DNA from: Corallococcus macrosporus
GTDB lineage: Bacteria > Myxococcota > Myxococcia > Myxococcales > Myxococcaceae
Assembly (NCBI RefSeq): GCF_017302985.1
Contig: NZ_JAFIMU010000012.1
Location: 248,001 to 312,000 of the forward strand
Direction of reading: 5' to 3'
DNA: 64,000 bases
This document shows, in pieces, positions 1-64,000 of this stretch. Positions within the stretch are counted from its first letter, which is position 1. Every line of letters starts with the position of its first letter. The notes under the pieces were generated by a model that was not told the DNA's origin, did no database searches, and saw only the letters and a list, made by a program, of their open reading frames with translations. The position numbers and the translations under genes were made by a program.

Positions 1-599
1 GGCTCCAGGTGGACCTCGTCGCCCCGGCGGACGCGCACCTTCAGGAAGCGCTGGAGCTGATCCAGGGCCAGGTCGTGGTCCTTGTCGCTCTCCGCGCAGC
101 AGCAGTCGCTGAGCACGGTGATCTTGTACTCGTGCATGTGCGCGTCGTGGGCGCTGAAGAAGACGCACAGGTTGGTGGCGATGCCCGCGAGCAGCAGCTT
201 CTTCGTGCCCAGGTGCTCCAGGAGCGGCACCAGCGACGTGGCGAAGAAGGCCGAGTGCTTGGGCTTGAGGATGAAGTAGTCATCCGGCCGGGGCTTGAGC
301 GCTCGAGCGACGCGCTGGCCGCGGCTGTCCTTGCGGGTGCAGTGCTTGTAGACGTCCGTGAAGCTGCTGCGCCACAGGTCGAAGTTGTCGTTGACGTAGA
401 TGACCGGGACGCCGGCCTTGCGCATCCGCTCCGCGAAGGGGCTCAGGCGCTCCACCATGCGCAGCGCCCAGGGCAGGACGTTCTCTCCGCCGGGGAACTC
501 CAGGTCGTTGATGACGTCGATGATGAGCAGCGCGGTGTCATGCCGCCGCTCATGCGGTGCGCGCGTCTGCTTCCGGACCGCCTGGCGCGGCTTCGCCAC
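1..599 (-). CDS. Isochorismatase-family cysteine hydrolase (3' end cut by window edge)
   Basis: About 199 residues are visible; the gene runs off the left edge. The translation has the isochorismatase/nicotinamidase fold signatures: a beta-strand ending in catalytic Asp (LLIIDVIND, D28), a Lys in the LKPKHSAFF segment, and the nucleophile Cys in GIATNLCVFF, giving the family D-K-C triad. Such enzymes hydrolyse isochorismate, nicotinamide or related amides in the cytoplasm; the substrate here cannot be read from sequence. The GTG at 599 is chosen because GGGAGG (605-610 on the complement) lies five bases upstream; an in-frame GTG at 605 would overlap that site. It is followed upstream by the WD40-like gene on the same strand. 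Confidence 0.8.
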   Translation of the reverse strand, partial: MAKPRQAVRKQTRAPHERRHDTALLIIDVINDLEFPGGENVLPWALRMVERLSPFAERMRKAGVPVIYVNDNFDLWRSSFTDVYKHCTRKDSRGQRVARALKPRPDDYFILKPKHSAFFATSLVPLLEHLGTKKLLLAGIATNLCVFFSAHDAHMHEYKITVLSDCCCAESDKDHDLALDQLQRFLKVRVRRGDEVHLE

Positions 600-627
600 G
601 TCCACCTCCCGTTGGGTGAACGCTAAT

Positions 628-665
628 CATCCCCAGGCAGGAGGCGAGCCCCCCGCCCGGGGATG
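628..665 (-). terminator. Weak hairpin downstream of the WD40-like gene
   Basis: CATCCCC (628-634) pairs with GGGGATG (659-665) across a 24-nt C-rich loop, 30 bp past the WD40 stop and before the isochorismatase start. There is no clear T-run, so its role as a terminator is uncertain. Confidence 0.25.
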
Positions 666-694
666 TTCGTTGCCGAGCAGGCGCTACCGCGACG

Positions 695-1654
695 CTAGGG
701 TTTGGGCTTCACGCCCCAGACGCCCACCTTGCCGTCGTCCATGCCCCAGGCCACGCAGCGGCCATCGGGAGAGAAGTTCGCGGTGCTCCCCTGCTGGTCG
801 TCCAGGTCGGAGTAGTCGAACAGGCGCTGCCCGTCACTCACGTTGATGACGGCGAACGCGCTCGTATCCGGGCTGGCCGCGAGCAGCGAGCCCTCCGGGT
901 TGAACGCCAGGTGCAGGGCCATGGACGCGGGGGCCTTCAGGGCTCGCGCGACCTCCAGCGTGGGCAGCGTCAGGAACAGCAGCTCCCCGGAGGAGTTCGC
1001 GGCCACCAGGTGCTCACCGGACGGCGTGAAGGCCACGGCCCAGATCCGCCGCGCGTCGAAGGCCCGGGCCGTGACGCGCCTGCCGGTCCGCGCGTCCCAG
1101 AGCAGCATGGCCGCACGGGTCTGAAGGTCCTGCTGGTCCTCGGCGGCTCCGACGGCGGCGAACGCGCCATCGGGCGAGAGCGCGCAGTCGTGGAGCTGCC
1201 AGGGCTCTTCCTTCCGCCAGACGAGCCAGCGCCGCTCCAGGTCCCAGAGCAGCACGCGGCCCACGCTCGCCACGAGGAGCAGGCGCGTCCCGTCCGATGA
1301 CAGGTGGGCATGCGAGACGGAGCCGCCCGTTTCCACGGACGACAGCAACCGGCCGTCGGGCACGGACCATGTCTGGAGCGTGCCGCGCACCGTCACGGAC
1401 AGCAGCGTCTGGGTGCCGGGCAGGAACCACGCGGCCACGCAGCCGGAGATGAAGTGCGAGGCGTGCGGCTGCTGGGATTCCGAGTGCAGGTCCCACCAGC
1501 GCAGCGACATGCCACCCTGCTTCTGGACGGACAGCAGGTAGCGCGACGACTCATCCCACGCCAGCCACTGCCACCGCGAGTACGGCGACAGCTCCGCCTC
1601 TCCCAGCGTCCGCAGCAGGGACAGGTGCTTCGCGGTGTCGGGGGTCAGCATCAC
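695..1654 (-). CDS. WD40-like beta-propeller protein
   Basis: 319 residues without signal peptide or membrane segment. Repeating blade signatures are visible: RWWDLHSES, LLWDLERRW, LLWDARTGRR and a terminal VGVWGVKPKP, each preceded by a Ser/Gly-Asp turn (ALSPDGAFAAVG, FTPSGEHLVAAN, NFSPDGRCVAWG). This is the usual pattern of WD40/quinoprotein-like propellers, which act as protein-interaction platforms. No enzymatic domain is attached, so the partner is unknown. The start is GTG 1654 followed directly by ATG 1651; either could be used. The divergent amidohydrolase gene begins 130 bp away, so the promoters of both lie in 1655-1784. Confidence 0.7.
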   Translation of the reverse strand: MMLTPDTAKHLSLLRTLGEAELSPYSRWQWLAWDESSRYLLSVQKQGGMSLRWWDLHSESQQPHASHFISGCVAAWFLPGTQTLLSVTVRGTLQTWSVPDGRLLSSVETGGSVSHAHLSSDGTRLLLVASVGRVLLWDLERRWLVWRKEEPWQLHDCALSPDGAFAAVGAAEDQQDLQTRAAMLLWDARTGRRVTARAFDARRIWAVAFTPSGEHLVAANSSGELLFLTLPTLEVARALKAPASMALHLAFNPEGSLLAASPDTSAFAVINVSDGQRLFDYSDLDDQQGSTANFSPDGRCVAWGMDDGKVGVWGVKPKP

Positions 1655-1784
1655 GGAGCGGAGAGGAAGTGCTCATAGCCCGGGCCTCCAGCCTCCAGCA
1701 ACACGCCGTTGGTGAAACCCTCCAAGGTGAAGGAGCATCCGGGCCCCTGGCACTTGCCGTCTCCCCGCCTCCAGGAGCCACGCC

Positions 1785-3077
1785 TTGCCCTCCCGTTCCC
1801 GACGGTTGTTGACGACTGTCATTGGCACGCTCCTCCTGTGGGGCCTTCCCCTGCCGTCATGGGGCGTGGAGCCCACGCGCATCGCCTTGCGTGCCGCGCG
1901 GCTCTTCGATGGGAAGAGCGACAAGGTCCTGCCGGACGCGGTCGTGCTCATCGAGGGCTCGAACATCCAGGCCGTGGGCACGGGCCTGTCCATCCCGCAG
2001 GGGACCCAGGTCTTCGACCTGGGCGACGTCACCCTGCTTCCCGGGCTCATCGACGCCCACTCGCACCTGCTGCTGAACGTCGACGCGGAGGCCGAAGACG
2101 GCTTGCTCACCACCATCGCCCAGAGCAGCACCGCCGAGCGCGCGCTCCTGGGCGCGAAGCTGGGCCGGGAGATGCTCGAGGCGGGGGTCACCACGGTGCG
2201 CGACCTGGGCAACTCCGGGCTCAACGGGGACGTGGCGCTGCGCAACGCCATCCAGCGCGGCTGGGTGCAGGGCCCGCGCATCTCCGCCTCCACCCGCGCG
2301 CTCGCACCTCACGGGGGACAGCTCCCCACGCTCCAACCTCCGGCCCAGGCCCTCATCGAACAGGAGTACGTCACCATCTCCGGCGTGGAGGAGGCCCGGC
2401 GCGCCGTGCGGCAGGCCATCGCCGACGGCGCGGATTGCATCAAGGTCATCGTCGACAACGGACACAACCTCCTCTCGTTGGAGGAGCTGAAGGTCATCGT
2501 CGAGGAGGCGCACCGGAAGAAGCGGCCGGTGGCGGCGCACACCACGACCGACGAGAGCATTCGCACCGCGGTCCAGGCGGGCGTCGACTCCATCGAGCAC
2601 GGCTACTCCCTGCCCGATGACGTGGCCGCGCTCATGGTCCGCAAGCGCACCTTCCTGGTGCCCACCGACAACACGCTGGACGTGTGCGACTCCATCGATG
2701 CCGCGGCGGGCAAGGAGCGTTGCAGGAAGAGCATCACCCGGGCCCACGACCGGCTCCGCCGCGCGGTGGCCACGGGCATTCGCATCGCCGCCGGCTCGGA
2801 TATGTACGTCGTGATGCCCGGGCTGACGCGGGGGCAGGCCAGCGTGCAGGTGTTCATCTCCTACGCCGAGGCGGGCCTCAAGCCCGTGGACATCCTGCGC
2901 GCCGCGACGGTGAACGCGGCGGAGCTGCTGCGCATGCAGGACCGGATTGGCTCGCTCGAGCCGAACAAGCTCGCGGACGTGGTCGCGGTGGAAGGCGACC
3001 CGCTGAAGGACCTCCGCGCGCTGAAGCAGGTGCGGTTCGTGATGAAGGACGGACAGGTGGTCCTGGGCGCCCGGTGA
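1785..3077 (+). CDS. Exported metal-dependent amidohydrolase (imidazolonepropionase-like)
   Basis: 430 residues. The start is TTG at 1785 with AGGAG eight bases upstream. Residues 1-28 form a signal peptide (Arg-rich n-region, hydrophobic core, SWG-VEP). The mature protein has the amidohydrolase superfamily layout: N-terminal beta-sandwich ending in LLPGLIDAHSH (metal-binding HxH), a Lys in DCIKVIVDNG at the site often carbamylated in this family, metal His in RPVAAHTTT and SIEHGYSLP, and the final Asp in IAAGSDMYV. The C-terminus closes the sandwich (NKLADVVAVEGDPL). Related enzymes cleave Xaa-Pro dipeptides, beta-aspartyl peptides or cyclic amides; the substrate here is unknown. Secretion suggests an extracytoplasmic peptidase or amidase role. 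Confidence 0.85.
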   Translation: MPSRSRRLLTTVIGTLLLWGLPLPSWGVEPTRIALRAARLFDGKSDKVLPDAVVLIEGSNIQAVGTGLSIPQGTQVFDLGDVTLLPGLIDAHSHLLLNVDAEAEDGLLTTIAQSSTAERALLGAKLGREMLEAGVTTVRDLGNSGLNGDVALRNAIQRGWVQGPRISASTRALAPHGGQLPTLQPPAQALIEQEYVTISGVEEARRAVRQAIADGADCIKVIVDNGHNLLSLEELKVIVEEAHRKKRPVAAHTTTDESIRTAVQAGVDSIEHGYSLPDDVAALMVRKRTFLVPTDNTLDVCDSIDAAAGKERCRKSITRAHDRLRRAVATGIRIAAGSDMYVVMPGLTRGQASVQVFISYAEAGLKPVDILRAATVNAAELLRMQDRIGSLEPNKLADVVAVEGDPLKDLRALKQVRFVMKDGQVVLGAR

Positions 3078-3099
3078 CCCGCTCCACACGGTGCGTCAA

Positions 3100-3161
3100 G
3101 GAGGGCCGCTCGGAGGGGGGCTTGAGCTGGAACGATCCGGCGGCCTAAGACGCGGCCCTCC
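3100..3161. repeat. Inverted repeat between the amidohydrolase and SRPBCC genes
   Basis: GGAGGGCCGC (3100-3109) and GCGGCCCTCC (3152-3161) are exact reverse complements separated by 42 bp. They could form a long hairpin ending transcription of the amidohydrolase, or bracket the promoter of the next gene. No T-run follows. Confidence 0.3.
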
Positions 3162-3190
3162 CGTTCAGGGAACCCATTCGAAGGACCTCC

Positions 3191-3790
3191 ATGTTCAAGA
3201 AGATCGCCATTGGCTTCGCCGCCGCGCTCCTGCTGCTCGTCGGCGTCATCGCCACCCGCCCTGATACCTTCACCGTCACGCGCACCGCCACCGTGCCGGG
3301 GACGCCGGACATCGCGTTCGGGCTGGTCAATGACTTCCACCAGTGGAACCAGTGGTCTCCCTGGGACAACCTCGACCCGAACATGAAGCGGACCTTCGGC
3401 GGCGCGGAAGCCGGCGTTGGCGCCACCTACGGGTGGACGGGCAATGACGACGTGGGCGAAGGCCGCATGACCATCCAGGAGGTCGCCGCCAACGAGTCCG
3501 TCCGCGTGAAGCTGGAGTTCATCAAGCCCTTCGCCTCCAGCAGCATCACCACCTTCACGTTCAAGCCGGCCACCGAAGGCACCACGGTCACCTGGACCAT
3601 GACCGGCGACCACAACTTCATCAGCAAGGCGATGTGCCTCGTCATGGACATGGACAAGGTGGTGGGCAAGGACTTCGAGAAGGGCCTCGCGACCCTCAAG
3701 ACCGCCACCCAGGCCGAGGCCACGAAGCGCGCCGAAGCCGCCACTGCCCCCGCGGAAGGCGCGCCCGCCGTCGCCGTGCCCACCCCGTAG
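3191..3790 (+). CDS. Membrane-anchored SRPBCC (START/polyketide cyclase-like) protein
   Basis: 199 residues. Residues 3-23 (FKKIAIGFAAALLLLVGVIA) form one hydrophobic segment acting as an anchor or uncleaved signal. The rest fits the SRPBCC helix-grip fold: a first strand after TRTATVPGTPDIAFG, the family motif NDFHQWNQWSPWDN, and long C-terminal strands followed by the ligand-covering helix (AMCLVMDMDKVVGKDFEKGLATL). The family binds hydrophobic ligands; many stand-alone members have no assigned function. An Ala-rich tail follows. AAGGA lies upstream of the ATG. A terminator-like hairpin lies 27 bp after the stop. Confidence 0.8.
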   Translation: MFKKIAIGFAAALLLLVGVIATRPDTFTVTRTATVPGTPDIAFGLVNDFHQWNQWSPWDNLDPNMKRTFGGAEAGVGATYGWTGNDDVGEGRMTIQEVAANESVRVKLEFIKPFASSSITTFTFKPATEGTTVTWTMTGDHNFISKAMCLVMDMDKVVGKDFEKGLATLKTATQAEATKRAEAATAPAEGAPAVAVPTP

Positions 3791-3816
3791 TCTCACGAGC
3801 CAGGCTCGCGGTTCCC

Positions 3817-3847
3817 GGCCCCTCGCGCCTCCCAGGCTCGAGGGGCC
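3817..3847. terminator. Bidirectional terminator between convergent genes
   Basis: GGCCCCTCG (3817-3825) pairs exactly with CGAGGGGCC (3839-3847) and is followed on the plus strand by TTCTCGTTCTC. It lies in the 66-bp gap between the stop of the SRPBCC gene (plus) and the stop of the peptidase gene (minus), so it can serve both. Confidence 0.65.
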
Positions 3848-3856
3848 TTCTCGTTC

Positions 3857-5515
3857 TCACAGCGTCCAGGCGTGGGGCGCGGGCTCCCGCGTCAGTCCCG
3901 GGCTCCTGCGATTGACCAGCCGGCTGCGCGGATCCACCACGACCTGACGAACGGTCCAGTCCAGCCCCTCCACCGTGAGCCCGGCCGTCGCGGACTCCGG
4001 CTCCAGGCCGTAGGAAACGGTGACCCGCCGCCGCTCTTCCGGCGCGTCGCCTTGCAGCTCCAGCTCCACCTCGCAGGGATGGACCTTCCCGGTCTGCGTC
4101 CGCTGCGTCACGGTCAGCGTCAACGCGCCCTCCTGCCGCAACTCGACCTGGAAGTAGGGCCAGTCCGGCTCCCCTTCCCCGTCCACCCAGGTGTCGAAGT
4201 AGCGCTGGAGGTTCCTCCCCGATGCGGCCTCGAGCGCGCGGCGCAGGTCCTCGATGCTCCGGACTCCCGGCTCCGCCAGGAACGCCTGGAGCCCCGCGAG
4301 CACCTGGGGACGCCCGAGCAGGGACTCCAGTTGCACGAGGAGGATCATCGGCCCGGTGCCGTAGATGTCATTGACGAAGGAGAGGAAGGGCGGCGCGGGC
4401 GTGTCTCGCGGACGCAGGTGGTAGGAGGCCGTCCGGGCCAGCCGGTCCCAGTACGCGAGCGTCATGGCGGCCTCGTCGCCCCGGTGCTCGTCCTCGAAGA
4501 CATACGTGAGGTACTCCGCCACCGCCTCCTTCCACGGGTAGTCCTGCGCGCTCGCCAGCGTCGTCCGGTTGCCCGCCCACTGGTGCACGATCTCGTGCAT
4601 CAACGTGTGCAGCGTCATGTTGGCGTAGGACCTGGGCAGGAGCGGCAGGTTGTCGCGCAGGAGGATGTTGGCCGGGTGCTCCATGCCCAGCCACTCCATG
4701 GGCCCGCTGGCGACCCGCAGCTCGGGGCCATAGGGCAGCGGCCCGAAGCGGGCCGTCATCCACGCCAGGAAGTCCGCCACCGCGCCCGCATCCAGTGCCG
4801 GCCCCAGCAGTCCCCCTGGCGGCTCATACAGCTCCACGCGCCCCACGTCCGAGTCCACCAGCCGCGTCCGCACCCAGGCCGGATGGGACGCGACCATGAA
4901 GGCGGAGTACGTCGGGGCCCGCGTGTCCAGGAGCTCGCAGCGCGTATGGGTCTCATCCCGCCGGGACAGGCTCCCAGGACAGAGCACCGTCGCGCCGGGC
5001 GCATGGGTGATGTCGAGGGTGAAGTGCGCCAGCCGCCCGGGCGCCGTGTCGCACGGACCGAAGAGGTCGCAGGACTCCACCCAGTTCAGCAGATACGTGA
5101 AGGGACGGGCCTGGAGGTCCAGCCGGCGCGAGAACCCCACCTGCGTGTACGGCACCGTGGCCTCCGGGATGACCAACCGGCTCTCCAGCCACAGCGGTCC
5201 CTCCGAAGGCGTCGTGCCACAGACCTCCAGATTTCCGTCCACTGCGCGAAAGGTTGGGGCAGGCGCCCCACCCCACCGCACGTCCGTCACTTCCGTGCGA
5301 GCCGGCAGGGACACGCAGCCCGGCGCATTGGCCTCCACGTTCAACCAGAGCCGGGAGGCCGCCTCCCGCGTCGTGAGGTCGAAGGCGAAGTCATAACGCT
5401 CCACCGTGGATGCCAGCGGTGCACCACCCGCATCCGGCGGGCCTGGCGGTGTCTCCCCGGGCTCGCAGCCCGCAGAGCACAGGACGCAGCACAGCAAGGA
5501 CAGGAGACGGAGCAC
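3857..5515 (-). CDS. M1-family (gluzincin) metallopeptidase lipoprotein
   Basis: About 552 residues. The zinc site is intact: HEIVH followed 18 residues on by the Glu of KEAVAEYLTY, giving HExxH-x18-E. The upstream substrate-recognition motif reads GMEHPAN, matching the GxMEN-type motif of M1 aminopeptidases with His in place of Asn. An N-terminal beta-sandwich (residues 30-230) and a C-terminal helical or beta domain complete an M1-like plan. The GTG at 5515 is preferred because it opens a lipoprotein signal (LLSLLCCVLCSAGC, lipobox SAGC); an ATG at 5602 would place the start beyond the terminator of the next operon. It is probably an outer-membrane or periplasmic aminopeptidase. Confidence 0.8.
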   Translation of the reverse strand: MLRLLSLLCCVLCSAGCEPGETPPGPPDAGGAPLASTVERYDFAFDLTTREAASRLWLNVEANAPGCVSLPARTEVTDVRWGGAPAPTFRAVDGNLEVCGTTPSEGPLWLESRLVIPEATVPYTQVGFSRRLDLQARPFTYLLNWVESCDLFGPCDTAPGRLAHFTLDITHAPGATVLCPGSLSRRDETHTRCELLDTRAPTYSAFMVASHPAWVRTRLVDSDVGRVELYEPPGGLLGPALDAGAVADFLAWMTARFGPLPYGPELRVASGPMEWLGMEHPANILLRDNLPLLPRSYANMTLHTLMHEIVHQWAGNRTTLASAQDYPWKEAVAEYLTYVFEDEHRGDEAAMTLAYWDRLARTASYHLRPRDTPAPPFLSFVNDIYGTGPMILLVQLESLLGRPQVLAGLQAFLAEPGVRSIEDLRRALEAASGRNLQRYFDTWVDGEGEPDWPYFQVELRQEGALTLTVTQRTQTGKVHPCEVELELQGDAPEERRRVTVSYGLEPESATAGLTVEGLDWTVRQVVVDPRSRLVNRRSPGLTREPAPHAWTL

Positions 5516-5556
5516 GCCACGGATACGGACCGGCTCGCCCGCTCGGGTCGTCCCGC

Positions 5557-5595
5557 GAAAGAAAGAGGGGCGGCCCGTGACTCCGGCCGCCCCTC
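5557..5595 (-). terminator. Strong intrinsic terminator ending the beta-glucan operon
   Basis: GGCCGCCCCTC (complement of 5585-5595 region) pairs perfectly over 11 bp with its partner at 5565-5575 across a 9-nt loop. On the minus strand the stem is followed by TTTCTTTCG. It sits 22 bp past the stop of the GH3 gene and marks the end of the twelve-gene transcript. Confidence 0.85.
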
Positions 5596-5617
5596 CCCTC
5601 AACTCAAGCGCTCACCC

Positions 5618-8600
5618 CTACTTCGTGAAGGTGATGGGCCCCGAGGACAGCGTGGTGTTGTTCGCGCCGTCCACCGCTCGGACGCGCCAGGTGTGCGTCC
5701 CCGTGGCCAGGCCGTTCAGCGTGGTCTGCTCCGTGCCCACGCCGTACACCTCGAACTCCCACAGCGAGTAGCCGTACGCCGTCGCGCGCTGCACGCCGCG
5801 CATGCGCACGAAGCGGCCCACGCCGGCCACCGTCCAGTCGTCGATGCCGCCGTCGCCGGTGTCCACCGTCTTCAGCGCCGTCCAGTTGGTGGAGCCGTCC
5901 AGCGACGCCTCCAGGACGTAGCGGCGGCCGTACGCGGCCTCCCAGTTCAGCACGATGCGCTTGAGGGAGTAGATGGCCCCCAGGTCGAGGGTGATGGACT
6001 CGGTGTCACCCGTCGTCGCCGAGCCCACGCTGGACCACCGCGTGGTCAAACTGCCGTCCACCGCGTCGTTCGCGCTGCCGAACTCCACGGACGAGGCGTA
6101 GGCGTTCTTGCCCCGCGCCAGGTTCGTGCCCGCCGCCACCGGCGTGCTGCGCAGGATGGAGGGCGTGCGGTCCGTGCCGTCCACGATGAGGACATACTCC
6201 GCCACGCCCGCGCCCACGTCCGTCGTCTGCTCCCAGATGAAGCGCGTGGACGTGCCCGGCACCGCCTGCCCGGCCGACGGCGACAGCGCCGCGAAGGCCG
6301 CGGGCGGCGTCGTGTCGTTCAGCGTGAAGGTGAACGTCGCGGACTGCGTCACGCCGTTCGCCCAGTTGAACGCCTTCACGAACCAGGTGTGCGTCCCGTT
6401 CGCCAGCTTCAGCCCGTCCAGCGCCGCCGACGGCGTCTTGGTGATGGCCACCGGCATCGCGCCGCCGTCCAGGTACACCTCGTAGCGCTGGATGCCCGTC
6501 TGGGGGTCACTGCTCGCGGACCAGGTGAACGCCGGGCGCGTGCCGGTGATCACCAGGTTGTTCGCCGGCGTCAGCAGGTTGAACGCCACGGGCGGCGTCG
6601 CGTCCGTCAGGCCGAAGCCCTGGATGCCCGCGCCGTACTGGTACAGCGGGTTGCCGTACGTGGGAGGCACCGGCTGGCCCGCCGCGATCTTCTGGCGGAT
6701 GGCCGTGCGCTCCGCGTCCGTCGCGCCCAGGTCGAACGGCAGGTCCCACTTCTCCAGCTGGTTGTTCTCCACGTCCGTGCCGATCTGGCTCATGGAGCGC
6801 GGCAACTGCCACGGCGTCTTGCCGCGCGGCAGCACGTCACCGAACAGCACGTCCGCCACCGCGTAGCCGCCCATGTCGCCGGGGCGGTAGGCCAGCATCA
6901 GCGCGTTGGAGAGGGGGACCACGTTCGTCAGCACGTAGGGCCGGGGGCTGATGACCACCACCGTGGTGGGGATGCCCCGCGACTTGAAGCTGTTGATGAC
7001 GCCGAACTGGTCGCCCCACTTCGCGTCGTGCGCCGGGCCAATCGGGTCGCCCGGCAGGTACGGCTTCTCCTTGTCCCACTCCGTGCCGTGCGTGAAGTAG
7101 CTCTCGCCCACCACGACGATGGCCGCGTCCGGCGTCACGCCCGCGGGGGCGTTGTCCTTGTAGACCGTGAGCCCCGCGGCCTCCGCGCGCGCCTTCACCG
7201 CCGCGTAGATGGTCGGGTCGCCGAACTCGTAGCCGTGGAAGTCCGAGCGCCAGGTCACCATGCAGGACATGTCGTCCGCGCGAGGGCCCGCGATGACCAG
7301 CTTGCCGCCCGCCGGCAGGCGGATGGGCAGCGCGCCGTCGTTCTTGAGCAGCGTCATCGCCTCCTGGGCCGCCCGGCGCACCGCCGCCTTGCTGTCCGCG
7401 GTGTGCCACTGGGACGTGCCCGCCGGGCCCTGCTTGTACGGGTCCTCGAAGATGCCCAGGCGGAACTTCAGGTCCAGGATGCGGCGCACGGAGTCGTTGA
7501 TGCGCGCGAGCGGCACCTCGTTCTCGAAGTTGCCCATCGCGGACGGCGTCGCGCCGCCCATCACGTCCGAGCCCGCCGTGCCGGAGCGCACCCACGAGCC
7601 CGACGGCAGCCAGTCCGAGCAGATGACGCCGTCGTACTTCAACTGGTTGCGCAGGTAGTTGAGGATGCCCGGGTTGTCACCCGCGCCGTAGCCCTCCGGC
7701 CCCAGGAGCCAGCTGCCCGCGTAGCCCGGCATGATGCCGCTGGTGCCCGCCTCGATGGCCGCGTGCCACGGACGCATGTGGTAGTGGATGGTGGTGCCGT
7801 CGTAGGTGATGCCCGCCTCACCGCCAGCGCCCTGCCCCGGCCAGTGCTTCGTCGTCACCCAGATGGAGGACGGGTTGACCTCCGGACCACCCTGGAGGCC
7901 CGCGATGAGCGCGCGGGTGATGCCCGCCGCCAGGTCCGCGTCCTCGCCGTTGCCCTCCTGGATGCGCGGATAGAGGACCTTGGTGTTCACCTCCGCCAGC
8001 GGCGACAGCGTGCCGCGGCTGCCAATGGCCAGTTGCTCGCGGCGCTGGATGTCGCCCATCTCGTGGATGGTGTCCAGGTCGCGCGTGGCGGCCAGCGCCG
8101 GCTGCGTGGGCCAGCTCGTCTTGTAGCCGTGGATGGTGTCACCCGCGTCGATGTGCGGGATGCCCAGGCGCGTGGCCGCGGACGCCTTCTGGAACATGGG
8201 GATGTCCGTGGGCGACAAAGGCCCCATCTGGAAGCCGGCCTCGGGGAACGTCTTGGCGTCGTAGAACATCTGGAGCGCCTTCTCGTGCAGCGTCATGCGG
8301 CCCATGAGGTCGTTCACGCGCACGGAGATGGGGTTGCGCCAGTCCTCGTACGGCTCCAGGGTGCCGTTCTTGTTCAGGTCGCGCGCGCCGTTGATGAGGT
8401 TCACGCCGTCCGCCTGCGTCTCCACCACCGGCAGGTACACGCTGAAGTTGCCGATGTCCGAGCGAGACGTGGTGCCACCCGACAGCGTGGCCACGACGTA
8501 CCACTTGTACGTCCAGCGGTCCGGCAGGTCCTCCGTGAAGGTGAAGGACGTGCCCGTCTGCGACGCCACCTGCGTGTAGCGGTCCAGCAGGTTGCCCGCC

Positions 8601-10087
8601 GCCATCCAGTCGTAGTCGTTGCGCGTGAGGTTGACGTAGAGCTTGTAGTTCGTCGCGCCCGTCACCGTGGCCCACGACAGCGTGGGGCGGCGGGTCGTGG
8701 TGACCATCGTGTTGTTGGCGGGCGCGGCCAGGCGGAACGCTCCGGCCACCGGCAGCGGCGCGGGCGCCACGTACGGGTCCGGGATGAGGGTGGGGTCGCG
8801 CGGGTCCGTGGGGCCGTTGCCCGTGGAGTAGATCTCCACGTTCCAGTCCGCGCCCTGCACCGCGAGCGCCGTGACGGACTGCCCGCGTTGCTGCGCGCCG
8901 TTGGAGTCCACCACCGCCAGGCGGATGTCCGTGTTGGGCTGCGTGGGAGAGAACTGGTTCTTCGACAGCGTCACCGTCGTGTTGGGCGGGAACGTGAGCT
9001 GGTAGGTGAAGGGCCCGGGCGGGTTGCGCACGGACGGCGTGGTGTTGCCCTCCTCCGGCACCGGCGTCACGGACAGCGGCGCGGGCGACACGTTGATCTT
9101 CGCGTACGCCAGCTCCGGGAAGTTCAGCTTGATGGTCTGGTTGGTGGTCTGCGTGGGCGGCGGCGTGGTGCCACCGCTCTGGTAGACCTCGAAGGACCAC
9201 AGCGAGTAGCCGTAGCCCGTGCCGCGCTCCGTGCCGCGCATGCGGATGTACCGGTACGTGCCGGAGACGGGGATCTCCCGGCGGCCGATGGCGCCGTTGG
9301 TCACCGTGTTGAGCGGGGTCCAGTTGGCGTCGTCGTTGGAGCCGTCAATCGTGTACGTCTTGCCGTACGCGCCCTCCCAGTCCAGCACCACCTTGCCCAC
9401 GACCTGGGACGTGCCCAGGTCCACGCGGATCCACTGCGGGTCCACGCCCTGCGCGGAGGCCCAGCGCGTGTTGACGTCGCCGTCGAACGCGAAGCCCGGC
9501 TGAAGGCCGGCCGCGTTCGCCTCCACGCTGGACGCGGTGGCGGGCCTGTTCTTCGCCAGGTCCGCGTTGGTGGGCGGAGGCGTGCCGCCCGTCTCGTAGA
9601 CCGCGAGCTCCCACAGCGAATAGCCATACGCGGGCAGCGCGCGCGTCACGCCCTGCATGCGGACGTAGCGGCCGGTGATGCCAGAAGGCAGGGACAGGTC
9701 GTCCACCGCGCCGTCGCCGTTGTTCACCACCAGCGCGTCGGTGAACGTCGTGTTGTTGGTGGAGACCTGGATCTTGTACGCCGTGGCGTAGGCCGCCTCC
9801 CAGGTGAGCACCACGCGCGAGATCGTGCGCGTCTGGCCCAGGTCCACGGTGATCCACTCGTTCGCGGAGAAGCCGCTGGCCCAGCGGGTGCCACCGTCGC
9901 CGTCCACCGCGTACTGGCCCAGGAATGGACCCTCCGCGCTGGAGGTAGAGGTGACCTTGTTCAGCGCGACGTTGGTCTGCGCGCGGGCTTCGGAGGTGCC
10001 CAGGAGGGACACCAGCATGAGCGCCGCGGCGAAGGCCTGTAATAACCAGACACGCGGTCTTGACGGTTGCGGTAACGATTCTGGCAT
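5618..10087 (-). CDS. Secreted GH3 glycosidase with three F5/8C (discoidin/CBM32-like) modules
   Basis: 1489 residues. Signal peptide 1-36 (hydrophobic core LLQAFAAALMLVSLLG, cleavage near EARA-QT). Then two discoidin-like modules (about 34-164 and 171-303), a beta-rich linker, a GH3 catalytic region (about 562-1157), two fibronectin-like segments, and a third discoidin module (about 1320-1448). The GH3 nucleophile motif is GVICSDW (D825), and KHWPGQG matches the family KHFPG motif. GH3 enzymes remove terminal beta-linked sugars, mostly glucose. The three discoidin modules end in near-identical GYGYSLW-type motifs and should bind carbohydrate. The start is ATG 10087, with AAGGAG ten bases upstream. 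Last gene of the operon; probably acts outside the cell on glucan fragments. Confidence 0.9.
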   Translation of the reverse strand: MPESLPQPSRPRVWLLQAFAAALMLVSLLGTSEARAQTNVALNKVTSTSSAEGPFLGQYAVDGDGGTRWASGFSANEWITVDLGQTRTISRVVLTWEAAYATAYKIQVSTNNTTFTDALVVNNGDGAVDDLSLPSGITGRYVRMQGVTRALPAYGYSLWELAVYETGGTPPPTNADLAKNRPATASSVEANAAGLQPGFAFDGDVNTRWASAQGVDPQWIRVDLGTSQVVGKVVLDWEGAYGKTYTIDGSNDDANWTPLNTVTNGAIGRREIPVSGTYRYIRMRGTERGTGYGYSLWSFEVYQSGGTTPPPTQTTNQTIKLNFPELAYAKINVSPAPLSVTPVPEEGNTTPSVRNPPGPFTYQLTFPPNTTVTLSKNQFSPTQPNTDIRLAVVDSNGAQQRGQSVTALAVQGADWNVEIYSTGNGPTDPRDPTLIPDPYVAPAPLPVAGAFRLAAPANNTMVTTTRRPTLSWATVTGATNYKLYVNLTRNDYDWMAAGNLLDRYTQVASQTGTSFTFTEDLPDRWTYKWYVVATLSGGTTSRSDIGNFSVYLPVVETQADGVNLINGARDLNKNGTLEPYEDWRNPISVRVNDLMGRMTLHEKALQMFYDAKTFPEAGFQMGPLSPTDIPMFQKASAATRLGIPHIDAGDTIHGYKTSWPTQPALAATRDLDTIHEMGDIQRREQLAIGSRGTLSPLAEVNTKVLYPRIQEGNGEDADLAAGITRALIAGLQGGPEVNPSSIWVTTKHWPGQGAGGEAGITYDGTTIHYHMRPWHAAIEAGTSGIMPGYAGSWLLGPEGYGAGDNPGILNYLRNQLKYDGVICSDWLPSGSWVRSGTAGSDVMGGATPSAMGNFENEVPLARINDSVRRILDLKFRLGIFEDPYKQGPAGTSQWHTADSKAAVRRAAQEAMTLLKNDGALPIRLPAGGKLVIAGPRADDMSCMVTWRSDFHGYEFGDPTIYAAVKARAEAAGLTVYKDNAPAGVTPDAAIVVVGESYFTHGTEWDKEKPYLPGDPIGPAHDAKWGDQFGVINSFKSRGIPTTVVVISPRPYVLTNVVPLSNALMLAYRPGDMGGYAVADVLFGDVLPRGKTPWQLPRSMSQIGTDVENNQLEKWDLPFDLGATDAERTAIRQKIAAGQPVPPTYGNPLYQYGAGIQGFGLTDATPPVAFNLLTPANNLVITGTRPAFTWSASSDPQTGIQRYEVYLDGGAMPVAITKTPSAALDGLKLANGTHTWFVKAFNWANGVTQSATFTFTLNDTTPPAAFAALSPSAGQAVPGTSTRFIWEQTTDVGAGVAEYVLIVDGTDRTPSILRSTPVAAGTNLARGKNAYASSVEFGSANDAVDGSLTTRWSSVGSATTGDTESITLDLGAIYSLKRIVLNWEAAYGRRYVLEASLDGSTNWTALKTVDTGDGGIDDWTVAGVGRFVRMRGVQRATAYGYSLWEFEVYGVGTEQTTLNGLATGTHTWRVRAVDGANNTTLSSGPITFTK

Positions 10088-10135
10088 TGGGGGAGGACTC
10101 CTTGAGGGGGACTGCACGGGCAAGGCTCGGGCGTT

Positions 10136-10160
10136 CCGGCTGTCGCATGGCGACAGCCGG
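10136..10160. other. Perfect hairpin in the intergenic gap before the GH3 gene
   Basis: CCGGCTGTCGC (10136-10146), a three-base loop (ATG) and GCGACAGCCGG (10150-10160) form a perfect 11-bp stem in the only gap of about 100 bp between the last two operon genes. It lacks a T-run, so an mRNA-processing or stabilising element, or partial attenuator, is more likely than a full terminator. Confidence 0.5.
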
Positions 10161-10188
10161 CCCACCCGGCCTGGTGCTGCGGTCCTGC

Positions 10189-10857
10189 CTAATTCGCGGT
10201 GAAGTACAGGTTGTCGAGCAGGAGGGACTGACCGGCGGTGCCGCCTTCCGCCGCGAAGGTGAAGGGCGACGACACGTCGTTGAGCTTCAGGCCCGCCGCG
10301 ACGTAGTCCGCCACGGGGATGGCCAGGTGGTGCCACTCGCCGTCGTTCGCCCAGCCGTACTTCGTGAGGGCCAGTTGATAGCCCTTCTCACTGGTGCCCG
10401 TGCCGCTGGACATGCCGACCTTCACGTTGGCGAACGCGGCGTCGGACGACTTCATGCTGACGTGGAGCGTCTTCCAGGCGTCGAAGTTGTGCACCTGCTT
10501 CCAGTGCACGCCGAAGCCCATCCACGGCTTGCCGTTCTGGACGATGCGGTCCGCGGACTTGCCCTCGACGTGGTCCGGGTCTGACTCCACGTAGACGGTG
10601 TTCTCGTAGAGGTAGAAGTTGGAGTCGACGTTATCGAGGATGATCTCCTCGGAGCGCCCCGCCTCGTAGAAGATGCCCACCATCAGGCGGCGCTGGCCGG
10701 CCTCGTACGGGAACGGTCCCGGGAGGAGGTCCGACGGCTGCGTCCCGCCGTCCGGGTCCAGGTTGTCCGGCAGCTCCTGGCCGGAGTAGTCCGCCGCGCC
10801 CGGATCCGGGCGGCAGGCGGCGAGCAGCAGCAACAGGCCCCACACTGGCTTCTTCAT
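10189..10857 (-). CDS. Carbohydrate-binding-like lipoprotein
   Basis: 222 residues. Residues 1-15 are a lipoprotein signal with lipobox LAAC. After a Pro/Asp-rich linker comes a beta-sandwich-like region with alternating strands (FYLYENTVYVE, WKTLHVSMKS, HHLAIPVADYV) and a closing SLLLDNLYFTAN. This resembles galactose-binding-like carbohydrate-binding modules seen next to glucanases, where the final strand carries the LDNxxF signature. The family assignment is by pattern only. Its ATG overlaps the TGA of the preceding gene (ATGA), so the two are translationally coupled. The place in the operon suggests a surface glucan-binding protein. Confidence 0.65.
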   Translation of the reverse strand: MKKPVWGLLLLLAACRPDPGAADYSGQELPDNLDPDGGTQPSDLLPGPFPYEAGQRRLMVGIFYEAGRSEEIILDNVDSNFYLYENTVYVESDPDHVEGKSADRIVQNGKPWMGFGVHWKQVHNFDAWKTLHVSMKSSDAAFANVKVGMSSGTGTSEKGYQLALTKYGWANDGEWHHLAIPVADYVAAGLKLNDVSSPFTFAAEGGTAGQSLLLDNLYFTAN

Positions 10858-11408
10858 GGCTTCACCGCCCGGTCCGCACCACTGGAGGTCTTCACCATCA
10901 CCCAGCCGCCCGCGACGGTGCCGCCCAGCTCCACGACGCCCTTGTACGCGGGCGTCACCAGCTCATAGGCGATGGTGCCGGACGCGTCGTACGTCACCGC
11001 GTCCGGGAAGTTGTCGAGCACGGACTGGTAGGCCTTCACCGCCATCTCGCGCGTCTCCGCCAGGCTGGCCTGATCCGCCAGGCCCCGCTGGTAGATGGCG
11101 GCCAGGTTGAGCGCCACGTAGTACTGCGCCTCACCGTAGGGCCCGTTCGCCAGCACCGTGGCCCACGCGTAGTAGGCGGCCACCGGGTCCGCGCCGGACT
11201 GGATCTGCCACTTCGTCTCCGTGCCCACGCCCGCCAGCGCGAAGGGGTTGTTCGGGTCATCCAGCACGGACGTGTTCGGGTAGATGCCCATGGCCGGGTC
11301 GGTGACCGTGAAGGTCATCCCGTCCAGCGGCTTGCCGTAGATGATGGTCGGGTCGTCGTAGCAACCGGACAGCACGGCCACCGCGGCCAGCAGGAAACCA
11401 GTCCTCAT
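10854..11408 (-). CDS. Small helical lipoprotein of the glucan operon
   Basis: 184 residues with a lipoprotein signal (TGFLLAAVAVLSGC). The middle is helical and repeat-like (AAYYAWATVLAN, EAQYYVALNLAAIYQRG, REMAVKAYQSVLDNFPD), similar to tetratricopeptide scaffolds; the C-terminal part is beta-rich. I do not recognise a named family. Its start (ATG 11408) lies 13 bp after the stop of the large glycosidase and its stop overlaps the next lipoprotein, so it belongs to the same transcript. Likely an outer-membrane accessory protein, perhaps a partner of the barrel-bearing glycosidase encoded just before it; that is inference. Confidence 0.6.
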   Translation of the reverse strand: MRTGFLLAAVAVLSGCYDDPTIIYGKPLDGMTFTVTDPAMGIYPNTSVLDDPNNPFALAGVGTETKWQIQSGADPVAAYYAWATVLANGPYGEAQYYVALNLAAIYQRGLADQASLAETREMAVKAYQSVLDNFPDAVTYDASGTIAYELVTPAYKGVVELGGTVAGGWVMVKTSSGADRAVKP

Positions 11409-11421
11409 GTTGCGTGTTCCC

Positions 11422-14400
11422 TCAGAGAGAAAGGATGGCATACGCGCCCACCTCGTACTCGCGACCCTTCAGGCCCTCGGTGATGCCCCGGTCGTTGAGG
11501 CCCTCCGAGTACTCGTTCAGCATGCGAACCAGCCCGCGCAGACCGAAGCGCGTGGACACCGCGCCCAGCACCGGCTTCTTCAACCCGTAGGACAGGTCCC
11601 CGCCCAGCTGCACCGGGTAGGTGAGGTTGAAGACGCGGTGGTAGTCGTACGGACCCCAGTCGTTGAAGCGCAGCTGCGCCGCCAGCAACAGCGTGTCGTA
11701 GAGCGCGGAGCCGTCCAGGCCGAAGCGGTGGATCTGCCGGCTGTCCTCGCCGGAGGACTGCTGGCTGCCCACGTACGCCGTGCCGTACAGGCGCAGGCGC
11801 TGCGTGGGGTTGCCCACCAGGCGCAGGGACGTCTCCCACTCGTCGCGGGCCACCGGCGCGCTGCCGAAGGCGATGGTGCTGCCGTCCGCGAGGATGGCGA
11901 TGCCCGCGTCGCGCGACGTGGGCTGGTGGCGGTAGACGATGTCCAGGCCCGCCGCGAACGGTGCGTCCTCGCGCATGTCGCGGTCCCACGACCAGAACCA
12001 GGTGCCCGGCGTCGGGTCGAAGGTGATGAGCAGCTCGCCGCCCAGCGTCTCGCGGTTGTCCAGCACGCTGAACGCGTCCGACAGCACGCTGCGCGGCCGC
12101 ACGCCCGCGTAGTACTGGCCAGAGGCCGGGTCGTACGCGTCCGGGATGGTGGGGTTCGGCCCGATGAGGGGCTTCTGGTACAGGACGTTCGGCGACACCT
12201 GGAGTGAGCCGAACTGAAGCGCCGCGCCCAGCTGGCCCGCGTAGTGGTTGCCGCGGCCGCTCTCGCGCAGGCTCCAGCCGGTGATGATGTTGCCCTGCTC
12301 CGGCCCGCTGTCCGCGACGAGCCCGCGGATGGAGGACTGCACCAGCCAGCGCACCGGCCCCATGTCGTAGGTGAGCCGCGCCTTGGCGCCCAGCGTGTCC
12401 AGGAACTGCACCTTGTCCTGGAGCACGTCGTAGCCGCTGTTGCGGTAGCTGGGCGCCCCCGGGTCCGCGGAGCGCGTGTACGTGAACGTCTCGCCAATTC
12501 GCTGGGGCGCGGAGAGCAGGCCGCCCACGTCCAGCACCAGCTTGCCGGTGGCGTACTGGAAGTTGAGCGCCGTCCTGCGCGCGATGCGCTCGCGCACCAC
12601 GGAGGCCGTGGAGGACGACGAGCCCTGCGCCAGGTCCTCCTGGTGCACCAGCGTCACGTTCACCGGGCCCACGTTGTTGCGGTACTTCGCCACCACGGAG
12701 GGGTTGGCGCCCCAGTACAGCTCCGGACCGACGGCGATCTTCAGCCCGTCGATGGCCTTCTTGCCGCTGAACACCACGCCGAAGGGCGCGTTGCCGTGGT
12801 AGATGTCCAGGTTCGGCCCGTAGTTCGCCTCGCGGTAGAGGTTGAAGAAGTCACCCTCCTCGCCCCAGTGGTAGTGGCCGGTGCGGTAGTAGCCTTCGAG
12901 CGCGAAGTCGGAGCGGTCGAACTTGAACTCCGCCTGGTACAGCGCGAAGCGATCCAGCGGGGACTGCTCGCGCGCCGGGGCGCCGGGGCCCACGGGAATC
13001 TCACCCGCGGTCGGCGTGGAGGGCGTGCCGCGGTTCTCGTAGAACAGGTTGTTGAGCCGGTTCTGCGCCACGTTGCCCACGACGTTGAAGGACGCGCGGC
13101 CGTACACGCCGCTGGCCGGCTGCAACGCCAGGTCGAAGAAGATGGATTCGGTGTGGTCCGCGGAGCTCTGGTTGGGCCGCACCGTCGCGATGCTGCCGCG
13201 CGACAGCGAGCTGTCCAGGAGCAGCCGCAGGTTGGACACCCGCACCGCGGCCAGTTCCTCCGTGCGCGCCAGCGCCACCGACGACGTGTAGCCGCTGGTG
13301 AGCGCGGACGGACGGATGCCCGCGAAGAAGTCACGGATGACGTCCGGGGTCGTGGTGGGCGCGTACGGGTCCAGGCGGAACGCGGCCTGGAGGACGTAGT
13401 AGGCGGTGCGCGGCTGGATGCCGCTGATGCCGTTGGCGTCCGGCGGGCCCAGGGCCGCGATGCCGAACCACTCCTCGTTCATGTTGTTCTGGCCGGGAAC
13501 GAAGTCCGCCGCGTAGCCGCCGTTGGGCCACGTCGCCGTGGTGTCGTGGATGGAGAGGTTGGCCTCCTGACCGTGCTTCCACCAGCCGTCCACCCACTGG
13601 AACACGAAGCCGCCCAGCGCGGTGCCGGACAGGCCCTGGCCGTAGCCCTCCAGGTAGATCTGCTCCCACTGCGTGCGCAGGTACTCCGCCTGCGCCACGT
13701 GGTCCTCGCGGCCCGCGCGGGCGTCGTAGGCGTCCGCGCCGAACTCGGAGAAGAACACCGGCTTGTTGAGCTTGGCCTTCACCTCCGCGAACAGGTCGCG
13801 CGCGGTGGGGCCGCGGTAGACGTTCGTGCCCAGCACGTCCAGGTCCTGGCAGTGCTTGGCGATGAGGTCGATGTACTGGAGGTCGCCGTTGGCGATGGAC
13901 ACGGGGTGGGCCGTGTCGCGCTTCTTCACCGTGCGGGCCGCCTCGCCGTAGAGCGTATAGAGCGACTCCGCCCGGGCGGCATCCTCCTGGCCCGGCAGGG
14001 CTTCGATCTCGAACGACGTCCAGTGCAGGCCGTAGTTGTTCTCGTTGCCCAAGAGCCACATCAGGACGCCGGGCACGTCCCGGTAGACCTCCACCTTCTG
14101 GGCGAGCGCGCCGAGGATGGCCTTGCGGTGCTCCGGGTTCGAGTAGTCGATGTTGGCGACCATGACCCCGTTGACCGGGTGGCCATAGCGGCCCATCAGC
14201 GGATTGAGCAGCGTGTAGATGCCGTAGTTCCGGTAGATGTACTCGACCCAGACGGGCGGGATGTCGTCGAACTGGCGGATGGCGTTGAACCCCGCGTCGC
14301 GGAGCATGCCCATCTCCTTCGCCAGCACCTGCTTGATGAAGTCCTCCGGCTGCGTCCAGAGCGAGTACCGGTAGTTCTCACCGATGGGCGTGTAGCCCCA

Positions 14401-14724
14401 GTTCACGCCGTGGATGGGGAAGTCCCGGCCGTCCACCTGGAGCTTGAAGCCGCGCTCGTCGTGGATGACCCGCGTCACCGTCGTGCGCTTCGCGTCCGAG
14501 GGGGCCGCGGCCTGGGGAGCCGGAGCCGGAGGCGTCACCGGAGCCCGCGGAGCCTCCTGCTCGGGCGTCGCGGGCACGGGCGTGGGCGCGGCGGCGTCCA
14601 CGGGGCCCGCGGAGGGAGGCTGCGCGGCGGGCGGGGACTGGAGCGGAGCGCCCGCACCCGACACCTGGGCCAGGGCCTGGGTACCGCAGAGCGCCAGACA
14701 CGTCGTCAGGAAGAGCCTTTTCAA
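11422..14724 (-). CDS. TIM-barrel glycosidase fused to a predicted outer-membrane beta-barrel
   Basis: 1100 residues. The start is TTG at 14724, overlapping the GH1 stop codon (TTGA). Signal peptide 1-20 (FLTTCLALCGTQALA-Q), then a Pro/Ala linker to about residue 80. Residues 85-440 form a clan A (GH2/GH5-like) TIM barrel: FPIHGVNWGY, acid/base Glu in LLGNENNYG (E228) and nucleophile Glu in FFSEFGAD (E327). The remaining 550 or so residues are alternating amphipathic strands rich in Tyr, Trp and Gly with Asp/Asn turns (for example LDIYHGNAPFGVVF, VGPELYWGANPSVV), the pattern of an outer-membrane barrel, ending in YEVGAYAILSL. It probably displays a beta-glucan-active enzyme at the outer membrane. 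Exact GH family not assigned. Confidence 0.7.
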   Translation of the reverse strand: MKRLFLTTCLALCGTQALAQVSGAGAPLQSPPAAQPPSAGPVDAAAPTPVPATPEQEAPRAPVTPPAPAPQAAAPSDAKRTTVTRVIHDERGFKLQVDGRDFPIHGVNWGYTPIGENYRYSLWTQPEDFIKQVLAKEMGMLRDAGFNAIRQFDDIPPVWVEYIYRNYGIYTLLNPLMGRYGHPVNGVMVANIDYSNPEHRKAILGALAQKVEVYRDVPGVLMWLLGNENNYGLHWTSFEIEALPGQEDAARAESLYTLYGEAARTVKKRDTAHPVSIANGDLQYIDLIAKHCQDLDVLGTNVYRGPTARDLFAEVKAKLNKPVFFSEFGADAYDARAGREDHVAQAEYLRTQWEQIYLEGYGQGLSGTALGGFVFQWVDGWWKHGQEANLSIHDTTATWPNGGYAADFVPGQNNMNEEWFGIAALGPPDANGISGIQPRTAYYVLQAAFRLDPYAPTTTPDVIRDFFAGIRPSALTSGYTSSVALARTEELAAVRVSNLRLLLDSSLSRGSIATVRPNQSSADHTESIFFDLALQPASGVYGRASFNVVGNVAQNRLNNLFYENRGTPSTPTAGEIPVGPGAPAREQSPLDRFALYQAEFKFDRSDFALEGYYRTGHYHWGEEGDFFNLYREANYGPNLDIYHGNAPFGVVFSGKKAIDGLKIAVGPELYWGANPSVVAKYRNNVGPVNVTLVHQEDLAQGSSSSTASVVRERIARRTALNFQYATGKLVLDVGGLLSAPQRIGETFTYTRSADPGAPSYRNSGYDVLQDKVQFLDTLGAKARLTYDMGPVRWLVQSSIRGLVADSGPEQGNIITGWSLRESGRGNHYAGQLGAALQFGSLQVSPNVLYQKPLIGPNPTIPDAYDPASGQYYAGVRPRSVLSDAFSVLDNRETLGGELLITFDPTPGTWFWSWDRDMREDAPFAAGLDIVYRHQPTSRDAGIAILADGSTIAFGSAPVARDEWETSLRLVGNPTQRLRLYGTAYVGSQQSSGEDSRQIHRFGLDGSALYDTLLLAAQLRFNDWGPYDYHRVFNLTYPVQLGGDLSYGLKKPVLGAVSTRFGLRGLVRMLNEYSEGLNDRGITEGLKGREYEVGAYAILSL

Positions 14725-16091
14725 GCGGCCTGCTCCACGTCCAGGCCGTTCTGGGCCACGACGTCGCGATAGAGGTGGGCGCTGTCCTTCGGGATGCGCT
14801 GCTGGGTGGCGTAGTCCACCCACACCAGGCCGAAGCGCTTGGTGTACCCGTAGGCCCACTCGAAGTTGTCCAGCAGCGACCACGCGAAGTAACCCGCCAG
14901 CTTCACGCCCTGCGCGATGGCGTCACTGCACGCCTCCAGGTGCCCGCGCAGGTACTCCACGCGCTGCACGTCGTGCACGCGGCCGTCCGCGCTGGGAGCG
15001 GTGGAGTACGCGCAGCCGTTCTCCGTGATGTAGATGGGGCCCGGCTGGTACTCCTTCTCCAGGTGGACCAGCAGGCGCGTGAGGGACGCCGGGCACACCT
15101 CCCAGTCCATGTCCGTCTTGTCCGGGCGCACGAACACCGTGCGCGGCGCGTTCTTCTCTTCCGGGATGCGGTTGCTGCGCAGGACGGCGCGCGAATAGAA
15201 GTTCACGCCCAGGAAGTCGGTGGGCGTGGCAATGGTTTCCAGGTCGCCGGGCTGGATGAAGTCCAGGTGCGCGGACGGGATGCGGCCCGCCCTCACGTGG
15301 TCTTCAATCGTGTCCCGCGGGTAGCCCCGGCCGTAGAGCGGATCCAGGAACCAGCGGTTGAAGCCGCCGTCGAAGTCGCGCGTCGCGTCCGCGTCTTCCG
15401 GGCTGGGCGACGCGGGCTCGCCCGGCGTGAGGTTGAGCGTGATGCCCACCTCCGCGTGCTTCACGTTGGCGCGCAGCACCTTCACCGCGTTGCCGTGCGA
15501 CACCATCAGCGTGTGCGCCGCGGCCAGCATCTTGGACCAGTCCTTGTGGCCCGGGGCGTGCTCGCCGTTGCCGTAGCCCAGGTAGCTGATGCACCAGGGC
15601 TCGTTGTGGGTGATCCACCGGCTCACGCGGTCACCCAGCGCGCGGCTGATGACGTCCGCGTACTCCACGAAGGCGTCACCGGTGGCGCGCGCGGGCCAGC
15701 CGCCCTGGTCCTCCAGCACCTGCGGCAGGTCCCAGTGGTAGAGCGTGACGAAGGGCTCGATGCCCGCGCCCAGGAGCGAGTCCACCAGGCGCGAGTAGAA
15801 GTCCACGCCCGCCGCGTTCACGCGGCCCCGCCCGTCCGGGAGGATGCGCGGCCACGCGATGGAGAAGCGGTAGGACTTCAGCCCCATCCAGCGCATCAGC
15901 TCGATGTCCTCCGGCCAGCGGCGGTAGTGCTCACAGGCCACCGAGCCGTCGGACTTGTCTTGGATCTTCCCCGGGGTGGCGGCGAAGCGGTCCCAGATGG
16001 ACTCGCCACGGCCATCCGCGCGGGTGGCGCCTTCAATCTGATAGGCGGAGGTGGCCACGCCCCAGAGGAAGTCAGGAGGAAACTGACGCAT
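14721..16091 (-). CDS. GH1 beta-glucosidase
   Basis: 456 residues, the usual GH1 length, with no signal peptide, so cytoplasmic. The N-terminal family signature FLWGVATSAYQIEGA is intact. The acid/base Glu is in THNEPW (E164) and the nucleophile in YITENGC (E357). The aglycone/glycone residues in WSLLDNFEWAYGY also match. It should hydrolyse imported beta-linked oligosaccharides (laminari-oligosaccharides or cellobiose) to glucose. The start is ATG 16091 with AAGGAG nine bases upstream; the gene overlaps the ABC ATPase stop by 20 bp and shares its own stop with the start of the next glycosidase. Confidence 0.95.
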   Translation of the reverse strand: MRQFPPDFLWGVATSAYQIEGATRADGRGESIWDRFAATPGKIQDKSDGSVACEHYRRWPEDIELMRWMGLKSYRFSIAWPRILPDGRGRVNAAGVDFYSRLVDSLLGAGIEPFVTLYHWDLPQVLEDQGGWPARATGDAFVEYADVISRALGDRVSRWITHNEPWCISYLGYGNGEHAPGHKDWSKMLAAAHTLMVSHGNAVKVLRANVKHAEVGITLNLTPGEPASPSPEDADATRDFDGGFNRWFLDPLYGRGYPRDTIEDHVRAGRIPSAHLDFIQPGDLETIATPTDFLGVNFYSRAVLRSNRIPEEKNAPRTVFVRPDKTDMDWEVCPASLTRLLVHLEKEYQPGPIYITENGCAYSTAPSADGRVHDVQRVEYLRGHLEACSDAIAQGVKLAGYFAWSLLDNFEWAYGYTKRFGLVWVDYATQQRIPKDSAHLYRDVVAQNGLDVEQAA

Positions 16092-17067
16092 CGGCGGTAA
16101 CTCCTTTCGGAACTTCAAGGTGGCAGCGGACGAGGTGATTCGCGGCCGGGAGGACGTCGGGAGGAGTGAGGGTGGAGCAGCGCGGCTCGGACACCGGGCA
16201 GCGCGGGGAGAAGGGACAGCCCACGAGCGGCGGCGCCTGCGTCGTCGGACGCACCGGCAGCGCGGCCTGGAGGAAGTCGTCCCCGTCCGGCACCGCGGAC
16301 AGGAGCAGCTTCGTGTACGGGTGGCGCGGCTGGCGCAGCACCTCGTCCGCCCTGCCCGCCTCCACCACCGTGCCCGCGTAGAGCACGAGGATGCGGTCGG
16401 CCAGGTGACGCGCGCTCGCCAGGTCGTGGGTGATGAACAGGATGCCGATGCCGCGCTCCTGCGTGAGGCCGCGCAAGAGTTGCAGCACGCCCTTGCGCGT
16501 GGACACGTCCAGCATCGACGTGGGCTCGTCCGCGATGATGACCTGCGGCTCCACCGCCAGGGCGCGCGCCACCGCCACGCGCTGACGCTGGCCGCCGGAC
16601 AGCTCATGCGGGTAGCGCTTCGCGAAGGCCTCCGCGGGCGTCAGGCCCACGGACTCCAGCAGCGACAGCACCTTCGTGCGAAGGCCGGACTTCGGCACCC
16701 GGCCATGGCGCACGAGCGGCCGCTCCAGGTGATAGGCCACCGTGTGCACGGGGTTGAGGGACGCGAACGGATCCTGGAACACCATCTGCACGCGGCCGCG
16801 GTAGTCGAGCGAAGCCTGCGCGCTGCCATCCGCCAGCACGTCGCGCCCTGCGAGCCGCAGCTGCCCCGCGTCCGGCAGGTCCAGCCGGGCCAGCAGCCGC
16901 GCCAGCGTGCTCTTGCCGCTGCCGGACTCGCCCACCAGCGCGACGATCTCCCCGGGCTGGAGGGAGAAGGACACGCCCTTGAGGATGGGCTTGCGCTCGC
17001 GGGAGAAGAAGCCGCCCGCCAGGTAGCTGCGCGTGAGGCCTTCCGCCTCCAACAGGGGCGCGCTCAT
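16072..17067 (-). CDS. OppF/DppF-type ABC transporter ATPase
   Basis: 331 residues. Walker [10 protein letters not shown] near residue 46, Q-loop in [12 protein letters not shown], signature [13 protein letters not shown], Walker [11 protein letters not shown], and switch His in ITHDLAS. The C-terminal extension has the oligopeptide-transporter Cys cluster ([15 protein letters not shown]). In the Opp/Dpp class such ATPases energise uptake of peptides or, in several bacteria, beta-gluco-oligosaccharides. Placement between permease genes and the GH1 gene supports a sugar substrate. It overlaps the fused permease-ATPase gene by 4 bp. Confidence 0.9.
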
Positions 17068-18833
17068 CGGTGACCTCCGGGGATGGCGGCGATGCGCGTG
17101 GACGGCCGGGCCACGGACAGCTCCGGCGTCTGCTGCACCGGCTGAGGCGCGGCGTCCTTCGCGGACAGGTGCGGGAACGAGGACAGCAGGAGCTGCGTGT
17201 ACGGGTGGCGGGCACCGGCGCGCAGGTTGGCGGACGTGTCCACCTCCACCAGCTTGCCTCCCTGGAGCACGCCCACGCGGTCCGACAGCGCGAGCAGCAG
17301 CGGCAGGTCATGCGTGATGAAGAGCATGGCGAAGCCCAGCCGCTGCTTGAGCTCCACCATGCGCTGGAGCAGCTCCTTCTGCACCACGACGTCCAGCGCC
17401 GTGGTGGGCTCGTCCATGATGACCAGCCGGGGCTCCAGGGCCAGTGCCAGCGCGATGCCCACGCGCTGCCGCATGCCACCGGAGAGCTGATGCGGCCACG
17501 CCGTTACCAAATCCGGCGACAGGCCCACCATGCCCAAGAGCTCCCGCGCGCGGGCGTAGGACGTGCCGCGCGACACGCGGCCGTGCGCCGCGAGCGTGTC
17601 GTGGAACTGCTCGCCCAGCGTGAGCACCGGGTTGAGCGCGCTCATGGCGCTCTGGAACACCATGGACACCTGACGCCAGCGGAACGCGCGCAGGGCCGGG
17701 CCCTCCAGCGCGGTGACGTCCATGCCGTTGAAGAGGATGCGCCCCTGCGTGACGCGCGCGGAAGGAGGCAGGAGGCCCAGCAGCGCGGAGCCGATGGTGG
17801 ACTTGCCGCTGCCGGACTCGCCCGCCAGGCCGAAGACCTCGCCGGGCGCCACGTCGAACGACACCGAGTCCACCACGCGCGAGGCGCCCTTCTCCGTCGC
17901 GTAGTCGATGCACAGGTCCTGCACGCGCAGGAGCACGCCCGGCACCGGCCGCTCCAGGTGCGGACGGGCGGCGGCGGTCCCCCCGGGCAGCGGCGCGGGC
18001 TTGTGCACGCGCAGCGCGGGGTTGGTCATCTCATCGATGGCGGAGCTCAGCAGCGTGAGCGCGAAGCCCACCAGCGCGATGCACACGCCCGTGGGGACGA
18101 AGATCCACCAGGAGCGCGTGAGGAGCGCCGCGTCGTTGCCCGCCCAGTAGAGGTTGGTGCCCCACGTCACCGTGCTGACGTCGCCCAGGCCCAGGAACTC
18201 CAGGCCCACCTGCGCGCCCACGGCATAGAGCGTGTTCCCGATGAAGGACGAGCCCAGCAGCGACGCCATGTTGGGCAGCAGCTCGCGCGACACGATGCGC
18301 GAGTGACTCTCCCCCGTCACCACCGCCGCGGACACGAAGTCGCGCCCGCGCAGCGCCAGTGACTCCGCGCGGAACACGCGCGCGTTCCACGCCCAGCCCG
18401 CCACGGTCAGCACCGCCACCATGCGCAGCGGACCGGACGGCAGGTACGCGCCCAGCACGATGGCCAGGGGCATGCCGGGAATCACGAGGAACACGTTGGT
18501 GGTGAGCGACAGCACGTCGTCCACGCGGCGGCCCAGGTAGCCCGAGGTGACGCCCACCAGCGCGCCCACCAGCGTGACGAGCATGCCCACCGCGAAGCCC
18601 ACCGCCAGCGTCTCGCGCGCGCCCACCACCGTCTGCGCGAGCACGTCCTGCCCCTGGCCCGTGGTGCCGAACCAGTGCGCCGCGCTGGGCGGCTGGTGCG
18701 GCCGGCCCACCAGGTCCGTGGGGTCCATCACGAAGAAGGGCCCCACCACCGCGAGCAGGAGGAAGAACACGAGCAGGCTGCCGCCCACCGCCGCCTTCCG
18801 GTGGCGGGAGAGCCTTCGCAGGAAGTCACGCAT
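17064..18833 (-). CDS. Fused OppC-type permease and OppD-type ATPase
   Basis: 589 residues combining two normally separate subunits. Residues 1-270 are an OppC-like permease: N-terminal helix, the periplasmic loop with HWFGTTGQGQDVL, and the EAA-type coupling loop around ESLALRGRDFVSAAVVTGES. After a Pro-rich linker (about 275-300) comes a full ATPase: Walker [10 protein letters not shown], signature LSGGMRQRVGIA, Walker B LVIMDEPTTAL, switch His in ITHDLPLL. No stop or frameshift separates them. Overlaps of 8 bp with the OppB-type gene and 4 bp with the OppF-type gene make a single coupled transporter unit. Confidence 0.9.
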   Translation of the reverse strand: MRDFLRRLSRHRKAAVGGSLLVFFLLLAVVGPFFVMDPTDLVGRPHQPPSAAHWFGTTGQGQDVLAQTVVGARETLAVGFAVGMLVTLVGALVGVTSGYLGRRVDDVLSLTTNVFLVIPGMPLAIVLGAYLPSGPLRMVAVLTVAGWAWNARVFRAESLALRGRDFVSAAVVTGESHSRIVSRELLPNMASLLGSSFIGNTLYAVGAQVGLEFLGLGDVSTVTWGTNLYWAGNDAALLTRSWWIFVPTGVCIALVGFALTLLSSAIDEMTNPALRVHKPAPLPGGTAAARPHLERPVPGVLLRVQDLCIDYATEKGASRVVDSVSFDVAPGEVFGLAGESGSGKSTIGSALLGLLPPSARVTQGRILFNGMDVTALEGPALRAFRWRQVSMVFQSAMSALNPVLTLGEQFHDTLAAHGRVSRGTSYARARELLGMVGLSPDLVTAWPHQLSGGMRQRVGIALALALEPRLVIMDEPTTALDVVVQKELLQRMVELKQRLGFAMLFITHDLPLLLALSDRVGVLQGGKLVEVDTSANLRAGARHPYTQLLLSSFPHLSAKDAAPQPVQQTPELSVARPSTRIAAIPGGHR

Positions 18834-19809
18834 GGGCGCGGGTCCTCGGGTCCAGCCAGAGGCAGAGGAGGTCCACGGCGAAGTTCGCCGCGAGCACCGC
18901 CAGGGTGATGACCAGGAAGAGCCCCTGCATCAGCGGGTAGTCCTGGTTGCGCACGGCGAGGATGAGCAGGTAGCCCGTGCCCGGATAGGAGAAGACGATC
19001 TCCGTGAGCAGCGAGCCCGACAGCACGAAGCCCACCGCCATGCCGAAGCTGGTGACGTTGGGCAGGAGCGCGTTGCGAGCCGCGTAGCGCAGCATCACCT
19101 GCCGGGGCGGCAGGCCGCGCGCGTGCGCCAGCCGGATGGAGTCCGTGCCCAGCGTGGCCACCATCGTGTTGCGCATGCCCAGCATCCACCCGCCCAGCGT
19201 GGCCACCACGATGGAGGACGCGGGCAGCACCGCGTGGCGGGCCACGTCCGCGGCGAACGCGAACGACAGCCCCGGCTCCATGTCGTGCCCGTACGCGTGG
19301 CGCAGCGGGAACCACCCCAGCACGAAGCCGAAGAGGTACAGCGCCAGCATGGCCAGCCAGAAGTACGGGAAGGCCCCCAGGAACGCGAGCGCCGGCGCCA
19401 GCCCCGAGTCCAGCCACCCGCCCCGGTTCCACGCGGCGAGCACGCCCAGGAACGAACCCACCACGAAGCTGATGACGACCGCGACGCCCGCCAGGCCCAC
19501 CGTCCACATCAGGCCGGTGCCAATGACTTCCGTCACCCGCGCGGGGAAGTACGCGTAGGACATGCCCAGGTCGCCCTGCACCAGGTGCTTGAGGTACGTG
19601 AAGTACTGGGCGTACAGCGGCGCGTCCGTGAAGCCGAACGCGGCCTTCAGCGCGCCCATGGCCTCCGGGGCCACCTTGCCCTCGAAGCGCGCGAACATGG
19701 CCGCGGCCGGATCGCCAGGAGCGAGGCGCGGGATGATGAAGTTGAGCGTGAGCGAGGCCCACGCGGCGATGAGGTAGAAGCCCAGTCGCCGGAGGATGTA
19801 GCGGCCCAT
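18826..19809 (-). CDS. OppB/DppB-type ABC permease
   Basis: 327 residues with six predicted membrane helices: an N-terminal helix (GRYILRRLGFYLIAAWASLTL), a periplasmic domain, and five C-terminal helices. The OppB-type signatures include DLGMSYAYFPARVTEVI and the cytoplasmic coupling loop TDSIRLAHARGLPPRQVMLRY. It pairs with the permease half of the neighbouring fusion protein to form the channel. Its start is 2 bp after the solute-binding protein stop. By context it imports beta-gluco-oligosaccharides. Confidence 0.9.
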   Translation of the reverse strand: MGRYILRRLGFYLIAAWASLTLNFIIPRLAPGDPAAAMFARFEGKVAPEAMGALKAAFGFTDAPLYAQYFTYLKHLVQGDLGMSYAYFPARVTEVIGTGLMWTVGLAGVAVVISFVVGSFLGVLAAWNRGGWLDSGLAPALAFLGAFPYFWLAMLALYLFGFVLGWFPLRHAYGHDMEPGLSFAFAADVARHAVLPASSIVVATLGGWMLGMRNTMVATLGTDSIRLAHARGLPPRQVMLRYAARNALLPNVTSFGMAVGFVLSGSLLTEIVFSYPGTGYLLILAVRNQDYPLMQGLFLVITLAVLAANFAVDLLCLWLDPRTRAHA

Positions 19810-19811
19810 GG

Positions 19812-21455
19812 TCAGCGCTCCCTCGGGGACAGCTGCGTCAGCACCAGCAGGCTGTCGGGCTCCGCGTGCGGCGCGAGCCGCGCGTAGGGGTTCTGCTCGG
19901 TGGGGAAGCCCGTGAAGCGCGAGGAGTTGGACTCGCCCCAGGACGGGTTGGGGAACAGTGGAATGGCGGGCGCGGTGGCGGAGAAGCGCTGCTGCACCTG
20001 GGACATCAGCGCGTGCTGCTCCTCCGGCGTGCCGGCGCGCTCGAAGCGCACGAGCAGCTCATCCGCCTGCGCGTCGCCCATGCGGTGCCAGTTGGCCGCG
20101 GCCACCTCGCCCACCGGCCGCACCGTGCGCGGCGACAGGAGCCACTTGTAGAAGTTGTACGGCGTGGGGCCGTCCAGCGACCAGGAGATGGCCAGCTGGA
20201 ACTCGCCCTTCTGCAGGCGCGTGAACCAGGTGCCGAACTCGTAGGTCTTGAGCTGGACGCCGATGCCCAGCTTGCGCAGGTCGCGGCCCACCACCTGCCC
20301 CGCCCGCACCCAGTCCGACCACCCGCTCACGACCTCCAGGTCCAGCGCGAAGGGCTGCCCGTCCTTCAGCCGCCGCATGCCGTCCGCGCCGCGCGTGAGG
20401 CCCGCCTCGTCCAGCAGCCGGTTCGCCGCGTCCAGGTCGTAACGGGTCCACGCGTCCTTCGCGACCCGAGGGTCCTTCCAGCCGGTGTACGCGTCGTTGA
20501 GCGCGGTGGCGTCCGCGGGGCGGGTGTAGCCATACATGGCCACCTCCACCAGCCGGTCGCGGTCCAGCGCCATGCTCAGCGCCTTGCGCACGCGCACGTC
20601 GTCCAGCGGCGGGCGCGTGGTGTTGGGGTAGAGGAAGACGGTGCTGCCGTAGAGCGGGAACCAGCGCGCGTGGTGCGCGGGGTCGCGCGACACGAAGGTG
20701 CGGTCCACCGCCGGCACGAAGTTGCCCGCCCAGTCCACCTCCCCCTCCACCAGCGCCATGTTGGCCTGGTCGTTGGTGGGGAACGCCAGGAAGCGCAGCG
20801 CGGTCACCGCGGGCTTGCCGGGCTGCCAGTAGTGCGGGTTCCGGCCCAGCTCGTAGACCTGGTTGCGGAACAGCGTCACCTGGGTGAACGGCCCGGTGGC
20901 CACCGGATCCGGGTTGGTGAACGTCACCGGATCCGCGACGTCCTTCCAGACGTGCCGGGGCACGATGATCTGGTGCGCCAGGTCGCTGAAGCCCGGCAGG
21001 TACACGCGCGAGAAGGTGAACGCGACGGTGCCCGCCCCTTCCGCCTTCACGTCCGTGAGGAAGCGCCACACGCCGCCCGCGTCCAGCGCCGGGTGCTGCT
21101 TGAGCAGGCCGAAGGTGAAGACGACGTCGTCCGCGCTGAAGGGCTTGCCGTCGGACCAGAGGACGCCGTCGCGAATCGTGAAGCGAAGCGTGAGCTGATC
21201 CTCGGACCAGGCGTGGCCCGTGGCGAGCCACGGCACCCACTTGCCCTGCGCGGAACTGAAGATCTCCATGCACTCGTACACGCCCGCCCGGGTGGGCCAG
21301 CGCGCACCGGCGCCCGCGAACAGGGGGTTGAAGTTGCGCACCCACGCGCTCTGCTGCTCCACGGAGACGAACAGCACACCCGGCGGCCGGGGGCGCGGCT
21401 CCAAGGAGCACGCCACCAGCAAGGCCAGCGGCAGGAGCGCGCGGGCGAACCTCAC
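19812..21455 (-). CDS. Solute-binding lipoprotein of the Opp/Dpp-type transporter
   Basis: 547 residues, typical for family 5 extracellular solute-binding proteins. Start GTG 21455 overlaps the GH16 stop (GTGA). Lipobox in LALLVAC. The family core is clear: YECMEIFSSAQGKWVPWLAT, LTLRFTIRDGVLWSDGKPF, ADDVVFTFGLLK, VRKALSMALDRDRLVE, and a C-terminal NPYARLAPH. Several family members bind cello- or laminari-oligosaccharides rather than peptides; that reading is favoured by the surrounding glucanase genes. Periplasmic, tethered to a membrane by its lipid. Confidence 0.9.
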   Translation of the reverse strand: MRFARALLPLALLVACSLEPRPRPPGVLFVSVEQQSAWVRNFNPLFAGAGARWPTRAGVYECMEIFSSAQGKWVPWLATGHAWSEDQLTLRFTIRDGVLWSDGKPFSADDVVFTFGLLKQHPALDAGGVWRFLTDVKAEGAGTVAFTFSRVYLPGFSDLAHQIIVPRHVWKDVADPVTFTNPDPVATGPFTQVTLFRNQVYELGRNPHYWQPGKPAVTALRFLAFPTNDQANMALVEGEVDWAGNFVPAVDRTFVSRDPAHHARWFPLYGSTVFLYPNTTRPPLDDVRVRKALSMALDRDRLVEVAMYGYTRPADATALNDAYTGWKDPRVAKDAWTRYDLDAANRLLDEAGLTRGADGMRRLKDGQPFALDLEVVSGWSDWVRAGQVVGRDLRKLGIGVQLKTYEFGTWFTRLQKGEFQLAISWSLDGPTPYNFYKWLLSPRTVRPVGEVAAANWHRMGDAQADELLVRFERAGTPEEQHALMSQVQQRFSATAPAIPLFPNPSWGESNSSRFTGFPTEQNPYARLAPHAEPDSLLVLTQLSPRER

Positions 21456-22315
21456 GGCGCGGCCCTTTCGTAGACGCGCACGTAGTCCACCTTCATCGTC
21501 TGCGGGAACACCGTCTTGGCGTCCGGCGGCCCCACGAACGAGCCGCCCACCGCGATGTTGAGGATGATGAAGTGCGGATGGTCGTAGACCCACTTGCGGC
21601 CCGCGGGCAGGCTCTTCGGCGTCACCTCGAAGAAGACGGTGTCGTCCACGATGAAGCGCAACAGCTCCGGCTCCCACTCCACCGCGTAGAGGTGGAAGTC
21701 CTCGGCGAGCGGAGGCCCGGACACGGCGTGCTGACGGCCGATGTTCCCGCCCCCGGAGTAGCCCGGCCCGTGCACCGCGCTGCTGACGACGGAGGGGATC
21801 TGCCCCTTGTGCTCCATGATGTCGATCTCGCCGCACTCCGGCCAGCCGACGGAGTCCACGTCCGCGCCCAGCAGCCAGAACGCCGGCCAGATGCCCCGGC
21901 CCGTGGGCAGCTTGATGCGCGCCTCCACGCGGCCGTAGGCCTTGCTGTAGCGGTTCTTCGTCGTCAGGCGCGCGGACGTGTAGTCATTGCCGCCGTAGCG
22001 CTCCTTGCGCGCGACGATGGCCAGGTGGCCCTCACCGTCCAGCGACGCGTTCTCCGCGCGCGCGGTGTTGTACTCGTACTGGCCGTTGCCCCACCCGTCC
22101 CCGCCCACGTCCGGGACCCAGTTCTCCTTCGAGGGCAGCGCCCCCGCGGGCCCGTCGAACTCGTCCTGCCAGACCACCTGCCAGCCCGTCCCCGGCTGCT
22201 CCGTCACGGGCTTGGGTTGCTCGTTTTGCTTGTTATCCAGACCTGCTGCCGGGTCACACGAAGCCATCCCCAGGCCCGAGAGGGCCAGGGCGAGGACGAC
22301 ACTGCGGGATGTCAT
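21452..22315 (-). CDS. GH16 endo-beta-1,3-glucanase (laminarinase-type) lipoprotein
   Basis: 287 residues. Lipoprotein signal with lipobox GMASC. The catalytic motif GEIDIMEH is exact for the laminarinase-type GH16 group: nucleophile E163, D165, acid/base E168. Other family landmarks are WQDEFDG, GRVEARIKLPTGRGIWPAFWLLG and the C-terminal KVDYVRVYE. It should cut internal beta-1,3 (or mixed 1,3-1,4) glucan bonds at the cell surface, feeding the transporter. The start ATG 22315 overlaps the ROK gene's TGA by four bases. This is the gene that best indicates the operon's substrate. Confidence 0.93.
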   Translation of the reverse strand: MTSRSVVLALALSGLGMASCDPAAGLDNKQNEQPKPVTEQPGTGWQVVWQDEFDGPAGALPSKENWVPDVGGDGWGNGQYEYNTARAENASLDGEGHLAIVARKERYGGNDYTSARLTTKNRYSKAYGRVEARIKLPTGRGIWPAFWLLGADVDSVGWPECGEIDIMEHKGQIPSVVSSAVHGPGYSGGGNIGRQHAVSGPPLAEDFHLYAVEWEPELLRFIVDDTVFFEVTPKSLPAGRKWVYDHPHFIILNIAVGGSFVGPPDAKTVFPQTMKVDYVRVYERAAP

Positions 22316-23538
22316 GCGGTTCTCCCGACGTTCTGCGTGGGAAAGAGGGAGCGGTCGCGTAGCGCCGCCTGGAGCACGAGGGTGGCCGCGCCCACGGCGA
22401 TGGCCCGCTCTCCCAGCGTGGACGTGACGATGCGCGTCTCCGCCATGGAGACAGACAGGGCGCGCTGCCGGACGGACGCGCGCAAGGGGTCGAGCAGCAT
22501 CTCGCCCACGGAGGAGATCTCCCCGCCCAGCACGACGATGGCGGGGTTGAGCAGGTTGAGCAGGCCGCCCACGGCGATGCCCAGGTAGGCGCCCATGCCG
22601 TCGATGATCTGCTTCGCGGCGGCGTCGCCCGCGCGAGCGCCCTCCACCAGGTCGCGCACCGTGGGGCCCTTGCGGCCGCGGGTGCCCATCAGCTCGCGCG
22701 CGCGCTCGGTGAGCGCGGTGGAGCCGATGAGGGTGACGAGGCAGCCGCGCAGGCCGCACACGCAGAGCGGCCCGTTGGAGTCCACCGGGATGTGGCCGAT
22801 TTCACCGGCCGTTCCGCCGGCGCCCCGGTACACGTCGCCGTGGATGATGTGGCCGGCGCCGATACCGGTGGCCAGCTTGATGTACGTCAGGTCCTCGCCT
22901 CCGGAGCCCGCACCCCAGAAGCACTCCGACAGCGCGCCGAGGTTCGCGTCGTTGTCCACGAAGACGGGCATGTCGAAGGTGGTCTCGAACCACTCCTTCA
23001 CGTCCACGTGCTTCCACGCGGGCAGGATGAGCGGGGACATCTTGCCGGGCGCGGCCGGGTGCACGGGGCTGGGCACGGCCACCCCCATGCCGACCACGGA
23101 GCGGCGCGGGACGCGCTCGGCGTCCAGGCACTCGTGGACCAGCTCCTTCGCCTTCTGCAGCGACCCTTCCGGATCGCCGCGCACCGCGTGGCTCGCCTTG
23201 CTCTGCGTGCGCACGCGGCCGCGGAGGTCCGTGAGGACGACGGTGACGTGGGAGGCGCCCAGCTCGACGCCCACCAGGCTGAAGGCCTCGTCACAGAAGC
23301 CGATGAGGGTAGGACGGCGGCCCCCGCGGGAGACCCCGGCGCCAATGCTGCGCACCAGGCCCGCCTGCTCCAGGTCCGCGACGATGGCGGAGACGGTCGA
23401 CGGGCTGAGCTCCGTGCGCCGGGCAATCTCCGCCCGGGAGATCTGACGCTCGCGCCAGATCATGTTCAGCAGCAGGCCGCTGTTCTGCGCGCGCATGCCC
23501 GCTGCATCGACCGTCAACACCGCCGTTCCCGCTTTCAT
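22312..23538 (-). CDS. ROK-family transcriptional regulator
   Basis: 408 residues. N-terminal winged HTH (about 20-75: GLLLNMIWRERQISRAEIAR, then LSPSTVSAIVADLEQAGLV), followed by a ROK sugar-kinase-like domain with the ATP-fold start LVGVELGASHVTVVLTDLRG and GIGAGHIIHGDVYRGAGGTAGEIGHI. The zinc site has GH and CVCGLRGC, but the Glu that normally follows the last Cys is Val. NagC/XylR-type ROK proteins repress sugar operons and release DNA on binding the sugar. As second gene of the glucan operon it most likely controls it, through the paired palindromes upstream. Confidence 0.92.
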   Translation of the reverse strand: MKAGTAVLTVDAAGMRAQNSGLLLNMIWRERQISRAEIARRTELSPSTVSAIVADLEQAGLVRSIGAGVSRGGRRPTLIGFCDEAFSLVGVELGASHVTVVLTDLRGRVRTQSKASHAVRGDPEGSLQKAKELVHECLDAERVPRRSVVGMGVAVPSPVHPAAPGKMSPLILPAWKHVDVKEWFETTFDMPVFVDNDANLGALSECFWGAGSGGEDLTYIKLATGIGAGHIIHGDVYRGAGGTAGEIGHIPVDSNGPLCVCGLRGCLVTLIGSTALTERARELMGTRGRKGPTVRDLVEGARAGDAAAKQIIDGMGAYLGIAVGGLLNLLNPAIVVLGGEISSVGEMLLDPLRASVRQRALSVSMAETRIVTSTLGERAIAVGAATLVLQAALRDRSLFPTQNVGRTA

Positions 23539-23588
23539 CGTCCGCTCACGTTCCGTTGTTGGCGCGCCAGGCGCTCAGGGTGTGGTGG

Positions 23589-24371
23589 TCAGTGCCACTG
23601 GATGTCGTCAATGAAGAGCACGAGCGGCTTGACGTCCAGCCCGCCCGCCGACCAGCCGAAGCCCCCGCCGACCGTGCCGTAGCGGACCTTGCTGATGTCC
23701 AGCGTGTACTGCTTGGGCTCGTTGGTCAGCGTGACGTTGATCTTCTTCGTGAAGCCGTCCTTGGTCTCGTAACCGACGAAGAAATCGACGACCTCGCCGC
23801 CGGACTCGCTCCAGGCGTAGAAGGTCACGGCCTTCGCGCCATCCGGCACCTGGAAGCCAGGGCGCGGGTCGTTCTCCCAGGCGCCTTCCGGGAACTGCCA
23901 GAAGACGCCGGCCCAGGCATCACCCTTCTGGGTCGCGGTGAACTTGTGGCAGTTGCCCAGGCCCGCGCCGGGACGCGGCGTGTGGCAGATGGGCTCGTCC
24001 ACCAGGCCGCCCTGCCCGCCCGCGCCCATGTAGCCGCTGGCCGCCCAGGTGCCGTCCACCGCCAGGGGCAGCGTCGCCTGCGTGCCCGCGTCCGTGGTGG
24101 TGCCCGCGTCCGTCGTGGTGCCCGCATCCGTGGTGGTGCCGGCGTCCGTGGTGGTGCCCGCGTCCGTGGTCGTGCCGGCGTCCGTGGTCGTGCCAGCGTC
24201 GGTGTTCGTCCCCGCGTCGGTGTTCGTCCCCGCGTCGGACTTGGTACCGGCGTCGTTCTGGTTGCTGGGGGTGGGCGAGTCGTCCTCAGGGTCGCAGGCG
24301 CCAATGAGCCCCGCGACCGCGAAAAGTCCGGCGGCCGCCCACGTCCACGCGAAACGCTTGTTGCGAAGCAT
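23589..24371 (-). CDS. Repeat-linker lipoprotein with a C-terminal carbohydrate-binding-like domain
   Basis: 260 residues; first gene of the glucan operon. Lipoprotein signal (residues 1-26, LIGAC). Residues 40-99 are ten Asp-Ala-Gly-Thr-x-x repeats, a flexible spacer. Residues 105-260 form a beta-sandwich-like region with aromatic patches (WAASGYMGAG, AWAGVFWQFPEGAWEND, KAVTFYAWSESG) and a final strand LVLFIDDIQWH, resembling carbohydrate-binding modules with a closing Asp-Asp-x-x-Trp/Phe strand. The family is not assigned with certainty. AGGAGG lies eight bases upstream of the ATG. Likely a surface glucan-binding protein displayed on a long arm. Confidence 0.75.
   Translation of the reverse strand: MLRNKRFAWTWAAAGLFAVAGLIGACDPEDDSPTPSNQNDAGTKSDAGTNTDAGTNTDAGTTTDAGTTTDAGTTTDAGTTTDAGTTTDAGTTTDAGTQATLPLAVDGTWAASGYMGAGGQGGLVDEPICHTPRPGAGLGNCHKFTATQKGDAWAGVFWQFPEGAWENDPRPGFQVPDGAKAVTFYAWSESGGEVVDFFVGYETKDGFTKKINVTLTNEPKQYTLDISKVRYGTVGGGFGWSAGGLDVKPLVLFIDDIQWH
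24075..24254 (-). repeat. 18-bp tandem repeat encoding DAGTTT
   Basis: Ten in-frame units of six codons: one DAGTKS, two DAGTNT, six DAGTTT and a last DAGTQA. The six DAGTTT units are nearly identical in DNA. Such arrays can expand or contract by slippage in multiples of 18 bp without breaking the frame. Confidence 0.9.
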
Positions 24372-24403
24372 GAATCCCCTCCTGGTTGTCTTGCTGGGAT
24401 GAC

Positions 24404-24425
24404 TTCGTTCTCACAACGAAGAAAT
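24404..24425. promoter_or_regulatory. Palindromic operator, copy 1 (proximal)
   Basis: Read on the minus strand: ATTTCTTCGT, six bases, AACGAA. The core is TTCGTT-N5-AACGAA, a perfect dyad, lying 32 bp upstream of the start codon of the first operon gene. The same 16 conserved bases recur 166 bp further upstream. Probably bound by the ROK regulator encoded in the operon. Confidence 0.7.
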
Positions 24426-24569
24426 CAAAAGCTGCTGGAAGCCGCCGCCCGCATGTCGCGTCGCGTCACCCACGCCGCCATACGCCAGAGGAGAAACTGC
24501 GCTCTCCCGCCGCCTGAGCTCCTGCCGCCAGGAGCCCTGCCGCGTCCCCGCCCACCGCGAACGTGCGAG

Positions 24570-24591
24570 TTCGTTCGATTGACGAAGAAAT
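24570..24591. promoter_or_regulatory. Palindromic operator, copy 2 (distal)
   Basis: Same pattern on the minus strand: ATTTCTTCGT, six bases, AACGAA. It differs from copy 1 only in the six central bases. Two copies 166 bp apart suggest repression by a looped dimer or tetramer, or one site for each of two promoters. Confidence 0.7.
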
Positions 24592-24807
24592 ACCAGCCCC
24601 CTTTACCCATTTGCAAGCCGCCGGACACGGGCTACGCGGGGTAAATCCGTTGATGCGGTGCGCCATGGCGCCCGGGACGTGGTGGGTCGGTATTGGGGGA
24701 ACGGAGCCGCGGCCCGCGGTGCGCGGACGGCCTGGCTGCAACGTTCCCGGGCCGATACCACCGGCACGTCGCGCGGCAGCCCCCGTCACACAAGAGGCCC
24801 CATGCCA

Positions 24808-24847
24808 GGGAAGGAATGCGATACGCGCCGGTACCGCATTCCTTCCC
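24808..24847. repeat. Near-perfect 40-bp dyad downstream of the RHS cassette
   Basis: GGGAAGGAATGCG (24808-24820) and CGCATTCCTTCCC (24835-24847) are exact reverse complements; pairing continues inward with one mismatch to a GCGCCG loop. It lies 70 bp beyond the stop of the small membrane protein gene on the minus strand. It may end the RHS transcript (no T-run) or be a dispersed palindromic element. Confidence 0.6.
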
Positions 24848-24916
24848 ACTGGACCTTCACCCTACAAAGGCTGCCCAGGTCCAGAATGCCCGGACAGCCC
24901 ACATCAACACGGCTTC

Positions 24917-25252
24917 TCAGCGCCTGAAAAACAACAACATGGCCATGATGAATCCAGAAGCCTGAATTCCTTCAACAGCGAGTCTGTCAATCTTCGCGAA
25001 GAGGCCTGCCCGCCCTTGACGCAAAAGCAGACCGCGTCGAGCCAGGTAGGCGACGAGAAGAGCGACATGAACAGCCCATGCATACCAAAAAAGAACAACC
25101 CCCTGGAAAACTCCACGACTTGCAACAAGCGCGAAGACTGCCGCGATGAACCCCATCACGACAAGAAGGGCCACCCACTCCCCACGCGTAGAGGGCGCGA
25201 TTGGGATTCGCCGGGTCACCATTCCTAGAGTTCCCATGCCCAGGTCTGGCAC
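24917..25252 (-). CDS. Small membrane protein downstream of RHS gene (candidate immunity protein)
   Basis: Up to 111 residues with three hydrophobic segments: WVALLVVMGFIAAVFALVAS, VVLFWYAWAVHVALLVAYLA and a C-terminal GFIMAMLLFF. No family recognised. Three in-frame ATGs are possible (25252, 25237, 25222); the first overlaps the RHS gene by 28 bp, the last begins 2 bp after the RHS stop. The base composition is lower in G+C than flanking genes. A small multi-helix membrane protein directly behind a polymorphic-toxin-like RHS gene is the typical position of an immunity protein, but that role is inference. Confidence 0.6.
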   Translation of the reverse strand: MPDLGMGTLGMVTRRIPIAPSTRGEWVALLVVMGFIAAVFALVASRGVFQGVVLFWYAWAVHVALLVAYLARRGLLLRQGRAGLFAKIDRLAVEGIQASGFIMAMLLFFRR

Positions 25253-28200
25253 GCCAAGACTCCGCCACCGACTGGGACGCCCTCCGGGACGCCCACCACG
25301 AGACCGTAGGTGTCGGGCTCCAAGGGGTTATGGCCTTCGACAAAGAGGGTTGCAGGACCGACGGTCAGAAAACCGCCAAAGCTCAACCCCTCGAAGTCCT
25401 TAACGTCCTCTGTGTTCTTGGCGTAACCGAGCCCGACCTCGCAAGTCAGATGAGGCATCATCCCTCCCTTCTCCAGCTTGGGCGCCACGGCAGGCGGCTT
25501 GTTGAACGTCACGACGTCTGCCCCGAACCCACAAACACTGACAATGCTGACCGTCACGGGCGCCGACAGGCAACTGTAGACTCCAGCGAACACGATGCCG
25601 CCGAAGATTGCTCCACCCGCCTCACCAAGAACAAGGGGACCGCCAAACCAGTTGCCACCAGGACACCGCGCGGCAAGACCATCTGGGTCAATAAAGGCCA
25701 CCGGGTTGTTGAACGCATAGGAATAGGCCGGGGCCATTCCAGCGTTTCGGGCTGCCCCGACAACATAGCTTGGCTTTGCCAGCAAGGGCTCTGGCTGCAG
25801 GTAGCGGCCCACGCTTGGGTCGTAGTACCTGTTCCGGTTCTCGAAGAGATCGGTTTCCGCGTCGTGGTAATGCCCGGCGAATCGCAGCGGCGTCCAGAAC
25901 GGCTGCGCCCCCGTCTGATAGCGCTGGTACTCGTAGCCCTCCAGGGCCATGCCACTGGACGTATTCGGACCCGAGGCATCCGCCGGACCCGCGACGAAAT
26001 TCAGGACGATCCGCCCGGCAGCCGGATGCAGCCAGGGCGTCGTCACGCGACCCAGTTCCTGCCCCGTAACCCGGGCCAGCAAGGTGCTGGTGTCCGCATC
26101 CCAGATCTCAGCCCCATCGTCGCTGTCATGCGTATCCATGTATTGGAACAAAGGCCGCACGCGGACTTGAACCTGTGCGTTCTCTGGCGGCTGGACGAAC
26201 CCGGAGATCGTCTCACTGTCGTCGTCGCCGTACGGATGAAGCGTACTGTCCTTGACCGAGAACCTGTTGACGTGACCGAAAGGCTGGTAGTCCGCGACCC
26301 CTGACACCCGTCCGGCGCCGTCCAACATCACGACCGGCTTGCCCACATTGTCCGTGATGGGGAAGTAGATACCGCACGCAGCGGCCTCGCCGTCGCGACG
26401 GCAGTCCGCGGTGGCGTCGGACGCACGAGTGTCCATGGTCGCATCCAGCCTGCCTCGAAGCAGGATGATCGGACGTCCTCCCAGCCAGACGTAGTCATCC
26501 ACGACCCGGAAGCTGGATTGGAAGACATCACTCCATCCCTGATCCACCAGGAGCTCGCTTCGAGAGTCATGGAAGAACTCGTCGCGCTGGTTGAAGGGAT
26601 TGACCTTCGCGCGCCGCCGACCCATGGCGTCGTAGAAATAGCTGTAGGTCGCACCGTTGACGCGGACTGCACGGAAGACGGACTCCCGAGCGGATCCGTG
26701 GCCCCCGGAAGCATCGAAGGGGCTGTAGCGCAGATCCAGCACGTTGGCGGGAGTGTCCGTGACGTAAAGCCCCAACTGCTTCCCTACGACCCGCCCGTCG
26801 GCATCATAGGAAAAAGCGACCTTCTGGGAGGGATCGAACTCGGGCTTCGTTGACAACAGGCGATCCGCGAGCCGTCCCAACCCATAGGTAAACTGGTTGA
26901 CTTCAGCCCCATGCCACTGCGTGAACGTCCTCCGGTTTCCACGCGCATCATAACCAAATGCCTGATCCTGGAAGGCGCCCCCCGTTGCCTCATCATTCCC
27001 CGGAGGACGGGTCGCGGAAATCAGCCGCAGCATCGAGTCATAGTCGAAGAGCTCGGTCCTGGGCGTGGTCGCCCCCAGCACACACGTGTCCATGCGAACC
27101 ACCTGATCCGCCGTCCAGGTGTACGTGCGTTTGTAGATGTCACCACTTCCCGTGCCGGGCGTGAACCCACCCGAGGAAACCCGCAGAGAACGCAGCCGCC
27201 CCGTCAGGTCCGAAGCGGACGAAGACGGGAATCCTACGGAGCAGCCCGAAGGGGGCTGTGTCCCGTTGTCCCCCAGGGCGTACTCCACCGCGCGTGAGGT
27301 GGTGTCCGTGGGATTGGCCTGGTAGCCCCGGAGCCCACCGAACGGCTCCCAGACAATGTTGCTCACCAGCCGTCGCGTCTGGATACCCACGCCGGTGAAC
27401 AAGCCCACGTCAATGGCGGACACGCGATGCGCGTTGGCCCCCACGCCATAGGCGTAAGTGACGAGACGGCCGTATGGATAACGAATCGTCGACAACCGGC
27501 CTGCGCTGTCATACGCGTATTGCGTTTCGAGCGCGGGCGAGCAGTCCGACGTGCCTTGACGCTGCCGCACCTCGCCCACCAGCCGCCGCTGCGCGTCGTA
27601 GCGATACCAGGTGCGCCCGAAGGAGTCCTCCCGGAAGCGCGGAAGGCCATAGGAGTTCAGCTCGTTGTCGCCGCAGTCGCCCCCCATGACAGCGTCCGCG
27701 TCATACCCCAGTTGGTAGAGCACCTCGGTCACGGGAGCGCTTCCCCCCGTCCGGCGCGCGGCCCTCTTCGGCCGCCCCACCATGTCGTAGTCGTACTCCA
27801 GCCACTCCCCTGCCTGGTGCATCACCTCGGACTGCTTGAGACGCAATTGACCCGCGGCGTTGTGTTCCAGATGGATCGGCGCCGTCGCGTGCGGGAGCTT
27901 GATCTGGACAACATTGCCAAAGTCATCATGCTGATACGAATTGGTGATGTCGCAGCCGCCCTTGAAGGGGGTGCATCCAAGGCGGATGTCATCCACGTTT
28001 CCCTGGCCGTCGTAATCAAACCTTGAGTACCGGGTTTGCCCGGACAGGGAGTTCGAGACCCGCGTGAGCCGGTCCGCCGGGTCATACTCCATGGAGGTAC
28101 AAAGGCTGGAGATGGCGAGGTTCGGATCACGGCAGAAGTCCGGCGGGTTGTTGAAGGGGCGCCCGGACGCAATGAGGTTGTCGTTGGCGTCGAACCCCTT

Positions 28201-31200
28201 GACGGAGGCAATGCTTCCCGCCCCCTGCCCAATCCTGGAATAGGTGTCCCGCGCCTGGGGATCCGGGTGGTGGGTGATGAGCGTCCGGCTCTCCTCGACA
28301 CCGTTCCGGCGCGAACGCGTCTCCTCCGACTTCAGCGAACCGTTTGGCCAGTAGGTCCGGAGCATCTTCTCGCTCCAGTCGGCCCCCAGTTCATCGCTGG
28401 CGATCGCAGTCCACTGAAGGAGCGTGGTCTTCTGCCCTCCGGTGCAGCCTTGGCCCACGGGCGTCCCCGTCCTGTAGCAATTGACCGAATAGTTGCCTGT
28501 CGGCAATCGCGAGGCCCGCTGCACCGCCCCCTCATACAGATAGGTTGTCACCAGTCCCTGGCTCGTCGAGCTGACAATACGGCCGCCCTGGTACTGAAGT
28601 GTCGTCACCACGCCCTGAGGTGACGTAATCTGTGTTGCGTTGCCTCGCGCATCATACTGGTTGTAGGTCGTCGTCAGCCCAGGATATCCCGAGCACCCAT
28701 AATAGTACTTTGAGACGGACTGCAGTCGTCCAGCCCTTGCGCTGGGTTCGGCGGACGGGGGGCCATAATACTGGTATTGGGTGAGCGGATAATCACTGCC
28801 TGAACACTCCGTCGCCTCTGGCCCACTCACGAAGCAGGGGCCATGGACCTCGGTCAGGCGGGTGTCCCCGGTGTCCGGGCCACCAAAGCATCCACCATGG
28901 TTGAAATAGAAGACTCCCACATGGCGAAGCGCGTTCGACCACGTTCCACTCGCCGGATCAAACACCTGGGTATAGCCTGAGCGAATCACTGACTTCAGGA
29001 ACCGGGTCTTTTCGTCATACGTAGAGCGAGTCGCCGCGACGGCGCCCGGCTGGATGACGGACGGGACTGTATTCGTGGTGGTCTGCACCGGCTTCCAGGG
29101 ATTGGCTGTGGCCCCCGGCGGGAAGCTGGCGTAGGCATAATCCGTCGTCACACCGGGGACGCCATTGTTGCCAGACAGGTCCTGGCCGACGGCTCGTGAC
29201 ACATGGAGCGCGGGGCTGACCACTCCTGGAGCCGACTGCGCGCCAGCCGCCGCGAAAGTCTTGTTGGTGACGGCATAGCGCCCCAACTTGTTCCCAACGG
29301 ACTGAAGATACAGGGTCCCGTCCGCCGGTGTCGCATAGGTGTAGGTGATGTATCCCTCGGCGAAGCTGATGCAGTTGCCGGTCTCTGACAGGCAGATGTC
29401 CCGGACAGAGCTCAAGAGGGAATGAGGAGAGTAGGACGAGCTGCGCGCGAAGAACGTGCGGCGGAACTGCACGGTGCTTCCCGCCGAATCTCCCGAAGGG
29501 GCCGTCAAGGCTTCGGCGGCGGGAGGAGTGCAGCCGCTGCCGGTTCCCATTGCATCAGGCCCATCACAGTTTCCAGCACCCGCGCTCATTGAAACAGCGG
29601 ATGTCGTTCCCCCTCCCATCACGGACACCTTCCCGTTCTGGTACTGGTGCTCCACCAGGGACATCTGGTTCACGGAAACATTCCAGCTCGTCGACTGCGC
29701 CGAGGAGGAGGTCGTGTCGGTATAGCGGATGCTGTCACCCGTCTCGGGGTAGTCAACCCCAGCGAGCACGCCTGCCGTCTCGAAATCAGGCAGCAAGGCA
29801 TATTTATATTCAGCGACAACCGACTCCTGCGGACTCGTGCCAGCAGGAGCGTTCGGGTTGGTCCGCAGCATGAGCTGACTGATCACACACTCCCAGACAG
29901 GACTGGGGGGCTTTGCGTAGATCTGCCGATAGACCAGCCGCAGCGTGGCGCCTTCCTCCGTGGTCACCGTCGAGAGGTAGGGCACACCATTGCCCAAGGT
30001 GCTCGCGCCAGGGCAGGTGATGGAGACGTTCGTAGGAGTTGCATACGCCAGGCTGAGCCGGACACGAGGCGTCCCACTCAGGCGATCCTCCTCCACACGG
30101 GTGAGGAAGTATCGGCTCACGACTCCATTGGCCATCCACTTCGAGGCATAGACGAAGCGGCCCTCACCTGGCTTCACGAGGACGAACGTCCCATCCGCCG
30201 CCCGGTAGAGACTCGCATTGGACCAGCGGCTCGTCGTCCGCGGCGCAGCAAAACACCCAGCCGAGGTGAGACTGCATGCGGCGAACTCCAGTACTTCTCC
30301 TTCGATGTCTCGCACCGCCCAGGTGCTGACGCCCGGAGTCGTTCCCTTGACATAGACAAAACTATAGAGCGTGTGCCACCAGCGTAGAGAGCTGGTTCGG
30401 CTCGGACTGGACCCAAAGGGCTTTGGCAAGAAGGGCTCATTGCTATTGCCCAGCATGGACTGGTAGGACCAGAAGTTATCAGTAGACACGTATTTGCGCA
30501 GGAAGTTGAGTCCGCCCAGCTCTCCTTGCACCCCGAGGTCCGCCGCACTGAATCGCGTGGTGAAGTCCGACAGGTTCACGCGCGGCGAAGACATGGAAGA
30601 CACGCCAGCACTTGCCACCTGGGTCTTGTTCTCGGAACATTCATCAGGCTCGGGTATGTCCTCGTCCGTGGCGGAGTCACCATTGTCACCACCACTGCTT
30701 CCTCCACCGCCACCCGGTTGAGAGCCCGGGTTTCGTCCAGGAGGCGGGTGCAGCAATGTATGGCCAGGAATGGGATTGTATCCGGTGTCTCCGAACGGAA
30801 GACAGGTCTTACGCGTTCCCTGTTCGTCCCCGACCGTTCCACACTGCCACGTGATGTCGCTCGCGGAAACACCATTGCTGCCTTGGCCAAATCCCCCCTG
30901 GGCGTCACTGCACACCCGACCTGCCGCACAGTAGGCACCACTGGTCGTGCGAGCTCCTGTCAGCACGTTGATTTGAGGCTTGACCCCCACACAGGTGTTG
31001 CCGCAAGCGTTGCTGTCGTCGCAGGAAGCCCCCGGCGTGCATTCGAACTTCTGTGAGTCCCAAGAGGCACACTGCAATCCCCCCGGAACGTAGCCTTCCG
31101 TGTCGCATGGCTTGCTTGACACGCAACACTGATAATTACCTCCGGCCTGGGGGCTGCCGGTGACGCCAAAGATTGGCGCCTTGAGGCATCCGCCAGGGCT

Positions 31201-31677
31201 GCTACAGGAGGCTTGCGAGTCGCCGGATCCCAGGCAGTAGCCGACGTTCAACCCGTCACCGCAACCACAGGTCCACCGAACGTACGCACCACCAGGCTGA
31301 CGTTCGCAGTAATCGAACGTGGAGCTTCCGGCGCATCCTTCATTCATTTCGCCATCGCGATCATCGTCGCAGGCGTTGCCGCAGATATCGATATCCTTTG
31401 CAGTGGCGGGCTGACAGGGCCCCAGGAACTCCCCATCCACGCAGGTGGCTGTTCCGCCTACTCCACACGCCGAGCAGGCTTGAGGCTCCAGGTGGGGCAT
31501 GCACTCGCCCCACTCTCCCGTACCTCCGGGAGGTGCCGAGCAATACTTGAAGCCTCCGCACCCTCCAGCCGTGGTGCAGGAAGTGGTTTGCCCCGCGGAG
31601 CACATGGGTTCTGCTTCCACTGCGCCCCAGGATGCCAAGCACAGGACACACAACAACATCCGGACAGACAAGGACAT
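25225..31677 (-). CDS. Giant RHS/YD-repeat surface or secreted protein
   Basis: 2150 residues. Start ATG 31677 has GGAG six bases upstream and opens a signal peptide (SVRMLLCVLCLASWGAVEA); an ATG at 31719 is possible but less likely. The first 330 residues are Cys-rich (many CxxC, CGNTC, CDDSNACG patterns). The middle carries many YD-type repeats (YDADGRVVGK, YDPADRLTRV, YDSAGRLSTI) that build a hollow RHS shell. The core ends with RNRYYDPSVGRYLQPEPL and NPVAFIDPDG near residue 1994. The last 150 or so residues are a different, hydrophobic-containing tip (GGAIFGGIVFAGVYSCLSAP) of no recognised toxin family. Such proteins usually deliver or encase C-terminal effectors. Confidence 0.85.
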   Translation of the reverse strand: MSLSVRMLLCVLCLASWGAVEAEPMCSAGQTTSCTTAGGCGGFKYCSAPPGGTGEWGECMPHLEPQACSACGVGGTATCVDGEFLGPCQPATAKDIDICGNACDDDRDGEMNEGCAGSSTFDYCERQPGGAYVRWTCGCGDGLNVGYCLGSGDSQASCSSPGGCLKAPIFGVTGSPQAGGNYQCCVSSKPCDTEGYVPGGLQCASWDSQKFECTPGASCDDSNACGNTCVGVKPQINVLTGARTTSGAYCAAGRVCSDAQGGFGQGSNGVSASDITWQCGTVGDEQGTRKTCLPFGDTGYNPIPGHTLLHPPPGRNPGSQPGGGGGSSGGDNGDSATDEDIPEPDECSENKTQVASAGVSSMSSPRVNLSDFTTRFSAADLGVQGELGGLNFLRKYVSTDNFWSYQSMLGNSNEPFLPKPFGSSPSRTSSLRWWHTLYSFVYVKGTTPGVSTWAVRDIEGEVLEFAACSLTSAGCFAAPRTTSRWSNASLYRAADGTFVLVKPGEGRFVYASKWMANGVVSRYFLTRVEEDRLSGTPRVRLSLAYATPTNVSITCPGASTLGNGVPYLSTVTTEEGATLRLVYRQIYAKPPSPVWECVISQLMLRTNPNAPAGTSPQESVVAEYKYALLPDFETAGVLAGVDYPETGDSIRYTDTTSSSAQSTSWNVSVNQMSLVEHQYQNGKVSVMGGGTTSAVSMSAGAGNCDGPDAMGTGSGCTPPAAEALTAPSGDSAGSTVQFRRTFFARSSSYSPHSLLSSVRDICLSETGNCISFAEGYITYTYATPADGTLYLQSVGNKLGRYAVTNKTFAAAGAQSAPGVVSPALHVSRAVGQDLSGNNGVPGVTTDYAYASFPPGATANPWKPVQTTTNTVPSVIQPGAVAATRSTYDEKTRFLKSVIRSGYTQVFDPASGTWSNALRHVGVFYFNHGGCFGGPDTGDTRLTEVHGPCFVSGPEATECSGSDYPLTQYQYYGPPSAEPSARAGRLQSVSKYYYGCSGYPGLTTTYNQYDARGNATQITSPQGVVTTLQYQGGRIVSSTSQGLVTTYLYEGAVQRASRLPTGNYSVNCYRTGTPVGQGCTGGQKTTLLQWTAIASDELGADWSEKMLRTYWPNGSLKSEETRSRRNGVEESRTLITHHPDPQARDTYSRIGQGAGSIASVKGFDANDNLIASGRPFNNPPDFCRDPNLAISSLCTSMEYDPADRLTRVSNSLSGQTRYSRFDYDGQGNVDDIRLGCTPFKGGCDITNSYQHDDFGNVVQIKLPHATAPIHLEHNAAGQLRLKQSEVMHQAGEWLEYDYDMVGRPKRAARRTGGSAPVTEVLYQLGYDADAVMGGDCGDNELNSYGLPRFREDSFGRTWYRYDAQRRLVGEVRQRQGTSDCSPALETQYAYDSAGRLSTIRYPYGRLVTYAYGVGANAHRVSAIDVGLFTGVGIQTRRLVSNIVWEPFGGLRGYQANPTDTTSRAVEYALGDNGTQPPSGCSVGFPSSSASDLTGRLRSLRVSSGGFTPGTGSGDIYKRTYTWTADQVVRMDTCVLGATTPRTELFDYDSMLRLISATRPPGNDEATGGAFQDQAFGYDARGNRRTFTQWHGAEVNQFTYGLGRLADRLLSTKPEFDPSQKVAFSYDADGRVVGKQLGLYVTDTPANVLDLRYSPFDASGGHGSARESVFRAVRVNGATYSYFYDAMGRRRAKVNPFNQRDEFFHDSRSELLVDQGWSDVFQSSFRVVDDYVWLGGRPIILLRGRLDATMDTRASDATADCRRDGEAAACGIYFPITDNVGKPVVMLDGAGRVSGVADYQPFGHVNRFSVKDSTLHPYGDDDSETISGFVQPPENAQVQVRVRPLFQYMDTHDSDDGAEIWDADTSTLLARVTGQELGRVTTPWLHPAAGRIVLNFVAGPADASGPNTSSGMALEGYEYQRYQTGAQPFWTPLRFAGHYHDAETDLFENRNRYYDPSVGRYLQPEPLLAKPSYVVGAARNAGMAPAYSYAFNNPVAFIDPDGLAARCPGGNWFGGPLVLGEAGGAIFGGIVFAGVYSCLSAPVTVSIVSVCGFGADVVTFNKPPAVAPKLEKGGMMPHLTCEVGLGYAKNTEDVKDFEGLSFGGFLTVGPATLFVEGHNPLEPDTYGLVVGVPEGVPVGGGVLACQTWAWEL

Positions 31678-31724
31678 CACCGTCTCCGACGGGAAGGCTT
31701 CTTTGAATTGGCGAGGCATTCAAC

Positions 31725-32114
31725 TCAGTCGCGGGAAGGAATTGACGAGGGATTCCAGTCCACGGGCGGAACACAGACGCGCGCCTCGGTGGCGGGATGG
31801 ACCTGGGCGCACTTCCATTGGGCCGGACACTCCGACGCGGCAATGCACTTCTGGCTGCAAAAGTAGCCTTCATCGGGCGAGGTGCCCGAATGCAGGCAAA
31901 GGCCGGACTTGCATTCAGAGGCGCCGTTCGCACTGCATTCTTCACCCACCGCCTTCGAGGCGGTCTCGGCAAGCGCCGTGCGATGCTCACCCAGAACGGG
32001 CGCTGGCGATGCGACAGGTGCAGGAGCCTGCTCCGCGCTACATGCAAGGAGGCCTGCCAGCCCTCCCCCGACGAGCCAGGATGCCAGGGGATTCACACGC
32101 CACAGTACTTTCAA
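31725..32114 (-). CDS. Small Cys-rich lipoprotein upstream of RHS gene
   Basis: 129 residues. Lipoprotein signal with lipobox GLLAC. An Ala/Pro linker precedes a compact domain with eight cysteines (VGEECSANGASECKSGLCLH, then FCSQKCIAASECPAQWKC and VCVPP), a pattern found in myxobacterial Cys-rich repeat proteins. Its stop lies 47 bp before the RHS start, so the two are probably cotranscribed. The similar Cys content of the RHS N-terminus hints at a shared surface role; that is inference. Confidence 0.7.
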   Translation of the reverse strand: MKVLWRVNPLASWLVGGGLAGLLACSAEQAPAPVASPAPVLGEHRTALAETASKAVGEECSANGASECKSGLCLHSGTSPDEGYFCSQKCIAASECPAQWKCAQVHPATEARVCVPPVDWNPSSIPSRD

Positions 32115-32251
32115 GACGCCTTCCCAGTTGAAATTTTGGATTCGAGGGCGTCAATGATTAGCAATGTCACCCTTTGAACAGGGCGACATAGGGTGAACGC
32201 TCAAGGCCTGTCAAGGCCAGCGGCAGGCGCTACCTCGACCCCAGCCGGCCC

Positions 32252-32626
32252 TCAGTGCGTCAGGGGCGGCTCGCCGACGATGCGGCGGACCATGTCGAGG
32301 AGCTGCTCGATGTCGAAGGGCTTGGGCAGGAAGGCCGCGCACGGCAGGTGCTGCCAGAACTCCGGCGGACTGGCGCTCATCATCACCACCGGGACGTCGC
32401 GCAGGCCGGGGTCCTTCTGCATGGACTCCAGCACGCCCGGCCCGTTGAGCACCGGCATCATGTAGTCGAGCAGCACCATCGACGGGCGCTCCTGCGCCAT
32501 CCGCTCCAGGGCCTCGCGGCCGTTGAGGGCGGTGACGGTGCGGTAGCCCTCGTCGGACAGGAGGTCCCGGACGGCTTCCACGATGCCGAACTCGTCGTCG
32601 ACGATGAGGACGGGACCCATGGTCAC
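32252..32626 (-). CDS. Single-domain response regulator
   Basis: 124 residues, a receiver domain only. Acidic pocket D10/D11 (LIVDDE), phospho-acceptor D54 (VLLDYMMP), Ser84 in VMMSAS and Lys102 in LPKPFD are all present. There is no output domain, so it works by protein contact, like CheY. The start is GTG 32626, overlapping the KaiC-like gene's TGA (GTGA); an ATG two codons later is also possible. Coupled translation with the KaiC-like ATPase suggests they act together. Confidence 0.9.
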   Translation of the reverse strand: MTMGPVLIVDDEFGIVEAVRDLLSDEGYRTVTALNGREALERMAQERPSMVLLDYMMPVLNGPGVLESMQKDPGLRDVPVVMMSASPPEFWQHLPCAAFLPKPFDIEQLLDMVRRIVGEPPLTH

Positions 32627-34191
32627 GTGCCTCGGCGCTTGCGGACGTTCCGGCGCGGCTTCGAAGGGGTGGCCCTGGCGGAGGACGCGGCGCCCGCGCG
32701 CGGCTTGCGGCGCGGCTTCGGCAGCGGGGTCGGCTCCGGTGACCGCGTCCGCGCCAGGCCCGTCATCAACATCTGCCCTTCCGCGAAGGGCTCCCCGACC
32801 TTGATCCCCTTGCCGGTGATCTCCAGCTCGCGCAGGGCGGGATCATAGGCGCTGTTGCGCACCTTCAGCGCCGCGATGAAGCGGCGCAGCCCGGAGTGCA
32901 GCTCCACCATGCGCAGGAACAGGATGTTCTCCGCCACCATGGAGATGCCCTTGAGCGGGAACTTCACCTCCGGCCCGAAGGCGGCCGAGGCCTCCACGGT
33001 GTAGAGCAGCGTCACCTCCTGCACCCGGCACTCGTTGACGAGCGCCGCCAGGAAGCGCGCCACCCGCGCGGTGCGCGTCGAGGAGCGGCGCAGCGCCTCG
33101 TAGCCGTCCAGGAAGATGCGGCGCACCCGGCCGCTGCGCACGATGGTCAGGAGCTCCATCCCCAGCTTGTCGAGGATGTTCTCCGTGGGAGGCCGGAAGC
33201 TCACCTCCAGGTCCCCGCGCTCCATCAGGGGCTGCATGTGCATGCCCACGCCGGCCGCCTGGGCGAGCATCCGCTCCGGCGCGTCGTAGAAGGCGAAGTA
33301 GTGGCCGCGCTCTCCCTGGCGGGCGCCCTCCGCGAGGAAGGCCAGCCCCAGCAGCGTCTTGCCGCTGCCCGGAGGCCCCAGGAGGATGGTGGTGGAGCCC
33401 GCGGGCACGCCGCCCTTGAGCATGGTGTCCAGCCCCGGCACGCCGAAGGCATCCCGCTCGCGCTTCCCCGCCCCGGGCACCAGGTTGCCGTCCACCATGG
33501 ACTCCAGGCGGGGGTAGACGGTGAGCCCGTCGCTGGTGATCTCGAAGCCGTGCTGCCCCAGCTTGTAGGCGCTGCCCCGGAACTTGCGCACGCTCAGCTC
33601 CCGCATGGTGCGCACGCCGAAGGAGCGCTGCTGGAGCAGCAGCAGGCCGTCCACCATGGTGTGCTCCGCGCGCAGGCTCTTGGTGCCGCCCGTGGTGAGC
33701 ACGAGGGTGGTGCAGCCGATGAGCCCCGTCACGACCTGCAGGCCGTGGATGAACTTCTTGAGCGCCTGCCGCGACGGCGCCAGCTCCTCCGCCGCCAGCA
33801 GCCCGTCCAGCACGAGCAGCGACGCCTTGTGCGCCTTGATCTCCTTGCGCACCAGGTCCGCGAGCGCGTCCAGCCCGCCCTGCTCCAGGATGGTGAAGGC
33901 GCTCAGGTAGCTGATCTTCTCCGGCACGCAGGCCGGGTCGAAGAACGACAGCGATTGCAGGTTGCTCACCAGCTCCGTGTGCGACTCGGCCAGGAGCGTG
34001 AGGTAGAGGACCCGGTGGCCCTGGGCCGCCTGATGGAAGCAGACCTGGTTGGCGAGGATGGTCTTGCCCGCCCCTGGCAGCCCCAGGACCATGTACATGC
34101 GGCCCTTGCGCAGGCCGCCGCACAGGACGGTGTCCAGACCCGGAATGCCCGTGGCAACCCGCTGCTCTTCACGTGGACCGCCCGCGGTCAT
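32623..34191 (-). CDS. KaiC-like double-domain ATPase
   Basis: 522 residues with two RecA-type halves. First Walker A GLPGAGKT (37-44), second GPPGSGKT (272-279). Each half starts with the KaiC-family motif (ATGIPGLDTVLCGGL; FGVPGLDTMLKGGV) and has a Walker-B-like strand (SLLVLDGLLA; RIFLDGYEAL). The C-terminus is a basic tail (KPRRKPRAGAA). It is close in length to cyanobacterial KaiC, but myxobacterial members have no known clock role; they are thought to be signalling ATPases. Start ATG 34191 has GGAAGGAAG upstream. The response regulator overlaps its stop. Confidence 0.85.
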   Translation of the reverse strand: MTAGGPREEQRVATGIPGLDTVLCGGLRKGRMYMVLGLPGAGKTILANQVCFHQAAQGHRVLYLTLLAESHTELVSNLQSLSFFDPACVPEKISYLSAFTILEQGGLDALADLVRKEIKAHKASLLVLDGLLAAEELAPSRQALKKFIHGLQVVTGLIGCTTLVLTTGGTKSLRAEHTMVDGLLLLQQRSFGVRTMRELSVRKFRGSAYKLGQHGFEITSDGLTVYPRLESMVDGNLVPGAGKRERDAFGVPGLDTMLKGGVPAGSTTILLGPPGSGKTLLGLAFLAEGARQGERGHYFAFYDAPERMLAQAAGVGMHMQPLMERGDLEVSFRPPTENILDKLGMELLTIVRSGRVRRIFLDGYEALRRSSTRTARVARFLAALVNECRVQEVTLLYTVEASAAFGPEVKFPLKGISMVAENILFLRMVELHSGLRRFIAALKVRNSAYDPALRELEITGKGIKVGEPFAEGQMLMTGLARTRSPEPTPLPKPRRKPRAGAASSARATPSKPRRNVRKRRGT

Positions 34192-34338
34192 CACACGCTT
34201 CCTTCCTGGGCGCCGAGCGCCGAGCCGGACCGTGGGGGACGGACCTGGGAACCCCTTTAGTCCAGACGGTCCTGGAGGGTTCAACAATCTGGGGTGCGTG
34301 CGTTCGTGAACGGCACGCGCCCCCGGTCCGCCGGCCGC

Positions 34339-35118
34339 TCAGGGGGCGGCGTGGGTGTCCGTCGCCGGGACGGGGGCCGCGCTCCCCGTCAGCGGCTTGA
34401 GCGACGCGCGCAGGGCTTCAATCTGGGCCCGCGCCTGGTTCTTGAGCGTCTCCACGTCGTCCAACGTCATCCCCTTCGTGGAGATGGGCGTGCCCACCGT
34501 CACCAGCCCGCGCGACGTGGCGAAGCGCCACGAGTGCTTGGGCAGCGCGAGCCGCGTGCCGCTCACGGCGAGGGGCAGCACGTCCGCCTGCATCTCGATG
34601 GCGAGCCGGAAGGCGCCGTCCTTGAAGGGCAGCAGCTCATCCGTCTTGGAGCGCGTGCCCTCCGGGAAGATCATCACCGGCATCCCCTTCTGCATCCACT
34701 CCTTGCAGCGCGCCATGGCGCCGGTGGCCGAGTCGCGGTCGCCGCGCTCCACCGGGACGTCCCCGGCGATGCCCATCATCCAGCCCACCACGGGCACCTT
34801 GAAGAGGCTCCTCTTGCCCAGCCACTTCATCTCCCACGGCAGGAAGGAGATGAGGAAGCAGTCCGCGTTGGACTCGTGGTTGCTCACCACCACCGTGTTG
34901 GGCGCCACGCGGTCCGGCACCGGGCCGTGCACGCCGAAGCGCCAGAAGGGCGTGAGCTTCGCGGCGGTGACGCCCACCAGCCGGAAGCAGCGGCCCACCA
35001 CGTAGCGGCGCTTGTCGAACAGGAACGTCAGGATGAGCAGGGTGAGCTGGACGAAGAAGCCCACCAGGGCCACGAGGCTCACCTCGACCCAGGTCCAGAT
35101 GGAGAGCAGTGCGTTCAT
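34339..35118 (-). CDS. 1-acyl-sn-glycerol-3-phosphate acyltransferase (PlsC-like)
   Basis: 259 residues. One N-terminal membrane segment (VEVSLVALVGFFVQLTLLIL), then the acyltransferase motifs: NHESNAD (HxxxxD), GDVPVERGDRDSA, and IFPEGTRSK. It adds an acyl chain to lysophosphatidic acid at the inner membrane in phospholipid synthesis. It lies 28 bp downstream of the exonuclease III gene, so the two may share a transcript. Confidence 0.88.
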   Translation of the reverse strand: MNALLSIWTWVEVSLVALVGFFVQLTLLILTFLFDKRRYVVGRCFRLVGVTAAKLTPFWRFGVHGPVPDRVAPNTVVVSNHESNADCFLISFLPWEMKWLGKRSLFKVPVVGWMMGIAGDVPVERGDRDSATGAMARCKEWMQKGMPVMIFPEGTRSKTDELLPFKDGAFRLAIEMQADVLPLAVSGTRLALPKHSWRFATSRGLVTVGTPISTKGMTLDDVETLKNQARAQIEALRASLKPLTGSAAPVPATDTHAAP

Positions 35119-35146
35119 GAGGAGTGTGCCTTGGGCATGAGGGGGT

Positions 35147-35932
35147 TCAGGTGAGGACCAATGGGTCCAGGTCCACGCTCACGGGGCAGTGATCTGACCC
35201 GTGGACATCCGGATGCACGGCGGCCTTCGTCACGAAGCCGAGCGCCGCGGGGGTGGCCAGCACGTAGTCGATGCGCCAGCCGATGTTCTTCTCGCGCACG
35301 CCGGCGCGCTGGCTCCACCAGGAGTAGTGGCCGCCCTTGGGGTTGAAGTGGCGGAAGGTGTCCACCCAGCCGGCGCGGATCCACCGGTCGAACTCCTCGC
35401 GCTCCTCCGGGCGGAAGCCGCTGGTCTCGCGGTTCTCGCGCGGGCGCGCCAGGTCGATGTCCTGGTGGGCGGTGTTGAAGTCGCCCATCACCAGCACGCG
35501 CTGGTTGTCGCGCAGGGGCTTCTCCAGGCGCGCGAAGAGGCGGCGGTAGAAGTCCAGCTTGAAGGGGATGCGGGAGAGGTCCCGGTCCTTCCCGTTGCCG
35601 TTGGGGAAGTAGCCGTTGACGACGGTGAGCTTGCCGAAGCGGGCGAACTGGAGGCGGCCCTCCGCGTCCATCTCCGGGGCGTCCAGGGTGGTGGTCAGCT
35701 CTTCGGGCTCATGGCGGCTGAAGAGGCCCACGCCGCTGTAGCCGGGGCGCTCGGCGGCCACGAAGTGGGTCTTCCACCGGCGGGGGGCGCGGACCTCCGC
35801 GGGGAGCTGCTCCACGCGGGCGCGCACCTCCTGCAGCCCCACGATGTCCGCCCGGGCCTTGGACAGCCACGGGAGGAAGCCCTTGCGGTGGATGGAGCGC
35901 AGACCGTTGACGTTCCAGGAGACGACTCGCAC
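35147..35932 (-). CDS. xthA: Exodeoxyribonuclease III
   Basis: 261 residues, the normal length. The family landmarks are complete: SWNVNGLRS at the N-terminus, metal-binding Glu in VGLQEVRA, the catalytic Asp-Asn in MGDFNTAHQDIDLARP, and the terminal SDHCPVSVDL with the catalytic Asp-His. It removes nucleotides from 3' ends and cleaves at abasic sites in base-excision repair. Confidence 0.93.
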   Translation of the reverse strand: MRVVSWNVNGLRSIHRKGFLPWLSKARADIVGLQEVRARVEQLPAEVRAPRRWKTHFVAAERPGYSGVGLFSRHEPEELTTTLDAPEMDAEGRLQFARFGKLTVVNGYFPNGNGKDRDLSRIPFKLDFYRRLFARLEKPLRDNQRVLVMGDFNTAHQDIDLARPRENRETSGFRPEEREEFDRWIRAGWVDTFRHFNPKGGHYSWWSQRAGVREKNIGWRIDYVLATPAALGFVTKAAVHPDVHGSDHCPVSVDLDPLVLT

Positions 35933-35968
35933 GCCCCCGCTTATGGCGAAAGCGCGCGGGTATTTCCA

Positions 35969-36000
35969 GCCCCCACCGTTCCTGGAGGGACGGTGGGGGC
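35969..36000 (-). terminator. Terminator of the lamin-tail lipoprotein gene
   Basis: GCCCCCACCGT (35969-35979) and ACGGTGGGGGC (35990-36000) form a perfect 11-bp stem with a 10-nt loop, 18 bp after the stop of the upstream minus-strand gene. The following minus-strand bases (TGGAAATACC) are only mildly T/A-rich. Confidence 0.6.
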
Positions 36001-36018
36001 CGGTCGCTGCTCAGTGCG

Positions 36019-37815
36019 TCACGGCACCTCGGTGACGCCGCTCGCCCGCGTCTGCGGGTCGCGCGTGGTGCGGGTGACGAAGTCCGCGCCGTTCACGTTG
36101 GTGTCCTCGCTGTTGCCCTTCTTCGCGTCCACGCCCGTGCCCTCCATGGTCGCGGCGGACGAGGCGGCGTTGGCCTTGCGCTCGAAGCTGCCGGCCTTGG
36201 AAGGCGTGGCCTTGATGACTCCGCCTTCGCCGTCGTCACCCGAGCCCCAGCCCAGCTTGTCCACGACGTTGGGATCCGCGAGCGCGTCCGTGAGGCTGTT
36301 GGGGCCGATGCGGACATGCCCGCCCCCAGCGCCCATGGTGAGGGCCGTGCCCCACTTCTCATCGGGCGTCCCGGGGCCCTGGAAGGTGTCCCGGGCGATG
36401 AGGAAGAAGCCATGGGCCGCGATGCGGGCAGTTCCCTTCAGTACGAAGGTGCTGGTGTACGTCCCGCCCTTGTCCTTCTTGTACTGGACCTTCCAGCCAC
36501 CGATGTTCACCTCGGCGTTCGTCGGGTTGTAGAGCTCGATGAACTCGTCGTTGTCGCCCGTGCCGCCGCTGGCGGGACCCGCGGCGGCGACCTCGCTGAT
36601 GACGATGTGGTTCGTCGTCGGGGCGGCGTTGACCTTCGCCTGGGCGGACACGGACTGGTTGTTGAGCGTGGCCACGATGGTGCCCGTCGAACCGGACGCG
36701 CCGGCGGTGAAGATGAACTTCGCGGAGATCTCGTTGGCCGGCACCGTCACGGTGGCCGGCACGGAGCCCACGTTGCCCGTCGTGGACAGCGCGATGGACG
36801 TGGCCGCCGCGGCCGGGATGTCGAGCGTCACGGTGACGTTGGCCGTCTCACCGGAGGCCAGGGACACCGTCTCCGGCGACAGGTACGCCAGCGACGCCGC
36901 CTCGGTCGCACCGAGCACGCGCACCGTGGCGGTGCGGGAGTCGGAACCCAGCGTCGCCGTCAGCGTCGCCTTGGTGGAGCCCGCCGCCTCATCCGCCGTC
37001 ACGATGACCGCCGCCGAGCGCGTACCCGCCGGCACCGTCACCTGGCCGTTGTTCGCCACGACCACCGAGGGGCTGGACGAAGCGACCTGGACCACCACGT
37101 CCGTGGTGGCCTCGGCGCTCAGCGTGACCTCGAGCGTCTCCGGGATCGTCTCACCCGTGGTGCCCGTGCGCGCGAAGACCGCGGCCGGCTCCAGCGCGCT
37201 CAGCGTCACCGTGGTGCCCGCGTCGGTGCTCGTGCCCGCGTCCGTCTCCGTGCCGGCATCCGTGCCCGTGCCCGCGTCCGGAGCAGGGCCCGCGTCGATG
37301 GCGCCGCCATCCGTCTCCGTACCGGCATCCGTGCCCGCGTCGGTGCTCGTGCCCGCGTCCGTCTCCGTACCCGCGTCGGTGCCCGTGCCCGCGTCGGGGC
37401 TCGTGCCCGCGTCCGTCTCCGTACCCGCGTCGGTGCCCGTGCCGGCGTCGGTGCTCGTGCCCGCATCCGTCTCCGTACCCGCGTCGGTGCCCGTGCCCGC
37501 GTCGGTGCCCGTGCCCGCGTCGGTGCCCGTGCCCGCGTCGTCGGTGCCCGCGTCGGTGCCCGTGCCCGCGTCGGTGTTCGTCCCCGCGTCCGTGTCGCTG
37601 CCAGCGTCAGTGCCCGCGTCGACCGTGGGCGTCGTCACCTGGCAGCTGTTGTTGCAGCGGTCGCCTTCCGTGCGGTTGCCGTCGTCGCACGCTTCGCCGC
37701 TCTCGATGATGCCGTTGCCGCAGACAGGGTTCTTGTCGTCATCGCCACCGCACGCCGACAACACCAACAGCACCGCTGACAATGGGACCAGCAGGTGCCG
37801 GGAAGACCAGGACAT
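36019..37815 (-). CDS. Repeat-rich lipoprotein with lamin-tail domain
   Basis: 598 residues. Lipoprotein signal (LVPLSAVLLVLSAC), then a Cys-rich myxobacterial motif (CGNGIIESGEACDDGN, matching DUF4215-type repeats), about 135 residues of Asp-Ala-Gly-Thr repeats, two Ig-like beta domains (about 210-420), and a C-terminal lamin-tail domain (HIVISEVAAAG, DEFIELYNPTNAEVNIGGW, HGFFLIARDTFQ). Bacterial lamin-tail domains are found on surface and nuclease-linked proteins; function here unknown. GGAG five bases upstream supports ATG 37815. Probably a surface adhesin-like protein. Confidence 0.8.
   Translation of the reverse strand: MSWSSRHLLVPLSAVLLVLSACGGDDDKNPVCGNGIIESGEACDDGNRTEGDRCNNSCQVTTPTVDAGTDAGSDTDAGTNTDAGTGTDAGTDDAGTGTDAGTGTDAGTGTDAGTETDAGTSTDAGTGTDAGTETDAGTSPDAGTGTDAGTETDAGTSTDAGTDAGTETDGGAIDAGPAPDAGTGTDAGTETDAGTSTDAGTTVTLSALEPAAVFARTGTTGETIPETLEVTLSAEATTDVVVQVASSSPSVVVANNGQVTVPAGTRSAAVIVTADEAAGSTKATLTATLGSDSRTATVRVLGATEAASLAYLSPETVSLASGETANVTVTLDIPAAAATSIALSTTGNVGSVPATVTVPANEISAKFIFTAGASGSTGTIVATLNNQSVSAQAKVNAAPTTNHIVISEVAAAGPASGGTGDNDEFIELYNPTNAEVNIGGWKVQYKKDKGGTYTSTFVLKGTARIAAHGFFLIARDTFQGPGTPDEKWGTALTMGAGGGHVRIGPNSLTDALADPNVVDKLGWGSGDDGEGGVIKATPSKAGSFERKANAASSAATMEGTGVDAKKGNSEDTNVNGADFVTRTTRDPQTRASGVTEVP
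37211..37620 (-). repeat. Tandem DAGT-type repeats
   Basis: More than 20 imperfect units of 12 or 18 bp coding for DAGT with TE/TG/TS spacers. DNA copies are close enough for slippage; the most uniform block is near 37490-37580. Confidence 0.85.
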
Positions 37816-37880
37816 GGAGACTCCGTGTTGAGTACTGAGCCTCCTCACAAACCACAAAATTACAGGTGGACGCAAACCAG

Positions 37881-37922
37881 GCCCGGTGACTTCCGGGCCC
37901 GCTTCGTGACCTTCCAGGTCAC
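37881..37922. terminator. Two small hairpins after the alpha/beta hydrolase gene
   Basis: GCCCGG/CCGGGC (37881-37898) and GTGACCT/AGGTCAC with a three-base loop (37906-37922) lie in the 158-bp gap between two minus-strand genes. They may end the hydrolase transcript; no T-run is present. Confidence 0.35.
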
Positions 37923-37973
37923 CGGATTCTCAGAACCCGGCAGGCCGGATGGGTCACGGGCGCCGCCGCGGAT

Positions 37974-38936
37974 TCAGCCTGGAGTCACGGGGGTTTGCGC
38001 GGAGGTCGAAACCTCCAATCCATGCGCGTCCAGGAAGCCTCGGACCGCCTGGGCGATCTCCGTCCCGGCTTCCAGGAGGCCCGCGTGGCCGGCGTCGTCC
38101 ACCTGGAGCCAGCCGGCCTGGGGCAGCGCGCGGTGCAGCCGCTGCACCTCCGACAGGGGCACGAGGACGTCGTCGCTCGCGGCGATGATCAGCACGGGCA
38201 CCCGGATGGACGGGAGGACGTCCCAGGCGTGGCCCTCCGTGAGGCCGCGCAGGGTGCGCCAATAGGCCTGCGCGCTCATGTGGTAGAGCGCGTCCAGGAA
38301 CTCGGCGATGTCCTCTTTCGGGGCCCGGGGCCGCAGCGCTCCCACCGCGCGGGCGAATGGATCCGCCAGCGGGCTGGCGATGAAGGCCTTCACCGCGGGA
38401 GCCACCACCGGCACCCATGGCGTGCTGGCGGCCAGGGCGCTCTTGACGGCGCCCAGCGCGACGCGGGATCCCCAGCGCGGGTTCGCCGAGCCCGGCACGC
38501 CCGGCGTCCCCGCGACGAGCGTCATGGACGGCACCAGGTCCGGGCGCCGGCGGTACAGCTCCAGCAGGATGCGCACGCCCATGGAGAACGCGATGTGGTG
38601 CGGCGGCCGGCCGTCGCCGCGCGCCATGGCGGCCTCGGTGACGCGCTCCAGGTCGTCCACGTGCACCTGCACGCGGTAGTCGTTGTCGCGCGACTCGTCG
38701 CTCATGCCGTGGCCGCGGTAGTCCCAGTGCACCACGCGGTGGTCCTGCTCCAGGTCCGCGACGATGTGACGCCAGAAGTTCTCCGACGTGCCGATGCCGT
38801 TGGTCAGCAGCACCGTGGGGCGGTCCGCGAGCAGCGCGTCGCGTCCCTGCTCCGGCATGCCCGAGCTGTGGGTGTGGACCGCCACCCGGGTGCCATCCGG
38901 GGCGGAGACGTGGTGCGTGGCGCGACGGTAGGGCAT
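37974..38936 (-). CDS. Alpha/beta hydrolase
   Basis: 320 residues. The fold is clear: oxyanion segment LLTNGIGTSENFW, strand VVHWDYRGHGMS, nucleophile elbow AFSMG (Ser with Ala in place of the first Gly), acid in IAASDDVLVP and His in DDAGHAGL. No signal peptide. Substrate unknown; could be an esterase, lipase or a small-molecule hydrolase. The start ATG 38936 is inferred from the family N-terminus. A divergent dioxygenase gene starts 114 bp away. Confidence 0.85.
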   Translation of the reverse strand: MPYRRATHHVSAPDGTRVAVHTHSSGMPEQGRDALLADRPTVLLTNGIGTSENFWRHIVADLEQDHRVVHWDYRGHGMSDESRDNDYRVQVHVDDLERVTEAAMARGDGRPPHHIAFSMGVRILLELYRRRPDLVPSMTLVAGTPGVPGSANPRWGSRVALGAVKSALAASTPWVPVVAPAVKAFIASPLADPFARAVGALRPRAPKEDIAEFLDALYHMSAQAYWRTLRGLTEGHAWDVLPSIRVPVLIIAASDDVLVPLSEVQRLHRALPQAGWLQVDDAGHAGLLEAGTEIAQAVRGFLDAHGLEVSTSAQTPVTPG

Positions 38937-39050
38937 CCCATGCCCACCATGCGACCGGGCAGGCGCGGGTGCAAGGGCGGAGGGACCGTCCCACGAGGGC
39001 GCCCTCCCCTGCTCGCGCGACCGGGCTGGACGCGCACGGGCCTTGCGGCA

Positions 39051-39860
39051 ATGGTGCGGCGGATGCTCAGCGTTGAGGCGGAAGGATTGGATGTCGCGGC
39101 CGTGCTCGCCCACTACGAGGCGCACGGCTTCGCGCGCCTGGGCCGCGTGCTGGACGACGCGGGCGTGGAAGCCCTGCGCGAGCGGGCGGACGACCTGATG
39201 CTCGGCCGCGTGGTGTACCCGGGGATGTTCTTCCAGCCGGACGCCACCACCGGCCGCTACGAGGACGCGCCGCTGGGGCTGGGCTGGCAGGGCCCGTCCC
39301 TGGAGTACCGCAAGCTGGAGAAGCTGGAGAAGGATCCGCGCTTCCTCGCGTGGCTGGAGAACCCGCTGTTCGAGCGGATCGCCCGCGCGCGCATCCCCGG
39401 CGACATCGTCCTGTACCGCGCCATCCTCTTCCACAAGGGCCCCGCGGGCGGCAGCAACCTGCCCTTCCACCAGGACGGCGGAAAGCTGTGGGGCCTCACG
39501 CGTGAGCCGGACCTTCAAATCTGGACCGCGCTGGACGACGCGCCGGAAGGCGGCGGCTGTCTGGAGGTCATCCCCGGCAGTCACCGCGCGGGGCTGGTGA
39601 CGGCGCTGGGCGGCGTGATTCCTCCAGACCGCGTGACCGAGGCGGACGCGGAAGCGCACGTGGTGCCCCTGCCGGTGCGGGCCGGGGAGGCGCTGCTGGT
39701 GCACAACCACGTCTGGCACCGCTCCGGGCGCGGCCGGCCCGGACAGCGGCGGCGCGCGTTCTCCGCCTGCTTCATGAGCGCGGACACCACCTGCGTGCGC
39801 AAGAAGAAGGCCCCGCGCGTCTTCCCGCCGGTGTTCCGCCACCCGGTGCGCGGCGGCTGA
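39051..39860 (+). CDS. PhyH-type Fe(II)/2-oxoglutarate dioxygenase
   Basis: 269 residues. Iron ligands H140 and D142 (PFHQDGG) and a distal His in LVHNHVWHRSG, with Arg further on for 2-oxoglutarate. GCLEVIPGSHRAG is typical of the phytanoyl-CoA dioxygenase family. These enzymes hydroxylate aliphatic carbons of varied substrates; none can be named here. ATG 39051 or 39063 may start it. The WbqC-like gene follows after 20 bp, so the two are probably cotranscribed. Confidence 0.82.
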   Translation: MVRRMLSVEAEGLDVAAVLAHYEAHGFARLGRVLDDAGVEALRERADDLMLGRVVYPGMFFQPDATTGRYEDAPLGLGWQGPSLEYRKLEKLEKDPRFLAWLENPLFERIARARIPGDIVLYRAILFHKGPAGGSNLPFHQDGGKLWGLTREPDLQIWTALDDAPEGGGCLEVIPGSHRAGLVTALGGVIPPDRVTEADAEAHVVPLPVRAGEALLVHNHVWHRSGRGRPGQRRRAFSACFMSADTTCVRKKKAPRVFPPVFRHPVRGG

Positions 39861-39880
39861 AAGGCCCTATCATCCGGAGC

Positions 39881-40732
39881 GTGTCCGGACACCCTGGAGT
39901 CCTCGTCGCCGAGCAGCCCCACTACCTGCCGTGGGTGGACTTCTACGAGCAGGTGGCGCGCGCCGGCACGCTGGTGGTGCTGGACGACGTGCAGTGGCTG
40001 AGGCGCGGCTGGCAGCGCCGCACGCGCGTCGCCCTGCCCCACGGCGTGCCCACGCCGCCTCCGTCCGAGCCCGGCTTCCAGTGGCTGTCCATCCCGCTGG
40101 AGGATCCGCACCGCGACACGCGCATCCGCGACCTGGCGGTGGACGCAAGCCAGCCCTGGGCGCGCAAGCACCTCAACGCGCTGGTGACGCTCTACGGAGG
40201 CCGGCCCCACTTCCGCGCGCAGGTGCTGCCGCTGCTGGAGCCCTTCTACGACGACGCCGCGCGCGAGTCCGGTCCGGGGTCGCTGTCGCGCGTGCTGCTG
40301 TCCAGCATGGCGCTCTTCTACGCGCCGCTGGGCCTCACGCCGAACCTGGTGCTGTCCTCCACGCTGGAGCGCCGGGGCGAGGACAAGACGCAGCGGCTGG
40401 TGGAGTACTGCCTGCAGACGGGCGCGCACACGTACTACTCGGGGACGGGCTCCACGGTGTACCTGAAGCCCGAGCGCTTCCGCGCGGTGGACGTGCGCCT
40501 CCTGTGGCAGCGCTTCCGCCATCCGGACTACGCGCAGGGCCGCGAGGGGCGCTTCGTGACGGGGCTGTCCATCGTCGACGTGCTGGCCAACGTGCCCGTG
40601 GAGACGGTGCGCACGTGGCTCCAGCCGTCGCCGTGGGGGCCGTTCGCGGGGGACGGCCCCCAGCCGCTTCAGCGGGAGGCGGACGCGGCGGTGGGCGCGG
40701 AGCCCTCGGGCTTGTCGAAGCGCACGAAGTAG
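39881..40732 (+). CDS. WbqC-like protein
   Basis: 283 residues starting at GTG 39881. The N-terminus EQPHYLPWVDFYEQVARAGT followed by LDDVQWLRRGWQRRTRV matches the WbqC-like family (QPxYLPWxGFFxxI...DxVQ) found in surface-polysaccharide clusters, and the C-terminal segment with GSTVYL and Phe/Arg-rich tail is conserved too. Its biochemical role is not established; it has been linked to nucleotide-sugar or amino-sugar modification. The 3' end overlaps the convergent ATPase gene by 64 bp. Confidence 0.75.
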   Translation: MSGHPGVLVAEQPHYLPWVDFYEQVARAGTLVVLDDVQWLRRGWQRRTRVALPHGVPTPPPSEPGFQWLSIPLEDPHRDTRIRDLAVDASQPWARKHLNALVTLYGGRPHFRAQVLPLLEPFYDDAARESGPGSLSRVLLSSMALFYAPLGLTPNLVLSSTLERRGEDKTQRLVEYCLQTGAHTYYSGTGSTVYLKPERFRAVDVRLLWQRFRHPDYAQGREGRFVTGLSIVDVLANVPVETVRTWLQPSPWGPFAGDGPQPLQREADAAVGAEPSGLSKRTK

Positions 40733-42567
40733 CTGCGCACGGCGGCGTCCAGCAGCGCCGGGTCCAGGCGCGGCGTCTGGCCCTGGTAGTTCGCCATGTC
40801 GATGACCTGATCCAACAGGTCGCGAGGCTGGCACGCGGCGAAGGGCCGGTGCAGCGGGCGGTAGTGCTCGTCGATGAGGTAGTCCACGGCGCGTGCGTCG
40901 TAGGGCACGCCGCGCTTCTTGCACATCATCTGGAAGATCTCGTGGAACTGCTCTTCGTCCGGGCGCTGCACCTCCAGCTTGTAGCGGACGCGGCGCAGGA
41001 ACGCGTCGTCCACGAGGTCGCTGGGATCCAGGTTGGTGGAGAACGCGGCGAACACGTCGAAGGGCACCTGGATCTTCTTGCCCGTGTGGAGCGTGAGGAT
41101 GTCCACGTCGCTCTCCAGCGGGACGATCCACCGGTTGAGCAGGTCCTTGGGGGACACCTTCTGCCGGCCGAAGTCGTCGATGAGGAGCATCCCGTTGGAC
41201 GCCTTCATCTGGAACGGCGCCTCGTAGTACTTCACCTCCGGGGTGTAGACGAGGTCGAGCATCTCCAGCGTGAGCTCACCGCCCACCACCACCAGCGGCC
41301 GGCGGCAGCGCACCCAGCGGCGGTCATACGACGGCATGCCGGGCTCGTCCTCCACGGCGCGGTGGATGTTCGCGTCGAACATCTTCACCACGAAGTCGTC
41401 GATGAGCAGCGCGTGCGGGACGAAGATGTCCCCGTCGTAGCAGTTGACCATGCCCTGGCAGATGGCCGTCTTGCCGTTGCCCGGAGGGCCGTAGAAGAAG
41501 ATGGCGCGCCCGGAGTTCATCGCCGGACCGATGCCGTCGAAGATGTAGTCGCGGATGATCAGGTCGCCGAACTTGTCCTCCATGCGCTGGCGGGTGATGC
41601 GATTGCCGCGCACGGTCTGCTGCTTCACGGCGGCGACCCACTCGTTGAACGGCACGGGCGCGGGGCCGTTGTAGCGGTTGCGGTCCAATATCTGCCGCAG
41701 CACGTCCGTCACGAAGGTCGTGAGCTGGTAGATCATCGTGGAGCGGCCCACGCCGGATCCGCCACCGCCCCGGATGTCGATGTACTTCTGCCGGCGCAGG
41801 CCCTCGATGACCTCGTCCACCAGCGCGGTGGGCAGTTGCAGGCGCGTGGCCACGTCCATGCCGCGCATCTCGCCCGCGAAGAAGATGGCCTTGAGGACCA
41901 GCTCCTCCACGAACGTGGTGTTGAGGCCGGCCTCCTGGAGCGACTTCGGCTGCGCGGGCCAGAAGCGGTTCGTCACCGGCGCGTCCGACGCCTCACCGCG
42001 CCGGAAGCCACGCCGCTCCGGGCCCACGTAGCCCTGCGGGGGCGCCGAGGACGCGGCGCGACGGTCGGCGCCGGCGGGGCCAGCCGGGCCCCGGCGGTCG
42101 GCCTCCGCCGGAGGAGGTCCCCTGCGTTCGGCGTCCGGACCGCGACGCTCCGGGCCGGGGCTCGCGCGGCGGTCGGGGTCCTGCGGCGCGGGCGGAGGAC
42201 CGGGGGGCGCGGTGCGCCGCTCCGTCTGCACGTCCAGCATCTCTTCGTGGAAGGGCGGCGGCGCTCCCGGCGGGGCCACGCCCGAGGCCTGCGCGGGCGG
42301 CACGCGGGGGCGCGGCATCGGGTCGAAGATGACGGAGGGCAGCGGCGCGGACTGCGCGGGCCTTGAGCGGGTGGGCTCCGGCGGCTTGTCTCCGCCCAGG
42401 GGCACTCCGGCCATGGTGGGCGAGCGCGGGCGGGGAGGCGTGGCCAGGATGGGGCTCGCCGCGGCGGCGGGCGTCTCCAGGGGGGTGATGCTGCGATTGG
42501 GATCCTGCTCGGCGTCGAAGGAAGACGGACCTGGGCCAGGTGGGGGCCTGCGGGAGAAGTCGGTCAT
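40669..42567 (-). CDS. AAA+ ATPase with disordered N-terminus
   Basis: 632 residues. Residues 1-190 are Pro/Arg/Ala-rich and repetitive (PERRG, DRRGP, ERRG patterns), predicted disordered. Residues 205-270 look like a winged-helix domain. The ATPase domain has Walker A GPPGNGKT (K366), Walker B GMLLIDDFGR, sensor-1 AFSTNLDPSD and an arginine-rich lid. The start ATG 42567 is followed upstream by the divergent acyl-CoA dehydrogenase gene 66 bp away. Myxobacteria have many such ATPases near motility or secretion loci; no specific role is readable. Confidence 0.75.
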   Translation of the reverse strand: MTDFSRRPPPGPGPSSFDAEQDPNRSITPLETPAAAASPILATPPRPRSPTMAGVPLGGDKPPEPTRSRPAQSAPLPSVIFDPMPRPRVPPAQASGVAPPGAPPPFHEEMLDVQTERRTAPPGPPPAPQDPDRRASPGPERRGPDAERRGPPPAEADRRGPAGPAGADRRAASSAPPQGYVGPERRGFRRGEASDAPVTNRFWPAQPKSLQEAGLNTTFVEELVLKAIFFAGEMRGMDVATRLQLPTALVDEVIEGLRRQKYIDIRGGGGSGVGRSTMIYQLTTFVTDVLRQILDRNRYNGPAPVPFNEWVAAVKQQTVRGNRITRQRMEDKFGDLIIRDYIFDGIGPAMNSGRAIFFYGPPGNGKTAICQGMVNCYDGDIFVPHALLIDDFVVKMFDANIHRAVEDEPGMPSYDRRWVRCRRPLVVVGGELTLEMLDLVYTPEVKYYEAPFQMKASNGMLLIDDFGRQKVSPKDLLNRWIVPLESDVDILTLHTGKKIQVPFDVFAAFSTNLDPSDLVDDAFLRRVRYKLEVQRPDEEQFHEIFQMMCKKRGVPYDARAVDYLIDEHYRPLHRPFAACQPRDLLDQVIDMANYQGQTPRLDPALLDAAVRSYFVRFDKPEGSAPTAASASR

Positions 42568-42633
42568 CACGGCTCCGTCGGGGGGGGAGGTCACTCTACC
42601 CCACCGTCGTGTCAGCGGTGTTAACTTCGGGGC

Positions 42634-44295
42634 ATGAGCTTCTTCCAGGCGCCCCCGGTTCTTGGCAACCAGTACGACGACGACGCGTTCCTGCAGGGCT
42701 ACCTCGCTCGCACCCTTCCGAACGATTTGTTCCGCTCGCTCCAGGATGACTTCCGGGAGCTGGGAGAGCTGGGAGGCAAGTACTTCTACGAGTTCCAGCA
42801 GCGCGACCGGCTGAACGAGCCCGTCCTCACGCAGTGGGACCCGTGGGGCAAGCGCATCGACCACATCGAGGTGACGCCGCTCTGGAAGGAGGCGGAGGCG
42901 CTGACGGCGAGGAAGGGCCTGGTCGCGGTGGCCTACGAGCAGAAGAGCGGCGCGCTCAGCCGCGTGCACCAATTCGCGCTGAACTACCTGGTGCAGCCGT
43001 CGCTGGACGTCTACTCGTGTCCGCTGGCGATGACGGACGGCGCGGCGCGGTCGCTGCTGTCGCTGGGGAACAAGGCCCTCATCGATCACGCCCTGCCCCA
43101 CCTGACGTCGCGCGATCCGGCGACGTTCTGGACGTCCGGCCAGTGGATGACGGAGCGCACGGGCGGCTCGGACGTGGGGCTCACGCTGACGGAGGCGCGG
43201 CAGTCCCCGGAGGGCTGGCGGCTGCACGGCACGAAGTGGTTCACGTCCGCGACGACGGCGCAGATGGCGCTGACGCTGGCGCGGCCCACGGGCAACGGCC
43301 CCGGCGGCAAGGGCCTGGCGCTCTTCTTCGTGGAGACGCGGGACGCGCAGGGCCGGCTCAATGGCATCCAGATCAACCGCCTGAAGGACAAGTTCGGCAC
43401 GAAGAAGGTGCCCACGGCGGAGCTGACGCTGGACGGGACGCTGGCGACGCCGGTGGCGGGGCTGACGGACGGCATCCGCAACATGGCGATGATGCTGAAC
43501 GTGACGCGCACCTGGAACGCGATGGGCGCGACGTGGGCCATGCGCCGGGCCCTGGCGCTGGCGCACGATTATGCGAAGCGCCGGGTGCAGTTCGGCGCGC
43601 CGCTGTCGGAGAAGCCGCTGCACGTGGACACGCTGGCGGGGCTGGAGGCGGAGTTCCAGGCGGGCTTCCTGCTCGCGTTCCGCGGCGTGGAGCTCCTGGG
43701 CAAGCTGGAGACGCGCACGGCGACGGAGCAGGAGCTGCTGTTGCAGCGGCTGGTGACGCCGCTGGCGAAGCTGACGACGGGCCGGCAGGTGGTGCACGTC
43801 ACGTCGGAGGTGACGGAGTCCTTCGGCGGCGCGGGCTACGTGGAGGACACGGGTTTGCCACGCATCCAGGCGGACGCGCAGGTGCTGTCCATCTGGGAGG
43901 GCACGACGAACGTGCTGTCGCTGGACTCGCTGCGCGCGCTGGCGAAGGAAGGCACGCTGGAGGCGTTCTTCCATGAGGTGGAGGGCCGGCTGTCGAAGGT
44001 GACGGACGCGGGCCTGCGGCCGTGCGTTCAGACGGCGCACGACGCCCTGGAGCACGCGCGGGCCTGGGTGTCCGGCGCGATGGCGAACCCCACCACGATG
44101 GAGGCCGGGGCGCGGCGCTTCTCCCTGACGCTGGGGCGCACGCTGGAGCTGGCGCTCCTGAGCGAGCACGCGCAGTGGTGCCTGGAGCACGGTCACGGTC
44201 CGCGCAGCCGCGCCGCCGCGCGCCGGTTCCGGCAGCACGGCGTGGACCTCATCCAGGATGAGATCGACCTGGATGATTCGCGGCTCTTGGGCTGA
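42634..44295 (+). CDS. AidB-like acyl-CoA dehydrogenase
   Basis: 553 residues, longer than normal acyl-CoA dehydrogenases and like the AidB/isovaleryl-CoA dehydrogenase group. FAD-binding pattern FWTSGQWMTERTGGSDVG and HGTKWFTSATTAQMALTLAR, then GTKKVPTAELTLDG, the dimer helix (TWNAMGATWAMRRAL), and the C-terminal SIWEGTTNVLSLD carrying the conserved Glu. E. coli AidB limits DNA damage by alkylating agents; other members oxidise branched acyl-CoAs. Which applies here is not clear. A PhyH gene follows 51 bp downstream. Confidence 0.85.
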   Translation: MSFFQAPPVLGNQYDDDAFLQGYLARTLPNDLFRSLQDDFRELGELGGKYFYEFQQRDRLNEPVLTQWDPWGKRIDHIEVTPLWKEAEALTARKGLVAVAYEQKSGALSRVHQFALNYLVQPSLDVYSCPLAMTDGAARSLLSLGNKALIDHALPHLTSRDPATFWTSGQWMTERTGGSDVGLTLTEARQSPEGWRLHGTKWFTSATTAQMALTLARPTGNGPGGKGLALFFVETRDAQGRLNGIQINRLKDKFGTKKVPTAELTLDGTLATPVAGLTDGIRNMAMMLNVTRTWNAMGATWAMRRALALAHDYAKRRVQFGAPLSEKPLHVDTLAGLEAEFQAGFLLAFRGVELLGKLETRTATEQELLLQRLVTPLAKLTTGRQVVHVTSEVTESFGGAGYVEDTGLPRIQADAQVLSIWEGTTNVLSLDSLRALAKEGTLEAFFHEVEGRLSKVTDAGLRPCVQTAHDALEHARAWVSGAMANPTTMEAGARRFSLTLGRTLELALLSEHAQWCLEHGHGPRSRAAARRFRQHGVDLIQDEIDLDDSRLLG

Positions 44296-44346
44296 GGCAT
44301 CGCGACAGGTGCACACGGCGGGCGCCGCCATTAAGAAGCGGGCGCC

Positions 44347-45090
44347 ATGTCCGTCCTGAGTCCCGAGCAGTGCCAGCGCTTCGCCGCCGAGGGGTATCTC
44401 GTCCTGCCGTCCTTCGTGGACAGTGGGACGTGCGAGCGGATGCGGACCGTCATCCTGGAGCAGCTCGCGTCCGGTGACGGTCCGGTGGAGTACGAGGCCG
44501 ACGTGGCCTATCCGGGCTCACCGGCCAGCATCGAAGCCGAGGGCGGCCGGACGGTGCGGCGGTTGTTGAAGGCCCATGGGCGCTCTGCCCTGTTCGCGGC
44601 GTGGTTCGACGACGCGCGGATGGTGGAGGCGCTGGGGCAGCTGCTGGAGGGGCCGGTGGTGCAGGCGCGGGCGCATCACAACTGCGTGATGACGAAGCAG
44701 CCGCGCTTCTCGTCGGACACGGGCTGGCACCAGGACGTGAGGTATTGGGCCTTCACGCGGCCGGAGCTGATCTCCACGTGGTTGGCGCTGGGCGCGGAGA
44801 CGCCGGAGAACGGCGGTCTCAAGGTATTGCCCGGCACGCACCGCATGCAGTTCGCCCCGGAGCGCTACGACGCGAAGCTGTTCCTGCGGCCGGAGCTGCC
44901 GGAGAACGCGTCGCTCATCGCGGGTGCGCAGTACGTGAGGCTGTCCCCCGGAGACGTGCTGCTCTTCCACGCGCGGCTGTTCCACGCGGCGAGCCGGAAC
45001 CACACGCAGGACACGAAGTACTCCGTGGTGGCCACGTACCGCGGGACGGACAACCTGCCCGTCCCGGGCTCACGTTCCGCGAGGGATTGA
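44347..45090 (+). CDS. PhyH-type Fe(II)/2-oxoglutarate dioxygenase
   Basis: 247 residues. H128 and D130 (TGWHQDVRYW), distal H213 (LFHAASRNHT) and GGLKVLPGTHRM fit the phytanoyl-CoA dioxygenase family. It ends 22 bp before the convergent ABC exporter gene at the edge of the biosynthetic cluster, so a tailoring role is possible but not supported by any direct link. It is clearly different from the TauD-type pair within the cluster. Confidence 0.82.
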   Translation: MSVLSPEQCQRFAAEGYLVLPSFVDSGTCERMRTVILEQLASGDGPVEYEADVAYPGSPASIEAEGGRTVRRLLKAHGRSALFAAWFDDARMVEALGQLLEGPVVQARAHHNCVMTKQPRFSSDTGWHQDVRYWAFTRPELISTWLALGAETPENGGLKVLPGTHRMQFAPERYDAKLFLRPELPENASLIAGAQYVRLSPGDVLLFHARLFHAASRNHTQDTKYSVVATYRGTDNLPVPGSRSARD

Positions 45091-45092
45091 AC

Positions 45093-45121
45093 CCTGCGTC
45101 ACCAATACCCGCTCACGCAGG
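45093..45121. terminator. Weak hairpin between convergent genes
   Basis: CCTGCGT (45093-45099) and ACGCAGG (45115-45121) are exact reverse complements spanning the 22-bp gap between the PhyH and ABC exporter stops. Short, with no T-run. Confidence 0.3.
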
Positions 45122-46762
45122 AACGACTCGAGGGGCGGCTTCCGGCAGGATCGCGCCCGACTCCAGCCTGACCAGCCGGTCCGCCACGTCGAAGTACCGG
45201 TCGTCGTGGCTGATGACCACCACCGTCTTGCCGGCCGCCTTCAGGTCCGGCAGGAGTTCCCGGTAGAAGATCTCCTTGAACAGCGGGTCCTGATCCGCCG
45301 CCCACTCGTCGAAGAGATACACGGGACGGTCCTCCAGGTATGCGGCGAGCAGCGCCAGTCGTTTGCGCTGGCCCGTGGACAGCTCGGTGGTGGAGAGCGC
45401 CCCCTTCTCGTCGATGCGAACCTTGTGTTCCAGTTGCAACCGTCGCAGGTAGGTCCGCGCGCGGGCCGCATGGGCACCCTCGGCCAGGCCCATCAGCCGG
45501 TCGAAAAGGTGGAAGTCCGCGAACACCGTCGAGAAGAGCTCGCGGTAGCGCTCCTGGCCGGCCGCCGTCACAACCTGGCCGTCGACGCGGATCTCCCCGG
45601 ACTCTGGCGCGTAGAGGCCCGTGATCAGCTTGGCCAGCGTCGTCTTGCCGCTGCCGTTGCCGCCCACCACGAAGGAAATCTCCCCCGCGCGGAACGTCAG
45701 GCCGATAGGGCCCAGGGTGAAGGGCGTGTCCTCTCCTTCGCGGCGGTAGACATGCGTGACGTCCACCAGCTCGATGCGCGACGGTGCGGGGAGGGGTGCC
45801 CCAGCCGCCGGCGGTACAGGCTCACCGTCCGAGCCTTGCAGGTCCAACGTCTCGATATGCTTCAGCGCCACCACGCCCGCGCTCAGCATGGGGAGAATCA
45901 CCATGGATGAGTCCAGCGGCTGCTGAAGGTAGAGGACCGCCAGCGTGTAGGCCATCAGGGTGGACGGGGACACGGGGGCGATGCCCGGCAGCGCGAACAG
46001 GAGGAGCCCGATGAAGAAGAAGAACAGGCTCATCCCCCAGCTCGTCACCAGGATGTTGAGCGTGGACCTGCGCCGCTGGAACGCCTTCAGCTGATTCGCG
46101 GTGGGGAGGAGGTCCTCGGTGAGAAAGGCCCTGCGCCGCCCGCCGTTGAGCTTCAGCTCCTTCAATCCATGGGTGAGCGACCGCAGATCGCCGAAGAACC
46201 GGTCCGTCGTCTTCCGGGACTGTCGCAGCAGCCCCATGATTCGCCTCTGGGGCATCAGGTAGCTGGCCACGCCGAGCAGCGAGAAGACGACCAGCGCCGC
46301 GAAGACCAGCGGCGACATCACCGCCAGGTACACCATGACACCCACGACGATGCCGGCGTTGATCAACAGCGGTGGCACGCAGAGCAGGCCCTGGGTCACG
46401 GCCTGGACGTCATCCACCAGCGTGGCCAGAAGTCGCGGGATGCCCAGCTCCTCCAACCGGCGCAGGGGCGTCGTGAGAATCCGCCGGCTGAGCTGCTCTC
46501 GCAGCACGAACGTGGTGTCCGTGTGCAGCCGCATGATCAGCAACTGGGAGCTGATGCGGGAGCCCAACATGAGGATGCCCAGGGCGGCGAAGCCGAGGAT
46601 CGTCTCCCGCGCGACGTGCGTGCCCCCCTGGGCGAGCGCGGTGTTGATGTGCGCGATGAGCCCCGCGCTCGACAAGCCCGTCAGCAGCCCGAAACAGACA
46701 GCCAGGACCACGGTGGCGCGCGACCCGCGCAGCAACAGGAGGAGCAGGTTCACGGCGCGCAT
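45113..46762 (-). CDS. Cyclic-peptide export ABC transporter (SyrD/PvdE-like)
   Basis: 549 residues, a half-transporter with six N-terminal helices (to about 300) and a C-terminal ATPase: Walker A VVGGNGSGKTT, signature LSTGQRKRLAL, Walker B VYLFDEWAAD, switch His VISHDDRYF. The STGQ signature and DEWAADQDP are characteristic of the cyclic-peptide/siderophore exporter group. It is divergent from the FAAL gene with a shared 98-bp promoter region, so it probably exports the cluster product into the periplasm. Confidence 0.88.
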   Translation of the reverse strand: MRAVNLLLLLLRGSRATVVLAVCFGLLTGLSSAGLIAHINTALAQGGTHVARETILGFAALGILMLGSRISSQLLIMRLHTDTTFVLREQLSRRILTTPLRRLEELGIPRLLATLVDDVQAVTQGLLCVPPLLINAGIVVGVMVYLAVMSPLVFAALVVFSLLGVASYLMPQRRIMGLLRQSRKTTDRFFGDLRSLTHGLKELKLNGGRRRAFLTEDLLPTANQLKAFQRRRSTLNILVTSWGMSLFFFFIGLLLFALPGIAPVSPSTLMAYTLAVLYLQQPLDSSMVILPMLSAGVVALKHIETLDLQGSDGEPVPPAAGAPLPAPSRIELVDVTHVYRREGEDTPFTLGPIGLTFRAGEISFVVGGNGSGKTTLAKLITGLYAPESGEIRVDGQVVTAAGQERYRELFSTVFADFHLFDRLMGLAEGAHAARARTYLRRLQLEHKVRIDEKGALSTTELSTGQRKRLALLAAYLEDRPVYLFDEWAADQDPLFKEIFYRELLPDLKAAGKTVVVISHDDRYFDVADRLVRLESGAILPEAAPRVVPA

Positions 46763-46807
46763 TCCTTCAAGGGGGTCATGATGAATTCTTCGTTTTACGT
46801 CCCCCCC

Positions 46808-46836
46808 TTGACGTCAGGTGAAGAACCGATTTTACA
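46808..46836 (+). promoter_or_regulatory. Candidate promoter of the NRPS/PKS operon
   Basis: TTGACG (46808-46813) and TTTACA (46831-46836) are 17 bp apart, 24 bp before the ATG of the FAAL gene, in a short AT-rich stretch of an otherwise GC-rich region. The -10 match is weak. TACATT at 46844-46849 is an alternative. Confidence 0.4.
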
Positions 46837-46860
46837 GGTTGGTTACATTAGCCTGCCTGC

Positions 46861-49800
46861 ATGAACTTACTTGATATTCTGACAGATCGCGTCGAGACGG
46901 CCCCTCACGCGACGGCGTTCACCTTCCTTGACTCTGGAGAGGACGAGGCCGGGCGCCTGACGAACGCGGAGGTGCTGCGGCGTTCACGGGAAATCGGAGG
47001 ACTGCTGCGCGAAGCCGGTGCGCGGGGCGAGCGCGTCCTCCTGTTGTTTCCACCCGGCTTGGACTACGTGGCCGCGTTCCTGGGATGCCTGCAGGCGGGG
47101 GCGGTCGCCGTGCCCGCCTACCCTCCGGATCCGATGCGGCTGGCGCGCACGCTGCCCCGGCTGGAGGCGCTGACCGCGGACGCCCAGGTGCGCTTCGTGC
47201 TCGCGCCCGCCTTCATCCGCGACATGGCGCAGGAGCTGTTCGGGCAGGCGGACATGCTCGCGCGGGCGACGTGGCTGGCGCTGGAGGACGTCACCCCGGG
47301 CCACGCGGACGCCTGGAGGGACCCGGGCGTCAGCGGGGACACCGTCGCATTCCTGCAGTACACGTCCGGCTCCACCGGCGCGCCGCGCGGCGTGGTGCTG
47401 ACGCACGACAACCTGCTGCACAACTCCGCGGCCATCCAGCGCTGCTTCCAGCACGGCCCGGACAGCGTGGGGGTCATCTGGCTGCCGCCGTACCATGACA
47501 TGGGACTCATCGGCGGCATCCTCCAGCCGCTCTACGTGGGCTTCCCGGTGGTGCTGATGTCGCCGCTCGACTTCCTGGCCCGCCCCCTGCGCTGGCTGGA
47601 GGCGGTGTCGCGCTACCGGGCCACCACCAGCGGCGGGCCCAACTTCGCCTTCGAGCTGTGCGCGCGCAAGGCCACCGCCGAGCAGGTCGCTGAGCTGGAC
47701 CTGTCCTCGTGGCGCCTGGCCTTCAACGGCGCGGAGCCCCTGAACCCCGCCACGCTCGAGCGCTTCCAGCGGACCTTCGCGCCGGCCGGCTTCCGCCCCG
47801 AGGCGATGTATCCCTGCTACGGGCTCGCGGAGGCGACGCTCATCGCCTCCGGCAAGGCCACCGCCGTGCCGGTCGTGCGCGCCTTCGAGAAGGAGGCCCT
47901 GGCGGACGGCGAGGCCCGGCCCGCGCCGGAGGCCCCGCCGCTGGTGGGGTGCGGCGCGAGCCTGCCGGACCAGGAGCTGCTCATCGTGGACCCGGCGACG
48001 CGCCAGCCCCTGGCGGACGGGCGGGTGGGCGAAATCTGGCTGCGGGGCCCGTCGGTGGCGCGCGGGTACTGGAACCGGCCGGAGGAGACGGCGGAGTCCT
48101 TCGCGGCGCGCCGCGCGGACGCCGCCGCGGCCGGCCCCTACCTGCGCACCGGGGACCTGGGCTTCCTGCACGGCGGCGAGCTGTTCGTCAGCGGCCGGCT
48201 CAAGGACCTCATCATCGTCCGCGGGCGCAAGCACCACCCGCACGACCTGGAGCGCACCGCCGTGGCGAGCCACCCCGCGCTGCGGCCCGGGTGCTCCGCC
48301 GCGTTCAGCGCGCAGGCGCCGGAGGGCGAGCGGCTGGTGCTGGTGCAGGAGGTGGACCCGCGCAAGGCGTTCGAGGCGGAGGCCTGCGCCCGGCGCGTGC
48401 GCGAGGCGGTGACGCGCGAGCACGGCATCCAGTTGGACGAGGTGGTCTTCATCGCCCCCGGCAGCCTGCCGAAGACCTCCAGCGGCAAGGTGCAGCGCCG
48501 CGCGACCCGGGACGCGTGGCGCTCGGACGAACTCCAGGTGCTGGCCCGCGACGCGCGCGCCGCCCAGGAGGCCGCCACGGAGTCCGGGCCGCTGCCCGCG
48601 CTGGACGCGCTGCGGGCGCTGGAGCCCGCGGAGCGCGAGGCCCGGGTCGAGGCGTGGCTCAGGTCCCGCGCCGCGGCGGCGCTGCGCATCCCGGCCGCCC
48701 GGATGGACGCGGAGGCGCCGCTGGTGCAGCTGGGGCTGGACTCGCTGTCGTCCGTGGAGCTGCGGGCGGACATCGAGCAGGCCCTGGGCCTGAGCATCCC
48801 CCTGCCGGAGCTGCTGGGAGGTCTGTCGTTCGCGGAGCTGACCCGGCGCTGTCGACGCTCACTCGACGTGGCGCCGGTCGCGGCGTCGCGCCCCCAGCCC
48901 GTCGGGCGTGAGGGGGTCCTGCCGCTGTCGTTCGCCCAGGAGGAGATGTGGCTCGCCTCGCGACTGGATTCGAGCGGCGGCGGCTACCTCATCCCCGTGG
49001 CGCTGGAGCTGAAGGGCGCGCTCCAGGTGGTTTGGCTGGAGGAGGCCCTGCGGGAGATCCTCCAGCGTCACGAGGCCCTGCGCACCTGCTTCCCGGAGGT
49101 GGACGGCCGGCCGGTGCAGCACGTCCTGCCCGCCGCCGCGCTCCCCCTCCCCGTGGAGGACCTGCGGGGCCTGGCCCCCGAGGCGCGCGAGGCCCGCGTG
49201 CGGGAGGCGGCGCTCGCGGAGGCCCGCGCCCCGTTCGCGCTCCAGCAGGGCCCGCTGCTGCGCGCCCGGCTGCTCCAGGTGGAGGACGCGCGCCACGTCC
49301 TGCTCTTCACCGTGCACCACCTGGTGGCGGATGGCTGGTCCATGCGGCTGCTCGTCCAGGAGCTCGCCGCCCTCTACGCGGCGCGCCAGGCGGGGACGGC
49401 GCCCGAGCTGCCCGCCCTGCCCTACCAGTACGCGGACTTCGCGGTGTGGCAGCGCCAGCGGCTGACGGGCGAGCACCTGGAGTCGCTGCTGGGCTGGTGG
49501 CGGGGGGAGGTGGCGGGGCTCACCGACACGCCGCGGCTGCCCACGGACCATGACCCGGCGACGCCCCCGGACGGCCTGGGCGGCAGCCTGGACACGCTGC
49601 TCGCGCCCGAGCTCGCCGCGCGCCTGCGCGAAGGGTGCGCGAAGCACGGCGTGACGCCGTTCATGTGGATGCTCACGGTGTTCCAGCTGCTCCTGGCGCG
49701 CGGCACCGGCCAGGAGGACGGCGCGGTGGGCGTGGCGGACCTGGGGCGCGGCGCCCCGGGCTGCGAGCGGCTCATTGGCAACTTCATCAACATGCTGGTG

Positions 49801-50322
49801 CTGCGCCTGCCGCTGGGCGGCGACCCGCCCTTCCAGGACCTGCTGCGGCGGGTGCGGGAGCGCGCGCTGGGCGCCGCCGCGCACGCGGAGCTGCCCTACG
49901 AGCAGCTGGCCCGGGGCCGCGCGCCGCTGTTCCGCGCCGCCTTCGGCACCCAGAACCAGCCCCGCGAGCGCATCCTGCTGCCCGGCCTGGAGGTGCAGCC
50001 GCTGGCGTTCGACACGGGGCTGTCCCGGCTGGACCTCACGCTGTGGGTGTCGGAGACGCCCGAGGGCCTGCGCTGCCACTGGACGTACGCGACGCGCCTG
50101 TTCGAGCGGGCCAGCGTGGAGCGGCTGCACCGCCGCTTCGTGGAGTGGCTGGACGCGACGCTCGCCCGGCCCGAAGCGCGCCCGTCGTCGCTGGGCGGGG
50201 CCGCGCCCGGGGACACGGGCATGCGGGGCGCGCTGGACCGGCTGGGCCCCCGCCGCCGCCGCGACCCCGGCTCGGACGGCGGCGCCCCTCCCCCCAACGC
50301 CTCAGGACGCCAGACGCCATGA
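46861..50322 (+). CDS. Lipo-initiation module: FAAL-ACP-condensation
   Basis: 1153 residues. Residues 1-570 are a fatty acyl-AMP ligase: A3-type YTSGSTGAPRG from Y167, WLPPYHDMGLIGG typical of FAALs, and LRTGDLGFLHGGELFV. An ACP follows with phosphopantetheine site LGLDSLSS (S628). Residues 685-1105 are a condensation domain with an intact HHLVADG motif (819-825). A Gly/Arg/Pro-rich tail ends the protein, perhaps a docking segment. The FAAL should adenylate a free fatty acid and load the ACP; the C domain then acylates the first amino acid. First gene of the cluster operon; its TGA overlaps the next ATG by four bases. Confidence 0.92.
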   Translation: MNLLDILTDRVETAPHATAFTFLDSGEDEAGRLTNAEVLRRSREIGGLLREAGARGERVLLLFPPGLDYVAAFLGCLQAGAVAVPAYPPDPMRLARTLPRLEALTADAQVRFVLAPAFIRDMAQELFGQADMLARATWLALEDVTPGHADAWRDPGVSGDTVAFLQYTSGSTGAPRGVVLTHDNLLHNSAAIQRCFQHGPDSVGVIWLPPYHDMGLIGGILQPLYVGFPVVLMSPLDFLARPLRWLEAVSRYRATTSGGPNFAFELCARKATAEQVAELDLSSWRLAFNGAEPLNPATLERFQRTFAPAGFRPEAMYPCYGLAEATLIASGKATAVPVVRAFEKEALADGEARPAPEAPPLVGCGASLPDQELLIVDPATRQPLADGRVGEIWLRGPSVARGYWNRPEETAESFAARRADAAAAGPYLRTGDLGFLHGGELFVSGRLKDLIIVRGRKHHPHDLERTAVASHPALRPGCSAAFSAQAPEGERLVLVQEVDPRKAFEAEACARRVREAVTREHGIQLDEVVFIAPGSLPKTSSGKVQRRATRDAWRSDELQVLARDARAAQEAATESGPLPALDALRALEPAEREARVEAWLRSRAAAALRIPAARMDAEAPLVQLGLDSLSSVELRADIEQALGLSIPLPELLGGLSFAELTRRCRRSLDVAPVAASRPQPVGREGVLPLSFAQEEMWLASRLDSSGGGYLIPVALELKGALQVVWLEEALREILQRHEALRTCFPEVDGRPVQHVLPAAALPLPVEDLRGLAPEAREARVREAALAEARAPFALQQGPLLRARLLQVEDARHVLLFTVHHLVADGWSMRLLVQELAALYAARQAGTAPELPALPYQYADFAVWQRQRLTGEHLESLLGWWRGEVAGLTDTPRLPTDHDPATPPDGLGGSLDTLLAPELAARLREGCAKHGVTPFMWMLTVFQLLLARGTGQEDGAVGVADLGRGAPGCERLIGNFINMLVLRLPLGGDPPFQDLLRRVRERALGAAAHAELPYEQLARGRAPLFRAAFGTQNQPRERILLPGLEVQPLAFDTGLSRLDLTLWVSETPEGLRCHWTYATRLFERASVERLHRRFVEWLDATLARPEARPSSLGGAAPGDTGMRGALDRLGPRRRRDPGSDGGAPPPNASGRQTP

Positions 50323-51371
50323 AGAACGCACTCTCCGGATTGGGGGCGCGCTCGCGCAGCCCCGTCAAGCTGTCGCGCGCGGAGCTGGTGACCACGCGCC
50401 TGCCCGAGGGCGAGGACTGCCCGCTCATCGTGGAGCCCCGCGTGGAGGGGCTGGACCTGGTGACGTGGGCCCGGGAGCACCGCGACTGGGTGGAGGCGGA
50501 GCTGGCGCGCGTGGGCGGCCTGATGCTGCGCGGCTTCCGCATGGAGGGCGTGGACGGCTTCGCGGACTTCGTGCGCGCGACGTGCGGCGAGCCGCTGACG
50601 TACACGGAGCGCTCGTCCCCGCGCGAGGTCGTGAAGGATCAGGTCTACACGTCGACGTCGCACCCGTCGGACCAGGAGATCTTCCCGCACACGGAGCAGT
50701 CCTACAACCTGACGTTCCCCCAGCGGATCTACTTCCACTGCGTGACGGCGCCCACCGTGGCCGGCGCCACGCCCATCACCAGCACGCGCCGCATCCTGCG
50801 CGAGCTGCCGCGCGAGCTGGTGCAGCGCTTCGTGACGCGGGGCTACCGCTACGTGCGCAACTTCGGCGACGGCCTGGGGCTGTCCTGGCAGGAGGCCTTC
50901 CAGACGCAGGACCCGGCGGAGGTGGAGCGCTACTGCCGTGGCAGTGAGATCGACTTCCAGTGGCTGGGCCAGGGCCGGCTGCGCACCAGCCAGCGGCGCC
51001 CCTGCGTGGCGCGGCACCCCACCACGGGGGAGCTGGTGTGGTTCAACCACGCGACGTTCTTCCACGTGAGCACGCTGCCCGAGGACGTCACCACCCAGCT
51101 GCGCGCGCTCTACGCCGAGGACGCGCTGCCCAACAACACGTTCTACGGCGACGGGGCCCCCATCGAACCGGAGGTGCTGGAGCGGCTGCGCGCCGCGTAC
51201 CGGGACGGCCGCGTCGCGGTGCCCTGGCAGGCGGGGGACGTGCTGCTGCTGGACAACCTGTTGATGGCCCACGGCCGCCAGCCCTTCAAGGGCGAGCGCA
51301 AGGTGGTGGTCGCCATGGCCGACCCGCGCCGCTGGGCGGACGTCGTCTTCGAGGGGCCGCTGCCGGACTGA
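50319..51371 (+). CDS. TauD/TfdA-type dioxygenase 1 (SyrP-like)
   Basis: 350 residues; the ATG overlaps the FAAL gene's stop. Iron ligands H124 and E126 (FPHTEQSYN, an HxE instead of HxD) and distal H318 (LMAHGRQPFKGER) with R327 for 2-oxoglutarate. HxE and WFNHATFFH are shared with SyrP-like enzymes that hydroxylate amino acids bound to NRPS carrier domains. Position right before the NRPS gene supports beta-hydroxylation of its amino acid, still an inference. It is paralogous to the next gene. Confidence 0.88.
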   Translation: MKNALSGLGARSRSPVKLSRAELVTTRLPEGEDCPLIVEPRVEGLDLVTWAREHRDWVEAELARVGGLMLRGFRMEGVDGFADFVRATCGEPLTYTERSSPREVVKDQVYTSTSHPSDQEIFPHTEQSYNLTFPQRIYFHCVTAPTVAGATPITSTRRILRELPRELVQRFVTRGYRYVRNFGDGLGLSWQEAFQTQDPAEVERYCRGSEIDFQWLGQGRLRTSQRRPCVARHPTTGELVWFNHATFFHVSTLPEDVTTQLRALYAEDALPNNTFYGDGAPIEPEVLERLRAAYRDGRVAVPWQAGDVLLLDNLLMAHGRQPFKGERKVVVAMADPRRWADVVFEGPLPD

Positions 51372-51400
51372 CCGCCCCGTCACCGCATCCGAAAGAGCCC

Positions 51401-52444
51401 ATGACCCACAAGACCGACATCGCGGCCGGCCTCGGCTCGCGCCGCCGTGCCCCCGTGAAGGTGTCCTCCGACGCGCTGGTGAAGGAGGGCTCGCTGCCCG
51501 GACTGGAGGGCTTCCCCCTGCTGGTGGAGCCCGCGATGGAGGGCGTGGACCTGGCGGCCTGGGCCGAGAACCACCGCGCGTGGATCGACGCGAAGCTGCT
51601 GGAGGTGGGGGCGCTGCTCTTCCGCGGCTTCCACGTGCCGGACGCCCTGGCGTTCCGCGGCTTCCTGGGCGCGCTGGGCGACCCGCTGCTGGACTACATG
51701 GAGCGCGCGGCGCCGCGCACGCAGGTGGCCCCCAACGTCTACACCTCCACGGAGATGGCGGCGGACCAGTCCATCCCGCTGCACCACGAGATGTCCTACT
51801 CGCACCACTGGCCCGGCCGGCTGTGGTTCTACTGCGACGTGCCCTCGCGCGTGGGCGGCGCCACGCCGCTGGCGCCGGAGCGGCGGGTGACCGCGTCGCT
51901 GCCGGAGGACCTCAAGGCGCGCTTCCTGAAGAAGGGCGTCATGTACGTGCGCAACTACGGCGAGGGCGTGGACCTGCCGTGGCAGGAGGTCTTCCAGACG
52001 CGCGAGCGCGCGGAGGTGGAGCGCTACTGCCAGGGCTGCGGCATGACGTACGAGTGGCGCGAGGGCGACCGGCTGCGCACGCGCGCGGTGCGCCAGGTGA
52101 TGACGCCCCACCCCACCACGGGCGAGCCGCTCTGGTTCAACCACGCGCCCATCTTCCACGAGACGAACATGCCCCCCGCCGTCCGCGACGCGCTGCGGGC
52201 GCAGTTCCAGCCGGACGAGATGCCGCGCAACGCCTTCTATGGCGACGGCAGCCCGCTGGAGGCGGAGGTGCTGGAGCGCATCCGCGGCGCCTACGCCGAC
52301 GCCACCGTGCGCTTCGACTGGCGCAAGGCGGACGTCCTCATGGTGGACAACCACCTCGCCGTCCACGGCCGCGACCCCTTCGAGGGGGAGCGCTCCATCC
52401 TGGTCGCCATGGCCCGGCTGACCCGGCCCGCCGCCCATCCCTGA
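51401..52444 (+). CDS. TauD/TfdA-type dioxygenase 2 (SyrP-like)
   Basis: 347 residues, starting 29 bp after the first dioxygenase. Ligands H128 and E130 (LHHEMSYSHHW) and distal H322 (AVHGRDPFEGER), R331. It shares with its neighbour the N-terminal GLGSRRRAPVK/GLGARSRSPVK opening, the VRNYGEGVDLPWQEVFQT block, the WFNHAPIFH block and the C-terminal motif, so a tandem duplication is likely. Residue differences around the metal site suggest that the two may act on different positions or substrates. Confidence 0.88.
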   Translation: MTHKTDIAAGLGSRRRAPVKVSSDALVKEGSLPGLEGFPLLVEPAMEGVDLAAWAENHRAWIDAKLLEVGALLFRGFHVPDALAFRGFLGALGDPLLDYMERAAPRTQVAPNVYTSTEMAADQSIPLHHEMSYSHHWPGRLWFYCDVPSRVGGATPLAPERRVTASLPEDLKARFLKKGVMYVRNYGEGVDLPWQEVFQTRERAEVERYCQGCGMTYEWREGDRLRTRAVRQVMTPHPTTGEPLWFNHAPIFHETNMPPAVRDALRAQFQPDEMPRNAFYGDGSPLEAEVLERIRGAYADATVRFDWRKADVLMVDNHLAVHGRDPFEGERSILVAMARLTRPAAHP

Positions 52445-52490
52445 AGCCTTCCGCCCCACCCTCGCACTTGCACGCAGGAGCCCTCCGAAG

Positions 52491-55400
52491 ATGACCAGCG
52501 AAGCGATTGAAGGCTATCCGCTCTCCGCCGAGCAGCGGCGCCTGTGGGGCGTGGCCGGCGCGCGGCGCGTGCGCGCGGAGGTGCTCATCACCGGCCCCCT
52601 GCGCGTGGACGCGCTCGAGCGCGCCGTGGCCGACACGGCCGGGCGCTTCGAGATCCTGCGCACCCGCATGGCACGGCTGCCCGGCATGAGCACGCCGCTC
52701 CAGGCGGTGGCGGACCTGGCCGTCGCGGTCCACCCGGGCGCGCTGCCCCCCGCGGACGCCGCGGAGGACCGGCCGCTGCGCTGCGCGCTCCAGGCGGATG
52801 GCCCCGGGCGTCACCGGCTCCAGGTGGAGCTGCCGGCGCTGAACATGGACGCGTTCGCGCTGCGCGACCTGGTGAACGCCGTGGGACAGGCCTACGCGGG
52901 CCAGACCCCGGAGGGCGAGCCGCTCCAGTACATCGACTACGCGGACTGGCAGCGCGAGTTCCTCGCGGGCGACGACAAGGCGGAGGCCGCCGCCCACTGG
53001 CGGGGGCTGGCGGAGACGCTGCCCCCCGCCACCGCCCTGCCCTACGAGCGCCAGGAGGCCCCGCGCGAGGCGGCGGCCTGGGGCGTGCTGGAGGAGGCCC
53101 TGGAGGGCGCCGACGCCAGCGCATGGCGCGAGCAGGCGCGCCGCTCCGGCGTGGACCTAGAGGTGCTCGCGCACGCGGGCTTCCAGGCCCTGCTGTGGAA
53201 GCTGTCGGGCCAGGGGCCCCGCGTCGTCTCCACGCTGCGGCTGGATGGCCGCGCGTACGAGCAACTCGCGGGCGCGCTGGGCACGTTCGCGCGGTCGCTG
53301 CCGGTGGTGACCGCCCTGCCGGCGGACTACACGCTGGAGGACCTGATGGGGGCGCTGCGCCAGACGCACGCGGCCCACCGCCAGCACGCGCTCGCGTTCG
53401 ACGCGGACACCTACCCCTCGCTGGCGCCGTCCGCCGCGCAGGCGCCGTACGTGTTCCGCTTCGTGTCCTGGCCGGACACGGACCACGCGGGCGCGCGCTT
53501 CCACCTGGAGCGGCTGGAGGCCCGCGAGGACGTGGCGGCCCTGCTGCTCACGGTCACCGACGACGGGGCCCGGCTGGGCCTGCGCCTGGACTACGACGCG
53601 GGCCGCTTCGCCTCCGCGGACATGGCGCGGCTTTTGCGCGCGTACCGGGTGCTGCTGGACGAGGCGTGCCGCCACCCCACCGCGCGCCTGGGCACTCTGC
53701 GCGTGCTGGACGCCCGGGAGGAGGACCGCGTCGTGCGCGAATGGAACGCCACGGCGGAGCGCGTGGACGCGCCGTGCGTCCATGAGCAGTTCGCCGCCTT
53801 CGCGGCCTCGCAGCCGGACGCGCCCGCCGTGGTGTGCGAGGGCGTGACGCTGAGCTTCCGCGAGGTGAACCGGCGCGCCAACCAGCTCGCCGCCCACCTG
53901 CGGTCGCTGAACGTGGCGCCGGGGGACGCGGTGGGCCTGTGCCTGCCCCGCTCCGCGGACGCCATCGTCGCGCTGCTGGGCATCCTCAAGGCGGGCGCGG
54001 CGTATGTCCCGCTCGACGCGGAGCTGCCGGCGAAGCGGCTCGTCTTCATCCTGGAGAACACCCGCGCGGCGGTGGCCGTCACCCTCGCGGAGCTGGAGGG
54101 GCGGCTGGAGGGCTTCGGTGGCGCGCGCGTGCGCCTGGACGCGGACCGGGCCCGGCTCGACGCCGCGAGCGACGCGGACCCCGCGCTCCCGCTGGACCCC
54201 GAGCACCTGGCGTACGTGCTCTACACGTCCGGCTCCAGCGGCCAGCCCAAGGGCGTGATGGTGCGCCACCGCGGGCTCATCCACCTGGGGGCCGCGCTGG
54301 AGCGGGCCATCTACCGCGGGCGCGGCGAGCGGTTGGCGGTGGGCCTCAACGCGTCGCTGGCGTTCGACGCGTCGGTGAAGCAGATCCTCCAGGTGTGCCG
54401 GGGCCACACGCTCCACGTGCTCACCGACCGCGTCCGGCTGGACGGCGCGGCGATGGCCGCGTTGCTGCGGCAGGCCCCGCTGGACGTGCTGGACCTGACG
54501 CCCACGCAGCTGCGGCTGCTGCTGGAGAACCGGGACGGGCTGCCCCTGTCCGGGCTGCCCGTGCTCCTGCTCGGAGGCGAGGCCATCGACCCGGCGCTCT
54601 GGAAGCGGCTGGCCACCGAGGGGCGCGGCGCCTACAACCTCTACGGCCCCACCGAGTGCACGGTGGACACCACCACGGTGGCCGTCACGGCGGACGCGGC
54701 CGAGCCCACCCTGGGCGGACCGCTGATGAACGTGCGCGCGTACCTGCTGGACGCGGGCGGACGCCCCGTGCCGGTGGGGGTCCCCGGGGAGCTGTACATC
54801 GGCGGGGACGGCGTGGCGCGCGGCTACTGCGGCCGGCCCGACCTGACCGCGGAGCGCTTCGTGCCCGACCCGTTCAGCCCCACGCCCGGCGCCCGCATGT
54901 ACCGCAGCGGGGACCTGATGCGCTTCACCGAGACCGGCGCGCTCGTCTTCCTGGGCCGCGTGGACTTCCAGGTGAAGGTGCGCGGCTTCCGCATCGAGCT
55001 TGAGGAGATTGAGCAGGCCCTGGCCACCCACCCGGAGGTGCGCCACGCGGCGGTCACCGCGCGCGACGGGGGCGCGGAGGGCGCGCAGCTGGTGGCCTAC
55101 GTCATGCCCAAGCGCCGCCACGGCGCGCGGCTGGACGGCCGCGCCCGCTATGCGCTGCCCAACGGCCTGGCCATCCTGCACCAGAACAAGAACGAGACGG
55201 ACTACCTCTACCGGGAGCTGTTCCAGGAGCGGCTCTACATCCGCCACGGCGTGCGGCTGCCGGCCCGGGGCGTCATCCTGGACGTGGGCGCGAACATCGG
55301 CATGTTCTCCCTGTTCGCCAGCCTGCACGCCCCCGACTGCCAGGTGTACGCCTTCGAGCCGCTGCCCCCCCTGTACGAGACGGCCGCGGCGAACTGCGAG

Positions 55401-56510
55401 CTGTACGGGCCGCGCGTGAAGGTGCTGCCGGTGGGCATGTCCAACCGCGAGCACACCGCGACGTTCACGTTCTACAGCCGCTACACGATGATGTCCGGCC
55501 AGAGCGAGTACGCCAACGCGGCGGACGAGGTGGACGTCATCAAGACGTTCCTGCGCAACCAGCGCGCCGCGGGCGACGCCGCCGCGGACACGCTCCTGAC
55601 GAACGCGGACGAGCTGCTGGAGGGGCGCTTCGCCGAAGAGCGGCACCCGGCCCGGCTGCGGCGCCTGTCCGACGTGATGCGCGAGGAGGGCCTTGGCCAG
55701 GTGGACCTGCTCAAGGTGGACGTGCAGCGCGCGGAGCTGGACGTGCTGGAGGGCATCGACGACGAGCACTGGCCGGGCATCCGCCAGGTGGTGATGGAGG
55801 TCCACGACGCCCGGGGCCACGCGAGCGAGGGCCGCGCGCAGGCCATCGAGCGGCTGCTGACGGCGCGCGGCTTCCAGGTGCGGGTGGAGCAGGATCCCCT
55901 GCTGGCGGGGACGGACCGGCACAACCTCTACGCGTGGCGGGAGGACGCCCCGGTGGCGCCCGCGGACGCGACGGTGGACGCGGCCCGGGTGTCCGCGATC
56001 CTCACGGAGGACTCCGTGCGCGCGCACCTGCGGCAGGTGCTGCCGGAGTTCATGCTGCCGCGCCACTTTGTATTCCTGGACACGCTGCCGCTGACGCTCA
56101 CGGGCAAGGTGGACCGCAAGGCCCTGCCCGCGCCGGAGGCCTCGGCGCCGCGCGCGCAGGCGTCGTTCGTGGAGCCCCGGAACGACCTGGAGCGCCGCAT
56201 CGCCCGGGTGTTCGCGGAGGTGCTGAAGGTGGAGCGCGTGGGCATCCACGACGCCTTCTTCGACCTGGGCGGGCACTCGCTGCTGCTGGTGCAGGCGCAC
56301 AACAAGCTGGTGAAGGTGCTGCCCAGGCCGGTGTCCATGCTGGACCTCTTCCGCCACCCCACGGTGGCCTCGCTCGTCACCTTCCTGGAGGCGGACCGCG
56401 ACGGCGCGGCCGCCCCGAAGGAGGACGGGGACGTGGACGAGGCAGCCCGGCGCCGGGTGGAAGCGATGAAACGCCAGAAGCAGCGCGGCAAGGGACGAGG
56501 TGACCTGTGA
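52491..56510 (+). CDS. NRPS module: degenerate C - A (Glu-type code) with inserted FkbM methyltransferase - PCP
   Basis: 1339 residues. Residues 8-430: condensation fold in which HHxxxDG reads PALNMDA (115-121), so both His are lost. Residues 450-890 plus 1165-1215: adenylation domain (A3 YTSGSSGQPKG from Y578; A8 RGFRIELEEIEQA from R831; A10 GKVDRK, K1206). By alignment to GrsA the specificity residues are D626, A627, K630, D668, L693, G695, L717, V725, D726, K1206, one change from the published Glu code. Between A8 and A9 an FkbM-type methyltransferase is inserted (SAM motif ILDVGANIGMF, D931; LLKVDVQRAELDVLEG). PCP site GGHSLL (S1263). ATG 52491 has GGAG nine bases upstream. Confidence 0.9.
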   Translation: MTSEAIEGYPLSAEQRRLWGVAGARRVRAEVLITGPLRVDALERAVADTAGRFEILRTRMARLPGMSTPLQAVADLAVAVHPGALPPADAAEDRPLRCALQADGPGRHRLQVELPALNMDAFALRDLVNAVGQAYAGQTPEGEPLQYIDYADWQREFLAGDDKAEAAAHWRGLAETLPPATALPYERQEAPREAAAWGVLEEALEGADASAWREQARRSGVDLEVLAHAGFQALLWKLSGQGPRVVSTLRLDGRAYEQLAGALGTFARSLPVVTALPADYTLEDLMGALRQTHAAHRQHALAFDADTYPSLAPSAAQAPYVFRFVSWPDTDHAGARFHLERLEAREDVAALLLTVTDDGARLGLRLDYDAGRFASADMARLLRAYRVLLDEACRHPTARLGTLRVLDAREEDRVVREWNATAERVDAPCVHEQFAAFAASQPDAPAVVCEGVTLSFREVNRRANQLAAHLRSLNVAPGDAVGLCLPRSADAIVALLGILKAGAAYVPLDAELPAKRLVFILENTRAAVAVTLAELEGRLEGFGGARVRLDADRARLDAASDADPALPLDPEHLAYVLYTSGSSGQPKGVMVRHRGLIHLGAALERAIYRGRGERLAVGLNASLAFDASVKQILQVCRGHTLHVLTDRVRLDGAAMAALLRQAPLDVLDLTPTQLRLLLENRDGLPLSGLPVLLLGGEAIDPALWKRLATEGRGAYNLYGPTECTVDTTTVAVTADAAEPTLGGPLMNVRAYLLDAGGRPVPVGVPGELYIGGDGVARGYCGRPDLTAERFVPDPFSPTPGARMYRSGDLMRFTETGALVFLGRVDFQVKVRGFRIELEEIEQALATHPEVRHAAVTARDGGAEGAQLVAYVMPKRRHGARLDGRARYALPNGLAILHQNKNETDYLYRELFQERLYIRHGVRLPARGVILDVGANIGMFSLFASLHAPDCQVYAFEPLPPLYETAAANCELYGPRVKVLPVGMSNREHTATFTFYSRYTMMSGQSEYANAADEVDVIKTFLRNQRAAGDAAADTLLTNADELLEGRFAEERHPARLRRLSDVMREEGLGQVDLLKVDVQRAELDVLEGIDDEHWPGIRQVVMEVHDARGHASEGRAQAIERLLTARGFQVRVEQDPLLAGTDRHNLYAWREDAPVAPADATVDAARVSAILTEDSVRAHLRQVLPEFMLPRHFVFLDTLPLTLTGKVDRKALPAPEASAPRAQASFVEPRNDLERRIARVFAEVLKVERVGIHDAFFDLGGHSLLLVQAHNKLVKVLPRPVSMLDLFRHPTVASLVTFLEADRDGAAAPKEDGDVDEAARRRVEAMKRQKQRGKGRGDL

Positions 56511-59500
56511 GCGACACCCTGGAGCAGGAAGGCCTGGAGGGCATCGCCGTCATCGGCATGGCGGGGCGCTTTCCCGGAGCCGCGGACGTGGACGCCTTCT
56601 GGCGCAACCTGCGCGACGGCGTGGAGTCCATCCGCACGTATTCGGAGGAGGAGCTGCGGCAGGCGGGCGTGGCCCCGGAGCTGCTGGCGGACCCCTCCTA
56701 CGTGCGGGCCAACGCCGCCCTGGACGGCGTCGAGCTGTTCGACGCGGCGTTCTTCGGGATGAACCCGGGCGTGGCGCAGATCACCGACCCGCAGCAGCGC
56801 GTGTTCCTGGAGGTGGCGTGGCACGCGCTGGAGCACGCGGGCTGCGACGCGGAGCGCTTCGCGGGGGACATCGGCGTCTTCGGCGGGCTCAGCATCAACA
56901 CGTACCTGCTGGAGAACCTGGCCGCCAACCGCGGCATCATCGAGTCGCACGGCATGCTCCAGGCGGCCATGGCCAACCGGGGCGACCACCTGGCCACGCT
57001 CACCGCCTACAAGCTCAAGCTGCGCGGCCCGGCGTTCGGCGTGCAGAGCACCTGTTCCACCGCCCTGTCCGCGGTGCACCTGGCGTGTCAGGCCCTGCTG
57101 GCGTACCAGACGGACGTGGCGCTGGCGGGCGGCGTGGCCGTGCGCGTGCCGCAGACGGCGGGCTACCTCTTCCAGGAGGGAGGCGTGGCGTCGCCGGACG
57201 GGCACTGCCGCCCCTTCGACGCGAAGGCCCGGGGCACCGTGTTCGGCAGCGGCGCGGGCGTGGTGGTGCTCAAGCGCCTGGAGGACGCGCTCGCGGCGGG
57301 GGACACCATCCACGCCGTCATCCGCGGCTCGGCGGCCAACAACGACGGCGCCATGAAGGTCGGCTACACGGCCCCGTCCGCCGAGGGGCAGCGCCGGGCC
57401 ATCGGCATGGCCCTGGCCGTGGCGGGCGTGTCCCCGGACACCGTGGAGTACGTGGAGTGCCACGGCACCGGCACGGTGCTCGGGGATCCGATAGAGGTGG
57501 AGGCCCTCACCCAGGTGTTCGCCGCGAAGACGCGGCGCAAGCACTTCTGCGCGCTCGGCTCCGTGAAGAGCAACATCGGGCACCTGGACACGGCCGCGGG
57601 CATCGCCGGGCTCATCAAGGCGGTGTTGTGCCTGAAGCACCGGCAGCTCCCCGCCACGCTTCACTTCGAGTCGCCCAACCCGGCGCTCGCGCTGGACGAC
57701 AGCCCCTTCTTCGTCAACGCCCGCCTGCGGGACTGGCCCCGCGCGGAGGCCCACCCGCGCCGCGCGGGCGTGAGCTCCTTCGGCATTGGCGGCACCAACG
57801 TGCACCTGGTGCTGGAGGAGGCGCCCCCCGCGCGTGAGACGCCGCGGGACTCGGGCTGGCAGACGCTGGTGCTGTCGGCCCGCACCCCGGGCGCGCTGGA
57901 GGTCGCGACGGAGCGGCTGCGCGAGCACCTGGCCGCGAACCCGGAGCTGGCGCTCGCGGACGTGGCCCACACGCTCCAGGCGGGCCGGCGCACCTTCGAG
58001 GTGCGCCGGGCCCTGGCGTGCCGCACCGTCGCGGAGGCGGTGGAGCTGCTGGAGCGGCTGCCGCCGGACCGCGCCTGGACGGGCAAGGCGGGCGGCACCG
58101 CGCGCTCGGTGGCGTTCCTCTTCCCGGGCGTAGGCAGCCAGCGCCCGGACATGGCGCGCGAGGTGGCCCGGGACGTGCCCGCCTTCGGGCGCCACCTGGA
58201 CCAGGTCCTGTCCGCGCTGGACGCGGCGCTGGGCCAGGATCTGCGCCCCCTGCTGTTCCCGGCGCCCGGCGCGGAGGCCGCCGCGGCCCAGGCGCTGGCG
58301 CGCACCCACCTGGCCGAGCCCGCGCTCTTCGCGGTGGAGTGCGCCCTGGCCCGGACGTGGAGTGACTGGGGCATCCAGCCCCGCGCCGTGCTGGGCGAGG
58401 GCATTGGCGAGTACACCGCCGCGCTCGTGGCCGGGGTGCTGTCCTTCGAGGACGCCGTGGCCCTGGTGGCGCTGCGCAGCCGGCTGGTGAAGCGCCTGCC
58501 GGAGGGCGCCATGACGGTGGTCATGCTGCCCGAGCGGGAGCTGGAGGCGCTGCTGCCCGCGCACGGCCTGTCCCTGGCCTCGGTGGGCCGCCCGTCCGTG
58601 GGCACGGTGTCCGGGCCGCTGGCGGGCATCGAGGCGCTGGAGGCGCGGCTCGCGGAGCGCGGCGTCGGCTTCCGGCGGCTGTCGGGCGACCGCGCGCTCC
58701 AGTCCCCCGCGGTGGACGCCATCACCGCGGAACTGGGTGCGGCGGTGCGGCGCGTGAGCCGCCGCGCGCCCACCGTGCCGTACTACTCCGGGGTCCACGG
58801 CGGCTGGGTGGAGGCGGCCCAGGTGGAGGACGCGGCGTGGTGGGCGTCGCAGCCGAGGCGCACGCTGCGGCTGTCGGCCGGCGTCGAGGCCCTCTACCAG
58901 GAGCCGGACCGGCTGCTGCTGGAGGTGGGCCCGGGCCGCGCGTGGCTCAACCTGGCCCGGCTCCATCCGGCGAAGGCGCCCCAGCACCTCGTGATGGGCT
59001 CGCTCGCGCACGACTCGAAGGAGCCCTCGGAGACGCACTCCCTGATGGCCGCGCTCGCGCGGGCGTGGGTGGCCGGAGCGTCCGTGGACTGGGAGGGCGT
59101 GCGGGCCGGGGCGCCGCGCGGGAACATCCCGCTGCCGCAGTACCCCTTCGAGCGCCAGCGCCTGTGGCTGGAGCCCACGCCGCGCGCGTCCGCCCCGGGC
59201 CCCGTGGAGGAGGCGCCGCTGCCGCCGCGCCGCGCCGACCCCGGGGACTGGTTCTTCGTGCCGTCGTGGAAGCGCACCGCGCCCGCGCCCCGGAGCGCCC
59301 CGCGCGCCCCGGAGCAGGTGCTGCTCTTCAGTGACGCCTTCGGCCTGGGCGACATGCTGGCCGCGCGGCTGGAGCAGCGGGGCCACCGCGTGCTGCGCGT
59401 CGAGCGTGGCGCCCGCACGGACCTGTCGTTCACGGACGGCCGCTGTACGTTGGACCCCCGGACGCCCGCGGACTGTCGCCGCCTGCTGCAGGAGCTGAAG

Positions 59501-62218
59501 GACCAGGGCCGCGCGCCCACGCGCCTCATCCACCTGTGGAGCGTGGATCCGCAGCGCCCCGCGGGCTCGCGCCTGGACGTACTGCCCCGGGTGGAGGAGT
59601 CCGGCTTCCGCTCGCTGGTGGCGCTGGCGCAGGCCGTGGGCGCGGTGCTCGCCACCGCCCCCCTGGAGCTGCAGGTCGTCTCCAGCCAGCTCTTCAGCGT
59701 CGCCGGGGACGAGGCGACGTGCCCGGAGAAGGCGACCCTGCTGGGGCCCTGCCTCGTCATCGGGCAGGAGTACCCGAACGTGCGCTGCCGCCTCGTGGAC
59801 GTGCCCCTGCCCGTGCCCGGGAGCACCGGGGAGGCGGGGCTCGTCGAGCACCTGGTGGCGGAGCTGGAGTCCCCCGCCACCGACGCCATCACCGCGTGGC
59901 GCGGGCGGCACCGCTGGGTGCGCACCCATGAGCCCGTGCGGCTGGAGGCCCCCGCCGAGGGCCGCGTGCCCCGGCTGCGGCCGGGCGGCGTGTACCTCGT
60001 CACCGGCGGCCTGGGCGGCATCGGCCTCGTGCTCGCGGAGGCGCTGGCGCGCGAGACGCGCGGCGCGAAGCTGGTGCTGCTGGGCCGCCAGGGGGCGCCG
60101 GAGCGCGCCACCTGGAACTCGCTGCTGGACTCGCGCGAGGACTCCGCGCCGGCGCGGCTCGTCCGCCGCCTGCGGGAGCTGGAGCGCGAGGGGGCCGAGG
60201 TGATGGCCGTGGCCGCGGACGTGACGGACCGCGCGCGCATGGCCGAGGTCCTGGCCGACGTGCGCGCGCGCTTCGGCGCGGTCAACGGCGTCCTCCACGC
60301 GGCCGGCGTGCCGGCGGGCGGCGCCCTGCAACTGAAGACGGAGGAGATCGCCCAGCGCGTGTTCGCCCCGAAGGTCCGGGGCACGCTGGTGCTGGACTCG
60401 CTGCTGGACGAGCGCGCGCTCGACTTCGTCATCCACTGCGCGTCCCGCACCTCCGCGCTGGGCGGCTTCGGCCAGGCGGACTACGTCGCGGCCAACGCCT
60501 TCCTCGACGCGTGGGCGCACCACAAGGCCCTCACCTCGTCCACCTTCACCGTCGCCGTGGACTGGTGCTCGTGGCGCGACGTGGGGATGCTCGCCCAGGC
60601 CGCCGCGAAGCAGGCTCCCCGCCCCCAGCCGGTGGCCGCGGCCCCCGCGCCGATGAGCGCGCCGGAGGAGCTGGGCCACCCGCTGCTCCAGCGGAAGCTG
60701 GCCTCCGCGCAGGGCACCGAGGTCTACGAGTCGGTGCTGCGCGTCGACACGCACTGGGTGCTCAACGATCACCGCATCCTGGGCAACCCGGTCATCGCGG
60801 GCACGACGTACCTGGAGATGGTCCGGGCGGCGTTCGACCGGCGCCTGACGGGGCACGACCTGGAGATCTCCGACGTCTACTTCCTCACCCCCCTGTCCGT
60901 GCGCCTGGGCGACCAGCGCGTGGCCCGGCTGGAGCTGGTGGACGAGGGCGACGCGGGCTGGAGCTTCCTCGTCAGCAGCCGGGGCGAGGGCACGGAGCCG
61001 GTCCGCCACGTCATGGGCCGGGCGCGCCCCCTCCCCGCGCAGCCCGTGGCCGCCCAGGACCTGGCCGCGCTCGTGGCGGCCTGCCCCACGCAGAAGGTCT
61101 TCACCGACGAGGACGCGCACGACGAGGACCACGGTCCCCGGTGGCAGTGCGTGCGCCGGGTGCGCTGGGGCCACCAGCAGGTGCTCGCGACGCTGGAGCT
61201 GCCGGCCGAGTTCGCGGGCGACCTGGACGCGATGAAGCTGCACCCCTCCCTGCTGGACAAGTCCATTGGCACGGGGCGCGACTTCATCCTGGGCGCGGTG
61301 CCGTACATGCCCTACTCGTACGGGCGGCTGGTCTTCCGCCGGCCGCTCACGCGCCGCATCCACGTGCACACGCGCTCGCACGGCGAGGACTCCAACCGCA
61401 GCGAGACGCCGGCCTTCGACCTGCGCATCCTGGACGACGAGGGCCGGGAGCTGGTGGAGATCACCCGCTTCGCCCTCAAGCGCGTCAACGACGTGGGCGC
61501 CGTGTACCGCTCGCTCGCCCTTCGCGAGGCCGCGGCCCAAGCTCCGGCCGCCCCGTCCGCCGCGCCCCCGCCCGCGGCGGCCCCGGCCTCCCTCGCGGAG
61601 AACGTCTTCGCGCAGATCCTCCGCCAGGAGGCCATCTCCCCCGCCGAGGGCGTGGACGTGCTGCGGCGCGTGCTGGCCAGCGCGGAGCTGCCCCAGGTGG
61701 TGGTGTCCCCCCGCGACCTGGAGGCCCTGCTCGCGCGCGGGCTCATCCACACCGCGCCCCACCGCACCGCCGAGGTGGAGGTGGAGCCGGAGCCCTCCGC
61801 GGAGGCCACGGCCTCGACGCCCCGGCGCCCCCGCCCCGAGCTGCCCGTCGCGTTCCAGCCGCCGGAGACCCGGCTGCAGGAGCAACTGGGCGACATCCTG
61901 CGCGAGGTGCTGGCGCTGGACCGGGTGGGCCTGAACGACAACTTCTTCGATCTGGGCGGCGACTCGGTCATGGCCATCCAGATCGTCTCGCGCATCAAGA
62001 AGCGGCTGGGCCGCGACATCGCGGTGGTGCAGCTCTTCGAGGCCCCCACGCTCGGCGCCCTGTCGCGGCTGCTGGGCGCGGCGGCGGGAGTGGACCCGGG
62101 GGCCGCCGCGGAAGCGCCGGCGTCCGACGCCGCGCCCGCCGCATCCGAGGACAGCGCCAGCCGTGGCGCCCGCCGCCGCGCCAGGGCCATCGCCCGGCGC
62201 GGCAGCGACGGCGAGTGA
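56507..62218 (+). CDS. PKS module: KS - degenerate AT - KR - DH - ACP
   Basis: 1903 residues, start GTG 56507 overlapping the NRPS stop. KS (11-435): C183 in STCSTAL, H319 in HGTGT, H359 in SNIGHLD, all intact. AT (525-830): the GHSxG motif reads GEGIG (630-634), and the later HAFHS-like site reads RALQSPAV, so nucleophile Ser and catalytic His are absent. KR (1160-1340): GGLGGIG (1167-1173), S1313 and Y1326 present. DH (1385-1670) lies after the KR: H1422 with HxxxG but Ala for the following Pro, D1584 in HPSLLD. ACP site GGDSVMA (S1820) and an Arg-rich tail. It should extend the acyl-aminoacyl chain by a two-carbon unit and reduce it to an alkene. Confidence 0.9.
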   Translation: MSDTLEQEGLEGIAVIGMAGRFPGAADVDAFWRNLRDGVESIRTYSEEELRQAGVAPELLADPSYVRANAALDGVELFDAAFFGMNPGVAQITDPQQRVFLEVAWHALEHAGCDAERFAGDIGVFGGLSINTYLLENLAANRGIIESHGMLQAAMANRGDHLATLTAYKLKLRGPAFGVQSTCSTALSAVHLACQALLAYQTDVALAGGVAVRVPQTAGYLFQEGGVASPDGHCRPFDAKARGTVFGSGAGVVVLKRLEDALAAGDTIHAVIRGSAANNDGAMKVGYTAPSAEGQRRAIGMALAVAGVSPDTVEYVECHGTGTVLGDPIEVEALTQVFAAKTRRKHFCALGSVKSNIGHLDTAAGIAGLIKAVLCLKHRQLPATLHFESPNPALALDDSPFFVNARLRDWPRAEAHPRRAGVSSFGIGGTNVHLVLEEAPPARETPRDSGWQTLVLSARTPGALEVATERLREHLAANPELALADVAHTLQAGRRTFEVRRALACRTVAEAVELLERLPPDRAWTGKAGGTARSVAFLFPGVGSQRPDMAREVARDVPAFGRHLDQVLSALDAALGQDLRPLLFPAPGAEAAAAQALARTHLAEPALFAVECALARTWSDWGIQPRAVLGEGIGEYTAALVAGVLSFEDAVALVALRSRLVKRLPEGAMTVVMLPERELEALLPAHGLSLASVGRPSVGTVSGPLAGIEALEARLAERGVGFRRLSGDRALQSPAVDAITAELGAAVRRVSRRAPTVPYYSGVHGGWVEAAQVEDAAWWASQPRRTLRLSAGVEALYQEPDRLLLEVGPGRAWLNLARLHPAKAPQHLVMGSLAHDSKEPSETHSLMAALARAWVAGASVDWEGVRAGAPRGNIPLPQYPFERQRLWLEPTPRASAPGPVEEAPLPPRRADPGDWFFVPSWKRTAPAPRSAPRAPEQVLLFSDAFGLGDMLAARLEQRGHRVLRVERGARTDLSFTDGRCTLDPRTPADCRRLLQELKDQGRAPTRLIHLWSVDPQRPAGSRLDVLPRVEESGFRSLVALAQAVGAVLATAPLELQVVSSQLFSVAGDEATCPEKATLLGPCLVIGQEYPNVRCRLVDVPLPVPGSTGEAGLVEHLVAELESPATDAITAWRGRHRWVRTHEPVRLEAPAEGRVPRLRPGGVYLVTGGLGGIGLVLAEALARETRGAKLVLLGRQGAPERATWNSLLDSREDSAPARLVRRLRELEREGAEVMAVAADVTDRARMAEVLADVRARFGAVNGVLHAAGVPAGGALQLKTEEIAQRVFAPKVRGTLVLDSLLDERALDFVIHCASRTSALGGFGQADYVAANAFLDAWAHHKALTSSTFTVAVDWCSWRDVGMLAQAAAKQAPRPQPVAAAPAPMSAPEELGHPLLQRKLASAQGTEVYESVLRVDTHWVLNDHRILGNPVIAGTTYLEMVRAAFDRRLTGHDLEISDVYFLTPLSVRLGDQRVARLELVDEGDAGWSFLVSSRGEGTEPVRHVMGRARPLPAQPVAAQDLAALVAACPTQKVFTDEDAHDEDHGPRWQCVRRVRWGHQQVLATLELPAEFAGDLDAMKLHPSLLDKSIGTGRDFILGAVPYMPYSYGRLVFRRPLTRRIHVHTRSHGEDSNRSETPAFDLRILDDEGRELVEITRFALKRVNDVGAVYRSLALREAAAQAPAAPSAAPPPAAAPASLAENVFAQILRQEAISPAEGVDVLRRVLASAELPQVVVSPRDLEALLARGLIHTAPHRTAEVEVEPEPSAEATASTPRRPRPELPVAFQPPETRLQEQLGDILREVLALDRVGLNDNFFDLGGDSVMAIQIVSRIKKRLGRDIAVVQLFEAPTLGALSRLLGAAAGVDPGAAAEAPASDAAPAASEDSASRGARRRARAIARRGSDGE

Positions 62219-62255
62219 CCCCTTCCGACATCCTTTGACTCCCCCGGTGACACAC

Positions 62256-63335
62256 ATGACGGTCGATAGCTCCCTCTCCGAACGCGTCGCGCAGCACCTG
62301 CGCTCGCGGCTGGAGACCTCCGCGCACCACACCCTCACGCCCCAGGAGCAGACGGTCCTGGACAAGGAGGGGCTGCGCGCCTTCCTCATCAAGCAGGTCC
62401 TGTCGAAGAAGTTCCGCAAGTGGTCCGTGGACGCGGACACGCAGCAGAACATCGCCAGGGTGGTGGACGCGGCCCTGAAGACGCAGCAGCCGCTGAGCTT
62501 CGTGTTGCCCATGGGCGGCTACAAGATCTGGCGCATCCCGTCGTCACCCGAGGTGGACTGGGCGGAGTTCTTCGGCATCGCCCACATCCTTCAGTACCTG
62601 AGCAGCATCGCGGCCGGGTACGCGCCGGGCGTGCACATGCAGTTCTTCATGTACACGTTCCTGCCCCAGCGCCACGACAACATGAGCGAGGCGTCCATCG
62701 AGCGCTACGTGGCGTCCTTCCAGGCGCTGCTGGACGCATTCGGCCGGCACCTGCCGCCCAACGTGAAGCTCTCCATCGTCCGGGACGCGGCCTTCTACAG
62801 CCGCGAGGAGTACTTCGGCCTGCTGGACGAGCGCTACGAGATGATGGCGATGGGCTTCAACGACTTCCCCGCCAAGCAGCGCGACACGTTCCTCAACTGG
62901 GCCCGGCAGAACATCCAGTGGAACGGGGCGGAGGACTGGACCGGGCTGAGCGAGGAGCAGAAGGAGGAGAAGATCCTCCGGGGCGCCATCTACGAGGTCG
63001 TCGGCATCTACACCGTGGAGAAGACCGCCGAGTTCATCATGGGCGGCGAGCGCATCGTCCTCTTCGTGTCGCAGGGCACCAACAGCGTGGGCATTGGCAG
63101 CACGAAGGCGTCGCGCGCGAAGTTCTGGGTGGGCACGGGCATCCTGGAGGACCGCGCCGGCGCCTTCTATGACCTGGTGCTGACGCCCAGCCAGTGGGAG
63201 CGCACCCAGGACGTGCCGCGCACGGTGCTGCCCTCGGACCTGCTGCCCCTCAAGAACCTGGGCAGCGTCCAGGTGGTGCACCAGCCGCTGGACTTCTCCC
63301 TCGCCGCCGACGCCACCCCGGCCAGGACGGGCTGA
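62256..63335 (+). CDS. Protein of unrecognised family within the PKS cluster
   Basis: 359 residues, between two PKS genes on the same strand (37 bp after one, 66 bp before the next). No signal peptide, no membrane helix. Landmarks: PLSFVLPMGGYKIWRIPSS (about 80-98), VDWAEFFGIAHILQYLSSIA, GVHMQFFMYTFLPQRHDNMS, PNVKLSIVRDAAFYSREEY, and a C-terminal VGIGSTKASRAKFWVGTG. The alternating strand-helix pattern suggests an alpha/beta (Rossmann-like) enzyme. I cannot match it to a family; its place implies a tailoring or precursor-supply enzyme for the cluster product. ATG 62256 is chosen; GTG 62247 is in frame. Confidence 0.75.
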   Translation: MTVDSSLSERVAQHLRSRLETSAHHTLTPQEQTVLDKEGLRAFLIKQVLSKKFRKWSVDADTQQNIARVVDAALKTQQPLSFVLPMGGYKIWRIPSSPEVDWAEFFGIAHILQYLSSIAAGYAPGVHMQFFMYTFLPQRHDNMSEASIERYVASFQALLDAFGRHLPPNVKLSIVRDAAFYSREEYFGLLDERYEMMAMGFNDFPAKQRDTFLNWARQNIQWNGAEDWTGLSEEQKEEKILRGAIYEVVGIYTVEKTAEFIMGGERIVLFVSQGTNSVGIGSTKASRAKFWVGTGILEDRAGAFYDLVLTPSQWERTQDVPRTVLPSDLLPLKNLGSVQVVHQPLDFSLAADATPARTG

Positions 63336-63401
63336 AGCAAGCCGCCCCTCCGCCGCGCCGCGACTCCCGACGCCCTCACCTTCCGTACGAGACGACCCAC
63401 C

Positions 63402-64000
63402 ATGAGCCGGACCGGAACTGAAATCGCCATCATCGGCATCGCGGGGCACTACCCGCGCTCCGCCCGCGTGCAGGACTTCTGGCGCCAGGTGCGGGAGGGC
63501 ACGGAGCTCGTCTCGTTCTTCACGCCGGAGGAGCTGCTCGCGAAGGGCGTGCCGGCCGAGCAGGTGAAGCACCCGAAGTTCGTGCGGGCCGCCGCGTTCC
63601 TGGAGGACATGGAGCGCTTCGACGCGGCGTTCTTCGGCATCCCGCCGCGCGAGGCCGCGCTGCTGGACCCGCAGCACCGCCACTTCCTGGAGTGCGCGTG
63701 GGAGGCGCTGGAGGACGCGGGCTACAACCCCCAGGGCGTGCCGGGCCGCGTGGGCGTCTACGCGGGCGCGGCGATGGACACGTACCTGCTCTACAACCTG
63801 ATGCGGAACCCCGTGGCGCTGGCCACGGATCCGCTCCAGCTCCAGCTGGCCAACGACAAGGACTACCTGACGACGCGGGTGTCCTACAAACTCAACCTCC
63901 GCGGCCCCAGCCACCTGGTGCAGTCCGCCTGTTCCTCGTCGCTCGTGGCGACCCACGTCGCGTGTCAGGCGCTGCTCAACGAGGAGTGTGACGTGGCGCT
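63402..64000 (+). CDS. PKS, N-terminal ketosynthase (3' part beyond window)
   Basis: About 199 residues are visible before the right edge. The start ATG 63402 opens a KS domain without N-terminal docking extension: IAIIGIAGHYPRSARVQDFW, FDAAFFGIPPREAALLDPQ, and the active-site Cys C177 in QSACSSSLVA. It shows that the assembly line goes on with at least one more extension module. Downstream domains, including whether it has a working AT, cannot be seen here. Confidence 0.9.
   Translation, partial: MSRTGTEIAIIGIAGHYPRSARVQDFWRQVREGTELVSFFTPEELLAKGVPAEQVKHPKFVRAAAFLEDMERFDAAFFGIPPREAALLDPQHRHFLECAWEALEDAGYNPQGVPGRVGVYAGAAMDTYLLYNLMRNPVALATDPLQLQLANDKDYLTTRVSYKLNLRGPSHLVQSACSSSLVATHVACQALLNEECDVA

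Follow-up and report, generated by a model that had tools for sequence, protein, structure and literature searches.

Within the analysed window, a 64,000-nucleotide stretch of Corallococcus macrosporus DNA, Pfam domains between 46861 and 64000 revealed the parts of a hybrid biosynthetic cluster: a FAAL-ACP-C protein, two TauD oxygenases, a Glu-type NRPS module and PKS modules (Table 1). The start of TauD1 overlaps the FAAL stop codon region by 4 bases, while a cyclic-peptide-type ABC exporter diverges from the FAAL gene across a gap of 98 bases and falls just beyond the interval 46763–64000 that the original prediction gave for the cluster. Every part named in that prediction was present, namely the FAAL-ACP-C start, the amino acid module, the two hydroxylases, at least two PKS modules (PKS1 and a second KS from 63402) and the divergent exporter, which scores well above the TIGR01194 cut-off. 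Overlooked were a gene encoding an isonitrile-synthase-fold protein (gene X), a dead AT in PKS1, a non-catalytic C domain, and a six-module tail with its thioesterase.

Table 1. Genes of the cluster, in window coordinates unless a contig is named
Feature	Coordinates	Strand	Basis
ABC exporter, cyclic-peptide type (SyrD-like), divergent from FAAL gene	45113..46762	-	TIGR01194 481 bits, cut-off 286
FAAL-ACP-C: fatty acid activation, carrier, condensation domain	46861..50322	+	Pfam domains
TauD1, Fe(II)/2-oxoglutarate oxygenase	50319..51371	+	PF02668 148 bits; HTE...H motif
TauD2, second Fe(II)/2-oxoglutarate oxygenase	51401..52444	+	PF02668 165 bits; HHE...H motif
NRPS1: non-catalytic C, Glu-type A interrupted by FkbM methyltransferase, PCP	52491..56510	+	Pfam
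PKS1: KS, dead AT, KR, DH, ACP	56507..62218	+	Pfam
Gene X, isonitrile-synthase-fold (PvcA-like) protein, 359 aa	62256..63335	+	AlphaFold2 model and structure match
PKS2-NRPS2: KS-AT-ACP, six C-A-PCP modules, thioesterase	63402..64000 in window; C12 to 317438; C16 minus strand to about 35092	+	Frame and domains

The final gene of the window overruns both the window and its contig (C12), and the same frame resumes on a second contig (C16). Read past the window, the KS that begins at 63402 proves to belong to a KS-AT-ACP-C-A series; C12 stops 5.4 kb beyond the window, and its terminal 432 bp are an exact copy of the C16 end. The frame stays open across this overlap, and C16 supplies five further modules and a thioesterase with the motif GWSMG. 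The two contigs were joined on the identical overlap at both ends, with no part played by reads; the join is supported by the open frame and by a homologous gene lying on a single contig in genome G030, whose module order and codes match. Extension to the right, where the original prediction had expected the remaining modules and the release domain, thus recovered the rest of a KS-AT-ACP unit and, after it, six C-A-PCP modules that end in a thioesterase, and we rejected the view that the cluster is partial, since the gene runs on past the window and over the end of C12 into C16. The order of the seven genes from FAAL-ACP-C to PKS2 is kept in five other genomes at 65–86% identity, giving a cassette family of six myxobacterial genomes, source genome included, whose tails vary. 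Judging from the sequence, the stretch is probably the opening part of a complete and likely functional hybrid NRPS/PKS line for an acylated peptide-polyketide.

FAAL, carrier and C domain share one polypeptide, as in FAAL-started lipopeptide synthetases, and the HHxxxDG motif of this C domain is intact (HHxxADG in 6/6 clusters). The second C domain of the cluster, in NRPS1, lacks HHxxxDG in all six. Reitz 2019 is reported to have called such C domains "interface domains". An interface-domain class is also named by antiSMASH 8. The A domain of NRPS1 carries the code DAKDLGLVD in every cluster, which is Glu-like by comparison with reference codes. Its AMP-binding_C region is split into two stretches, with PF05050 at residues 931–1129 between them, so that a methyltransferase lies inside the A domain, as in other interrupted A domains. 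The inserted domain has the motif DVGANIG in 6/6 clusters; a comparison with solved structures at E 0.001 returned nothing for it. Methyltransferases inserted within A domains have been described, and KtzH and ColG likewise carry an O-methyltransferase in the C-terminal part of the A domain (PMC11355689); the insertion in NRPS1 differs in belonging to the FkbM family (PF05050) and in sitting within an A domain of Glu-like code. The TauD genes, the adjoining A domain with its Glu code and internal FkbM methyltransferase, and the KS modules that come next support, at the level of gene and domain order, the chain put forward in the original prediction (fatty acid, oxidised and methylated Glu-type residue, polyketide).

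Similar starters are found in lipid siderophores of the potashchelin and cupriachelin kind, in which excerpts of PMC7100376 describe FAAL-ACP-C, a TauD oxygenase and another C domain that precedes the A domain of a hydroxylated acidic residue; the potashchelin starter reads FAAL-ACP-C-TauD-C-A(Asp)-PCP. The TauD and additional C domain that mark hydroxy-Asp siderophores are present here, but the A domain that follows has a Glu-like and not an Asp code in all six clusters, the two TauD proteins stand alone, the methyltransferase is embedded in that A domain, the line goes on with PKS modules, and gene X is added. By analogy, the product could be a lipid metallophore in which hydroxy-Glu serves as metal ligand, as hydroxy-Asp does in potashchelin, and the arrangement of the starter is identical. 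We nevertheless regard this as very unlikely: the predicted chain holds a single hydroxy-acid, which is probably O-methylated, hydroxamate and catechol genes are absent among the cluster genes read, and none of ten flanking proteins tested is a siderophore receptor.

A second parallel is corramycin from Corallococcus coralloides, of the same genus, which according to excerpts of PMC10099666 shares the FAAL start, an amino acid with proposed hydroxylation and in-cis O-methylation, PKS extension and a long NRPS tail, with in-cis O-methylation proposed to precede PKS extension. Its line differs in having glycerate (HAD), His and beta-Ala modules, and these excerpts make no mention of an isonitrile-synthase-like gene. 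The fatty acid of corramycin is proposed there to be a removable cap, vioprolide is reported likewise, and such FAAL starts are described in myxobacteria (PMC10099666). Whether the acyl chain of our cluster would be such a temporary cap, cleaved after assembly, can be argued by this analogy, yet we consider it unlikely; that no hydrolase was seen travelling with the cassette in the compared flanks, which reach a few kb past it, argues weakly against it. A third parallel, again from a myxobacterium, is cystobactamid with CysH, CysJ and CysQ, where a SyrP-like oxygenase acts on a carrier-bound amino acid before O-methylation. In the excerpts of PMC7966384, however, CysJ and CysQ act on carrier-bound Asn, the methyltransferase is separate, an aminomutase/dehydratase domain is present, and neither FAAL nor PKS extension is mentioned.

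In PKS1, the AT reads GEGIG and RALQS where GHSxG and HAFHS are expected, with loss of both Ser and His, in all six clusters that contain gene X. The active residues of KS, KR and ACP and the DH His and Asp are retained in 6/6, but Ala replaces Pro in the DH motif HxxxGxxxxP of every cluster, which makes dehydration less certain. PKS1 therefore lacks a working AT, as do modules that rely on one from outside, and malonate would have to arrive from another source; no discrete AT protein was found among the cluster genes read. With the AT dead, the chain could contain either one C2 unit or two. Two sister clusters without X (G030 and G024) have an intact AT in the homologous PKS (GHSVG and HAFHS, 2/2 read). 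This coincidence, together with the position of X between PKS1 and PKS2 in 6/6 clusters, might suggest that X has abandoned isonitrile chemistry and works on PKS1/PKS2 intermediates, for example by supplying or processing the unit that the dead AT cannot load. However, all six clusters go back to a single ancestor and the two sisters to a different one, so that AT loss with X counts as a single event, and X is not the sole difference, because the sister clusters lack the methyltransferase as well. The PKS2 AT or a housekeeping malonyl transferase would be a simpler source of malonate, and we know of no PvcA-fold protein that loads acyl units. Overall, an acyl-handling role for X seems highly doubtful.

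The order of domains and codes predicts a fatty acid joined to a hydroxylated and O-methylated Glu and then to a C2 unit or two, after which come a residue of uncertain type, one that is Cys-like, and finally Val, Ala, Gln/Glu and Ala. For two codes, DLYDFSLIW and DALHLGCLF, no match could be confirmed, and neither occurs in the main text of the literature checked, where the similar DAMHLGCTFK and DLYNLSLIWK are printed. One tail residue is specified by a Cys-like A code that nonetheless has Asp at position 278, in 6/6 tails. Keyword searches of a limited literature set, a minority of them aimed at such products, turned up no recognisable match to the predicted compound, which is weak evidence for the original remark that no known product with this module order was recognised.

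The original proposal that the exporter is dedicated to this line is not supported. Its relatives (74–75%) in two cassette genomes (G023 and G068) occupy positions away from the cassette, in both cases next to a different FAAL gene, and co-travel of exporter and cassette was rejected within the stretches compared. Among the flanking open reading frames (window 14001 to the exporter, and C16 18001–36000), matches in the relatives' stretches were limited to the exporter and the thioesterase end; those stretches extend just a few kb past the cassette.

Gene X yielded an AlphaFold2 model with a mean pLDDT of 91.9 and, against solved structures, a Foldseek E value of 5.9e-10. In VIA comparisons, the model superposed on PvcA (3e59; Z 21.9, 277 residues, rmsd 3.1) and on the isonitrile synthase PIsnA (9dhm; Z 20.6, 274 residues, rmsd 3.3), and the third-best entry reached only Z 9.8. 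Matches to TyrRS and a cyclodipeptide synthase at Z 8.5–9.8 were taken to reflect a common core fold only. On the strength of this confident model, X would have the PvcA/IsnA fold. At the sequence level the link is distant: gene X found nothing in Pfam at E 10, PF05141 (DIT1_PvcA) included, and the source genome had no PF05141 match at E 0.001, although 7 of 16 members of the X family match that profile at E 10 or better (top E 1e-5), a weak profile link to PvcA. X is found in 6/195 genomes of the phylum, each time inside this cassette, and is under purifying selection (pN 0.12 against pS 0.27–0.31 for four relatives, and 0.21 against 0.38 for G068). Outside the phylum, X has its nearest annotated relative on a plasmid of Rhizobium, behind genes annotated as diaminobutyrate transaminase, methyltransferase, MetK and MFS transporter. 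Relatives in Patescibacteria show no biosynthetic context by eye in the ORF lists of 10 loci, and in two of these the common neighbour is presumably a CCA-adding enzyme. In viral contigs, 66 pattern matches included no relative.

We considered whether X is a true isonitrile- or formamide-forming enzyme that, like PvcA/IsnA, condenses an amine and one ribulose-5-phosphate carbon, so that the product bears the group. PvcA and PIsnA stand alone among solved structures in scoring high over nearly the full X model, and the fold would be common to X and the PvcA/IsnA structures (3e59, 9dh4, 9dhm) over almost their whole length. Moreover, seven invariant residues of the X family (P79, K90, D101, E104, P124, G125 and Y151) line up with invariant residues of nine canonical proteins, P79 pairing with P10 of that set, and the neighbours of the Rhizobium gene named above also speak for this reading. 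Set against this, X is just 12–15% identical to canonical PvcA/IsnA, the SDG, IHPQP and TPWH motifs are missing, D101 is replaced by Ser in the Rhizobium relative, the Patescibacteria relatives lack visible biosynthetic surroundings, and the predicted chain offers no evident free amine. X also lies within an NRPS/PKS operon with no PvcB-like partner in sight: the closest solved structure to TauD1 is 1y0z (7tcl also matched), those to TauD2 are 9yut and 1y0z, and no PvcB chain occurs among their matches, all at E 0.001. This disfavours, without formally excluding, the TauD proteins as PvcB-like partners of X. The isonitrile lipopeptide pathway with ScoE resembles this cluster in its fatty acyl chain, its NRPS and a possible isonitrile, but there, as excerpted in PMC7949033, the group is formed from a glycine adduct by an iron oxygenase and not by a PvcA-fold protein. 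Taken together, genuine isonitrile or formamide formation by X is a possibility we rate as unlikely.

A bolder variant is that X represents a second branch of PvcA-fold chemistry, separate from the canonical isonitrile synthases and acting on diamino acids or carrier-bound chains. It would then give an isonitrile lipopeptide-polyketide here, for example through the residue with the Cys-like code, whose Asp278 would fit a side chain with an amine, 2,3-diaminopropionate being one candidate. Other family members would work on small molecules encoded on Rhizobium plasmids and in some Patescibacteria. We offer this as speculation with a distinctly low chance of being correct.

The explanation we favor, and consider quite probable as a whole, is an assembly line with X as a tailoring enzyme. 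From the domain order and the catalytic residues lost or kept, we infer that FAAL would load a fatty acid onto the ACP and that the first C domain would couple it with Glu on the NRPS1 PCP. The second, non-catalytic C domain may be an interface domain on which the TauD oxygenases dock; these would hydroxylate Glu while it is held on the PCP, and O-methylation of Glu would fall to the FkbM methyltransferase within the A domain. PKS1 would contribute a C2 unit, reduced and dehydrated to the enoyl, most simply with malonate from the PKS2 AT or the housekeeping transferase, and PKS2 a C2 unit without reduction. Six NRPS modules would then append the uncertain, probably hydrophobic residue and the five that follow, before the thioesterase frees the chain, perhaps in cyclised form. 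Gene X, as a divergent protein of the isonitrile-synthase fold, would tailor a precursor or product that bears an amine.

If this explanation is true, the cassette would encode a new product family, acylated peptide-polyketides that differ in their tails, and its producers would be predatory soil bacteria noted for antibiotics. Because X is shaped like the makers of the rare isonitrile group, the product may hold unusual chemistry, and X would be a testable enzyme outside the canonical isonitrile synthases. The conserved dead-AT module, beside sister modules with a working AT, provides a natural test of malonate supply. Finally, if the model is right, the PvcA/IsnA fold would be found not only inside an assembly line but also in the small genomes of Patescibacteria and on plasmids of Rhizobium.

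The window spans positions 248001-312000 of its contig (C12). The cluster continues past the window and reaches the end of C12 at 317438, in a genome of 9.8 Mb and 17 contigs with 111 condensation-domain matches. The final 432 bases of C12 are identical to the end of a second contig, C16 (length 52304), which terminates exactly at this overlap; the second-best match to these bases in the genome reaches 77% identity. The last gene's reading frame stays open through the overlap, and the joined protein of 7606 residues opens with KS-AT-ACP, followed by six C-A-PCP modules and a final thioesterase (motif GWSMG). The remaining modules and release domain, which the original prediction proposed to seek to the right, lie on the remainder of C12 and on C16. 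The thioesterase is probably the end of the cluster, since the single ORF tested 3' of it on C16 had no Pfam match and a DNA polymerase III alpha gene lies on the opposite strand about 1 kb farther along. The domain order reads FAAL-ACP-C; TauD1; TauD2; C†-A(methyltransferase inside)-PCP; KS-AT†-KR-DH-ACP; X; KS-AT-ACP-(C-A-PCP)x6-TE, where daggers mark absent catalytic residues. All genes share one strand direction, with 4-base overlaps at FAAL/TauD1 and NRPS1/PKS1 and gaps of 29 to 66 bases elsewhere.

Nine-position A-domain codes were read against the reference codes of Glu, Val, Ala, Gln, Asp, Thr and Cys. On this basis NRPS1 is Glu-like (DAKDLGLVD), and tail modules 1 to 6 carry, in order, DALHLGCLF (no clear residue), DLYDFSLIW (Cys-like; position 278 is Asp), DALWLGGTF (Val), DLFNNALTY (Ala), DGKDVGVVD (Gln/Glu) and again DLFNNALTY (Ala). 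A code similar to that of module 1, DAMHLGCTFK, stands in the Leu, Ile and Val section of PMC12283262, where it is given as taking Hpg too. The head (FAAL-ACP-C, TauD, second C and acidic-residue A domain) has the arrangement given for potashchelin (PMC7100376), whereas the A code is Glu-like here and Asp there. Further precedents are hydroxylation and then O-methylation of a carrier-bound residue by the myxobacterial CysJ and CysQ (PMC7966384), and a proposed in-cis O-methylation followed by PKS extension for corramycin (PMC10099666). This kind of assembly line is already known. One that also has a conserved PvcA-fold protein and a conserved dead AT had no match in keyword-searched, partly excerpted open-licence literature.

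X protein matches occurred in 6 of 96 family genomes, our own included, and a profile search of 195 phylum genomes returned the same six. The five other genomes keep all seven genes from FAAL to PKS2 in order, at 65-86% identity to our cluster. In all six X clusters, GEGIG and RALQS replace the GHSxG and HAFHS of active ATs in PKS1, LxMDxFA replaces HHxxxDG in the NRPS1 C domain, and Ala replaces Pro in the PKS1 DH motif HxxxGxxxxP; the DH His and Asp, the PKS1 KS, KR and ACP residues and an intact PKS2 AT are retained (6/6). With 71-78% identity between genomes, the PKS1 AT core has been retained despite lacking catalytic residues, possibly in a scaffolding role. In C. terminator (G030), a second FAAL-TauD-NRPS-PKS cluster directly follows the X cluster, and a similar one occurs in genome G024; each genome has one X match. 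The homologous PKS retains GHSVG and HAFHS in both sister clusters, and no methyltransferase like ours was found in the sister-cluster stretches read, the same query being positive in 6/6 X clusters. Read by eye, the first ORF of the C. terminator second cluster joins a C-like domain to a luciferase-type-looking monooxygenase.

Neither Pfam (E 10) nor NCBIfam (E 0.001) yielded a match for X itself. A profile of 16 X-family members searched against the Protein Data Bank found PIsnA (E 0.007) and PvcA (E 0.44), values not decisive alone. An AlphaFold2 model (mean pLDDT 91.9, pTM 0.90) points to a PvcA-like fold: the predicted structure matched PIsnA in Foldseek (E 5.9e-10) and, in VIA-align, 3e59 (Z 21.9, rmsd 3.1, 277 residues), 9dhm (Z 20.6) and 9dh4 (Z 20.4), the next entry scoring 9.8. 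Against nine canonical PF05141 proteins from the family's genomes, profile-profile comparison gave a probability of 81% (E 1.2e-5) over 93 columns only, aligning P79, K90, D101, E104, P124, G125 and Y151 of X with P10, K21, D34, E37, P57, G58 and Y84, all invariant among the nine. X is under purifying selection and contains none of the SDG, IHPQP and TPWH motifs. That it is a true isonitrile- or formamide-forming enzyme seems unlikely to us. Canonical PF05141 matches were present in 10 of 92 family genomes and absent from our own.

Relatives of the PvcA-like X also occur outside the cassette. A scan of genome contigs returned 13 loci, three myxobacterial and ten from Patescibacteria groups or other bacteria; one of the latter comes from a phylum in which 13 of 379 genomes match (that genome counted), one weakly (E 1.5e-9). 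Six Rhizobium leguminosarum plasmid records matched, the five listed being 23.5-29.6% identical. One annotated Rhizobium operon, possibly a small biosynthetic one, encodes a class III aminotransferase, a methyltransferase, MetK and an MFS transporter, then the X relative; in another record the relative is split into two ORFs. The Rhizobium protein retains K90, E104 and Y151, has Ser for D101, and gave no DIT1_PvcA match.

Locations of features in the window and in stretches (L) taken from compared genomes (G)
Feature	Location	Strand	Remark
Predicted 1220-residue ORF	window 40669-44331	-	zero Pfam matches at E 0.001
Phytanoyl-CoA dioxygenase family protein	window 44347-45090	+	adjoins exporter
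Cyclic-peptide-type ABC exporter	window 45113-46762	-	
Seven-gene cassette	window 46861 onward		
Gene X	window 62256-63335	+	359 aa
Second cluster, C. terminator	L082:603-18240, onward into L083		without X or inserted methyltransferase
530-residue ORF, G016 (same genus)	L058:1009-2598		matches part of DIT1_PvcA (positions 1-142 of the model, E 4e-14); a further divergent member of that superfamily; similar partial match in G002 (L059)
Rhizobium operon	L080:7658-13011		plasmid pCC283b_4
Tandem pair of X relatives	L027:8916-11008		Patescibacteria MAG

The exporter is divergent from the adjoining FAAL gene, 98 bases from its start. Its closest relatives (74-75%), in genomes G023 and G068, likewise diverge from a FAAL gene at a distance of about 0.2 kb, but one that belongs to another cluster and is only 46-47% identical to ours. 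G067 has, upstream of the cassette, a 51% relative that diverges from a FAAL-like gene at a distance of about 2.7 kb, and the cassette's last NRPS gene in G068 is followed by a 54-55% relative. No relative was found in the cassette stretches taken from G024, G030 and G023. The arrangement of exporter beside FAAL thus recurs, but our exporter is not tied to the cassette, and its description as dedicated was not upheld. The neighboring phytanoyl-CoA dioxygenase family protein, a candidate third oxygenase for this pathway, had no match in the relatives' stretches compared.

Among the X clusters, the NRPS1 A code is identical in 6/6. Tail modules number six in our genome and six, with identical codes, in G030; G067 has seven, G024 eight and G023 at least seven before its contig ends. 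The variant in G068 (contig C1, L037-L039), from a second genus, opens its tail with a Thr-type code and totals nine modules. Across the X clusters, the head is constant and the tail variable.
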